The position numbers were made by a program, and so were the translations under genes. This document shows, piece by piece, positions 1-64,000 of a stretch of DNA of 64,000 nucleotides. The notes under the pieces were generated by a model. It searched no databases, was not told the DNA's origin, and was given only the letters and a program-made list of their open reading frames with translations. The stretch is from Owenia fusiformis (taxonomy: Eukaryota; Annelida; Polychaeta; Sabellida; Oweniidae), in the NCBI GenBank assembly GCA_903813345.2, contig CAIIXF020000006.1, forward strand, positions 25,119,936-25,183,935. Reading direction: 5' to 3'. How positions within the stretch are numbered: position 1 is the first letter of the stretch; each line of letters starts with the position of its first letter.

Positions 1-308
1 AAATATACTAAGTGTGATATACAGAATATTCTGACTATTCTAAAGTCAACTCAAGGAATTTTACTAGTAAGTATTGCCTTTGTAAAGAATGCCTTATATA
101 AATTTTATGTGAAAGTGAAATTCATCCCTCACATGTAAGATAAGTTATATGACCTTTCATTAAAATGTTTGGATTCATCTGATGTGAATTTAACTTTACT
201 TATTGGTAATATTTATCTGGTATCTTGGCTAGCTTTTATTCGAATATTATAAAGAATATATCTTAAGTAGCTAATAAATGTTCTCAATGAATATTTTCAC
301 TATTTCAG

Positions 309-357
309 GTACAGAGATTTCATCAAAGATTGTCCCAGTGGAGTCCTAAAGAAGGAG
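309..357 (+). CDS. NCS-1-like gene, first visible coding exon
   Basis: Acceptor TTTCAG ends at 308 and the donor GTAGGA starts at 358. The exon enters with one leftover base (g), then encodes [16 protein letters not shown] and leaves in phase 0. It matches the [12 protein letters not shown] region of NCS proteins, so the preceding exon should end with two bases of a Trp codon. Confidence 0.88.
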
Positions 358-3300
358 GTAGGATCAATTTCACTTTCAAATATGTTGAAACCTATGATAA
401 CAACATCTTTATTTGTGGTATATGCCAGTCTGTATATGCACCAAGTATTTTGTCTGTTTAAAAAAATTAATTCAGTCTCGCACCTGGCTAATATAAACTC
501 TCTCAAATTCTCAAGCAGGACCTACACTAGAGAGAATTTCGAGGTACGGCAGCAATATGCAAGAAAAAATCACTAGAACTCGTATATTAAAGGAGTGGTA
601 TCGATATGGTGAACCTTTTGAACACATGTTTTTTTTAAACCAGTCATAAAAAAATCTTAAAATTTAACACATCCTCAATTTAATAGTCATCTTTTCAATG
701 GGAACAATATAATTTGAAAGATATATATATTATATACTTCCATCTATATTATTTTAGAAAACACACCAAACACTTGTTTTGTTCTTGGTATCATGTTTCC
801 AGAGTGAAATGAAACATCTTTCCAAACCTCATTGGAACAAAACGACATAAACACAACATGTTTAGGTCTCTCAATATTGTAATTGTACTAAAAGGAAATT
901 TTGGTTGATTTTAAAAAGTATCTTGTTAATGAAATAAAAGGTTTATCTTGTTCTTATCTATTTTGGGGGGATTTTTAAAAAAATTTGAATACTTTTTTAA
1001 AATCAACCAAAAATTCATTTGCATAACTATAATATTGAGAGGTCTAAAAACATGTTGTATATGCTATATTGTTCCAACAATCAAGGTCCGGAAAGACATT
1101 TTATTTCATTCTCAAGAATTGGCAGAAAGGAGCAAAAATAATTGCATTAAAAACACAAAAAATGTTAACAAAAACAGTTCTATAAAATATTTCTAAATAA
1201 TTTTCGCATTAAATTGTTGTCAATCAGTCAACATTGCATAAAATACCGTGTTGTTTTTTACAGAATATTTTCAATTATTGGTTTAAGAGAAAAACATTGT
1301 TGAATTCAGTTCACCATATCGATACCTATCCTTAGCTTTGCTTCATGTCCTCCAATGTACATGCTGATTTTGTAATTAAAATTAAAGGTTATAATATTCC
1401 TTCATCACCTTCACGATTGGTCATCATTGTTTGATATATCTCATCTACATATTCAGCATTTATTCGGTATCATTTGTTAGTCTATTTGTTGCTATATGGT
1501 TTTTCGTATTCCATCTGTGATCATTGGCTTATCGATCATTGCCATAATTTAGGTGAATTTTTACAATTCTGATTTTTCTGATTTTTATATGAGCTCTAAC
1601 CACCTTTTAACATCACCCAGATCTTGTGTTCATATGAAATGCTTTTTAATCCATTCTCGCATGACAAAATGAGCAAGGCTTATATAGATAAACTAGCTTC
1701 ATCTGGTTGCGGGTCGTTTGGCCCAGGTAGGTGCTGGGCCCTGTGTGGCCTTCGTTGGTCTTGTCAATCTGCTGATAATCTCTTCAAATTCCTGTTTACT
1801 AACTTTCTTCCCACCCAGATATCTAGTCTCTAAGCCAGCGATTACTGGCAGAGTTTTTAATTTTGGAGTAGGTACATAGACAAATGTTTTGTTCTCATAG
1901 GCCTTTCCTCCCTCACTTGCGACTGTAGGTTTTGTAAGTCTAGTGACAATATCTTTCATTTCACCAGGATTTACCGTCATCAGTCCTCCGTAGTGACGGT
2001 CATAACCTGACATGTAACCTTTTCCTTGCAAAGTTGGCTTGTTATTGTCATCAGTTGACATGGCAATGTCTGGGAGACTACGGCTGGAGTGGTTACTATA
2101 GTGACTATGAATGTCGTATTTAATCTCCCTGTTTTGACTTGCGATTGTTGAAGAGCGAATTCTACATGTAATATTAGAAACTTCCTTGGCGCTGTTTGCT
2201 CTTTTATGTCGACCAAACTTATAATCTGTCTTATAAAGGTACTGGAAATGCTGTGCCTGTTGGTTAAAGTTCCTTCGGCCAACACAGCTTGCCACTGTTG
2301 GTGTGGTAACACGATTTACTATTTTATCAATATCAGAGTCATGAACTGGTCTTGGCGATTTTACTTTGCGGTAAACAGGATCACTCCTCAGTATATAATC
2401 AATATGAGCATCTTGTGCGTCAAATTCGCAATGTGCTGCTTTACTGGCGATTGTTGGTTTAGTTATGTTGTCCAAAATTATCTGGTAGTCTCTTGGACTC
2501 ACTGGCGATTTATATGCCATTATCTCATCACGATTTCATCTGATAGGTACCACCCACAGATTCGTTGCTTGGCACCTGTTTTGTTTCCTTTTGAAGAATC
2601 CCTTCAAGTTGTCGGATCTTAAATCAACAGAATGAATAAATTAAACATGTTTGCTTTAGATTATATTTGCATGTGTTTTGTATAAGCCCTACTTCATTAT
2701 TGTTGATCTTTTAGCCTGTTAGTCAAGGAGTTATACACGGGTAATACCTAAAATATTGGATAAACATGGAATTTGTAACATTTCTTGGGGAGGTCCAGTG
2801 GGATAACGTTTGGGTCTGCTTATTAATTATTTAGCCCTTTTTGATTACTATTGCAATCAAAATGATGCAACTTGCCACAAAAGTATAATGAGAGTACATT
2901 AAAAGGAAAGTGAATGTAGATAAAAACAAAAAATATTATCCTATTTATTAGGAAATTAGGCTGATAAGATGTCAGGGTTTATATTGATGGGCAACCAATT
3001 ATTATTTGGGGAGTTAAAAACTATTCGAATAAAATATAATCAAGGGCCGAATTTGGATTTATTTGAAGAATACAATTTGTGTCTCTTTTAGATCTTATTG
3101 ATAAGTCTACTGCTGCATGACAATTATAAATCATTTTATTTGATTAAAGCATGTGTTGTTATATATTATATCATTTGTATAATGTCTCATGATTATACTT
3201 ATAGCAATTTTGATTTCTTTTGTTGAGTCATAGAATCTAATATACTTGTTCCGCCAGTCTAATTAGTAGTAGGAGTTAAATCATTGATGATCAAGTTTCA

Positions 3301-6300
3301 AATGAATAATTTCCCTTTTGTTCCTGTAAAATGGCATACAATATTATTATTATTATGGCATACAATATTATTATCATGGCATACAATATTATTATTATGG
3401 CATACACTATTATTATCATGGCATACAATATTATTATTATGGCATACAATATATCTAGTTGTGAAATACATAAAAGAGAAACATTTATCTAATATGTCAG
3501 CATAATATCTGTTAAAACAACATTCTGAAATTTCACAGTTTAATGTTTGATGATCATTTATTCAAGTATTAAAATCAATACTTTTCAACTCATGAGTTAC
3601 ACTCCATCCTTTGAATTCTTAGTTATTCCGGAGAAATTGAAAGATTTCTGAGTTTTATACAATTAATGGGACTTAATGCATGGTCAGTAATAATACACAG
3701 GTATTCCATGTGTAACCCGAATACTTGCATACATGAGAGCACTTGTTATCAGGGAGGCATTCTTGTAACATTCTTAACAATGAATATTCGTGAATCCATT
3801 GTTGTGACCATGGAAATCATGATGTCATGGTTAAAGAACAATAGCCTTATGAATTAATGAATTTAAGAATGCTTGTAGAAATGCGCCCCATAGTAATAGA
3901 ATGAAATGCCTGGTGTGAATCAATCAGAACACTGATGATATCTGTAATATTTGAATTCATAAGGTTTATTGTTACATTGTGTGAACTAATTGGATGTTAA
4001 ATCTAGTGTTTTCCTGGATTGGATTATGAACTTTGATATTTTTAGAAAATATGAATGAAAAGGAATGAACCCAAAAGAATTTGAAATTGAGATAATATTT
4101 GAAAACTTAGTGAATACATGCACAGTATATCATTTGGAAAATTATATTTTACAGAAATTAAATTTTATAGAAATATTGATTACCTGAATTTTTACATATA
4201 ATTAAAAATTAAATATATTATTATTGAAGTTTAATAATACATGTATCTCAGTAAATTTTAATTTGTTCTGCCCTTATACCAATGATACAACAAGTTAATT
4301 CATTCTGTGAAAAAAATTGCAAGAAACGATAGAGGTGCCTACATGTATCTTAAACCCCCACCAATTGTTGAGCTTAACGAGATATGAAAAGGGGAAATAG
4401 CTAAAGATGGTGGGAAAATCTACAATTCAAAACAATTTTCAACTGTTTCACTGAAATGTGTCAAGAATCAATATCGATGTTATTTTATGTCCAGACTCAA
4501 CTTCCAGATGAGGATGAGGATCAAATTTAAATTCATAGCGCAAAAAAGAAATCCGCGATTTTGGTTTTCTTAGAAAAATAGTTTTTTTTCATTTTAATGA
4601 TTTACTGAGTAATTTTCTAAGAATACATGCAAAAGATATTGAATAATAAGCTATTCCTTGTTCATAGTAACATGTACGTATTCCTGGACATGATTTTAAT
4701 TTTGCTTACCAAAGTTGTTTTCCAAAACTACAAATCTTCTCACTAGACTCGTAGAATATGTGGTTATCACAAGCAATACGTGCAGATTACCTTAATAAGC
4801 TTCCAAATTCACAAATACCCTGCCTCGTCATGATTCCAGCATATACATTGCCTTAACACAAAGATTAAATGTCGGCAAATGTTATAACAGCCTTTGGGGG
4901 AATTCTATCATTTACATTGACATTTTCAATTGAACCAAAATGTAATATGTGCATGATAAAGTCCATCTTTATCCTATTGACATTTTGTTGAATAAAGGTT
5001 GCTTACCCCAGCCTTCCATTAGAGCAAACAGTTTATATTAGAGTCATGGATATATCTCTAAATATAAGTGACTCTTAATCATGACAATTGAATTATATAA
5101 CATACATCTAAGTCATTTCACAAAGCGTATAAGTCACATTTCTTATTACAGCTTCCTGAAATATTTTGTTAATTGAATAAAAGATGGTCTACATGAAATA
5201 AAGGATCATTTTTTCTAAGATTGAATGACAGCTGCTATGAGATTTGGTACAATCTAAATCCAAGACATTTTGCACTCAAATGAGAAAAATTTGCAGTTTT
5301 GAGAGAATTTGGCCCTAATTTGGTCAGAATTTGGTAAAAATAGGAACTTTGCACCATCCTTAACAAAAACATCCGATCGTAAACACTGCATTTGATAGAT
5401 TTGTAACATCGTTTTTGAATTAATGAGTTTGGGGTCGAACTTCCCTACTAAATTTTTCTGTCAGTAAATTCTCGCAAATTGTTATCATCAATGTTTTGTT
5501 TCCCTGTATGAAGTGGTTTATGTTTGGGATTTAGATTTGAATAAAATTTAATAAGTGCTAAGCAGATTGTAATTTTCTAAAAGGACTTTTATGTTATAGA
5601 AACATTTGTTATTGTTGAAAAGTTGTTCATTTTGTGTTGTATTTTAGAGGCTTGAGATCGCTAGGTAAATTAAGTTTATGTTAATACAATGTTATAACAC
5701 GTACTGTGGCTCTGTAAGTATTGCAAAATGTTAAATTTCCCAAACAAAAAATACCATTGCTTTTAAACACTAAAAAGATAGTATATCTTTATAAAATGAT
5801 ACATTTACACTAAAAAAATAGTAAAATTATACATTTTCTAGACCTAAATAATTAATCATAATTTTAGTAGTTAGGATATGAAAAAATGCATTACCTCATT
5901 TTTAAGTTCTTATGTCAAAGTGTTTCGCGAGGTGCCTACTTGGAAACAAAATCGCTTTCTGGTAGACCAGTCAAGATTTTGTTGTGAGGTTGAAATTGGA
6001 TAATCAACGGTGAAGTGGTGTTGTTTTTCATAATTCCAATATTTTTAGATTGAAATATTAAATGACATTACATTCTATTGAAATTTTAACTTAACCTAAG
6101 CTAGGTCTAGTCGTCTCAGGCTATAAAGGTGCTAGATTCCTTAGAATTTTTGATAAATCTAATCAATTCATTTGTGTGTATTTTATCCAAAATTCTATAA
6201 CATATTTAGGTAAATGTACGTTTTGGATTTAACTTGTCAAAAATATGTCAAACATGATTTGTAAAACTAGGATTTAGTGAAATTATTTCTTTACATTACA

Positions 6301-9300
6301 CAAGTTAAATATTTTATAAAATCTTTGACAGGCATATATTGTGTGATTGTAATTGATAGGGAACTTTTACACTGAACCAAAAGGCAGTTTCAAATAAATA
6401 AGTTTGTTCCCATGGCCTATTAGTATCACATTTTACTGTTTCAATTTCTGTGTTAAACTTCAAATCTAGCATTATCATGATTTTTAGTTGTCGGTTCCAC
6501 ATACATAGGTTTGATTGACACTCGTTAACTTGTGTAACCTAGTAACGAATAGTCTTATCGCACCAAAAAATCCGATTAAATAAAATTTAAATTACTTTTC
6601 AATCACTTTTTACACAAGTTTGCTTGATGTTTTCCCTTGCTTTTATTTGGTTTGACATATGCTCGTTAAGCTGATTTCCATGTTCTATAGCCTAATATTT
6701 TCATTTAACGAAGTATCAATATTTAATATTCGCACGCTTTGTTTCCCGATTAGGAGACTGCGTCAAATCTTGTTGTTATAAGTGCTCTCCATTTGACAAT
6801 CTAAGTTACTCGTTTATGCCGTATTTGACTTCATCTATGGTCAATATTTGAGTAAATTAAAGAAATAAAGGGCCAGCCTTAAGCGCATTAACAAATTTCA
6901 ATAGTTAAGCTTTTAACTGATGGAGTAAGAAGGATTTAACAATGCGTTGACTTATGAAGGCATTGTTCGCCAATTTCTGTAAGCTCTTAATGGTTTGACG
7001 CTTTATTTTCTTATGTATGAAACTGAGAAGTTCTGAAATGGTCACTTTTCATCGGGGTGCTAGGTAGAATGCCCGATCAACTTGGATGCATCAAAATTTG
7101 TATTAGCATTTTTCAAGGGACAACCATGATAGATAATAGAATGTGGGATTAATTTGTATATTTATCATTTTCTCAGTTTTGGATTTCCCTCCTATTAACT
7201 CGATGAAACTGCCATCTATTATCAACTAATATTAGTCAAGTTTTCTTTTATGTTTTTTTATGTATAAAGTGGGTCAGTTATATTTAAAATTTGAAGTAGT
7301 TGTTCACTGGCAAAATGTTGCTCCATGCTTTACCGTAACACCAATGACTTGATGACCATTCAGCTTTAAAACTACTGTATAACTTAATTTTTAAAGGACA
7401 GTTTACAAAAAAACAACGTTTGACCCTTTGATTTTTATTGTTCTATGAATTTAATTCTTCCAATGAGTAAAAATGAAGAGTCTGTTGGTCAATTTCAGAG
7501 ATGATACAACCTGTTAACTCCCCAATATCCCAAAACAAGATTTTTTTCATTCTTTGATTATTGATTAAAAAATTAGTACCGTGGGTACTGGGCTCACATG
7601 GTGTTGCTCAAAAGTGAAAATAAAAAAGACGGGTATAATTTTTTGCAGATTTTTTGTGACAAAATTATTTCATACAACTACTCTTTACAAAGACATGGCT
7701 TTTTACAATGCAGGACACCTGAACTTATTTGTAAAGCTAGGAAATGGGCCAAAAGTGAATTTCCTGAGACAAAAATGGTGGCCATTTTGAAATTAGGCGA
7801 GATTTTGAAGCAGGAGTCACAGGTTTTTTTTCTTTATTGATGTTGAACAAAATTATTTTAAATCGGGAATCCTATCTACAGAGGATTTAAAAAGTGTTGA
7901 CAGAGGTTTAAAACTTGCCACTTTTTTGGACTGACTGAGAGACAGATGGACGAATCAATGTTAACTAAAATGGCTGAAAAAAAAAAAAAACTGATATAAT
8001 ATTTTGCCGATTTTTTGTAACAAAATTATTTCATACAACTACTCTTTACAGTGACATGGCTTTTTACAATGCAGGACAGCTGAAATTATTTGTAAAGCTA
8101 GGAAATGGGCAAAAAGTGAATTTCGCGAAACAAGAATGGCGACCATTTTGAAAATAGGCGAGCTTTTGAACCAAGAGTCATAGGAGAGTTTTTTGTATTG
8201 ATGTTGAACAAAATTAACTTAAAACGGGAATCCTATCGACAGAGGGTTTAAGGTAAATGGTCCAAAAGTGGATTTTGCGAGACAGATGGACAAATCAATG
8301 TTAACTAAATGGCTGAAAATAAAAAAAATGGATATAATTTTTCGCTGATTTCTCGTAACAAAATTATTTCATACATCTTCTCTTTACATAGACATGGATT
8401 TTTACAATGTAGGACACTTGAAATTATTTGTAAAGCTAGGAAATGGGTCAAAAGTGAGTTTCGCGACACAGAAATGGCGGCCATTTTGAAAATAGGCGAG
8501 CTTTTGAACCAGGAGTCATAGGGGAGTTTTCTGTATTGATGTTGAGCAGAAATAACTTAAAACAGGAATCCTATCGACAGAGGTTTTAAAACGTGCCACT
8601 GTTATTGACGAAAAGTGGATTTCGCGAGTCAGATAGACAAATCAATGTTAACTAAAATGGCTGAAAATAAAAAAATGGATATAATTTTTCGCTGATTTTT
8701 TGTAACAATATTATAACATATATCTACCCTTTACATTGACATGGATTTTTACAGTGTAGGACACCTGAAATTATTTGTAAAGCTAGGAAATGGGTCAAAA
8801 GTGAATTTCGCGAGACAAAAGTGACGGCCATTTTGAAAATAGGCGAGCTTTTGAACCAGGAGTCATAGGGGAGTTTTCTGTATTGATCTTGAACAGAAAT
8901 AACTTAAAACAGGAATCCTATCAACAGAGGTTTTAAAGGAAATGGGTCAAAAGTGAATTTCGCGAGACAAAAGTGACGGCCATTTTGAAAATAGGCGAGC
9001 TTTTGAACCAGGAGTCATAGGGGAGTTTTCTGTATTGATCTTGAACAGAAATAACTTAAAACAGGAATCCTATCGACAGAGGTTTTAAAACGTGCCACTA
9101 TTGTTGACGGACAGACAGACAGACAGACAGACGGACAGACGGACGGACGGACGGACGGACGGACGGACGGACAGACAGACGGACAAGTGAGTGATTGCAA
9201 AAGCTCACCATGTGAGCTAAAAATGACACTCATTTTCATGTTCTGGACTTGTTTAGACTTTTTGATGGCATAACTTGGAGAAGTTATTTTTGTTGTTGCT

Positions 9301-12300
9301 TTGAAAATGTCTGTTATTGCTTGGTTGCATATTGCATATTGAATGTATATTAATGGCAAAAGGAAAAAAACAATTAAAGGAACACAGAAAAGCACAACCA
9401 TTCTTAAGGAAACAAGGTTGTTTGTTTAAGTTATCTATTGTTTAAATGGTAAGCTTTTGCAATCACTCACTTGTCCATCTGTCTGTCCGTCCGTCCGTCT
9501 GTCCATCTGTCTGTCTGTCCGTCAACAATAATGGCACGTTTTAAAACCTCTGTCGACAGGATTCCTGTTTTAAGTTATTTCTGTTCAAGATCAATACAGA
9601 AAACTCCCCTATGACTCCTGGTTCAAAAGCTCGCCTATTTTCAAAATGGCCGTCACTTTTGTCTCATGAAATTCACTTTTGACCCATTTCCTTTAAAACC
9701 TCTGTCGATAGGATTCCTGTTTTAAGTTATTTCTGTTCAAGATCAATACAGAAAACTCCCCTATGACTCCTGGTTCAAAAGCTCGCCTATTTTCAAAATG
9801 GCCATCACTTTTGTCTCGCGAAATTCACTTTTGACCCATTTCCTAGCTTTACAAATAATTTCAGGTGCCTTACAATGTAAAAATCCATGTCAATGTAAAG
9901 GGTAGATATATGTTATAATATTGTTACAAAAAATCAGCGAAAAATTATATGCATTTTTTTATTTTCAGCCATTTTAGTAAACATTGATTTGTCTATCTGA
10001 CTCCAAAATCCACTTTTCGTCAATAACAGTGGCACGTTTTAAAACCTCTGTCGATAGGATTCCTGTTTTGGTTATTTCTGTTCAACATCAATACAGAAAA
10101 CTCCCCTATGACTCCTGGTTCAAAAGCTCGCCTATTTTCAAAATGGCCGCCATTTTTGTCTCGCGAAATTCACTTTTGACCCATTTCCTAGCTTTACAAA
10201 TAATTTCAAGTGTCCTACATTGTAAAAATCCATGTCAATGTAAAGAGAAGATGTATGAAATAATTTTGTTACGAGAAATCAGCGAAAAATTATATCCATT
10301 TTTTTATTTTCAGCCATTTTAGTTAACATTGATTTGTCTATCTGTCTCGCAAAATCCACTTTTAGACCATTTACCTTAAACCCTCTGTCGATAGGATTCT
10401 CGTTTTAAGTTAATTTTGTTCAACATCAATACAAAAAACTCTCCTATGACTCTTGGTTCAAAAGCTCGCCTATTTTCAAAATGGTCGCCATTCTTGTTTC
10501 GCGAAATTCACTTTTTGCCCATTTCCTAGCTTTACAAATAATTTCAGCTGTCCTGCATTGTAAAAAGCCATGTCACTGTAAAGAGTAGTTGAATGAAATA
10601 ATTTTGTTACAAAAAATCGGCAAAATATTATATCTGTTTTTTCTTATTTTCAGCCATTTTAGTTAACATTGATTTGTTTATCTGTCTCGCGAAATCCTCT
10701 TTTGGACCATTTACTTAAAACCTCTGTCGATAGGATTCCAGTTTCACGTTATTTTTGTTCAACATCAATACAAAAAAACTCCCCCTTGACTCCTGGTTCA
10801 AAAGCTTGCCTGATTTCAAAATGGTCGTCATTTTTGTCTCGCGAAATTCAATTTTGGCCCATTTCCTAGCTTTACAAATAATTTCAGGTGTCTTGCATTG
10901 CAAAAAGCCATGTCACTGTAAAGAGTAGTTGTATGAAATAATTTTGTTCCAAATAATTGAAAAAAATTATATCCGTTTTTTTTTCAGCAATTTTACTTAA
11001 CATCGATTTGTCTATCTGTCTCTCCGTCAGTCCAAAATAGTGGCAAGTGGCTTGAAATAATTTTGTTACAAAAAATCAGCAAAAAATTATATCCGTTTTT
11101 CCTGCCACCATGTGAGCCCAGTACCCACGGTACTAATTTTTTTATTTATATTGTTTGTATTGTGCTCCAGGAGTTCCAGACAATCTACCAACAGTTCTTC
11201 CCACATGGAGATCCATCCAAATTTGCCATGTTTGTCTTCAATGTATTTGATGCCAATAAGGTAAGTTTGCCATGTTTGTCTTCAATGTATTTGATGCCAA
11301 TAAGGTAAGTCTGCCATGTTTGTCTTCAATGTATTTGATGCCAATAAGGTAAGTTTGCCATGTTTGTCTTCAATGTATTCGATGCCAATAAGGTAAGTTT
11401 GCCATGTTTGTCTTCAATGTATTCGATGCCAATAAGGTAAGTTTGCCATGTTTGTCTTCAATGTATTTGATGCCAATAAGGTAAGTTTGCCATGTTTGTC
11501 TTCAATGTATTTGATGCCAATAAGGTAAGTTTGCCATGTTTGTCTTCAATGTATTTGATGCCAATACGGTAAGTTTGCCATGTTTGTCTTCAATGTATTT
11601 GATGCCAATAAGGTATGTGATACAGTGTTCTCCACAGGATATTTTCTCAAGTGGGAGCAAAATTCCCGTTTTTATAATTCAGACCAAAATCGGTCAAAGT
11701 ATGCCTATTTTCATGCTTTTTCTCATTCTCAAATGAGTGCAAATAGATTTTCAAGTGGGTGCAAGCATATTTTTAAAATCTCAGGTGGGTGATGCGCCTA
11801 CTTGCTTTAATGCTGAGGAAATCACTGTATATATATCACTTTTATAAAGTTGCCAGGTCCTTTTGTAAAGGGTCCCACCCCTCATTTCATTTCCTTTTAT
11901 ACCAAATATGTATAAAGTTCTGATAAAACATTGTCAAATCTTTTTTTTTTATTTATTTCATTATAATATAACAATGGAATGTACAAAGCATGTGCACTCG
12001 ACACCCTTAGTAATTGGGCGTATCAGTGCTTATATGAAAAATTATTGCAGAGCAATCAAAAAACACAAATGTGTAATTTCAATCAAAAGGTAAGAATAAT
12101 TGATGAAGCTTGACCAGACCTCCTAGACTTCCACTGAGGCGATCATCAGTTCCACACTCGTAAACTACGTGAACACTTGTTCATTGGTTGATGACATTTG
12201 AATGTTTATTTTATATTTTAGGATGGATACATAACATTCCGCGAGTTTATATGTGCGCTGTCAGTCACTTCCAGAGGTTCTTTAGATGAGAAACTAGATT

Positions 12301-15300
12301 GTAAGCATTATCATATTCTTGGTTGTTTGTTTGTTTGTTTTGTTGAGGTTATATTGCAACAAAAGTATGTTTATCCCATACTTGGACGTGTTACAGGTAC
12401 ATAAAGCCGGTTTGTAAAAACTTATATTTTCATCAGCGGGCAGATATAGCTTTACGTCCCGCTCCGAGCGGGCAGATATAGTATATCTGCCCGCAACGTC
12501 ATAATCGCAGCTCGCATATTTGTTCATAATTTGTAACGTTCGCGTAATGACTGTAAACGACAATGGAGAAAACACAGACTATCGGGATCTGTTTGATGGT
12601 TTAAAAAAGGGAAGGAGCATCCACTTAATCAATCAAAAATTAGAGAAAATAAATATGGGAATATTTGAGAGAACAGAAAAATCTGCCCACGGCCAAGAAA
12701 ACAAAACTGGACATGAGTATTCTAAAATATTTCCATGATTGAACAATGTTAACCAGATGACCAAGATTGGTATGGGATAAACATATTATCCTATAGTCGG
12801 TTCAAGATATTGGGATTATCCCTTGGCCAATATAATATATTTTCCCTCGGGACCTGCGGCCCTCGGGCAAATATATTATATTGGCCTCGGGATAATCCCA
12901 ATATCCTGAACCTCATATAGGATAATCTCTATTTACTTCATTTATCTCATACAATGATTTTTCTTATTTATTGAAATAAAAATTGAATTCTTATTTAACT
13001 TTAATCAGTTCAATGCCATCGAGTACACTCAAACAATTTTCCTGTTCAACTCAAATGTGCCTCAACAATTTGAATTTGCCTCACTTATTTGAATTTGCCT
13101 CACTTATTTAAATTTGTCTCACTTATTCGAATTTGCCTCACTTATTTAAATTCGCCTCACTTATTTTAATTTGCCTCACTTATTTAAATTTGCCTCACTT
13201 ATTTTAATTTGCCTCACTTATTTTAATTTGACTCACTTATTTGAATTTGCCTCACTTATTTAAATTTGCCTCACCTATATGAATTTGCCTCACATATTTG
13301 AATTTGCCTCACTTATTTAAATTTGCCTCACTTATTTGAATTTGCCTCACTTATTTAAATTTGCCTCACTTATTTTTAGAGACTGGATAAACCCTCAATC
13401 CATATTATCCTGTTGTAAGAAAATCTGTAGTAATACAATCTTTTAAGTGATGTTTAATTTCACTATTCCAGGGGCTTTCAGTCTCTATGACCTTGACCAA
13501 GATGGCTATATTACAAAAGAAGAGATGGTGGATATCGTTGATGCCATCTATAGCATGGTAGGGAACATGCTTGATTTACCCGTAGATGAAGACACGCCAG
13601 AAAAAAGGGTCAATAAAATATTTTCACAAATGGATACAGTAAGTGAAATGTTTTATTCAATCAAATTTTAAACCCAAATCTCTGAAATATTTCGTTTTAA
13701 TCCATTAGAGATAATACTTAATGCAGTTTTGGAATGATAAAAATTTGTTCAACTTGAATCGAATCTGACTCATTCAAAGGAAAAATCGTAATTCAATTTG
13801 CTAGGGTGATGTCTAAAAAACATTTCTAATCCATTATCTAATATTTTGTCTCCTTAACACAGCCCTAGACTTTGAAGCTGTTAAATGCTAATGTAATACT
13901 TTATCCACCCCTGGGGTTAGGATAGACTAATCGCAGATTATTATTTCCCTTTTGGAATGGCTTTCAACCATTGATATAAATATCTCTCGATTGGGAAAAT
14001 GTATTGTTATGTAACACTTTGCATTTTATAACAAAACAAGCATCCTAATGGCATTTTTATTTTCATTTATTGCCATCAACAAACCTTTTTCGCTTTGTTC
14101 GGATTCATTTTATCTATAAATGAGCACACTTATCAAAACTCTTGACTTGACGTAAATGTTATACTGGGCTCTAATAGCTTGAAATGTGACCTTATTTCAC
14201 TGGGGAGTTGCTCTGTTATCTAATTAGTGGGAGATGTCTCCGGAGAGACAATGGAATATTGTCTATGACTTGAATAACACCAGTTCAGAATGCATCTCGG
14301 ATTTAATGTCACTTGAGAGTATTCCTTCAATTGGTAGCTTTTAACTGTAATTTGCTACTGCCTTATTTTACATCACTGATACAGCTATAAACAATTCACT
14401 CCTTTGAAAGTCTTAAAACAGCGCTATACTGGAAATGTTTTTATTTAAATAAACTGTAAGCTTTGCTCCAGTATATGAAGAATTTTGTTTAAAAATTCAG
14501 AGGATGTTGATTCTGATTCAAAATTGTACAAATCCATTGGACGGTGAAGGCAAATTTTGTCTGAACTCTTTCGAGATAGAAAACTGCGAAAAATGTAGAT
14601 TCGTTGGCTTTCAAGAGAGCATGTATCACCCTTTCATATGAAAGGCCAATTGATGGTGCGATTCTCGTTCTAGAAGATCTACTATATGCCATAACCCTTA
14701 ATAGTCCTTTAATAGCAGCTATAACTATCGTCTCTAGATGTATATGAAGACATAAATGCTGTAAATCACCATGGGAAATCTGCTCGATGATTTGTTTTTA
14801 TTCAGGAGATTATTCACATCAGATATTCTTTGCGCTAATAGAAACAGACTCACTGTTTTTCTGGTGTCATACTTATAATGCTGGCATAATTGAATGATAT
14901 GATCAATATCTTCTATTTGCTGATATTCAAAACAAAACATTCAAGACAAGACTTTGTGTATAACATCATTTAGTCTTTGAGAAAGCAGTTTAATTGATTT
15001 AATTTGTGATTGGTTAAATCATGTCACATGACTCAGGGATAAATTGATGTATCATTATATTAATTTGGAAACAAACAATGATGATGAGGACCTCAGAGGT
15101 GACATCATTGAAAAGGTGTTTTCACCGGGACATATTCCTCGAAGTGTAAACATCCTGACAAATTCCTGATAAAAGTGATTTCTTGTTCTTATTAGACTTG
15201 CCCTCAGAGAGTGGGGATTGTATTAGTATATCATAACAGCAGAGCTGTCAAGTGTCCCGCGAATGGCGGGATTATCCCGCGAATTTGACCAAAATTTGGC

Positions 15301-18300
15301 TTATTCGCGTGTCCCGCAATGTCCCGCGAATTCCCGCAAATGACGGCTTTGACCTCCGCGAATTTTCAAAATTGTAACAATCCCCGAGGCTAAATAATTG
15401 TGATTATATTGTGATATAAGAAGCTAAGCTTTTTGCACTTTTGAGGAGTCAAGTTTACCTAATTTGAAAAGTGCTGCCGAACTCCCAGTGCATCAGATCA
15501 TCGAAGACTGCTTTTGGAAGGAGCATATAGTACACTTATAAAACTATGATTTTGATCCAAATAACACCATAGTTGGCTTCTAGCATGCCGTTTGGTATCA
15601 AAATAAAGAGGAAGAGTGCAAATTTCATTTTAATTACGGAAAAAGGGATGTATGTCACGATTAGTTCCAACGTTGGCCTTTTTACTACGCGTGTCACGGC
15701 CTTCATCTCAGAACTGAACGAATGTTAGCAAACGCGAGTTCCAATAAATGGACACTGATATCTCGAAAAGAAACCTGACTCCCCATAATTTGATGTAGTA
15801 TAATCGAACCCCTATACGAATAGGTATTTTGATATATAACACTATGGGGGTAAATGTTTCATAGTTGGTCACGAACGCCAAGTGCAAAGTATTCACAAGA
15901 ATTTTTGAATTTTGTGTCGGATTACGGTACTCACACCTAAAGCGTGGTTTTTGATAGTTTAATAATAGTTCTATGCGTATTGTGTGTAATTGTGTGGAAT
16001 TGTGTTGACGTTTACTTAAGTTAAGTGCATTATATTTGATAAATCAGTATCTGAAAGTTTGATTCAAAAATACTTTTACATTAAAAATCCCTTGAATGTC
16101 CTGCGACATCCCGCAAAAGGTGGATGTCCCGCAAAATCCCGCGAATTTAGGGCACTTTGTCTGGAAAAATTATCCCTCTCTGAAGTCTTTGGTGGTTACC
16201 CTGTTAATTGTCCCGCAAGTAGCGTGTTTGTCCCTCGAATGGTCCCGCGAAATCCCGCGAATTTGATCAAAATTTGACCTTTTAGCGCAATCACGCAAAT
16301 CCCTTAAATGTCCCGCGAAATCCCGCGAATTTAGGTGGATGTCCCGCAAAATCCCGCGAATTTTTGGAACTGGGTCTAAAAAATCTGTCCCGCGAGAAAA
16401 TCTTTGGGGGTTGACAGTACTGTAACAGTGAATAATAAAACAAATATTTCATTCTGTTGAGGTGAGTATCTGCTCATCTGTCAATGATTCCATCAATGTG
16501 TAATCTCATAAGTTCAAATATTAATGCTGATTGTCATGCAGTTCCATTTAGTAATAGGGTATAGCAAAAAATGTTCAATTTCATATTTTCATTTGTTGAA
16601 ACCAATAATACATACTTGAAATAAAGAAAATAAATAAAAGAAAATTTTATTCCGAGGCAACACTTCCTTCTTCAAACATTGTTATTTCACACAAAGCCAA
16701 CAATTTGTTCTTTCTTTGAACATCGTTAAAGATGAGCTCAGATCAGGCCTGTCAACTGTCCCGCAATTTGCGTATTTGTCACGCATTTGCTGAAGAATTT
16801 GAAGTCACGCCAGTTTTTTTTGCGTGACAGATAATGTCACGCAAAATACGCATTTTACCCGGTAATTGTCAAGCAAAAATATTTCTGTAGAAATTTTTTC
16901 GAAATATGTTTACGATACGGTAAAAATACGAACGCCGGAAAAAACCGAACGCAATTTGTTTGGATTTGTCACGCGAATCCCGTATGTGTCACGCATGTTC
17001 ATTGGAAATTTTTCGTACCTACCCCCCCCCCCCCCCCCCGTTGTCGATACCGCGAGCGTAGAGAGCGCGAAAAATTTGAGGTGTTCAAAGTTTGGCAAAG
17101 GTGCTCAAACTTTGGCCAAAGGTGTTTAAAAGTTGGCCAAAGGTGTTCAAAATTTGGACAAAAGTGTTCAGATTTGGACTTAGGTGTCCAACATTTTGAA
17201 GTCACTCATATTAGGTGGTCCCAAGTTGACAGCCCTGTCAGATGGAATTATTCAGTATTCCTGGAGAAATAAATGGTGCAAAACTCTATTCTCAGTAGAC
17301 ATTTCCATCAATCATTTTTGCTCTCTATTGATGATTTTGCGGACACAGATAATGTTGAAAAAATCTAAGAAATACATTTCTATGAGTATGACATGAATAC
17401 CTCCCAGGCCATCAATCTCTCTTCATAATCATAGACCTAAATAAGCCAACAGATCGTTAACCAACCAGATCAATACACAGCTAACCCTGTGTATGTGAAC
17501 ACCACTTGAAAATAATCACCTCACATTGTGAACACCACTGTGTATGTGAACACCACTTGAAAATAATCACCTCACATTGTGAACACCACTGTGAATGTGA
17601 ACACCACTTGAAAATAATCACCTCACATTGTGAACACCACTGTGTATGTGAACACCACTTGAAAATAATCATCTCACAATATGAACACCTCTCATGTTAC
17701 TCATGTGATATGGGGATGATTTTTTACCTTTTGATTGAAATTACACATTTGTGTGTTTTGATGATCTCTCACTTCTGAGCAGGATGGATCTAATCAGTTT
17801 AGTATTGATACTTAGTATTTATTTGCATCTCACGTTCATTATTTAAAAAAATACAAAATATTTATTCGTGGTGTAATTTGATTTTGCTAAGGAGGGATGA
17901 TGTTAAGCATTTATTGATTTGCCCTTGTCTAGCAGTACCATGATAATGTCACAACCATCATGTTAATTTATTGCCTTACAAGATATTGCGATCAGATTGA
18001 GTGTCCTAATCAAGCATGACACTAAATCAGTGCCTCACGACATTTATGGATGATACTAGTAGCTATAGATATAGTCTTCTTAATTATATATGGGTGTGGT
18101 GCACAAAGGATTTGAACAACAACAACAATACTTTCATAACGAGCACCATTATTCTTTTTCTAAAAATTAAATTCAATTTATACATTTTTGTTATTAATTA
18201 GTCATTTTCACATGTTTTGTTCATTACAGATGGGACATGTACTTAATCTCTTCACGTAGAAAAAATATTCTGCAATGTTTACGATCTTCAAATTAAATCT

Positions 18301-18702
18301 TGGGTACAGTTAGATGCAATTGGGAGACATTAAAAATGTTCAACTTCCTAAAACCCATCCAAGAAATCCATTTTCAATAAGTGAAATAACTGTGAGTTTT
18401 TCTACATTGTCAGTTTAATGGGTGCCTCCATTCTCACATTGAGTTCCTCATGGTTAAAAAGTAATCTTCGGATTGATATGGTGATTACGTTAACATTGTT
18501 GAATTTGGTTTTGAGATGATCTCTTTTATGAGATTTAAATCTTAAGATCATACCAGGATTGTCAATTTAAGTGTATTTCTTGTATTTGTAGAATAAAGAT
18601 GGTCGCTTAACAAGGGACGAATTCAAGGAAGGCTCAAAATGTGATCCGTGGATTGTACAAGCTTTATCCATGGACCTCCCCAGTGCGCCACACCAGCATT
18701 AG
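309..18702 (+). CDS. Neuronal calcium sensor, NCS-1/frequenin-like (3' part of gene, five exons)
   Basis: EF-hand calcium sensor of the recoverin/NCS superfamily, which in animals regulates ion channels, receptors and PI4-kinase at membranes. Coding exons: 309-357, 11171-11260, 12222-12300, 13472-13638, 18592-18702 (stop TAG). All introns are GT-AG and all phases join. The spliced piece reads [11 protein letters not shown], then [48 protein letters not shown] and [14 protein letters not shown]. These are hallmark NCS-1 stretches and are closer to NCS-1 than to neurocalcin or KChIP from memory. Three canonical EF loops are visible: [12 protein letters not shown] (split by an intron after K), [12 protein letters not shown] and [12 protein letters not shown] (split after T). 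The usual degenerate EF1 and N-myristoylated start must lie left of position 1. The C-terminus ([11 protein letters not shown]) differs from the usual YDGLV-type end. Exon 2 is followed by a 44-bp array that repeats its own donor. A minus-strand gene is nested in the first intron. Confidence 0.93.
597..1326. mobile_element. Inverted-repeat (MITE/foldback-like) element, 730 bp
   Basis: Ends are exact inverted copies: GGTATCGATATGGTGAAC at 597-614 and its reverse complement at 1309-1326. Inside, a second symmetric block appears: the sequence around 860-925 (TTTAGGTCTCTCAATATTG, TTTTGGTTGATTTTAAAAAG) returns in reverse complement at about 985-1060. No transposase frame is present. Confidence 0.65.
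1699..2520 (-). CDS. Intronless nested gene: 273-residue protein with five TKPTVAS-type repeats, function unknown
   Basis: A single open frame on the strand opposite the host NCS gene. It starts at 2520 (context GAGATAATGG), with an in-frame TGA at 2538-2536 upstream, and ends with TGA at 1701-1699. Five degenerate motifs recur: ITKPTIAS (19-26), VTTPTVAS (71-78), IRSSTIAS (121-128), LTKPTVAS (195-202), LTRPTKAT (252-259). Most follow an acidic/IV-R lead such as [16 protein letters not shown] or EFEEIISR. The protein is basic, rich in Tyr/His/Ser, with no signal peptide or membrane segment. Short spaced repeats of this sort occur in axonemal and ciliary microtubule proteins, so a cilium or sperm role is possible, but that is only an inference. 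The lack of introns among intron-rich genes fits a retrogene. A TTTATT (AATAAA on the minus strand) near 1459 could be the polyadenylation signal. Confidence 0.7.
   Translation of the reverse strand: MAYKSPVSPRDYQIILDNITKPTIASKAAHCEFDAQDAHIDYILRSDPVYRKVKSPRPVHDSDIDKIVNRVTTPTVASCVGRRNFNQQAQHFQYLYKTDYKFGRHKRANSAKEVSNITCRIRSSTIASQNREIKYDIHSHYSNHSSRSLPDIAMSTDDNNKPTLQGKGYMSGYDRHYGGLMTVNPGEMKDIVTRLTKPTVASEGGKAYENKTFVYVPTPKLKTLPVIAGLETRYLGGKKVSKQEFEEIISRLTRPTKATQGPAPTWAKRPATR
3332..3460. repeat. Short tandem repeat, about 19-20 bp unit
   Basis: About six copies of a unit like GGCATACAATATTATTATTA lie in the NCS intron. Small reading frames here are repeat translation, not genes. Confidence 0.85.
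3461..7571. other. AT-rich intronic DNA, no feature recognised
   Basis: Interior of the first visible NCS intron. I looked for splice-bounded conserved frames on both strands and saw none. The small open frames lack family similarity. Confidence 0.6.
7572..11137. mobile_element. Large foldback element, about 3.57 kb, with 1.6-kb inverted arms
   Basis: The left end ATTAGTACCGTGGGTACTGG (7572) is the inverted match of the right end CCCACGGTACTAAT (to 11137). The left arm runs to about 9206 and the right arm from about 9452, and they are reverse complements along their length. Each arm is built of subrepeats of roughly 340-360 bp (landmarks: GACATGG..TTTTACA and CAAAATGGCCGCCATTTT-like blocks). 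The inner ends carry (GGAC)n or (GTCC)n runs. This architecture (long inverted arms of tandem subrepeats, no obvious transposase) is that of foldback-type elements. The right end abuts NCS exon 2. Confidence 0.8.
9105..9185. repeat. (GGAC/AGAC)n simple repeat in foldback left arm
   Basis: A GGACAGAC/GGACGGAC tetranucleotide run. The complementary GTCC/GTCT run sits at about 9476-9525 in the right arm. Confidence 0.9.
11131..11170 (+). promoter_or_regulatory. Branch point and acceptor of NCS exon 2, partly supplied by the element end
   Basis: TACTAAT at 11131-11137 is a perfect branch-point-type heptamer about 35 nt before the CTCCAG acceptor, followed by a T-rich tract. The heptamer is also the terminal sequence of the foldback element. 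Confidence 0.5.
11171..11260 (+). CDS. NCS-1-like gene, exon encoding [18 protein letters not shown] and the start of EF2
   Basis: Thirty in-frame codons between acceptor CTCCAG and donor GTAAGT, phase 0 to 0. Its last 37 nt and the donor are copied eight more times downstream (to 11612) with a 44-bp period. Only the first donor keeps the frame with the next exon. The second gives a +44 nt frameshift, and from the third onward the TAA at 11306-11308 is included. A foldback transposable element ends only 33 bp upstream of this exon. Confidence 0.92.
11224..11612 (+). repeat. 44-bp tandem array duplicating the end of NCS exon 2 and its donor
   Basis: Nine near-identical units, each with the exon end (TTTGATGCCAATAAG) followed by GTAAG. 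Donor-like GT dinucleotides are at 11261, 11305, 11349, 11393, 11437, 11481, 11525, 11569 and 11613, an exact 44-bp period. The eighth has CGGTAAG in place of AGGTAAG and the ninth reads GGTATGTG. Copies differ by only a few bases (for example TTC for TTT), so the expansion is recent or homogenised. Confidence 0.95.
12222..12300 (+). CDS. NCS-1-like gene, EF2 exon
   Basis: 79 nt, acceptor TTTTAG, donor GTAAGC. It encodes [24 protein letters not shown] and one base of the following Trp codon. It joins the previous exon inside the EF2 loop. Confidence 0.92.
12436..12500. repeat. Hairpin with GC-rich core
   Basis: GCGGGCAGATATA occurs twice, and the second copy (about 12469) is directly followed by its reverse complement TATATCTGCCCGC. 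It belongs to a set of similar hairpins in this window. Confidence 0.7.
12795..12925. repeat. Long hairpin with GC-rich loop
   Basis: The arm with GGGATTATCCC and GGCCAATATAATATATTT is mirrored by AAATATATTATATTGGCC and GGGATAATCCC. The loop CTCGGGACCTGCGGCCCTCGG is itself partly self-complementary. Confidence 0.8.
13068..13373. repeat. About 20-bp minisatellite in NCS intron
   Basis: Roughly fifteen copies of TTGAATTTGCCTCACTTATT-like units alternate ATTTGAA, ATTTAAA and ATTTTAA. The array ends about 100 bp before the EF3 exon but does not include its splice site. Confidence 0.9.
13472..13638 (+). CDS. NCS-1-like gene, EF3 exon
   Basis: 167 nt, acceptor TTCCAG, donor GTAAGT. It completes W, then encodes [17 protein letters not shown] (canonical EF3), [27 protein letters not shown]. 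It leaves in phase 0 at the first residues of EF4. Confidence 0.93.
13639..15240. other. NCS intron DNA without a recognised feature
   Basis: AT-rich. Two minus-strand frames near 14489-14940 contain a Cys/His-rich stretch vaguely like the tail of LINE reverse transcriptases, but too short to call. Confidence 0.5.
15243..16420. mobile_element. TCCCGCGAAT-rich repeat element with inverted ends
   Basis: Begins AGCTGTCAAGTGTCCCGCGA and ends near TTGACAGTACT. Many copies of TCCCGCGAAT or TCCCGCAAAT cluster in both flanks around AT-rich middle DNA. A related copy follows at 16749. Confidence 0.55.
16749..17240. mobile_element. Second TGTCAA...TTGACA repeat element
   Basis: Starts TGTCAACTGTCCCGCAA and ends AGTTGACAGCCCTGTCA. 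It contains TGTCACGC repeats, a run of C residues near 17021-17039 and several AAAGTTTGGCCAAAGGTG-like short repeats at 17080-17200. Confidence 0.55.
17487..17690. repeat. 51-bp minisatellite, four copies
   Basis: The unit includes GTGAACACCACTTGAAAATA then ATCACCTCACATTGTGAACA. Strict 51-bp spacing keeps small frames open on both strands. Confidence 0.9.
18592..18702 (+). CDS. NCS-1-like gene, terminal coding exon
   Basis: 111 nt, acceptor TTGTAG. It encodes [17 protein letters not shown] (rest of EF4), [19 protein letters not shown] and TAG. I saw no canonical AATAAA within the first few hundred bases after the stop, so the 3' UTR end is not placed. Confidence 0.92.
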   Translation, partial: NKDGRLTRDEFKEGSKCDPWIVQALSMDLPSAPHQH

Positions 18703-21000
18703 CTAACTTACTATATGGTGCTAGATGGACAGATAATCAGCCAAATGACTGGAGCAAAGGAAGTCTAATCTGAGTAAAACTTAGTTATTAGATGATTATG
18801 TGTTACATTTGACTGTTATGAGGATGGTGCCATGAGCAGGTGAAAAAAATTGTATGGACATACCCCTACATTCTTTTTTAGATTTCTTATCGTAAAACCT
18901 GAGAAAATGAGAAAATAGGCCAAGTTCTGGTTCTAGAGACATTAGTGGCAAGTTCCACTTCAGTCTAAAAACAAAATCGAGAAATTAGTTATTATCACAA
19001 GATTTCAAAATATCCTCAAACTTAACTTTTATGATTTCGATATTTCTTTTTGAAAAATGTCAAACAATTTTTATGCTATGAAAAGTAACGTATTTGATGA
19101 TTTAGCATTGTTTTCAAACTTTACATGGGCCCTTTAAAACACAAATGAAACCATCTTATGGATAAATCTGAACAGTCAACTGTTATACAGAACTTATATG
19201 ACTTAGTTATGTTTAACAACAATTAACTAATAACTGAGTAGTTAAGTTATATAAGTAGTCATGTACTAACAACAGAATGATCCTATGCATAGAAATCATG
19301 CTTGCCAGGCTAAAGGACAGAAAAGCTAAAGGACAGAAAAGCTAAAGGACAGAAAAGGCTGACAAACAAAGAATCAAACCAGAAGTTGGATATTAGTATT
19401 GGATAAAGGACTTTGAATAATAAGCAAGAAAACGAATCATACATTCCATTCTTGGACCAACGATTAGTGTAATGACTTTAAATACAATAGTTTTAAACAG
19501 ACATTCCACACCGATTTAGATTTTTAACCAATGATATCTTAGTCTTTTATTCACTTCCACTTTCTATATTTAAGGATATCGATTAGGCCAAGGGTTAGAT
19601 TAATCAACTAATAATATAAGATTGCCCAGTCATATAGTTTCCATAGGAAAACAAGGACTATGTAGTTGACATTTTTTTTATTGATACATGCTATCAATAT
19701 ATGCTATCAATCAGCTTCCCCAGATCAATATTAAGTGACTTTGGGTCTCTTAGTTGATCCTTATGTTGCACCTTGGTTCAATTAGATACTATAACCAGAT
19801 CTCAACGTACCATGAGCATTTCAGGATATTAAGGATTGAGCTGATCATATTTCTGAGTTCTCTTATGCATTTAGTCTCATGCCTTAGCTCTATAATACCA
19901 CCAAGCAGGCTGCCAGTATCATGAGGTCTAGTTACTAGCTAGTACCCGTGAAATATATATAACTCTCATGTTCTTGACATTTAATTTAAGTTGCAATTTC
20001 CAATCAAAATCTTTGAATCTAATCCTCTCTCTGTCACAGTAAAACAAACTAAGCCTTTTCTCTATATACAGTATACGGTCACTCATAATCATTAATCAAT
20101 TTTCGCTGAATCATCATCAAAGAACCATTAATGGCAGTCTGTGAAACATTCCACTGTCAGCAAATGTTGGGAAGCAGTGTACTATCAAACATTTGGAATT
20201 TGATATGTCGAAGCAGATGCATTATGTCGCATATTAAAGCCAATAGGTTATTTTATGGTCTCATTTGTTATGGTCTCACTTGTTATGGACTCATTTGTTA
20301 TGGTCTCATTTGTGAATTTTACATGTATGAATGTATGATACCATTGATGTGGAGAAAACATTTCTGAAATCCATGTAGTGTTTCTATTTTCATCATGGAG
20401 TACCTTGAAGAGTACCATTCAGATATTGTACTTATGTATTTTGCAGTTATTCATTCATTCCTGCTCAGAGCAAAGCACTTTAGTATGTGCAATTTCTCTT
20501 TGCCTCAATTCAGATTTTGAACAACTTACTCCAATCTCAAGTGTTGGATGTTCTGGTATTTTCAGATCATCCATTACTTTTAATTTAAAGTACAATAAAA
20601 CTTTTAGTTCAATTTCTCGCATTAAGCTCATGTGTTTGAATTTTTTTTTCTTTATTTATTTCAAATTAATACATCTATTACAAAACATAGACTGTCAAAG
20701 TTTAAAACATTGGTTTCAGTTGGTATATGATGAAGATGGTTAAACACCCTTATTATGTCAACTACTCGCTTGTGTTTCACTTGTTAGAGGTTTTACTGTA
20801 ATTCAATCAAGCTTAGAGTAATCCCAATAGGTTGTTGTAAGATATCAGACACTTGTAAATACTCATAGAGTTTGTATCATCAGAGAAATAATGTGAAACA
20901 TTGTGATATGTGAATCCATTCATTATTCTGACGCCAGAAAGTTTATATTGGCCTCAGAAGGGTTATGTTGATGACAAATGAGTTAATGCAGTCTTCGAAA
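18703..21000. other. Intergenic: NCS 3' flank
   Basis: Probable 3' UTR at the left, then AT-rich DNA. A triplicated CTAAAGGACAGAAAAG lies near 19311-19360 and four TTATGGTCTCATTTG-like copies at about 20253-20311. No conserved frame was recognised. Confidence 0.6.
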
Positions 21001-21775
21001 GGTTATATTTGCTTCAGAAACATAAATACAAATGTACTCTCCTTGGAAGGGTTAAACTGTCCTAGGAAAGATTAGAATATCCTAGGAAGGGTTAAACTGG
21101 CTTTAGAAGGGGTATACTGTCATTAGAAAGGCTACATTGACCCAAGAAGGTTAATACTTGTCTCAGAACAGTTATATTGACCTCAGAAAGGTTATGTTTG
21201 CCACAGATGGGTTAAACTGGCCTCAGAAGGGTAACATTGACATCAGAAAGGTTACATTGGCCTCAAAAATGTCTTACTGGCACTAGAAGGATAATTTTGA
21301 CCTAAGAATGGTTATACTGGCCCTAGAAGGGTTACAGTGGTCTCAAAATGACTGTATTGACCAGAGAAATGTTATATTTGCCTCAGAAAGGTTACACTGG
21401 CCCTAAAAGGTCTATATCGACCAAAGAAGGGTGATATTGGCCTCAGATATGTTATACTCTCCTCAGAAGGGTTACAATAGCCCCAGTAGTATTATACTGG
21501 CCTATGAAGGATTATATTCACCTAGGAATTGGTGCACTGGCCTCTGAAGTGTTATATTGGCCTCAGAAGCCTTTTTTCTCAGAACAGTTATACTGGCTCT
21601 AAAAGGGTTATATTGCAGTCAAAAGGTTTATATTGCCCTCAAAAGGTTTATATTGCCCTCAGAAGGGTTATATTGCCCTCAGAAGGGTTATATTGCTCTC
21701 AGAAGGTTTGTATTGCCCTCAGAAGGTTATATTGCCCTCAGAAGGTTTATAATTGCCCTCAGAAGGATTATGGGC
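20935..21775. repeat. About 20-21 bp minisatellite, degenerate to the left and homogeneous to the right
   Basis: About forty units of the type CCTCAGAAGGGTTATATTGG. The right end (about 21600-21770) is nearly perfect while the left is diverged. Overlapping small frames reading LYCPQK or LRRFI repeats are by-products. Confidence 0.85.
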
Positions 21776-21954
21776 CATGTCATGCTTGAAGAAGTATTTA
21801 AACCATGTTTTGAGATTATTGTATATTATGCATGCATGAGTAATGTAGTCAAAATGTATGATTTGCCAAGAATGTCGCTTTTATATTGGACTTACCTGGT
21901 TAGTGCATGCAAGAGTATTTTACATGCATGCAATAGTAGCCTGTTGACATAATA

Positions 21955-22370
21955 GAGTATTCTACATACATCCTTGGGTATAGTACGTCTGAGGATATTC
22001 CACATATATGCTAGAGTATTTAACATATATGTTAGGATATTTGACATATATGTTAGGATATTTGACATATATGTTAAGGTATTTTACATAATTATATGTT
22101 AGGATATTTGACATATAATAGGATATTTGACATATATGTTAAGGTATTTAACATATATGTTAGGATATTTGACATATGTTAGGATATTTGACATATATGT
22201 TAAGGTATTTTACATAATTATATGTTAGGATATTTGACATATATGTTAAGGTATTTGACAAACATGTTAGGATATGTAACATAAATGTTAAGGTATTCAA
22301 CTTGTATGTTAAGGTATTTGACATATATTAGGATATTTTACATATATGTAAGGGTATTCTACACATTGAC
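21955..22370. repeat. About 21-bp minisatellite
   Basis: Some eighteen units of ATGTTAGGATATTTGACATA type, including a higher-order step where ATAATTATATGTTAGG recurs. Confidence 0.85.
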
Positions 22371-22709
22371 TTGGTTAATCTGCTATGCTATATATACTGT
22401 ATACTAAAGTCTCTAATCCAATATGAAAGCTATGAAGCAAAGTCTGTCTAGGGACTTGAATCACTTCTGTAAATTAGACCAAGAAGTCTGGATGTCTTGT
22501 GGGGTTTGCATTAACTGGACGAATAGAAGAACCTGATCTTAATATCTAGAGACTCTGATATCGTATTCTAGCTTTATGATTATAGTTATCAATACAGTAA
22601 TAGTGTTGCAATTTGATTCTTGTCGTCAGGCCTCCTAGAGTGATTCATTTGGTCGTCTGGTCCCCAACCTCATTTTTACAATGCGAATATTGATTCTTTA
22701 GTCGTGAAC

Positions 22710-22850
22710 CACCAGTTCCTTTCTCCCTAACTTATTTCTCCACTCCCAAATCAAGTTCCCACATTGCAAATCACACAGCTGATCTTGGGAAGGGAACTCA
22801 ATGCGTAAGTGGAGAAATAAGTTTGGGAGAGAGGAACTGGTTGTTCGGGA
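22710..22850. repeat. Imperfect hairpin
   Basis: CCAGTTCCTTTCTCC and TTATTTCTCCACT at the left are mirrored by AGTGGAGAAATAAG and GGAGAGAGGAACTGG at the right. Confidence 0.7.
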
Positions 22851-24615
22851 CTTAAGAACAAACATTCGTGCTTTGAGAATATGGTGCGAGTGGAAGGAAT
22901 GTGGTGAGAGAGGTCGGACTGATGACTGTGTGAGTCAAGTCTTAGAGGCTTGAGTCATTTAGATTGTAAACTCTTCCATCATTCGTCTTATCATGATATT
23001 GAGAAATATATATGTAACTTAATCATCACATATATTTGTACATATTAGCAATTAAATGTACAATTGCAGTATATAATACATTGAAATACACCCCCTCCAA
23101 AAAATTTGGCATTTCTTATTTCCTGCTTGATAGCATGTTACAAATTCTGTTTACAAGAGATAGTCTATTATGACAAATGAGGATTTTCTCAAATTTTGGT
23201 TCAGTAGGGGAGTCTGGGTTTCCAAATGTTTGGAGGGGGTGTATTTGCATGTACATGGAGATAGTCAGTGCTGGGGTATTTATTGTGTATGTAAATATGA
23301 TGTTGTCTTTTCGTGTATATTATAATTAGTTTTTTATAATAGTACTACGTATTTATGTCTCAGAATCTTAGAGAGAGTGCAATATAAAATGATGCACAAT
23401 AAATATAGGAGAATGTACAATATTAACAGGAGAGAGTACAATATTAGAGATTTGGAGGAGTATAATGACATTTCATGGCATACATTTTAAAAATGTATAG
23501 TTTAGAATGATGTTTCTTTATTACAAATTAGTTTTCAACTGACTTTGGAGCCACAATTTGGTTTCAAATGAGTGGTAATGGGGTACGGGTTCGTTTTACT
23601 CCATTATAAATGACACCTGGATTTTCTATCACCATTTCAAGACCATGGAGATTTGAGACTTTATACTTTCCAATAATGTCTAGATACACATCCCTTAAGT
23701 TTTGTATATTTTACATTTTTTATACACTGATCCACTGATGTATAGACTCTTGAAAATTCTCTTCTTTTTAACATGGGAAATCCTCACTTCAGCAAATCCA
23801 GGTGTCATTTATTTATGGTGAGCACTGTATACATTCTCTCTTTGCCAGTAGTATACATCTTTGCAAGAGAGCTCCCTTGAAATGAACATCTTTGTAGCTA
23901 TATCTTAAGCTTATAAACAATTTTCTATTAAAATATCTAATTATGATCAATTGTGCTTTATGGAGGCTTCAGTGGCTTCCAAAGCCAAATAGCTGTCTTG
24001 CCAGTGACTGATAATGTGGCAATCTTATCACCTTATACAGACATTTTCCTTATTAGGCAGTCACAGATGTATTTGATATTAAACTTATAAGTCATCATTA
24101 TTTAATAAATAAACTAGTCAATATTATTTGTCTTATTTTGTTTTGTTTTTTATAAAAGGTTGAGTGGATTCAATCGACCTTTCCAATAAACATGACTCCT
24201 TTTGATACACCTGGGCAATATTGGTTAGATTTATAATGTCAAGCTTTGCAGGCAATGATGTCTGTAAACAAAATTGTAAGAAGTTTTTTTTAAATAAGTT
24301 CATCTTATTACTGTGTTTAACTGTAAGTATGACATATCGGGGCAACCAATCAAAATTAGAATTATGTCATGTGGAATAGGTTTAAGAATCAACATATATG
24401 TAGTGCCTAAAAAGGGAACCCTTTGTATATTAGCTAATATGCTATATATTTCTAACGATTTGACATATCTTGGAATCTGTTGTGCCTAATATTGCATGAC
24501 AGTTCCGTTTCTCCCACGTTACTTAAGCCCACACACTATTAATTGACTGAGCTCTATACATTGTATGTACCAAGGGATCCTGTAGGGATTGTTGTGTTAT
24601 TGTCATGATAGAGGT
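22851..24615. other. Intergenic DNA with two dispersed inverted pairs
   Basis: AATACACCCCCTCCAAA near 23088 pairs with TTTGGAGGGGGTGTATT near 23229. AAATGACACCTGGATTT near 23608 pairs with AAATCCAGGTGTCATTT near 23796. Nothing gene-like was seen. Confidence 0.55.
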
Positions 24616-24619
24616 TATT

Positions 24620-24785
24620 TAATGGGAGGGATGGAATATGGATTTTATTCCGAGGGAAAATATGATATTGGCCAAGGAAAATATCATATTGACCGAGGGC
24701 GATAGCCCGAGTGTCAATATGATATTTTCTGAGGCCAATATCATATTTTCTCAAGGAATAAATCCATATTCCATCACGACCATCA
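24620..24785. repeat. Long nested hairpin with GC-rich loop
   Basis: GGAATATGGATTTTATTCC at the left pairs with GGAATAAATCCATATTCC at the right. Inside, AAATATGATATTGGCC pairs with GGCCAATATCATATTT. The loop reads CGAGGGCGATAGCCCGAG. Confidence 0.8.
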
Positions 24786-25016
24786 ATAACCTATTTATTT
24801 CATAATATTTTTTTTTCAATTTTAATGAAGTCATCAACATCCTCTGTTGCATACCTAGACATATTTGTCACAGTAATAGACCTTTGTCACAGTAATAGAC
24901 GTAAACTAGATGATAATAATTTCAATAATTTCAATTTTCCAAACGATTTTTTTACTTCCTGTAGAGATGTGCTAGACGAAAAGCGTAAAACTCAAGAGAA
25001 ATTACCGGGAATATTT

Positions 25017-25112
25017 CTGATAGGGATCTGATACGGGATTTTTGCTGATACGGGATCCAATACGGGATCTGATACGGGATTTTGGCTGATACGGGATCTG
25101 ATACGGGATTTT
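25017..25112. repeat. CTGATACGGGAT short tandem repeat
   Basis: About seven copies of (C/A)TGATACGGGATTTTT or shorter variants. Confidence 0.8.
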
Positions 25113-28100
25113 TCAAATAACACTTTTATTCCCTGTTATTTTCCCAGGGAAAACATGTTATCATGGAATAAATTTAATTATGCACTGGTTATAATGAGAT
25201 ATGTAATATAATTTTTGCGCACTCTGGTAGAAAATATGGTTCAAAACTTTATTTGCCATTTCACTTGATCCCTCAATTAACATTGTGGGATAAGGATGAG
25301 GATAAGGTTTGAGGCAAAATTACCAAAAATATCAAACTGATGTTGTTATTATTGTGGCAGCCATTTTTACTAGTCTTGGGTCTTAATTTAGAACTCTCTT
25401 ACTGTTGAACAAAAAGTGTAATACTTTAACAACCAAAATATATGGTTTCCCCTCACAAAATCATTTACATCCTCGTAACAAAATAAACTTCATCCTCCAA
25501 CAACTGTCTACATATATTGGGACATCATTTCTAATATTGTCACTTCTGGTGGTTTTCTAGAATTCCCCAGCCTCTTTACATTTAACACAATAAACTCCTT
25601 AAGTTCTGTACTGAAGATCATGTTTCTAATGTTTTTCTTGGTAAAGATATCATGTAAGTATAGAATATGTCTGTATTGATCTCAGTCAACCTTTGCAAGA
25701 TGTTGAGTGGATATCTTTCTGATATGAGGCTCCTTAGGGGTTTTCCAAGATGATGAATTGCTGAATCATGTAGACTTATTTTGGACTAGAGACATGTATA
25801 CAGACTAACCTGTGTAACTGGAACACCATTTGTACTTTAAAATTGTGTTCCATTTGCGAGGTGTTCCACTTTCAGAGGTTCATTTTACATTTAGCTGTTG
25901 GGTAACTGGACTTTGATGTGTTCCACCTACAGAGGTATTCCACATTACAGTATATGGAGCATTTCATCGACAAAAAGTAAAATGGCCAAACAAACAACTT
26001 ATTTATGATTAATTGGAGTGGTAGTTAATATTCCATAGTTATAAAGTGTGTATGATTTATGTTAAAATGTTCATAACATGATTATGTTTTAACACGCATA
26101 AAATGGTAGGGTTACCGACATTTTTTACTCAAAACATTTTGATTCCCCACATTTTCTCTTAAAAATTTGAAATGAATGACACCTCATATATTGTATGGTA
26201 AGCGCACTATATTGGCCCTCTTTCATAAGAAAGATTCTACAGAACAGCGTAAAACTTAGAGACTAACGATAAAGAGGATGAGTCAGTTCACTTCCAATTT
26301 AGGGATATTTTGTCAGCAGAGAGAAAATGCATCTGAATTCATTGTCCTTCTGTTCTATCCACATTACCAATTATTTGACTCAAATACTCTTTGGCTATGT
26401 CTGCTTAAATACTTTCAAGCTGCAACAGATCATCCATTAATTAATGCCCTCATTTAGAGCGTTTTCCAGAATAGGAAGGAAGCTGCAGTGAGTCCTGCTA
26501 TTATGATGGTAGTAGGAAATTATCCATCAATAATTCATATGAAAGCACAACTATTAAGTTTGAATCAAAGTGAGATTTCCATTTCCTATTATCTCATATC
26601 TCATCATTTTTAATTAATGATAGATGGAACCAGAGTTCTGTTAAAAAGGCCTTAATTGACATTAGATTTAATATAGTAATTATTGATTCACTACATTGTG
26701 GTCTTTATGTAATTTTCATGATATTTATCACCAATATTTAATAAAATGGTTAATTTTTCACTTTTTGTGGATTATTTATACACATTATGATATAATACAA
26801 AATTGAAAAACAAAATATTTTGAACTTTTGGAGGGGAGTGTATCTGCTCAAAATCATTCTCGCAAAATAACATTTTTGGGTTAATTCATTAGACTACATT
26901 TAGTTCCAATTTTTGGATTTCAAGTAAAGATATTGAGTATATTGACAATATACAGTGTATCAAACACTTGATAATTATAGGATATCCTATGATTTTGAGG
27001 AATATCATTTTTATCTACAAAGTGATATTGATATCTGCACGAGAGAGCGAAGCGAATGAGTGCATATATCAATATCACCTCCTTGGTGGGGAGTCAATTT
27101 GCACCCACTTGAAAATGAGAAAATCATGACAAATTGGCATATTTTGACCAATTTTGGTCTGAATTGTGAAAATGAGAATTTTGCACCCACCTGGGACAAA
27201 ATCCTAGGGAGATCAGTGAATATGATACAAGGCATATAAATATGCAAAATGTCACCACCTGCCATTTGTTACATGCGAGGATCTTGAGGTTAATAATATA
27301 TTGGTAGTCCTTGCTCCTGGGATTTTAAAATATATTTATTTTGTTCACAGTAAATCAAGATTATTATCACGCTGCTTATATAAATGTATTTATAAATGTT
27401 CAGACATGAATTCATGAAATTGGGAATGGTAAGCCTGACAGTAATATGATACAAGGCATAATGTAAACATGCAAAATGTCACCACCTGCCATTTATTACA
27501 TACACCAAATACCAACCACTGAACTCCAAACACCAACTGACAAACAACATTCACCAAAAAAGTTAGTGACGTAAAATTAGATATTCATGCTTCATGGAAT
27601 ATCCCTTTTTTGAAAGTCCTTTTCGCTGCTGATATTATCACAATGTTTGCGTGATTATGATATCTAGTGTGATCATGGGGTGTAGTAGCAGCTGGGTATT
27701 TTTTGTAACGTTATTCATGAAAAAAATGAAGTGAAAAATGACATCTAAAGAGTCAGTAAAAGTCAGATAGAGTCAATAAGTCAATATATACATCTAAGAC
27801 GCATCTGACATCTATACTAAAAAAATAATATAACTTAGATCAAATAAATTGACATTGGACTGTTTTCTAACAATGTCATGCTATGACACTAATATTGTTA
27901 TAATATTTTAAGTTCATGTATAAGTACCTGCAGACTATAAGACACTTACCTTGTTATAGAATAGCACATATCTGATAAGTAATCAGCACAATAGACTAAA
28001 CATATATACATTTATATCTACATATATACCTGAAATCCATTCTTGAAATTTCATTTTTATTTTGAAAAATTTAATTGAATGGAGTTGATTTCCCCTTTTA

Positions 28101-28391
28101 TACTATTTTGTACATCAGTTTTATGTATTATCATTTCTTGTTTGTAAACATCAATACTATTACATGTACTTTGTCCTGCTTTATTAGCGTTTGTAAAGTA
28201 ACTACTTTTGTATTTTATTCATGGGTAAAGTCATATGACAGGTCACATGGCACATGTTCAATAGTTCAGGCTGCTTTTATGCTAAACAGTTCTGTTTACT
28301 TTTACACTTATTGTTGGACTTTCAGATGTTCTCTGTGAGATTTATGTGAATAAAGCTGAAACTACATAGTACTGCACTGTAGACATCAAGG
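25113..28391. other. Intergenic DNA before the oxidase gene
   Basis: AT-rich. It holds a degenerate GTGGAACACC-type element near 25818-25960, a small hairpin at 27020-27077, and reverse copies of a dispersed CACCACCTGCCATTTGTTAC repeat near 27250 and 27478. The last few hundred bases should contain the oxidase promoter, but no clear TATA box or initiator was picked. Confidence 0.5.
27020..27077. repeat. Short hairpin with GAGCGAAGCGAATGAG loop
   Basis: GTGATATTGATATCTGCAC is mirrored by GTGCATATATCAATATCAC around an imperfect loop. Same style as the other hairpins here. Confidence 0.7.
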
Positions 28392-31300
28392 ATGCCACCA
28401 AGCATAGAAAGGGGGGATGGCATACAGTGCCCAAAATGCCACTCAAGGTAAAGAGGGACAATTAGGATTACAAAACTTTCAGAGACCTTTACATGTATGT
28501 TGAAGGCACAATTTACTGAAGTTCAACTCAAAGAAATTCATTGAGACTGTAATAGTACCTGTACACCACTGTTATTATTTAGTACATAGGCTTTTTTATT
28601 GACTTCGATTTCACTATTGAAAAATTTGTATAAACTTGAATGTAAATGTTCTTACTTGCATTCTAGGCACCTTCCCCTGAATTCACTTGTTGAAAATGGC
28701 AAGAATGTATATGCTGCTACCTGCCAGCATTGTGGCCACTTCTTTAAGTTTAGTGCTACACCTACCCCCAAATCTAGTGTTACATTTACAATCAATGGCA
28801 AGGCCTATACAGGTATGTCTATCATGTTAATTGTTTCAACTTGTAAAATGATGATGGTCATCTCAGATATGACAATGATATATTTTGAAGATAATGCCCG
28901 ATAATGACACGTAACATGTAAGTGTACATGTAACTAGACATGTACAGTGTACTAATATGTAACTTGAAATGTGCTGATCAACTTAATTCCCTAAAGCACG
29001 GACCTGCAGAGGTAGATTCTTCTCTTTTTTGGGGAAAAATTTTGAATTTTTAGTGGAATTTTTTGCTTCACAATATACCTGTAGTTTAATTTATTTCTTC
29101 CTTCATTTCCAAATTTTAACTTGTTCTGAAATCTTTTGATTTTTACACCAAATTTTTCACCAAATTTCCAACAATTTTTTTAATTTTCACATTCAAATAC
29201 AAAAGTGAAACTTATCATTTTTGTGATGTCATGAAAACAGTTATGGGATATTCTCTATTTCATGATTGTTTTTTTCATCCATGATGTGCTGAGTCATGCA
29301 CAACAACTTTAGAATCTGATGGTTAACAATGCTGTTGAATAGGTGTATGTTTGCTTAAAGAACCAGGCTGTTCTCTAAAGATTCCCTATCTGTATATATT
29401 TTCTAGTTGGAAACACATATCCAGGCTCAATGTCTCTCAATGCTTACATCAGGGAGGTTGCTAGGCTACCAGGAACTAAAGTGATGTGTGCTGAAGGAGG
29501 ATGCGGATGTTGTGTTGTCACGGTTACCCATGATGGAAAATCCTATGCAATGAACTCTGTAAGTTCTTTTGAAGTTCAGTTTTGTAAATGTTAAAAACTA
29601 AAAACATTAAGCTTATTATTAGGAGGCCCCATCGGGGGGCCTCCTATCAATTTTGTAGATATTATTATTAGGAGGCCCTCCTGAAAGGGCCTCCTATAGC
29701 TTTTGTAGCTTTTCTTTATTATTCTTTATTCTTTATTCTTTATTTATTATTCTTCCTAAGCATTTTTCTCCTACTTCCAACTAGCTTTCAACTACTTACT
29801 ATATGCTCCTACTAGACCCCTGGGCTGGAATAGGGGGGAAAATATTTTTTATCTAGGTCAAGGTCAAAGGTCAAAATCTAGGTCAAATCTAAGTTTTTTT
29901 TCAAGTTTCTCAAGTTTGTCATTATACTTCATTATTTCTTGCGATGAATTAAACTGAAGCTACATTTAAGTATTCTCTACAAATTGATCACTATATGTCA
30001 GCATTAAATTTTTACCGTTTTTGAGATAGTTGACGTCAAAAAACGGTCAAAAAAGGTCATTTTTCAACTTGCTTCAATCTGACCAAATTTTTTTTTAAAA
30101 ATCATCTACAAGTTCCAAGGAGTCCGAATCTGACCTCAGATTTGACCTTTGACCTTTAGTTGACCTTCAGTGACCTTCGAAAGGTCAGAAAAGTTGATTT
30201 TTCAAATTGAGTCTTTGGATTCAAATTTAAGTCAGTCTAATTACAAATAGCCCACTGAGGTCTAAAAAAGTAAAAATTTCAAGGTCAAAGGTCAAGGTCA
30301 TCAAATTAGGTCACAAACTGTGCTATCTAAGTTTCTCATAGTTCAAGACTACAAATCAATATTTTTAATTGGAAGTCAAGATGTACATTCCTCTGAGGGT
30401 TCTACACATATTAGTTATTGACTATTTATTAAAATTTTGTCCCAGTTTTGAGATATAAGAGCTCAAAAACTGAAAAAGGTCAATTTTTTAAAGTTTATAA
30501 GGTCAAATTTTAACTTGCTTCAAATTCACCCAACTTTTTTTTAAAAATCATCTACAACTTCTCAGGAGTTCATATTTAACCTCAGATTTGACATTTGACC
30601 TTTAGTTGACCTTCAGTGACCTTCGAAAGGTCAGAAAAGTTGATTTTTCAAATTGAGTCTTTGGATTCAAATTTAAGTCAGTCTAATTACAAATAGCCCA
30701 CTGAGGTCTAAAAAAGTAAAAATTTCAAGGTCAAAGGTCAAGGTCATCAAATTAGGTCACAAACTGTGCTATCTAAGTTTCTCATAGTTCAAGACTACAA
30801 ATCAATATTTTTAATTGGAAGTCAAGATGTACATTCCTCTGAGGGTTCTACACATATTAGTCATTGACTATTTATTAAAATTTTGTCCCAGTTTTGAGAT
30901 ATAAGAGCTCAAAAACTGAAAAAGGTCAATTTTTTAAAGTTTATAAGGTCAAATTTTAACTTGCTTCAAATTCACCCAACTTTTTTTTAAAAATCATCTA
31001 CAACTTCTCAGGAGTTCATATTTAACCTCAGATTTGACATTTGACCTTTAGTTGACCTTCAGTGACCTTCGAAAGGTCAGAAAAGTTGATTTTTCAAATT
31101 GAGTTTTTGGATTCAAATTTAGGGTAAGCCTAATCATAAAAGACCCACTGGGCTCTAAAACAGTAAAATTTTCAAGGTCAAGGGTCACGGTTATCAAATT
31201 AGGTCAAAGGTCAAAATCTAGGTCAAATCGAAATTTTTTTCAAGTTTCTCAACTTTGTCCTTATACTTCATTATTTCTTGCGATAAATTAAACTTAAACT

Positions 31301-34300
31301 ACATTTAAGTATTTTCTACAAATTGTTCACTATATGTCAGCATTGAATTTTTACCATTTTTGAGATATTTGACGTCGAAAATGGTCAAAAAAGGTAATTT
31401 TTCAACTTGCTTCAATCTGACCAAAATTTTTTTTAAGAATCATCTACAAATTCCCAGGAGTCCGAATCTGACCTCATATTTGACCTTTGACCTTTAGTTG
31501 ACCTTCAATGACCTTCGAAAGGTAAGAAAAGTTGATTTTTCAAATTGAGTCTTTGGATTCAAATTTAGGTCAGCCTGATTAAAGAAGACCTACTGAGGTC
31601 TAAAAGGGTAAAACTTTTCAAGGTCAAAGGTCAAGATCATGAAATTAGGTCACAAACTGTTTGAGACTACAAACCAATATTTTTAACCCGAAGTCGAAAT
31701 ATACACATCCCTCTAAGGGTTCTACACATATAAGCAATTGACTATCTAATAGAATTTTGTCCCAGTTTGAGATATAAGAGTTCAAAAATTGAAAAAAGGT
31801 CAATTATGAAATTTTTCAAGGTCAAATTTAAACTTGCTTCAAATTGACAAAATCTTTTTTTTGAAAATCATCTACAAGTTCTCAAGAGTTCACATCTGAC
31901 CTCAGATTTGATATTTGTCATTTAGTTGACCTTCAAATTGTCAAAAATGCCTAAGAGGGCCTCCGTGAGATTGCTTGCAATCTTCAAAAGTCTAGTTATT
32001 ATTATTCTTTATTATTTATTCTTCCTCCCTCTTTTTCTCCTACTTCCAACTACCTTTCAACTAGGTACTACATAATCCTACTAGGGACCTGGGCTGAACT
32101 TGGCGGGAAAGGAATTTTTATCTAGGTCAAGGTCAAAGGTCAAAATCTAGGTCAAATCTAAGTTTTTTTCAAGTTTCTCAAATCCTGACACTACACTTAA
32201 ATATTTTTGGCTGAATTTTTGCACACAGATAGATATTAGTATTCTATTAGTCTTAGCCTTTTGCCGTCTAGAGAAATTTTGCCTAGATTTTGAGATATTG
32301 AAGGTCAAAAAAAGGTCAAAAAAGGTCTTTTTTCAACTTGCTTCAAATTTACCAATTTTTTTTTTAAAACTCATCTACAAGTTCTCAGGATTCCAAATCT
32401 GACCTTACTTTTGACCTTTGACCTTTGGTTGACCTTCAGTGACCTCCGAAAGGTCAAAAAAGTTGATTTTTCAAATCGATTTTCTGGATTCAAATTTAGG
32501 TATATTTATTCACAAAAGATCTTCTGAGGTCTAAAAAAGTAAAATTTGCAAGATCAAAGGTCAAGGTCATCAAACGAAATCACAAACTGTGTTTTCTAAG
32601 TTTCTCAAAATTGGAGACTACAAATCAATTTTTTTTACTGAAAGTCAGAATATATATTCCTCTAAAGGTTCTACACATATTAGCAATTGACTATTTATTA
32701 AAATTTTGCTCCAGTTTTGAGATATTAGAACTCAAAAACTGAAAAAAGGTCAAATTTCAAAATTTTTCAAGGTCAAATTTTAACTTGCTCTAAATTGACC
32801 AAACCTTTTTTTTAAAAGCATCTACAAGATCTCAGGAACTCAAATCTGACCTTAGTTTTGACCTATGACCTTTAGTTGACCTTCAGTGACCTTCGAAAGG
32901 TCAAAAAAGTTAATTTTTCAAATTGATTTTCTGGATTCAAATTTAGGTTTCTTCAATCAGAAAAGATATACTGAGGTCTAAAAAAGTAAAACCTGTAAGG
33001 TCAAAGGTCAAGGTCATCAAACAAGATCACAAACTGTGTTTTCTAAGTTTCTCAAAGTTTGTGACTACAAATCAATATTTTTGAATTAAAGTCAGGATAT
33101 ATATTCCTCTAAAGGGTTTTCACATAATAACAATTGATTATCTATTAAAATTCTGCACCAGTTTTGAGATATTGGACCTCAAAAACTGAAAAAGGTCTAA
33201 TGTTGAAATTTTTCAAGGTCAAATTTCACATTGCTTCAAATTGACCAAACTTTTTTTTAAAAATCATCTACAAGATGCCTGGAGTTCATATATGTCCTTG
33301 TATTTAAGATTTGACCTTTGGCTGACCTTTAAATGTTCAAAAAAGCCTACGGGGCCTCCGTAAGATTGCTTGCAATCTTCTAGTTATTATTAGGATTAAG
33401 CTTTGCACTGACAACTCTCATAAAAATAATTATCAGTCAATTTGTTTTTGAGTGAGACATATAACCCAAAAATATATATTGCAGTGTCTATGCCTCATAT
33501 ATTTCATTTTCTATATCCTATATATTGCAGTGTCAAAGTCCCATATATTGCAGTGGCTATGGGGCATATGTTGCAGTGTCTTTGCCTCATATATTATGTG
33601 TCTATGCCCCATATATTGCAGTGTCTGTGCATCATATATTGCTTTGCCTATGCCTCATATATTGCATTGTCTGTGGCCCATATATCACAGTATCTATGCC
33701 CCATATATGGCATTGCCTGTCTATGTCCCATATGTGTTACTGTGTCCATGCCCTGCAGTGTCTATGCCCCATATATCACAGTGTATCTGCCCCATATATT
33801 ACGTGTCTATGCTCCCTATAATACAGTGTCTATGCTCCATATGTTGCAATGTCTGTGCCCCATATATTGCAGAGTCTATGACTCATATATTGCAGTGTCT
33901 ATGTCTCTATATTGCTCTATCTATGTCCCATATATTGCACTATCTGTCTATGTCTCATATTGCTGTGTCCATGCCCCATATATTGCAGTGTCTATAGCCT
34001 ATGTTGCTGTATCTATGCCCCATATATCGCAGTGTCTATGCCCCATATATTTCAGTGTCTGTGTCCCATATATTCTTGTGATGGCTGGGACATTCAAACA
34101 ACAGAGGGAATAGGGGGAAAGAGACAGGGCTTCCACCCCATTCAGGAGAAACTGGCTGACCTGAATGGAAGCCAGTGTGGTTACTGTAGCCCAGGAATGG
34201 TCATGAACATGTATGGGTAAGTAACTATGTATGGCTACATGTTTGGTAAAATACTTCAGCATTTTAAATTTTATGCCTAGTGTGTAAATTGCCACCAGAC

Positions 34301-34663
34301 CCTCTGTATATAAATTGTATAATGGATGCATTAAATCATGATTGTTCTTTGTTTCTATTCTAGGTTTCTATTAACTTATATTCTAGGTCTACATTTACTC
34401 ATGTTCTAAGTTTCTATTAAATCATGTTCTCTATTTCTATTAAATCAAATTCTAGGTTTCTATTTAATCATATTCTAGGTTTCTGTTAACTCATGTTCTA
34501 TATTTCTTTTAATCAATGTTTGTATGTCTATTAAACATAAATTTCTATTTAATCCTGTTCAAAGTTTCTTTTGAATTATATTCTAGGTTTCTCTCTGGAA
34601 ACTCGAAGCCAACTCAGCAGCAAATAGAAGATGCCTTTGATGGGAACATATGCAGGTGCACTG
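28392..34663 (+). CDS. Oxidase exons 1-5: zinc-ribbon-like head and both 2Fe-2S domains
   Basis: Residues 1-54 carry CPKC (13-16) and CQHC (38-41), a CxxC-x21-CxxC pattern typical of a zinc ribbon and not part of standard family members, which begin near the VTFTINGK strand (here about 57). The plant-type cluster uses C95, C100 and C103 in CAEGGCGCC, plus C119, the first residue of exon 4. The second cluster uses QCGYC (158-162) and CRC (194-196). [21 protein letters not shown] and GNICRCTG are family hallmarks. Exon 3 ends at 29558 and exon 4 starts at 34056 across a 4.5-kb intron full of repeats. Exons 4 and 5 are each preceded by an array that copies their own acceptor. Confidence 0.92.
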
Positions 34664-37600
34664 GTTGGTATTTTCAATTATTATACACATCATTGGAACA
34701 TTGCAATCTGATTGCTTGATGGTTGTATACATGTTGTAGATACTCTACAACACTGATCATGAGATATATATTGGAGAATGTTAAAGTCCCCGTGCAATGT
34801 TTGAAAATATGTTTTTATCATTCATTTACTATTCGTCATGACTTTAAAAGTTTTTTTAGAGATTTTTTGAAAAAAATTGTTTTAAAAAGTTGTTAGCTTT
34901 TCATTTCTCAAATATTCAAATTTCCCACCATTTTTCAAAAAAGGCAAATGGGCTTGGTATCATTTGGGTTCATTGATGGTGTCCTTAGCTTACAAACGCT
35001 GTATTAGGGTCTGTTTGTCTTCTACATCAGAGTGTTGTGTCTTGCGTTTTCTGAAGACTAATGTAAAAAGATACAAATGTTTTTTTGTAGGCTTCCGACC
35101 CATTCTAGATGCAATGAAGAGCTTTGCCATTGATAATCTTCAATGCTCTGGTAGTGTGGCTGATATAGAGGTATCATATTAAATTCACTTTTTTAAAAAG
35201 TGTATATACAGGGCTAGTTACAAATGCCTAATTATACACTGAGACGGGTAAAAGCAAAAAAAAATTTTGAAATGCCAAATATAATTTGTGTCTCTGTATT
35301 TATGTATTCATCAGTCAATGTTTACACTAAATGTTATTTCAGTGCTCAACGTTTTAACAAGAGTTGGATGCTGCTTATTGTTCAGCTTCTCTATAGTACT
35401 TAGAAAATCACATTACTTATGCATGTATTAAAATAGTAATGTCTCTTGAAGGACATCAACAAGAGAATATGTAGCAAGACAGGGAATCCCTGCAGTGGAA
35501 CATGTAACCCCCAAACATCTACCCCAGAAGCAATTCATCTAGTCCTAGCTGAAGCACAATGGTTCACTCCGACAACATTGTCAGATCTATATGCACTTGC
35601 AGACCAATATCAGGATAAACATGTCAAGTTTGTCTCAGGAAATTCAGGGAAAGGTGAGGGGTGTGCTCTTTGAAAATTATAGCTGTCTAAATTTGTTCAT
35701 TTGCACAGATTTTGAGATTTCTACAAACTTGAAAGTATACTTATAGTAATCAATTATGTAATTTTTTGCTATTTTTGGATGATGGAAACATATTTCGTTC
35801 ATTGGGATATGCTTCTCCATGATGTTACCATTCTGTACTAGTTTATTCATCATCAGTGGATTTCCATATTTGAATATATTATATCTTAATTCAAGGTGTA
35901 TATAATGATGGTCCCTATGATGTTTGGATAGACACCAAAAAAGTACCAGACTTCGGCCACTTCTCTGTAAGTAGAATAATTCCTGGATTTCATATACAAT
36001 AGACTTGTATATATGTATTGCATGATAAAATCCAGATTTTGTTGAAATTAATTTACACCAAAAGTAAGTGGCCTCCTGGCTCTAACATAATCACTATCTT
36101 TTTTATAGACAAATACAAACATAACTAATATAATATGAGATAACTAATATATCCATTATTCCATTATTTTAATCATGCCATTTCATTTTGTTCTCAATAA
36201 TTGTTTTATACATCAATTGAAAATGAAAACTTCATTAGAAATACATGCTAAACACGATGAGCTCTCAAAATGTTGGCTGTGGAGAGAAGTCTATTTGTGC
36301 AAAGGCTGGGCACAGTTATCTGATTTTTACACTACTGCATATGCGGATGATGTTTGGCGGTTGGTGTTCAGCAGTTGCTGTTTGGAGGTCGGAGTTTGTA
36401 ACAAGTGGCAGAAAGTGACATATTGCATGTTAATGCCTTGTGCAACATTACATTTGTGATACTATTTTTAATTCAAGGCAACTGCCCCAGATGTATTCTT
36501 TGGGGCGAATGTGACTCTAACTCAGATGATGGATACACTGAACCAGTTAGCCAACAGTCAGGGATTTGAGTACTGTGCAGCACTGGCCAACCATATCAGT
36601 AGGGTAGCCAACACACCAGTGAGAAATGTAAGCACAAAGCTTGTTTGGTTTGAAATTTTTTTCAGATTATGATTTAGATAATTGTCAAGGTGTGTGGCTT
36701 TTCTGTTTTTAAACTGAGTATTTCTCTGATTTTGAGTATATGTTTTGTATTATATTGTTCTTGAAAAAATAGTTAAATAGTTAAATTTATTCATATGGTT
36801 TGATTTGTAGGGGCTTTTGTCTTTTTGCAAATGTTACCCATTGTTCTTTCCAATTTATAATATCACATTGCATAAAATGAGTAGTGGGATCAAAAATATG
36901 ATGAAAAACTTGCGTGATCCCTAAATGCTGATATTTCCAAATTGTTTTCCAAATATACTTAAGGTAGGCACATGTAAATTATTTTATGACTTGTACATTG
37001 TTGCAATGTGTTAAGGTGGCTACATGGGCAGGTAACCTGATGATGAAGCATGCGCACAATGAGTTTCCATCAGACATCTTCCTTATACTAGAAACTGTAC
37101 AAGCCAGGCTGACTATCAGTAAGTTTTCATATACAGTCAAACCTGTCCAATACGAACACCTCTTGGACCAGTCAAAAGTGTTTGGACTAGCAGGTGTTCA
37201 TATTTCAAGGTTTCAAATTTATAAACATGTAAGTCAATGGATGGAAAATAACAAAATTGGGGCCAAGAAAAAGTGTTCACATTGAGAGGTGTTTGGATTA
37301 GACAGGTGTTCATGTATACAAGTTTCACTGTACCTAGTGTCAATGTAAAATATATTATGGGATCCAAAATTATTTTAAACAGATCGTTCTGGAAATGAAG
37401 TAGTACGAGGGTTGATCAATAAGTAATGAACACATTTTTACAAAATAAACCTATGTTGCAGGAGATAGTCACGGGATCAGTGAATGCAGCCCATTGTCCT
37501 TTCTGTCATTCTGTACCCCAGACAACATGATCTTACAAAGTGTTAAGCTGCCCCAAATGCTCACCCCAGCCACAGTTAGGACATACAAGATCATGCCAAG

Positions 37601-40600
37601 AGCAACGGTAATATATGTTATAAGGATATTGCTTGGATAAACTACAGTTTTGACAAATTTTTCTTGGTAATTCTTAAGACTTTTATTATGTCAGCACCAG
37701 AAGTGATTGTCTCCATCTTTTTTGTGGATGGTGTTCGGTAGTTGTTGTTAGGCGGTCTCTGTCTGTAACAAATGTTGGGGGATTTCCCATGTTGTTTATA
37801 CCATTTTTCAAATGCAAGCACATATATCACCTGAGAATATGGGAGGGGGGGCAAAGGGGATAAAAAGATAACCTTCAAGGAGTCTTTTCGCAGAACAAAC
37901 TTTAAAAAAGAGTTCCTTGTTGCAAAATGCAATTTAAACCATTTAATGTTTTGCTACGCTGTCTTGTGTATACAAATACTGGAGAAATGTGTACAGTACT
38001 TTGACTCTTGGCTGCCAAATTCAATGTATTTTAGAATGAATCATAACAGAATTAACTTGTATTACTTCATAGAATGCCCATGCTTATGTCAATGCTGGTT
38101 TCAACTTCAAACTCGATGCTTCACAAAACTACAAAGTGACAGACACCCCATCTATTGTTTACGGAGGCATCAGCTCAACATTTGTAAGTATTAATTCAAA
38201 ATCATTTTTGTTCTGCTTGCCACTGTGAGTCGTATCCAAAACATAGCAGAAAAAAATTCACCCTGCTGAAATTAATCTTATTCGTTGTAGAAAACTTTTT
38301 GCACTTGCCTTATTGTAAAATTATGAAAAATTGAATACTTTTACAAAAGTTCATCATATCACTTCCAGTTTTAGTTTTTCTTTCTCAGTTCATGTATAGT
38401 GTGTGTTGTGTCTGAGGTTGTTTTCCAAGAATCTTTTGTTTGAATTGTTCACTTACACTGTGTTTCTTTTAGGTCCATGCAACTAAAACAGAGGCATATT
38501 TAAATGGGAAAGAACTAGGAGATGCTTCAGTGCTCAAAGGTAATGTACTTCTAAATTATTCCTCTCTACCTAAAATTGATGTAGACAAAAAAGTATGAGA
38601 GGATGTTTATTTCCATATCTTGTGAAATGTTTTGATAATTAGTCATGCTCTAAAGTGCAGTCATGCAGTAGGAGTTGCAAGCAACAGGGTATTTTTCAGG
38701 TTATTTTTCGAAAACTACCTTTGGTTTCAATCATTTTCCCAGTTGTCGGAAATATGAATTAAATCCATGAATGGAATGAATGATCACAATTATGGTATTA
38801 TTTTTCAGATTTGTACCTCAGAAAATTCAAAATGGCTGCTTTGCAGGAATTCGCAATTCTAAAATCTTAATTTTTCAATTTTAACCAAAGTAATGAGTAT
38901 AATTGATTGGAATTCGGTAATTGATATTTTGTTCTTTGGGATTTGCTACTCCACTGAGTTGCCGTTATCTAGTTGTTTTTTATACCATTATACTATCCTT
39001 AATTTAAATACAGAAACTGCCTAGTGGAGCACCTCTGTAAGTGGAACACCTCACAAGTGGAACTGGTTTTTAAAATCCTGAGGCTCATTTACCCTATGTT
39101 AAAGAACCTCTGTTAGTTGAACACCTTGTAAGTGAAACACCAATTGTGGTCCATACAGTGTTCCACTTGTAGGTCTTTAATATACACACTGTACACTGTT
39201 TGACTTATTTTTATTTATAGGGGCTATCCAAATGTTGATGAGTGAAGTTATACCAGATGCTGATCCGGTGCTCTCTAGTGTTGCATACAGGAAGAATCTT
39301 GCCATTGGGCTCTTCTACAAGGTATTCATTCAACGTTTCATGGCCCACTTTGCATGTATGGCATTTATATTAGGGTTTGGAATCGAGAGATTTACTTGGA
39401 TATGGGTTTTAAATTGATGGAAATAAAAAAATATATACTACATGTATATAGTACTTGCATCATATCCTCTTTTACTCTTAAAGTGCCAAAATACAAGATA
39501 TGATCAATAAGTAATGGGAGGTTTTTTAATACATGTACATGTGTAAAAATTGTCTATTTTATATTGATCACTCCTCACATATCCTAAAGTGAAGAATGTT
39601 GAATATCCAAAGGCATTCACAAAGACTTCACCACGGATGAATGTCATAACCAGGAGACATTGCTAACCAGACATGTAATTTGTAATGGCCTTTTTGTAGT
39701 ATGTGCTGTCAGCTTGTACATCCAAGGCAAGTGCATCATACAAAACGGGGGGAGATATCATACAACGCCCCCTATCCTCAGGGAGACAGTCGTATGATAC
39801 AGATCAGACAGAATACCCAGTTTCTCAAGCCATACCTAAGTTGTCTGGCAAAATACAGGTAATTTCTTGGATCTACTGCAGTCTTTGCAAAGTCTGCGAA
39901 AAGTAAGTTTTGACTGTAAAGGAATATGCTTCCATATCCAAAGCGAAGTTAATTAATGGTAAAATAGGATTTCGTCGGCCTGTTGGTTTATCATGTTTTA
40001 GATATTAAGAAATATAGGGTCTTTTTAAATCCATACATAAAAATTAACTTGCAAATACAGGTAAACTATAAGGACATTAATCAGTAGTGTTAAACTTCAT
40101 TTTGTCATATTAGAAATAAATATCACAATAAATATTAGATTTATTGCTTCAAACATGAAATTAAGTTATTGAGAAACTTCAGTTCTCTATATGTATGTGT
40201 ATGATATAAGTTATGAAATCACTGTATAATAGCGCACTAACCCATCTTTTTCAGGCATCAGGCGAGGCGTCTTATACTGCAGACTTGAACTCTGACCTCC
40301 ATGCAGAGTTTGTAATTACCTCAGTAGCCACTGGAAAACTTGGGACTGTTGATGCTTCTGCTGCCTTGGTAAGTGCCATCACATTTACCTGTTGACCAAG
40401 CAGATTGTTTTGAGGCGTATATGAAGCATTAACAGAGTGATTTTTATTCTGATTTTATTGATATTCAATTTATGCTTTTCATTCTATGACTTTCCAAAAC
40501 ATGGATTGTCATGAAATATGTATATTTACTGAATATGACCTGGAATGTTATAAACCTTGTTTAGAAAGTTACACTCAACTTGTGTTCACTTGTATGGAAG

Positions 40601-43600
40601 ATAATGTAAATAAGAGAACAAAATAAGATGATAAAGTCACAGATTATTACTTTTTGGCGATTTAAGAATCTATGTGTTATTGTATTATTGTGTAGTCAAT
40701 TGAAATAAATAATAATAAAAATAATTTTTGTTATTGTAGAAAATGCCTGGAGTGCATGCATTCTACCAGGCCAAGGACATACCAGGTGTGAACAATTTCA
40801 TGTTTGGAGGCACAGAAGAGGTGAAGTTGAACATACAGTAAAACTTGTCTTATCTGAACACTACTGGGGCTGGCCAAAAGGGGTTGTTTTAGCAGGTGTT
40901 CATATTTCAAGGTTCTATAGTATATGAGTTAAAATAGCCATATTACCTCGTTTCAAATGGCAACATATTGAAATGGCCCGGGGGTGGAGTTGATAATTGG
41001 AGATAACAAAACTGAGGCCAAGAAAAAGTGTTCACATTGAGAGGTGTTCAGGAACACAAGTTTTATTGTATATTATGTAATTATTACTGTAGACACTTTC
41101 ACATTTGATTGTTGAATCTGCAATATGAATTCAGTTGATGAATTTTGATCTGCAGTAAATAATGTACCATTTCATATAAGTTAATTTTGTCTATGAAGTA
41201 TGGAAAAGGTATCTTAAAACTAGTTTTCTTAAGATGAAACCAAGTGCCAAAAACACAATTTTAAGAAAGAGGCAAAAGCCAGAAACATTCCTCATTAAAG
41301 AATCAGAATGACTTCTCCATTTGGATAGACCTTCATATTTCAAAAATATATGATTTCTGTGTTTTAGGTCTTCTGCAGTGGAGATGTAAAATATGCAGGC
41401 CAAGCAATTGGAATCATTGTAGCAGGTACATTGTTGATGAATTTATTATAATAATTATTAATATTAATCTAATCAATGCCTGTAGTTGAATATTTAAAAT
41501 CAATCTACATTTACATATTGCTCTTTGTGGACTCCACCAAACAAGTATTCACCTGAAATATTTTGAAAATATATTATGAATTAACTCTAGAGTTGGGTCA
41601 GGCATGGTTCCATTGAGTTAACTGCAATTTTTGGACTTATAATGGTTCTATTGGAACTGTCAGATCACCAAGAATCCAGTTCAAAAGGGATTTTTGACAC
41701 CTACCTGCGGAAATACTTTCTTTTATGTTCTGTTTTACATAAATATCAGTCTTTTGCGCAAATTTAACAGCTCTATTTTGCCTAAATAGCGAATGGAATG
41801 ATCATTTCAACAATAAACAACAATTATACACTCTAGGAATGGAATGATTGACCCTACTCTAGAATAAACATAAGTTTTATGTTGGCTCAGTATGTTTCTC
41901 TTAATTTAGATATCTAATACCTACCTCTTACTCTCCAGATAATATTGGCCAAGCCAAGGCAGCTGCAGATGCTGTGTCTGTAACCTACACTGGTCAAACT
42001 ACCCCTATATTAACAATGAAGGATGCTCTCTCTAAACAATCTATGTATCCTGATCAACACCAAGAGCTCAAGTTTGGAGATGCAGAGAGTATGTTGTTTA
42101 ACATCATATCTATTATATCTATTATGTCAACATCATAAGTGGTGACATATTGTTATAGTTTCCAACTTTTTTGTGGATGATGTTGGCGTTTTGGTTGTCA
42201 ATGTTTGTAACAAATGGCAGGTGGTGACATTTTGCATTTTGATTATTCTGAAAAAGAGTCAGAACTGATGAACTTTTTTGAACAAAATTGGCATAACCTG
42301 AAATGATGATAACAAAAACTGTTTTTAGAATTTATGAAACTTACTCTCAACTTTTCTGTATCCCTTCCAGTCCATTGAAGTCTACCTTTGGTCTCTTTGC
42401 TGGTATTGTTTCATTAATATTTAACTCTTGTTTTACCCTAAGTTAACCCTTGTTCTACTTCACTTTTGATTAGTGACTTCAACTGAATATCTAAAAGGAG
42501 TTTGGAGTTTATGTGTGCTTCCCTTGTTTGCAGGTGCAATAAAGACAGCCCCAAAGTCCATTGAAGGAGAAATCACCATGGAAACCCAGTACCACATGCA
42601 TATGGAGACACAGGTCTGAAAACAATAGGTTTTGAAATGATAAATAAGTATAATGAAAAAGAGAGAAATATAGTAAACAAGCATTCAGTTAACACTCCAT
42701 AGTTTAAGATGCATATACAGTGAAACCTGTAAAGTGGAACACCTCTGTTAGTGGAACACTTTTTAGAGTCTTGAGACTAACTGACCTAATGTTAAATGAT
42801 ACTCTATAAGTGAAACACCTAAGTAAATCAAATGCTCTTTAGAGGTAATTGTGTCCCAGTTAGACAGGTTTTACTAGACATAGAAGGTACATTGCTCACA
42901 AAGTTTCACAAGTCAAACTGCCATAATATGGATGTACATGTGTTGTATTCTTGTATAGTGCTGTGTGGCAGAACCTACAGAGGACCAAGGTCTCCATGTT
43001 TATGCCTCTACTCAATACTGCACTGGCACACAACAGGGAATATCACAGGTCCTTAACATGCCTATCAACAGGTAAAAACAACAAGACGATGTTTTAAAAA
43101 TAATGATACACTTACTATTAAATTCATGAATTTATGTGATATAGTATTTGTTTTGAGGTGAAGAGATTTTACATTCGTATTCGTACTTATTCGTTGAAGT
43201 TTACCAGAGACATATAATTTAATAATTTTTATTTACCTCTCAGAGTATTCATGTATAGGTGCATGAAAATTCTAGTTGGTAGTTATACATGTATGTTCCT
43301 GAATGCTATCTTTTTGTTGCAGTATCCGTGTAGAGGTGAAGAGACTGGGGGGAGGCTATGGGGGTAAGATCACTAGGAACTTCATGGTATCTACGGCTTG
43401 TGCTTTGGCCGCTATGAAACTTAACAGGTAATTTGACTTTGATCTTAAACTCATTGAGTTGTCAACTCATAATCAAGTTAACAGTTGGATAAGAGTAGCA
43501 TACCATACATTATTTTTTATCCAGTACTAGTAGTATTACATTTGCTTCATGATCCTGAGACCCCCCTCATTTCTGACCCTATAGCTTTATCTGAAGACCC

Positions 43601-46600
43601 CCGATTTCTAACCTGTTGGCTAATATGAACCTGTGACCCCTTTTCTGACCAATAAGCTTTGTAATCCTGTGACTCATCACCTTATCCTGTATATTATGGT
43701 GTTTTATAGGAGAGTGAAAATTCATCTTGGGCTGCACACTAACATGAAAATGGTTGGAGGTCGAGTGCCATGGCTTGCCAAATATAAGGTTGTGTATTTG
43801 TTTGTTTGTTTGTTTGTTTGCAAATATCATTCAATTATAACAGCATTGGCCTATAGCCAAGTGTCACCAACATTTATGAAATGCCTACTCTATAGTGAAA
43901 GTTGTTTAATTTAGAAATAAGCCATTTTTTTCACAAGAAATAAAATACGTTTTCGTTGGCATTTAAGGTGGGGTTTACCGAGGAGGGCTTATTGAGGGGA
44001 GTTGTTATTCAGTATTACGCAGACCTAGGGAGTGGTTCGAAATCTGTCCTTAATCCTTTCATATGGGCAGATAATGGTATGTTTGTAGCAGCCTAATGTG
44101 CACCATTCAAAGATTTGCATGACACCCCCCATGGGGTAAGGAATGGGGAGCAACCTAGTAAGTCAACCTCCCCACCCTTGAGCAATAATAGTTCGTGAAA
44201 TATAGTTAAATTGCAATTACCATGCAATTCAAAAGTCCCTACTTTTGGTATGAAGTACTATATCAAAATCCCAGCCTTTGGGACAAAACTGCATGTCAGG
44301 TTCCCTCCCCATATGCGTGGTTCCATGCAAACCTTTGATATGGTATGTTACATAGCCACCTGCTACTGCATGCAGCCCAGTACAGCAAAAGTACATCACT
44401 CATGGAATTAAAATGTCTCAAGTTCAATTCTCAACTTGGCATTGAATTTGGCACACTTTAATTCTGTTTGCATATGGCTTTTTCACATTAGTATACACAT
44501 TGTAATTAGTTACTTTGTTAGTCCATAGAGGGCACCATTGTCCACTACCAAAGATGGCTTTCCTAAACAGACATTATAAGTTGTAATGTAATGCTAAATG
44601 AATAACTCAAAATTCTAAAGCCTGTTAATCTTGCCGACGTGGAATTAATTTAAAAGAGTTGATACAGTTGCCATTTTGCTGTTTCGGGTAGCCATTCTTT
44701 ATGTTTATAGCTCCTCATACATATGATATCCTATGCATCTTTATGTATGATAATCCAGGTTGGGTATACAGACGAAGGCCTTCTGAAAGGTGTTAAAATC
44801 CAGTACTATTGTGACCTTGGGTGCACCTCTAATGGGGGTGGGACACCCTTTGTATGGAGTGATAATGGTAGGTTTTTATGTCACCATCAAAAATGGTGGC
44901 ATATTGTTATGGTCTCCAACTTTTGTGAATGGCATTTGACTTATTGTGGTCATTGATGTAACAAATGGCAGGTGGTGACATTTTTCATGTTCAAGCTTTT
45001 TAATACTTCTCACAGTCTTTTGTGTTTTGACCCATTTACAATCTGTTATGTCCTGCAACCCCCATCCATTACAAGACCAGACTGATGATCACTATTGTAC
45101 CTCAACACTGAAAATAGATCATAATATAGTTCAATGATTATAGTTAAGTGGAAAAAAGTTACCTGCTATCAATGATTCTCCCTTTAATAACAATCATAGA
45201 TAAGATGTGACAATCAGAAATGTAACAATCAAAGAGAATTTAATAATTAGTAAAATTATAGAGAACGATTAAGAAAGATTACAATCATTGACAATGTAAC
45301 AGTCATGATCAGTAAGGCAACAGTCACAGAATGTGTAACAATCAGTAAGGTTCTGAATCCCTGCTATATTTTGTATTATTAAATCTCCAAGGCAATAAGG
45401 TGATGTATTTTGATCATTATTTCCAGCATACTACTGTCAGAATTGGCACTTTTTGTATGACTGTTTGAAGACCAATACTGCAGCCAAAACAGCATGTAGA
45501 GCACCAGGTAAGAGAATAAATGTCTACACTTTTTAAAGAAGTAATTCTTGCATTTTCTGCCATTATGAAACTGACTTCCATTTGGCCTTCCTATTGAACA
45601 ATATGAAAGCTACATCTGAGATCATTGATCTTACCATTATCAAAGGATACGACTCAGGGAAGAGGGTAACATCACTTTACAACACCATGTCCAAAGATTA
45701 CATGTGCCAATCATGAAAAGTAGATAAATGAATGGGAAAATGTCTCGACGTATAGGTGTATGCTGTTGACAATATTGTAAAATCAGGCAACGTTAGCACT
45801 TGTTTGCTCCATTGCCAATTGTTGTTATATTTCTGAATCTAGGATCATCGTTTCTAATTCCAGGATCCACTCCTGCCATATTTATAATGGAGTCCCTAAT
45901 GGACCATGTGGCCACTGCTCTGGGCAAAGACCCTGCGGAAGTTAGGAAAGTCAATCTCTATCAGGATGGTCAGGTAGAAAATTATATCCAGATTCTGCCC
46001 TACCATTATTATATCCAGATTCTGCCCTACCATTTTCTTGAAAATTGATGCTAGATTACCGCAAAATTGTTTTACAAAATATTGTGCTGTATTGGAAACA
46101 AGAAAAAATGGCTCAAGGATGTGATAAGGAAAAGGAGTATGATATTATAATTATTAGCATTGCCTGAAAGCAGTTTCTCTGTTATGTGATTTAGCATTTC
46201 TTTATGGATGCCTATTGCATCAATGCATTAACCCTGCCCGAAAGGTAATTATTAGGTCATTATGATCCCTAGCACAAGTTCATAAGTGTATAGTAGACAA
46301 ATTGAAAAGGAACATTCTGAAATACAACCAGTCACCGGGAAAAAAAGTCCCCAGTATCCCAAATAATGAGTTATTTGGAATTTTAGCTAACTCCTACAAG
46401 CACAGTAAAGCTTCAGGGTTGTCACATCAGAGACGTTGTCAGTCAAATTGAGGCTTCCTCCCAGATTGTACAACGTAAGAAGGATATAGAGACCTTTAAT
46501 CAAGCCAATCGCTGGAAAAAACGCGGATTATCCCTCATACCCCTCAAGTTTACTGTTGGGCTGGCTGGCATGACTCAAGGTATATGATTGGGCAATTGAT

Positions 46601-49600
46601 GAAAATTGATTTACAAGTAAAGATTAGTGTCTCATGTATGTATGTTTTACTTTTTTCTCTAAGTTGAATACTTAAATTTTATGTCACTATGACATGAAAT
46701 ATGCCTGATTTTTCCCAATATAGGCTGCCCTTGGGAGGCTCTATATTTGGGCAAAAACGAGGTGAGGTAAGGGGGCTATATCAGGGTAATCGGATATATA
46801 GGGGTTATGCACTGGGAGGTTTTGGATACAGGGAATATCCCGAGGGATATACAATATATCTTCCCGAGGGACCGAAGGGACCGAGGGAGGATGTATTGTA
46901 TATCCCAAGGGATATTCCATGTATCCAAACCGACCGTGCATAACTGGTGTATCTCATACTTGAGTGGGTTTAGGGTAGATATAAGCTTTATATTGAACAT
47001 TTTCGTAATATTCTTTTTGTTCAATACAATGAAATTGTAACATTTAAACTTAAAAAATTTTAATTTTAAAATTAAAACTTTTGGTATTTAAACTTTTTTA
47101 AACTTTTGAAAAATTCCCGGGAGCGGGATGGATATATTATATCTGCCCGCATTTGGCCTGGAGCGGGACATATACAATATATCCTGCCCGCTCCTCAGAT
47201 ACGATATATATTCCCGGGTGATATCTACCCCAAACCCACTCAAGTATGAGATACAGCCCTTTAACTTTCCCATTGACTTCCATACAAATGCTTTGCTAGG
47301 TATGTAATACAGGTATATATGGGACAAAATCCATTGTACCAATGACACCTTAAATTTAACATTTTCAATACAAATAATAAAACAATAAGTTAAGCCATTT
47401 TTTCAAGATGATTTTAAGCTGATTATTTTGTTTATGTAAGAACATATGAGATCACCCCTAATGTTTTGCTATGTTTTATTTTTATTCTCAGGTGTCCAGA
47501 TCACGGTTTATGGTAATGATGGTACAATTACAATATCCCATGGTGGCATTGAGATGGGACAGGGAATCAACACTAAGGTAAGCCTGTAAAGTAAAACCGC
47601 ATTACAACAAAACTTTTAAAGGGGCACAAAAGACTAGAGAGTGTAAATTTTTTTATGTATAATATTTATTTCTCCTAGAGAGTGTAAAATGGTGGGAAGC
47701 AATATCTTCAAAAACTATTCCATTGTTTTTCTTACAATTATTTTTTTATCGTCTAAATGAAGCTGAGAGTTGAGATCTCTGGACAAATACAGAAATTATT
47801 GAAGTTTTTAGATGCAGAAACATCCAAATTCATTTGAATTAGAAAATATGCATAATATGGAATGGTGAGAGCAAAAAAATATTTCAAATTTTGACAATTT
47901 TTTTCAACTTCCTGTCAACTCCTCTGAAGTCATGTTGCTCCTTTAATATTGTTTTGTTTCACATTATCTCCTGACCAACCTCTGCTACACATGTAATGCT
48001 TTATAGGCTGTTCAAACTGTCGCCTATGAGTTGAAGACATTGGGTGTGACTATGGACATCATAAATGTTGGCCCAACAGATACGCAGGGAGCAGGAGCCA
48101 ATGGCCAAGTCAGCGGAGGTAGCGTCACATCTGGGGCAGTTTGTCTTGTGAGTTGGATTTATAAGTATGCGGTCATATGTAAAAAGTCTGATGGTTAATG
48201 TGTAAAAATATTATCAGACATTAATGGCCACACATCATAGACAAAAAACACACCTCAATGAATTCATGATAATTGTGTCGATTTCCTGCAAGATTAATCA
48301 ACTACAAGTACAACTGAGTCCAGATTCATGTAATTTCTATACTTCTTACTTTTCTTAAACTCCACTGTTATATTTTGTTAATTTATTCATTTTATTTCAG
48401 GGTTTCGTTAATGCCTGTGCATTACTGAAGCAGCGCCTTGCCCCAGTTAGAGCCTCCCTACCGAACCCTACATGGAAACAGCTAATCGCAAAGGCGCAAC
48501 AGGAAGGCATTAATCTAACTCTCCAGTACTGGTATGTGGTGAATCATTGTGTGGTATTCTTCTTAGGTTGATGGGTGGGTTGGGGAAATTTTACAAGAAT
48601 TGGCACTGAAAAGTTCATGAGTTCTGACTTCATTGCGTGAAAATACCTTGAATTTTAACATCATTTGGTAATAATTCCATTAGATATGATGTCTAATTTA
48701 TTAAATTCAAATATTTTGACATTTGATCATAAGATTTGTAGTGTGTTTAATTCAACTATTGTCTTGTAATTTAAGGGAGAACCCTCAGAAGCCTACCTAC
48801 TATTCCTATGGAGCTACAGTATCAGAAGCAGAGCTTGACATCCTTACAGGAGAATACATCATTAAAAGAATGGACTTGCTCTATGATTGTGGACAAAGGT
48901 TTGTTAGGCAATCCATTCAATATATGTCAATATATTGATGCTCATAATTCAAATATATAATTAATTGCATAAAAGGTACATAAAATATAGAAGATAGATA
49001 CAATTTGAGAGTCAAAGTTCAAAAATGAACCAAACGTTATTTGAACGACTAAAATTAGGATTGTAAGATTACTAGTAATATTGACATGATTTTGCTTCCA
49101 AAATTTTACACGCTTTCCTTTCTACTGCCCTATGTTTTTAGCTCACATGGTGAGCTTTTGCAATCACTCACTTGTCCGTCTGTCTGTCCGTACGTCCGTC
49201 CGTCTGTCCGTCCGTCTGTCCGTCCGTCTGTCCGTCCGTCTGTCCGTCCATCTGTCCGTCAACAATAGTGGCACGTTTTAAAAACTCTGTCGATAGGATT
49301 CCTGTTTTAAGTTATTTCTGTTCAACATCAATACAGAAAACCCCCCTATGACTCCTGGTTCAAAAGCTCGCCTATTTTCAAAATGGCCGTCACTTTTGTC
49401 TTGCAAAATTCACTTTTAGCCCATTTCCTAGCTAACCTCTGTCAATAGGATTCCTGTTTTAAGTTATTTCTGTTCAACATCAATACAGAAAAACCCCCTA
49501 TGACTCCTGGTTCAAAAGCTCGTCTATTTTCAAAATGGCCGTCACTTTTGTCTCGCGAAATTTACTTTTGGCCCATTTCCTAGCTTTACAAATAATTTCA

Positions 49601-52600
49601 GGTGTCCTACATTGTAAAAATCCATGTCAATGTAAAGATTAGATATATGAAATAATTTTGTTACAAAAAATCAGCGAAAAATTGTATCCATTTTTTTATT
49701 TTCAGCCATTTTAGTTAACATTGATTTGTCTGTCTGACTCGCGAAATCCACTTTCTGTCAATAACAGTGGCACGTTTTAAAACCTCTGTCGATAGGATTC
49801 ATGTTTTAAGTTATTTCTGTTCAACATCAATTCAGAAAACTCCCCTATGACTCCTGGTTCAAAAGCTCGCCTATTTTCAAACTGGCCGCCATTTTTGTCT
49901 CGCGAAATTCACTTTTGACCCATTTCCTTGCTTTACAAATAATTTCAAGTGTCCTACATTGTAAAAATCCATGTCAATGTAAAGAGAAGATGTATGAAAT
50001 AATTTTGTTACGAAAAATCAGCGAAAAATTATATCCATTTATTTATTTTCAGCCATTTTAGTTAACATTGATTTGTCCATCTGTCTCGCAAAATCCACTT
50101 TTGGACCATTTACCTTAAACCCTCTGTCGATAGGATTCCCATTTTAAGTTAATTTTGTTCAACATCAATACAAAAAACTCTCCTATGACTCTTGGTTCAA
50201 AAGCTCGCCTATTTTCAAAATGGTTGCCATTCTTGTTTCGCGAAATTCACTTTTTGCCCATTTCCTAGCTTTACAAATAATTTCAGCTGTCCTGCATTGA
50301 AAAAAGCCATGTCACTGTAAAAGGTAGTTGTATGAAATAATTATCCCATCGAACGAAGTTCGGAGGGATATAGGGAACGCCTCCGTCCGTCCGTCCGTAC
50401 GTACGTCCGTCCGTACGTACGTCCGTCCGTACGTCCGTCCGTCCGTACGTACGTCCGTCCGTCCGTCTGTCCGTCCGTCCGGGCAATAACTCAAATACCG
50501 TTGGCCCGATTTTGTTCATATTTTGTACACATATACCCTATGGGGGTAGAAGTTCTGCTCGAAAGCCGATTTTCAAAATGGCCACTCATTTCAAAATGGC
50601 GGCCATTTTAGTGCCGATTTTACAGTAATTTAGGTGTAATATGTAAAACTGTAATAGCTATATGTTTTAAATGTAAAAAAATTATAAAGGACATTAATAA
50701 TGCTACAAATGTAGATATTAAAAAAGCACATGGCAGCCATCTTGAAAAATGGCAGCCTTTACTTGTCATTTTACGATTTTTGCTATAACTCAAAAAATAG
50801 TGGAGCGATTTTGTTCATATTTGGTTTGTGAATACTATAAGCATTGCACACTGTCTAAAGACACTTTTGGTAGAAGGCGGCCATTTTGAAAAATGGCCGC
50901 CATTTTAACATATTTTACTATAACTCGAAAAGTAGTGGAGCGATTTTGTTCATATTTGGTATGTGAATACTATAAGCATGGCACACTGTCCTATGACACT
51001 TTTGGTAGAAGGCGGCCATTTTGAAAAATGGCCGCCATTTTAATGTATTTTACTATAACTCGAAAAGTAGTGGAGTGATTTTGTTCATATTTGGTATGTG
51101 AATACTATAAGCATGGCACACTGTCTATTTCTAATGACACTTTTGGTAGACAGTGGCCATTTTGAAAAATGGCCACCATTTTAACGTATTTTACTATAAC
51201 TCGAAAAGTAGTAGAGCGATTTTGTTCATATTTGATATGTGAATACTTTAAGCATGGCACATTGCCTAATAAAACTTTGGGGCGTAGTCGGCCATTTTCA
51301 AAAATGGCTACCATTTTTATGTGTGTTATTTTTTTTTTTACAAGTACTTGTGCTATTTTTCAAAAATTTTAGAGGTGGCTACTTAAAAGCATATTATTTC
51401 TTCTGATGACAACTTGGCTAGTGAGCAACCATTTTGAAAATGGTGGCCTTTCTGGTGTGTTGTTTTATGATATTTGCTATTCGTTTGTAAAAATGCCAGC
51501 CATTTCTGTTCGATGGGATTCGCTACGCTTTGGCGTTGCCGTTGTTCTGGTTTTGTTACAAAAAATCGGCAAAATATTATATCCGTTTTTTTTATTTTCA
51601 GCCATTTTAGTTAACATTGATTTGTCCATCTGTCTCGCGAAATCCTCTTTTTGACCATTTGCTTAAAACCTCTGTCGATAGGATTCCAGTTTCAAGTTAT
51701 TTTTGTTCAACATCAAAACAAAAAACTCCCCTATGACTCCTGGTTCAAAAGCTTGCCTGATTTCAAAATGGTCGCCATTTTTGTCTCGCGAAATTCAATT
51801 TTGGCCCATTTCCTAGCTTTACAAATAATTTCAGGTGTCTTGCATTGCAAAAAGCCATGTCACTGTAAAGAGTAGTTGTATGAAATAATTTTGTTACAAA
51901 TTATTGGCAAAAAATTATATCCGTTTTTTTTTCAGCCATTTTAATTGACTGAGAGACAGATGGCTTGAAATAATTTTGTAACAAAAAATCAGCAAAAATT
52001 TATATCCGTTTTTTTCTGTCACCATGTGAGCCCAGTACCCACGGTACTAATTTTTTAATTGTTTTTTTGCAATTCAAAACATATCAGTTGTGATTTTTTA
52101 ATCATGAAGGTTAACTCTCTCTTTGTAGTATGAATCCGTCTGTTGACATTGGCCAAATAGAGGGAGCTGTGACAATGGGCCTAGGCTATTGGCTACTTGA
52201 GAAAATGCGATATAACCCACAGAGTGGGGAAAATCTGACCAGTGGAACATGGGTAATATCTACTATAATATGTGTATTAAATCTTATGTTTATTGACCTT
52301 ATAGTATGCATACTGAATCTTTAAATATGTGTATTGACGCCTATATTCCAAGCTCATAGCCAGGGAGGGAGTTGGGGAGGGGGTGGGGGTTCAGGGGTTC
52401 AAGCAAACACCCCCTGGCCAAAAATTTCTTTCAAAATCATGTAGTATTTCACCATTGTCGGGCACTTCAGGTGATTTAAAACTTTGACACTCTGGTCTTT
52501 AAAACAATTTATATTATAGGACTTTTGGAATTTTTCAAAAACTGGTTCCCATTGTCAAAAGTTGCCTATGCACCAGTATTCTATATGTGCACTAAATGGT

Positions 52601-54436
52601 ATTGATTATTGAACTATTGATTCATATTCTATATGTGCATTGTTCCAGGAGTACAAGCCACCATTTGCCAAAGATATTCCAGTTGACCTGAGAATTGATC
52701 TTCTCAAGAATGCTGCATTCCCAGCTGGTGTACTCAGCTCTAAAGGTAACTTATTTATTACCTTGAAATCCATTGGATATTAAAACAGTAGAGACTAATG
52801 AGAATTTATAGATAAACCTTAGTATACTGTTTTCCAGTTTTTATGCCATTACCAGAAGTGGTGACATTTTGTTATAGTCACCAACTTTTTGTGGACGGTG
52901 TTTGGCGGTTGGTGTTCAGCTGTTAGTGTTCAGCATTTGACATCCGTAACAAATGGCAGGTGGTTACAATTTTTACAATTTGCACGTTAATGCCTTGTTC
53001 ATTTTTGAAACAACAGTACCAAATTCAAGAGTCAAATTCAATTCCCATATGTACAGTGCCATCTAGAAAGGAACTTTCAAATCTTGTAGGTTGAGGAATA
53101 AATTTTACAATATCTAATAATGGCTACTGTAATATAAATAAGAAGAGAAACTTACTACAAGGGCTAAATTGCCTCAATACCAAGTTATTTTAAAGGTAAC
53201 CAGAGATTTAAAAGGGCTAATTTGCTATAGAGGCCAAACTGGTCAGTTGAGCCCAGGTTGTCCACATGTAAAGACATAGGCAGTTGTTTTAGATAGATAA
53301 TTTTAGGTGTGCACACTTTAGATAAGTTAGATAATCAAGATAAGTTACAAATTACAAATGAAAGAAACATCTTACCAACAAGGAGACAAGAACAACATGC
53401 TAAGGTAATCTTTCGTTCACAGCTACGTAATAATGTAGTGTGTATTTCTAGCTGTAGCAGAGCCTCCACTTTGTATGAGCTGCTCAGTGTTGTTTGCCAT
53501 CAAAAGATGTATTGAAGCTGCCCGCAGAGACCAGAATATGAGCCCCTCTGACTATTTTGCGCTGGGTATGTGTCTGTACTATAGATTTCATTTGCACTAA
53601 ATAAATATTTTTGCGCTGTAATAAATATATCTGCACTTTGTGTATTAACACTATAAAATACATTTTAACTATAAACAAATCACTTTTGAGTAAATTATAT
53701 TTTTAATCACACTCAGACTCATTTTCAAAATCTCAAATTATTAACAGGAAGCAATGAATAAATTGCCAGAAGACTACTCATGCCTGGGTCACATTTGCTG
53801 CGATTCATCGGCCGGCGCCTGGCTGATTGAGTACTTTGTTCAAAATTGAATACGTTTCTGAACAAAATGCTCAATCGGCCGGGCGCCGTAGTGAAAATTG
53901 GAGCAAATGTGACCAAGGCATAACTTGTATGTCTACCTGGCATCTACCTGTATATATTCTAGATTCACCTGTATGTATTTAGATTCACCTGTATGTATTT
54001 AGATTCACCTGTATGTATTTAGATTCACCTGTATGTATTTTAGATTCACCTGTATGTATTTTAGATTCACCTGTATGTATTTTAGATTCACCTGTATGTA
54101 TTTAGATTCACCTACCTGTATGTATTTTAGATTCACCTGTATGTATTTTAGATTCACCTGTATGTATTTTAGATTCACCTGTGTGTATTTTAGATTCACC
54201 TGTGTGTATTTTAGATTCACCTGTATGTATTTTAGATTCACCTGTATGTATTTTAGATTCACCTGTATGTATTTAGATTCACCTACCTGTATGTATTTAG
54301 ATTCACCTGTATGTATTTAGATTCACCTGTATATATTTTAGATTCACCTGTATGTATTTTAGATGCTCCAGCCACAGTTGAGATGGTGCTCACCCAGTGT
54401 TTGCCTCAACCCACAGACTACACATATGGTCAGTAA
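28392..54436 (+). CDS. Aldehyde oxidase/xanthine dehydrogenase-family molybdo-flavoenzyme, 35 exons, complete
   Basis: Predicted molybdenum hydroxylase that oxidises aldehydes or N-heterocycles and passes electrons Moco to two 2Fe-2S to FAD. Exons 1-35 join with consistent phases to 3945 nt (1314 residues), near the family's usual 1330. Exons: 28392-28447, 28667-28812, 29407-29558, 34056-34216, 34587-34663, 35091-35170, 35452-35653, 35896-35966, 36478-36627, 37016-37118, 37462-37607, 38073-38183, 38473-38539, 39221-39321, 39700-39858, 40255-40368, 40740-40820, 41368-41425, 41939-42088, 42534-42613, 42959-43071, 43323-43427, 43710-43788, 43968-44076 or 44759-44867, 45427-45507, 45864-45973, 46387-46579, 47492-47577, 48007-48147, 48401-48531, 48776-48898, 52129-52252, 52649-52745, 53452-53565, 54363-54436. 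An in-frame TAG at 28380-28382 supports the start. The catalytic Glu is kept (VAEPP), but xanthine-pocket residues are not, so I favour an aldehyde-oxidase-like or novel activity over xanthine dehydrogenase. Confidence 0.92.
29615..31995. repeat. 446-bp-period tandem repeat, first block
   Basis: Landmark TTTAGTTGAC occurs at about 30155, 30601, 31047 and 31493 (steps of exactly 446) and again near 31921. The first steps are almost identical. Units are packed with AAGGTCAAAGGTCAAGGTCA. The left end has GGAGGCCCC..GGGGGGCCTCC inverted motifs and the right end AGAGGGCCTCCGTGAGATTG, then a TTATTATTATTC junction. Confidence 0.9.
31996..33400. repeat. 446-bp-type tandem repeat, second block
   Basis: Starts with the same TTATTCTTCC..CTTTTTCTCCTACTTCC leader as the first block (compare 29745-29780) and ends GGGGCCTCCGTAAGATTGCT plus TCTTCTAGTTATTATTAGG. 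It contains about three more diverged GGTCAAAGGTCA-rich units. The two blocks look like head-to-tail copies of one element. Confidence 0.85.
33478..34055 (+). repeat. 23-bp minisatellite ending in the exon-4 acceptor
   Basis: About two dozen units of TGTCTATGCCCCATATATTG followed by CAG. Each unit ends with a CAG acceptor-like site and begins like exon 4 (TGTCTGTGTCCCATATATTC). The last junction, TTTCAG at 34050-34055, is the real acceptor by reading frame (C119 of the Fe-S cluster follows). Confidence 0.93.
34335..34586 (+). repeat. 23-bp minisatellite ending in the exon-5 acceptor
   Basis: About eleven units of TTCTAGGTTTCTATTAAATC plus ATG/ATA, strictly 23 bp apart but more diverged than the exon-4 array. 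Several copies keep TTCTAG|GTTTCT; the final one is the true acceptor before exon 5 (GTTTCTCTCTGG). Confidence 0.88.
35091..39858 (+). CDS. Oxidase exons 6-15: linker, FAD-binding domain and CO-dehydrogenase flavoprotein C-terminal domain
   Basis: [12 protein letters not shown] continues the second Fe-S domain. [13 protein letters not shown] with FVSGNSGKG resembles the family's W-x-P-x-x-L-x-x-L and VVGNTEIG segment. [20 protein letters not shown] matches the flavin-contacting SVGGN-x-x-x-x-x-P-x-SD block. The loop after it, acidic (REDDIA) in NAD-dependent xanthine dehydrogenases, reads [13 protein letters not shown], so the NAD-binding signature is missing. The second 2Fe-2S to FAD linker contains a Cys-rich patch ([12 protein letters not shown]). 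Confidence 0.9.
36290..36465. repeat. Dispersed SINE-like repeat, one of about eight copies
   Basis: Shared segments are CACCAACTTTTTGTGGA, GTTTGGCGGTTGGTGTTCAG, GTAACAAATGGCAGGTGGTG, ACATTTTGCATGTTAATGCC and TTGT. Copies, some partial or reversed: about 27235, 27470, 36290-36465, 37690-37830, 42138-42245, 44880-44995, 52845-53005, 58430-58512. Length about 110-175 bp, no coding capacity. I saw no tRNA-like head. Confidence 0.7.
37132..37333. mobile_element. MITE with TACAGTNAAACCTG inverted ends
   Basis: Starts TACAGTCAAACCTGTCC and ends AAGTTTCACTGTA. It contains GAACACCTCTTGGACC and AGAGGTGTTTGG. It lies 14 bp after the donor of oxidase exon 10. Confidence 0.7.
39009..39195. mobile_element. 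Degenerate MITE of the GTGGAACACC family
   Basis: AGTGGAGCACCTCTGTAAG, TGGAACACCTCACAAGTGG and GTGTTCCACTTGTAGG blocks resemble the other family members, but the ends are worn. Confidence 0.5.
40255..54436 (+). CDS. Oxidase exons 16-35: molybdopterin-binding domains and catalytic site
   Basis: Starts at [11 protein letters not shown] (about residue 595), the usual entry to the Moco region. TQYHMHMET corresponds to the conserved Gln of [21 protein letters not shown] (801-811) corresponds to GGGFGGKETRS, with Tyr for Phe and Ile where xanthine enzymes have the substrate-binding Glu. CRAPGSTPA (914-922) replaces FRGFGGPQ, so the stacking Phe is lost. [14 protein letters not shown] is fully typical. 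SSKAVAEPPL places the catalytic Glu at about 1256. The protein ends [18 protein letters not shown] and TAA. Confidence 0.92.
40834..41071. mobile_element. MITE with TACAGTAAAACTTG inverted ends
   Basis: Begins TACAGTAAAACTTGTC and ends ACAAGTTTTATTGTA. It shares GGCCAAGAAAAAGTGTTCAC and ATTGAGAGGTGTT with the copy at 37132. It begins 13 bp after the donor of oxidase exon 17. Confidence 0.75.
42716..42880. mobile_element. MITE with TACAGTGAAACCTG inverted ends
   Basis: Begins TACAGTGAAACCTGTAAAG and ends AGACAGGTTTTACTAG. It contains GTGGAACACCTCTG. Confidence 0.7.
43968..44076 (+). CDS. Oxidase alternative exon 24a
   Basis: 109 nt, acceptor TTTAAG, donor GTATGT, entering phase 0 and leaving phase 1. 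It encodes [20 protein letters not shown], then [16 protein letters not shown]. It joins correctly to exon 23 (ending ..WLAKYK) and exon 25 (starting AYYCQNW). The purine-rich TTTAAG acceptor is weaker than that of 24b. Confidence 0.85.
44759..44867 (+). CDS. Oxidase alternative exon 24b
   Basis: 109 nt, acceptor AATCCAG, donor GTAGGT, with the same phases as 24a. It encodes [20 protein letters not shown], then [16 protein letters not shown]: 22 of 36 residues match 24a while silent positions differ freely. Joining 24a to 24b shifts frame and meets TAA within thirteen codons, so use should be mutually exclusive. Confidence 0.85.
46770..47260. repeat. Compound hairpin element in oxidase intron 27
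   Basis: An outer pair (GTATCTCATACTTGAGTGGG near 46951 and its reverse complement at about 47235-47254) encloses an inner hairpin at 47110-47220 (GGGAGCGGGA, ATATCTGCCCGC). To the left, a separate hairpin at 46800-46945 pairs TTGGATACAGGGAATATCCC with GGGATATTCCATGTATCCAA around a CCGAGGGACCGAAGGGACCG loop. Confidence 0.75.
49138..52057. mobile_element. Second copy of the foldback family (one arm), with a nested insertion
   Basis: Starts AGCTCACATGGTGAGCTTTT, carries a (GTCC)n run at 49178-49258, and has several subrepeats matching 9450-11130. It ends CCCAGTACCCACGGTACTAAT. The mirror arm is absent. It lies in oxidase intron 31 and ends about 75 bp before exon 32. Confidence 0.8.
50343..51555. 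mobile_element. Distinct element inserted into the foldback copy
   Basis: The flanking element sequence GAAATAATT/TTGTTACAAAAAATCGGC is interrupted here. The ends are ATCCCATCGAACGAA and TTCTGTTCGATGGGATTCG, mutually inverted for about 11 bp. It holds a (CCGTCCGTACGT)n tract at about 50380-50480 and about five 117-140 bp units with AAGGCGGCCATTTTGAAAAA and TGGCCGCCATTTTAA hairpins. Confidence 0.75.
53952..54362 (+). repeat. 20-22 bp minisatellite ending in the exon-35 acceptor
   Basis: Nineteen units of ATTCACCTGTATGTATTTTA plus G (21 bp), some with one T less or an added CTAC. Each holds a TATTTTAG acceptor-like site, and the final TATTTTAG at 54355-54362 is the real one before ATGCTCCAGCC. 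Confidence 0.93.
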
Positions 54437-54900
54437 GAGATCAGCCCCTTGCCATATTATGATTACTCAGCTAATAGATATGGCTAATGTGGAAAACTGT
54501 GTTGTCATATATACAATATATCAATCAATTTTTACACAGAGGAAAATTATTGTAAAGTGAATCATTTGAAAGGGTGTTGTGCAATGTCTAATGTGGATGA
54601 CTTTTATATATGAAGTAGCTAATGTGGAAAACAGTTGTGCAATGGCTAATTTAAAAGAAGCTAACAGAATGGTTCATTTGAAATCCTGTTCCACAGTGGT
54701 TAATGTGGAGATTTGTTATATGCACTGGCATTTGTTATATGCACTGGCAAATATGGACATTTGTTATATGCAATGGCTAATGTGGACGTATTGATTGGCT
54801 AATGTTGACATATGCATTGGCTAATATGGATATTTGATAAATGGGATGGCTAATCTTGGGATTTGTTATATGCAATTAGCTAATACGGACATCTGGTTTC
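54437..54900. repeat. Oxidase 3' flank with degenerate GGCTAATGTGGA repeats
   Basis: After the stop, about ten irregular copies of ATGGCTAATGTGGA and TTGTTATATGCA(CT)TGGC. Probably part of the 3' UTR or just beyond; no AATAAA was noted close by. Confidence 0.6.
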
Positions 54901-57900
54901 TCATATGACTAACCAAGATACAGTCATTTTTACGCTATGTGAGATATTGACATATTTCTTCCAAAAAGTCAAATTCACAACATATGTGACTTTTCTGCAA
55001 TTTATGTTATGATGCCAAAACAATGCAAAGATGAAGTTCATTTGAAGCTGTTTTTCTCATTTTTTGTCATAAAAAGGTTAAAATATGCCATAATACAGTC
55101 ATACGAAAAACCTGTGTCCGATGTTTCTCGTCTTTGACTGATAAAGAAGAATTATCAAAGCTCATCAAGAATGTATGATCTTGCGCAGGTACTCATACAA
55201 GAACCTCTATATATGCATTTGCTAATTTGGAAAAATGCAGGGATTACTCAAAGGAAAGTGCAGTAAAATATATCATCTTTATTTTTCTTTATTCAATATA
55301 TGATATTTAATAGCTTTAGAGATAAAATTAACGAGATGAACAATTTGTTAATTGACATGTTTTTTGAGATACAAAAATATAAAAATTCAATATAATCAAT
55401 ATACTGGTATTCATACTTATTTTTACTTAAAATTGCTAGCTGTCACGTGGATTAAGCAGATTACCTTATTTGACAACGATGTCACTCAGTCAATATCTTT
55501 CTTATTAACAATTATAACATTGTACAAGTTTGTGATCATAACAATGGGTTTCTCAGCAGTGGCACTGTATATGTATAGAACACAATGGAGTGAAGTTGAA
55601 AGAAATTAAAGTTGAAGCCTTGAAGGTGACGACCCTATTTTATCAAGACACATGACATCAAAAACAACAACAACAACAACAACAACTAATCAATAGGTTA
55701 ATTGGAATTCCTGGAAAACATTGATTTCATTACAAGGTTGTTCCATAGATGACCCAGGACCATGAATAATAAATGACGATGAAGTTGAGACTGGTGCTGT
55801 TCTACTGTGGCACGGCGTGTGAAAAACAACAAAATCTGATATACAGTAAAACCTTTGTACAGTGAACAGAACACCCATGGAGCCACAGAAATGTGTTCAT
55901 TGTAGGTGTAGGTGTTCACTACATAGAGGCAATTGTACACAAAGGTCAGTGTAGTATGTGCTGAGAAGGGGTGTTCACTACACACAGTTATTCACTAGAG
56001 AAAGGTGTTCATTGAGACAGGTTTAACTGTACATTCTTTGGAGTCAATGGAGTGCCTGGGAGTACTGTATTATTGAACATCACTTTTATTCCAAGGTTGA
56101 TCAACTACGATATCACCACGACCTGAGAGGAAGTCACGCAATTTCAAAAGATTCCAAAGAGTAGAAAAAACATAGATTCGGTGGATAAACAACATATGGT
56201 TTTATAAATTCTTACATCAAAATATTTTTGGTTCATTTACCTTTCAGTAATTGTTTGTGAAAATGATTGTTTTTTAGAAATATTCAAAGCGAAAAAAGAT
56301 GTCTGGAGACACACATTACACTACCACTTGAGTTTTAAGTCACTTCAAACACATATAATCCAGTGTCAGATTAAGGCACGCAAGAATAAGTCAAATAAAT
56401 ACAAAATATAAAAAATATAAATCAGTTTACAGTGCAGCAACCTCAAAATACAACAATTTTCAGGCTGTTCCAAAAGCAATAACAAAAATGCTTCAATACA
56501 TTATCTTACATATTGTACAGCCTGGATTTCCAAGTTCTTGCCTTTCAAGGCAAACCTTTTGATGGATTGATTTGACATTTGAGAATTGATTAGTTTTGGG
56601 ACATGCTGTATACATGTTCTGACCATGCCTTAATGCAGCCACTTAATTTTGGTATCTTCCACGGTAACATCTCTTGTCCAATATTGTCTGTAAGTTTGCA
56701 GTTGAACATACGTTCACTCGGTAAATTCACTGTCTTTTCATTTTCCTTCGCATCGATAAAAGTGGTACCTACCTGGTGGTGTGATCTCATTTACACTGTG
56801 CCTTGTTTCATTTCTGAATTGGGGCATTTTTGGGATTTCTGGATTTACGGGGTGTGCCAAAATCTTTTAGAGAAATTGAAACTGGATTTCCTTTATCGAA
56901 AAACAAGGAACTGTAGGAACTGTAATATGATCAAGAGAATACATTTTCCAATAAGCTATGAAAATTCATAGAAATTCGTAAATTACTAATTGGGAAATTT
57001 GACGTTTTACACGACGTTCTCTAAATGACCTCCGTCACGATCGAAGTAGAGCTGAATTCCGATCATGGAAATGGGTAATAGTGCTGAAACAAAATTCTCT
57101 CTGAATCTAAAAGAAATATTCGATGGAATTTTCAGATGTTTTTGATAATTAAATATTTCTATCAGGTGACTAAATTTCAAGAATATTCCCTCATCGCTCA
57201 GTCAGAGTTATTCTATGCTTGTCTCGTTACAATTTTTCAAACATGGAAAATAGAAAATGGGTGATGATACTAAAATAAGCCTTCTCTAAAATTGTAATTA
57301 TAAAATTGTCTGTCAGATGATTAAATTTCAAGAATATTCCTTCGGAGTTATGATCATGTTTGTCTTGTTACAATTTTCGGACACCCTGTACTTTCAATAT
57401 GATTCCTATAAAAGAAAACTAAGATTCATTCTGGTAAATAACTTACCTGTATAATGATTTATAGGGGTTGGTTGTTCAACTTTTTAAATGTTTTCTCCCT
57501 TGAGTTTTCTCGTTTCTATGAAACCTTGAAGTGCCAGTACATGGGTACTTTGTTTATTACCAAAACAAATGAGTAAACCAGCTGTGACTTCATTCTGGAT
57601 TCATACCTGATCTTTCCCTGGTGTACACTGAGGCCCATACAAATTACATTCCTGTTTAGCAGTGCTTTATTGGCACTCTAAAACTTGTGGGCCAAACCTT
57701 TATTATGATTTTACCATCATGGATTCACACATTCAGTTGAAAGAATGCAGAGCAAATTACGTGAATAGTTTCAACAGAATTGGTATCTGGCACTCTATTT
57801 TTCATTTTGAGATTCATTTTGCAATCTCATTTTAAAATAACAAGAAAAAATTAATTTAATGATAATTCATTATTTCGAGCCTAACTTCCAATCATTAGCA

Positions 57901-60478
57901 ACTTTAATTCCACACTCATCCACACGTTCCATCGATCCCTAGTGGAATGCTCATCAATTTAGATCAATTTACCCTGATGGGGTGTTTATTTGCTGATTAG
58001 AAGGTGAAAAATAGGGTCGGATTGTGTTCCTCGACCGCAACTATTTGTAAATTGTTTGTAGACAAAGAACGATTTTCACCAAGCAGCACTAACGCTGTGG
58101 GGGACGCAAGGTCCGTCAGATTCTTGGATTGTTTTCAAAATACCATCATAGGCCTACACCTGTTCCACTAGTATCTCTCCGTTATAACACATAAGCATTG
58201 CCGAGCAAGATAGAAGTACGTCAAAGAGTTTAAACAAATGTTGTTGTTTGTTGATACGTTTATACATGCAGTTTCACACGGGTTGACGGGTTCAATTAAT
58301 TTAGTAGTAATTGAAAAAACGCGACACGAGGATATTCAAACATCCTCAACGAATAAACTCTACTCCGGACACATCCGGAAATAATAATTAGTCAGAGAAA
58401 ATACGATTTTTATAACCGCCATTCAATTTATTGTTACAGTCTCCAACTTTTTGTGGGCGACGTTCGACGTCTGTAACAAATGACACTTTGCATGTTAATG
58501 CCTTGTTATTTGTTACTAAGACAATGTCCGATGGGTCTGCGTCCATTGACCTCAAATTTATGTTATTACACCGTTGTTCAGTTAAAGTCTTTCAGTAATC
58601 CCTAATAAACATCTTCAGATTTCTTGTTTTGTTTTGATTTTCAGAACATAAGAGGCTTAACTTTATCCAATCCAATAAAGATTGGGGATTGCAAAACTTA
58701 TGGAGAGAACGTATATGATATAAAGTCAAAATAAAGAACGCCTCCAGGGATGAAAGGCCGGTTTTCTCAGCTACGTTCTGGTTGTCGTAATTCAATTACT
58801 TCAATTGCATATTATGACTTACAAAATCACGAATGATAAACAGAAGGCTATCATCCATCAAACACGTCACCCACGAATAATAATCTATAAAAATAACTTA
58901 TTTGACTTAAAGTCAAATCCAAAGTCTGTCAACTCTGAATCTGTATTTTACAGGTTTATTTTATTTTTTATCAAATATCTTCATAATGTTGTTCTTTGTC
59001 AATCACATGTCCGCAATTTAGTTTTGAAGAACAGGAACAATTGGATTTACAGTAGCCTTGATTTATAGAGCACGTTGACCTTGATATACTCTAGGCTCAT
59101 ACACACCTCATACCAGGTCGGAGTTCACCACCTCGTTTTTGGCACATTGTAAACAAAAACAAACCGTAGTTTTCCAAACAATCATTAACGCAATTGAACA
59201 GAACTTCACGAGCTAGAGACATATAATTTATCTTAACACCTTTGAACATATGACATTCTTCACCGGAATGGATTGATGACGGCGAATTTAACGTGTGTGA
59301 TCTTAATGAAGAAACTACCGACATAAGGTATAAAGAGTAGTACAAGTGGAACACCTCTGTAAGTAAAAGTTAAGTCAAAGTAAAGTTAAAGTAAAAGTAA
59401 GTAAAAGTGCACCCTCTGACTTTAATGACTTTATTTTAATGAATCTCTTTAAGCCGAACGCGTCCTAGTCCCAACCACTTTTTGTGGTGCCTAGGGCGTT
59501 CCACTAAACAGATTTCGCTGCTATATATGGAAATATTTAAGGATTTAAGCCCTGGACTCAGTGCATTGTTTGCTGAGTCATACCATGAAGGTGTTGTTTC
59601 CAAATTTTTAGGAAAAGTTTAGGGCACAACGCCAGAGTGGAATGAAGCAGCTCCAATGCATTGAGTCTTGGGCTTAAACTATTTTCACACATTGCAAAAT
59701 ATTTTCTACAAAATCATTAAAAGAACACATGTTCAATGAATTTTTTGCAAGGGTCAAGTTGGCAAGTCATCAAATTCAATGTGAAAAGTCCATTTATCAC
59801 TATGACAACTGTTTTAACTAGTGACTTTGAGTGCGTTATTGATTATTTCATGCACTGCTGTCATGTGAAATACTGTGTTCGGATTGGCTGGAATCAGACA
59901 CACCTCGCCTAGCCATTTGTGAATGCTAGATATTGCGAGTATTGCAACAGGCCAATCAAACATGTGGCGATTGAGTTTTGGTTGATTCTCACAATCAGCT
60001 GTTGATGTGATAACTTCAATTTAATATGAATTTAAATGTCCATAGATACCCCAGATTAAAGATATGTTCTTGGTCTTAATTGAAATACCATGTCATTTGA
60101 AGATACAAGTTAATTATCTTCAATTTTATCGATAAAGGTACACTAGAAATCAAAATAAGTCATTCTTTAGAGATGATTATTTTGGTTGTGCGGCACCTGT
60201 GATTAATTGAGGTTGATAATCCATAAACCGTATACAAAGACGTAAGTCGTTTTAATGCATACATGAAATCATGTTCTTACTGACCGTGATTTAGCACGTA
60301 CTAAAGATAAACAAACAGACTTCACCGACCTTGCACTGACTTTTACTCTCATTGAGGAAACGTTTCTGTGCTACGTGACACACAGCCTATAAATGTGGTA
60401 GTTTGATTAACATTTTATTAAAGAATTTGAGGACAATCAAACAAAACTCAACGCTTCTGTCCTAGATGAGTCTTTGCA
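54901..60478. other. Intergenic DNA between the oxidase and lyase genes
   Basis: Holds a MITE at 55842-56032, a SINE-like copy near 58430-58512, two related stretches with AAGAATATTCC(C/T)TC at about 57180 and 57330, and an inverted pair around 59536-59690 (AAGCCCTGGACTCAGTGCAT and ATGCATTGAGTCTTGGGCTT). No splice-bounded conserved coding frame was recognised on either strand. Confidence 0.55.
55842..56032. mobile_element. MITE with TACAGTAAAACCT inverted ends
   Basis: Starts TACAGTAAAACCTTTGTAC and ends GACAGGTTTAACTGTA. It contains GTGTTCACTACA twice. Confidence 0.7.
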
Positions 60479-60541
60479 TGACGTCATTAACGCGGGTACG
60501 AGGGTACGATTTGGTCACGTGATCACGGAGCCTTATTTAAA
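60479..60541 (+). promoter_or_regulatory. Candidate promoter of the PL8-like gene
   Basis: A full CRE palindrome TGACGTCA (60479-60486), a CACGTG E-box (60516-60521) inside GTCACGTGATCAC, and a TATTTAAA box (60534-60541) follow one another. This would place a start site near 60565-60575, about 440 nt before the ATG. Placement is inference from consensus sites. Confidence 0.4.
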
Positions 60542-61006
60542 GGATTACTTTGATATCTAATCAATGTAATCATATTTCAGATGGAGCAACATTTAAGCAT
60601 GTGGAATAATTACTGGGCCGCAATCTGATATTTCAAAAACAGTTGTGTACATCAATTACTCCATTATCAAGAAATACAATAGCCTCCACTACGTGATCTA
60701 TAGTGACCTTGACACCACTAGCCTGACCTTGATCGGGAACCATAGGAACCAATTCAACGAAACACCAATGGTTGGAATAAAGTAGGAATCAATCGCCTGG
60801 AACGGATATATTTCATCAATGAAACACTTATTGCCTATGGTATTTTACGCCAAATTTTAAGTCGATAGATATGTGAGAGCATGAGCAAAATGATTAAATG
60901 ATAAATGATGTGTTTCACATTATCCTTTTGTCTTTTCATTACTTAGCTTATATGTTCGTTATCTCGACACCAGATCTTTGAATTGTTTCAAAATAACGGC
61001 TTTGCA

Positions 61007-63787
61007 ATGACTGAACACTTCATAGCTGCAGTGTTTGTAGGAGGAGCCATGGTGGGTACAACTATTGCAACGCTTGTGGTCTTTTTCGGGTTATCTGCCC
61101 CAAGTGGACCGTTTCGCCAGCGTGAGGAGACACCTAACATGAAGCCATTACTAACAAGTAATGATATACGGTTAGATGGCGCTGGTGTGTACTCTGCTGA
61201 TTATAGTGCCCTCTATGAACGCTATTTTGCACTAGCGATGCCCAAGAACCCTGCACAAGAACGCTATATTATAAGGAAGGCGAAGTATGCTATACGCCTG
61301 ATCCATTATTCTAGTGGCTCTTTCAGAGATTTGAAATACTTTGACAACCGTAATGATGGATCACGGGCGTTTATTCAACATGGCTATAGACTAGCCCACA
61401 TGACAGAAGCTTTCCATCTTCATAAACCTGGAAACCGTTACTATAACAACCCAGAGGTGAAACATAAAATTATTCTTGGGTTTGAATACATAATAGACAA
61501 AGCGCCCTCAAATAGAGATTGGAACTGGTGGGGTCGGCAAATAGGGACGCCAAAATCATTATGGGAGGCGTTTCTCCTTGCTAGTACATTCCTAGAGAGA
61601 GATCTTCTACTGAGGGGCTTGAGGAGATACTGGATATCGACTAAAGTAAGTAGCGGAAAGTTTCAGTTATAAAGATCAGACGAGCTTGGTGTGGGTGTTG
61701 GCTGTGGGGGTAAATGCCCATACAGGGTTAGATTACATAACACGTTTTAATGAAACGTAGACGTACATGTCAGGAAATTACTTATTATTACACATCGCGA
61801 GAGTATACTGGACTGATCCTTTTCCTCGGACGGTTTACTTTGTGAGTCTTTCATATAATATCATTATATTAATTGGGGTATAAGTTAGAATCTCATTTCC
61901 ATGGTAACTGTTAATTTATTTTATTTACAATTTTCAGAAGATAATAACTTTATTATTATCTGTTTTAGGGAATATTTGTTTATTGTACGATTGTTATGAG
62001 ATTGGTGACAAATGAAAGCTGACTAAATCCTAAATGGGATTAGATGTAATATATGCAAATTAGCTAATTTGAATATAAGACGACGACGCCATAACTCTCT
62101 ACTACTTTGATATGAATGGCTAATAACTCTTTTTGTAAATAATTGGAAGGTACCAGTTATCTACGACTATTTATATCGTTAACAATTTAAAACGAAATAT
62201 TGAAAACCTTTTGTTTTTAAAATCTTTAAAATTCCGATGAAAGTACCGTGGGAAAAATTACCATTTTAAAATACACTGGGCCTTTGAAACCCATCCTCCT
62301 AAGCAGGTGTCCAGAATCCGTACCTCCTTCTTCCCCCTGCTATAAGCAGTTAGCATTTTCCCGATTAAGAACTCGCACTTTGATTGGCTGTCGCAACACT
62401 GCGACAGAAATCATCTATACGTCATCGGCGCATAATAAGATCACGTGATTTAGTTTAATCGGGCGCGTCCAATTTGGTTATAGCAGGGGGTAAAAAGAAA
62501 GAAGATATTCTGGATTTTGAAGCCCTGTGATCGGAGGATGTTGAAACCGAGCTCTGTTTTGTAGCTTTCCAACGGTACCAAGGTAAGATTACCGGTATCT
62601 GCAGTGTGTATATTAAAAAGTACTTTCCAGTGGCACCTTTCTGTCACCGCCAAGTGGTGTTTATGTAGGGCTGCTTTTTGTGACCGGCTGTTGGCGTCGG
62701 TGTCTTTAAACATGTTTACACTTTTGTAAAATTCTGCAGATGATGATATTTAATTTTTTAACGTTTTGCAGGTATGGGATCCAAACAATAGGAGTGGTAG
62801 CATGGCAGGGTCAAATCTAGCCAACCGTGGCTTCCTTACCCTCGTTCAGACTTACTTAGAGGGTGAGGCACAGTTCAACGCAAGATACGCTGACGTCATG
62901 GAAATGATATATCACGAACTTATTGATAAGGAACCGTATGACGGTGAGCTATTAAATTGTGTGTCTCTCATTTTATGGGATGCAAACATATCTGATGTCA
63001 CTAAATGCAATTTGTGAAAAACGACAAATTATTGAATAGCTACACGTTTTAGTAAAGTATTTTAGCAAATGTTGACCAATGCCCATATGAACTTTTTTCG
63101 ATTTCTTGTTTCTAGGGAACGGGATTTCCCATGACAACTGTATGCATCAACACAACATCCCGGCAGGGAACAGGGGCCCGTATATTAACACCCACATTCG
63201 GAGATTGGTTTACAACGGGCAGTACGGTGGTGACTACATGAAACACATCGCTCAGTTAATATTACTTTTTAAAAACATTACAGCTTATGAATTTTCCGAA
63301 ATTTCCGTTCGGGAATTTACCAAAGCGTTCCTGGATTGCCACGTTCTTTTCCTGCGAGGCCGTACCTTCGAGCCATCAGTTTGCGGGCGTAGCATAACTG
63401 GTAATGCCAGAGTCACTTACTGGACGGCATTTAGTTCAGTGTACCAAGTTGCTTCTGTGCTTCTTCCAGTTGGACATAGGGTTAGTGAAATACAAGACGT
63501 AATAGATCGTTACCATAACAAGGGACCAAGCCCAAAGAACGCCTTGATAAAGAACCGCTCATTATTTGCATCTGATATGATGGCCCATCAGAGACTGACA
63601 TTCATGGCATCTGTACGTATGTTCTCGTCAAGGACGACGAGGCCCGAGACGTGGATAGGACGCCGAACGATGAATGAGAATGGTTACTATTTGGGTGACG
63701 GGATGACCACAATTATGAAAGATGGCGACGAGCTGGGTGTCAGGGGCAATGAGCTATTTCAACATTATGACTGGGCAAAAATACCAG
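61007..63787 (+). CDS. Polysaccharide lyase family 8-like protein (hyaluronate/chondroitin lyase type), 5' part, runs off the window
   Basis: PL8 enzymes cleave uronic-acid polysaccharides (hyaluronan, chondroitin, xanthan) by beta-elimination. Exons seen: 61007-61645, 62772-62943, 63116-63787 (donor GTATTT), 494 codons so far; the C-terminal beta-sandwich part should follow right of 64000. Residues about 5-31 are hydrophobic (FIAAVFVGGAMVGTTIATLV), a signal anchor or signal peptide, so the enzyme is secretory or type II membrane. Family marks: NWW (173-175) with IGTPKSLWEAFLLAS, AGSNLANRG (N228), DNCMHQHN (H283), YNGQYGGDYMKHIAQL (Y307), FEPSVCGRSITG (R362), NENGYYLGDGMT, YDWAKIPG. These align with the catalytic Asn, His, Tyr and Arg of the family, although about 15 extra residues lie between His and Tyr. 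I chose ATG 61007 because the frame upstream lacks another ATG. Confidence 0.83.
61646..62771 (+). other. PL8-like gene intron 1 with a small inverted-repeat element
   Basis: Donor GTAAGT and acceptor TTGCAG. CCCCCTGCTATAA at about 62333-62345 and TTATAGCAGGGGG at 62478-62490 bound a 158-bp palindromic insert that itself contains TACGTCATC and TCACGTGA motifs. Confidence 0.65.
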
Positions 63788-64000
63788 GTATTTATTGTTG
63801 CGTTCCTATGTCAATTGTAACGAGTAAGTTACGTCTGCTTCATATCACGAGGCGTGGTCTGTTCATGCCGTTACTATCACAAATGGTGGAGCTGCCGTAG
63901 CGGGCAAACATTCTCGGTGCTGAAATGTATTTACCGTTCGATGCGGTCAGTTCTAAATGACTACCTCCAGTCACACAGTCATGCATACAGTTTGTTATAC

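Follow-up and report, generated by a model that had tools for sequence, protein, structure and literature searches.

Splice-site minisatellites have been known as single cases, one being that of the human gene 6-16 (IFI6/G1P3). This minisatellite contains several splice donors (Turri et al. 1995, as cited in PMC4526556 and PMC3618361), and its downstream repeat units are described as acting as donors, with three mRNA species (PMC4526556). Internal tandem repeats with a mean unit of 30 bp and 4 copies were described for human genes in segmental duplications (De Grassi and Ciccarelli 2009, PMC2812944); no genome-wide count of junction-spanning arrays was found in the available text of that paper. 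Intron gain by tandem duplication was described for a potato RdRp gene (PMC4974935) and for Drosophila (PMC2891723). Alternative exons of C. elegans show a different association, with an intronic minisatellite being over-represented in their vicinity (PMC4039745). Among open-licence PMC papers, we found no genome-wide report of junction-spanning arrays.

Here, we analysed a stretch of 64,000 nucleotides of the Owenia fusiformis genome (the window) and exon ends sampled elsewhere in the genome. The Owenia arrays resemble the published description of 6-16 in that minisatellite units hold the splice site at an exon–intron boundary. In contrast to 6-16, whose units are used in mRNA, the alternative copies tested were mostly non-productive by reading frame, and acceptor arrays outnumbered donor arrays. 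As in PMC2812944, minisatellites alter gene structure; those described there may form novel introns when located at exon–intron boundaries. Unlike the Owenia arrays, however, they were reported for recent human paralogs only, and half of them lie in coding sequence. As in the cited accounts of intron gain, tandem duplication copies splice signals, and the potato duplication also crosses an intron–exon boundary (PMC4974935). Intron gain makes a new intron, whereas the Owenia duplications are highly reiterated and lie next to an intron that, in the one case compared, is shared by a paralog. A few percent of the sampled Owenia exon ends sit in such an array, across many genes.

Arrays at four splice junctions in the window

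The original prediction described four arrays at splice junctions of two neighbouring genes, and all four were recovered by TRF. The features are given below; exon numbers 4, 5 and 35 follow the original prediction, and a slash denotes the junction.

11171–11260, + strand: NCS-1-like exon (exon 2), ending in /gtaagt; based on the 2l2e match, acceptor and reading frame
11222–11615, + strand: NCS donor array, 44 bp × 9.0 copies, 98% identity; TRF and sequence
33474–34074, + strand: exon-4 acceptor array, 23 bp × 26.3 copies, 72% identity; TRF
34056–34216, + strand: aldehyde-oxidase exon (exon 4); structure match and exon model
34356–34592, + strand: exon-5 acceptor array, ~10 copies of 23 bp; several TRF rows with units of 23–69 bp and identities of 67–81%
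34587–34663, + strand: aldehyde-oxidase exon (exon 5), first residue G; structure match and exon model
53946–54364, + strand: last-exon acceptor array, 21 bp × 19.9 copies, 93% identity; TRF
54363–54433, + strand: last aldehyde-oxidase exon (exon 35), first residue D, followed by TAA; sequence, structure match and exon model

For the oxidase exon model, scored splice sites were used to connect open frames; the model comprised 32 exons and may lack some. Among solved structures, the hand-assembled protein matched aldehyde oxidase 7px0 (E 1.1e-239) and also xanthine dehydrogenases, and the start of exon 4 (CLCPIY) aligned with CLAPIC of XDH 1fo4. The NCS exons matched NCS-1 2l2e (E 1.2e-61). The junctions were placed at 11260/11261 (donor) and at 34055/34056, 34586/34587 and 54362/54363 (acceptors). 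Judged by the homology and reading frame of the host exons, these four splice sites are real. The oxidase gene also contained two adjacent homologous exons (43968–44076 and from 44759), which may be mutually exclusive or may stem from an exon duplicated in tandem.

Each of the nine NCS copies comprised 39 bases of the exon and 5 of the intron, and the exon-proximal copy holds the candidate working donor (11260/11261). The donor read GTAAG in eight copies and GTATG (GTATGT) in the last, which borders the unique intron. A DNA search with this unit returned its own locus only, among the 40 of 1378 candidates that were scored, with common words skipped. In the exon-4 array, the unit was atatattgcag/TGTCTATGCCCC, with an exon half encoding CLCP where XDH 1fo4 has CLAP. 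The unit of the exon-5 array was attctag/GTTTCTATTAAATCAT, the exon side beginning with GTTTCT, and that of the last-exon array was cacctgtatgtattttag/ATT. The units of the latter read LDSP, close to the exon's own LDAP; other XDHs presumably read LDSP at this position.

Within the TRF limits, the arrays contained 39 (NCS), 19 (exon 4), 6 (exon 5) and 2 (last exon) exon bases. Three of them thus span a real junction with both exon and intron sequence, as predicted; the last-exon array is a weak case because it holds the acceptor plus only 2 exon bases. As minisatellites with units of tens of bp that hold the host splice site and touch a real junction, all four qualified, that of the last oxidase exon marginally.

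At a score of at least 100 and a period of at least 15, with rows merged by hand, the window contained 22 arrays, which were compared with 36 annotated exons. Only these four overlapped any exon, in agreement with the claim that the other minisatellites of the window miss exons. Their number had also been called hard to see as chance. This held for the 14 arrays with units below 130 bp, three of which contained at least 6 exon bases (0.36 expected, P 0.005) and four at least 2 (0.44 expected, P 0.0007), although these P values are optimistic since the window was flagged on account of these very arrays. It did not hold when the eight arrays with longer units were added (3 seen versus 3.3 expected, P 0.7).

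Spanning arrays at exon ends elsewhere in the genome

Exon ends were sampled from the 498 Mb of genome searched. Domain searches for kinesins and for kinases each returned 144 matches among the candidates scored; at first look, 124 of 880 kinase, 122 of 218 kinesin and 65 of 210 myosin candidates were scored. Sample 1 was picked by hand on match length, leaving out near-duplicates, and comprised 120 stretches with 163 exons (95 kinesin, 68 kinase) and 326 ends. It contained 15 junction-spanning arrays in 14 exons, with units of 33–159 bp, at the following loci:

Sample 1: L001, L006, L017, L024, L028, L029, L032, L037, L038, L039, L062, L072 (both ends), L081, L097

At L001, ~18 copies of 159 bp took in much of a kinesin exon, the last copy running into the rest of the exon. 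These repeats were visible as repeated matches before fetching; by subtraction, sample 1 without this locus amounts to 14 of 325 ends. Sample 2, for which the rule for spanning had been fixed beforehand, covered 68 exons (136 ends) of myosin, kinesin, XDH/AOX, ABC, P450 and kinase genes; the myosin, ABC, P450 and XDH/AOX matches were sampled in part only. Five spanning arrays were found (L140, L144, L155, L158, L194). In total, 20 of the 462 ends, belonging to 19 of 231 exons, lay inside spanning arrays, and the arrays of the window are therefore not a local accident. In contrast, a myosin set had none of its 154 ends spanned; it consisted of 15 stretches, for the most part from compact genes, and 77 exons, 20 of which had been added by paralogy. 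The one array touching an exon in this set (L121), a 34-bp donor array with ~3 exon bases, was scored as non-spanning.

Several candidates were discarded. The HMM match at L041 ran into the intron and its array was handled as non-spanning; the junction was not inside the second array at L140 (26 bp); and the second 54-bp array at L081 was not a separate spanning case in the final count. Arrays at L177 (21 bp × 3, score 73) and L098 looked junction-derived and were left out as they fell below the score rule. The 26-bp array at L140 (positions 683–1175, 19 copies) started a few bases past the donor, the acceptor of the same exon lay in a 32-bp array, and minisatellites thus flanked this exon on both sides. 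At L112 (C10:2256896–2257205), one stretch of the kinase profile was matched twice at a spacing of ~178 bp, which represents a tandem exon duplication. Twelve matches to a near-identical myosin-head stretch (profile ~18–84) at C9:37986009–37994334 resembled an alternative-exon cluster.

The division of the unit between exon and intron was compatible with a uniform distribution (21 of 24 arrays, KS P 0.09). TRF identities ranged from 67–81% in the exon-5 array to 99% at L038, L039 and L158, indicating that the arrays differ in age. Several arrays were 97–99% identical, as might be expected if the assembler had created or expanded the repeats. Such an artefact is very improbable: the exon-4 array (72%) and those at L024, L028, L062, L081 and L140 (86–90%) carried unit-specific variants, which assemblers do not invent, and spanning arrays, including those of the window, occurred on 10 of the contigs C1–C12.

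Decay of the spare copies and origin of the arrays

Splice dinucleotides were followed unit by unit in six arrays, the four of the window and those at L028 and L140. In the NCS, last-exon, L028 and L140 arrays, which are less diverged, the dinucleotide was intact in all units read. In the exon-4 array, the decoy AG was intact in 56% of 25 units, compared with a mean of 73% over all dinucleotides; in the exon-5 array (11 units read from 34340), the values were 36% and 64%. The AG ranked 19th and 21st of 22 dinucleotides for conservation in these two diverged arrays. The statement that every unit carries the splice site was accordingly correct for the NCS (8 units) and last-exon (19 units) arrays, the working copy excluded, but not for those of exons 4 and 5.

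The reading frame was followed in the NCS, exon-4 and last-exon arrays. Joined to the next exon, one of nine NCS donors, the first, left an open frame. Among the AG/TGTC acceptors of exon 4 joined to the previous exon, one of ten did so, the last. When the adjacent exon was joined to each of the 19 acceptors of the last exon, the frame remained open for the final three only, which insert 0, 7 and 14 residues. Alternative copies were therefore mostly non-productive in three of the four window arrays. In the NCS and exon-4 arrays, the frames speak against splicing of inner units into mRNA. The unit length was a multiple of three in 9 of 24 arrays, showing no frame preference.

The original prediction had raised the idea that selection keeps decoy or alternative sites, here for regulated or variable isoforms. 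The two in-frame inserts at the last oxidase exon and the intact sites of the four less diverged arrays are in line with it. The mostly closed frames, the unit lengths, the below-average conservation of AG in the diverged arrays and a paralog without an array (see below) speak against it, and we regard such selection as improbable. Nothing in the six arrays examined points to conserved decoys, and old ones decay.

In a paralogous oxidase gene (L169, C6:31.57 Mb), the exon-4 acceptor occurred once, as TTATATTTCAG/TGCCTATGCCCT, and there was no array at this place. The consensus unit of the exon-4 array shared CTATGC with L169, while the exon in the window has CTGTGT. In the simplest reading of these letters, the two genes split first, and the array then formed from the junction and kept the older letters of the exon; alternatively, the paralog may once have carried an array and lost it. 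This one paralog supports the view that arrays grow out of the junction. The possibility that the exon-4 intron was gained through the array was rejected because the corresponding acceptor of L169 exists in the absence of an array; this concerns one of the four window arrays. No counted spanning array was present in seven fetched XDH/AOX stretches, among which the start of exon 4 was located in L169 alone.

The best explanation, to which we assign a probability of about 0.68, is a neutral birth of minisatellites that is modestly favoured near exon ends and is tolerated because a functional copy remains next to the exon. In this model, ~20–260 bp straddling a splice site would first be duplicated in tandem, and the resulting array would then expand into the intron by slippage or unequal exchange. 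The first donor or last acceptor, beside the intact exon, would remain the working site, so that the remaining copies would be intronic and free to expand and decay. In every sampled case read, the exon-proximal copy did adjoin an intact exon. The same duplication within an exon would harm the protein, making the junction the outermost place for exon sequence in a minisatellite. No array with a score of at least 100 lay wholly within the 44,535 bp of sampled exon matches. The genome would form such arrays often, and somewhat more so within ~100 bp of exons. Which copy is spliced, the neutrality of the process and the mechanism of expansion are what we infer here. The surplus of acceptor over donor arrays (17 to 7, P 0.06) is unexplained by this model, and the retention of every splice dinucleotide in the four less diverged arrays also counts against it.

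Size of the excess at exon ends

Based on the plain density of arrays in the flanks, 2.0–2.2 spanning arrays were expected in sample 1 (score thresholds 80–150) and 15 were seen; this comparison ignores that long units span a junction more easily and are lost near the ends of stretches. A second test, devised after the data had been seen, took unit length and detectability into account. It gave 15 seen versus 5.5 expected for sample 1 (P 3e-5), 5 versus 2.5 for sample 2 (P 0.05) and 20 versus 8.0 for both (P 5e-6), the last exceeding the prediction of a uniform neutral process. With the myosin set included (alone 0 versus 0.8), the expectation was 9.1 (P 8e-5). True P values are weaker because arrays of one gene are not independent; by position, L032 and L039 likely belong to one gene, as do L037, L038 and L158. 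Chance alone was rejected by the flank density in sample 1 and by the unit-conditioned count in both samples together. It was not rejected in the myosin set or in the window including long-unit arrays, and sample 2 alone was borderline.

The original prediction had suggested a duplication process favouring junctions. A mutational process of this kind could aim at junctions or exon ends through, for example, transcription-coupled breaks, RNA–DNA hybrids or the shift in base composition at the boundary, and would turn junctions into nurseries of minisatellites. It is compatible with the neutral birth of minisatellites and would add a cause to it. The excesses over flank density and over the unit-conditioned expectation agree with such a process, as do the crowding of flank arrays next to exons, with 13 of 30 within the first 100 bp, and the greater length of spanning units (32–259 bp, the false 26-bp one removed) compared with flank units (16–136 bp). 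However, against intron within 100 bp of exons, 20 arrays were seen versus 12 expected in both samples (P 0.003) and 5 versus 3.6 in sample 2 alone (P 0.26). Arrays of every kind are concentrated in this zone, which brings the excess at the junction itself down to ~1.7-fold, and the myosin set had none. The sample may also be tilted, given that candidates were scored in part and that the repeats of L001 were visible beforehand. Spanning arrays were found for 4 of 71 exons with matches of at least 60 bits and for 10 of 92 weaker ones, a difference that was not significant; this argues against a search bias, short of excluding one. The suggestion thus held for the comparisons with flank density and unit length, less so close to exons and not in the myosin set, and we consider a process of this kind possible but doubtful.

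Equally tentative is the proposal that exon ends are preferred birthplaces of minisatellites, with junction-centred duplication making arrays at a few percent of them. If it were true, introns would be steadily lengthened and spare splice sites supplied and, were the sample representative, which is unproven, thousands of such arrays would exist genome-wide. A genome with a few percent of its sampled exon ends in such arrays is a natural experiment in splice-site choice, in which the spliceosome faces from several to about twenty adjacent copies of one site. It also bears on intron growth and on whether breakage or slippage is more frequent at junctions than in other DNA.

The window contained further repeats. 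TRF detected repeats of 152 and 345–347 bp with GACG/GTCC-type microsatellites at 7939–11022 and 49174–50481, which we take to recall the pearl/Helentron elements of molluscs. At least 39 further long matches in the genome were obtained with the sequence starting at 11000, immediately ahead of NCS exon 2. A 446-bp tandem repeat with ~7 copies (30053–33329) occupied the oxidase intron directly before the exon-4 array.
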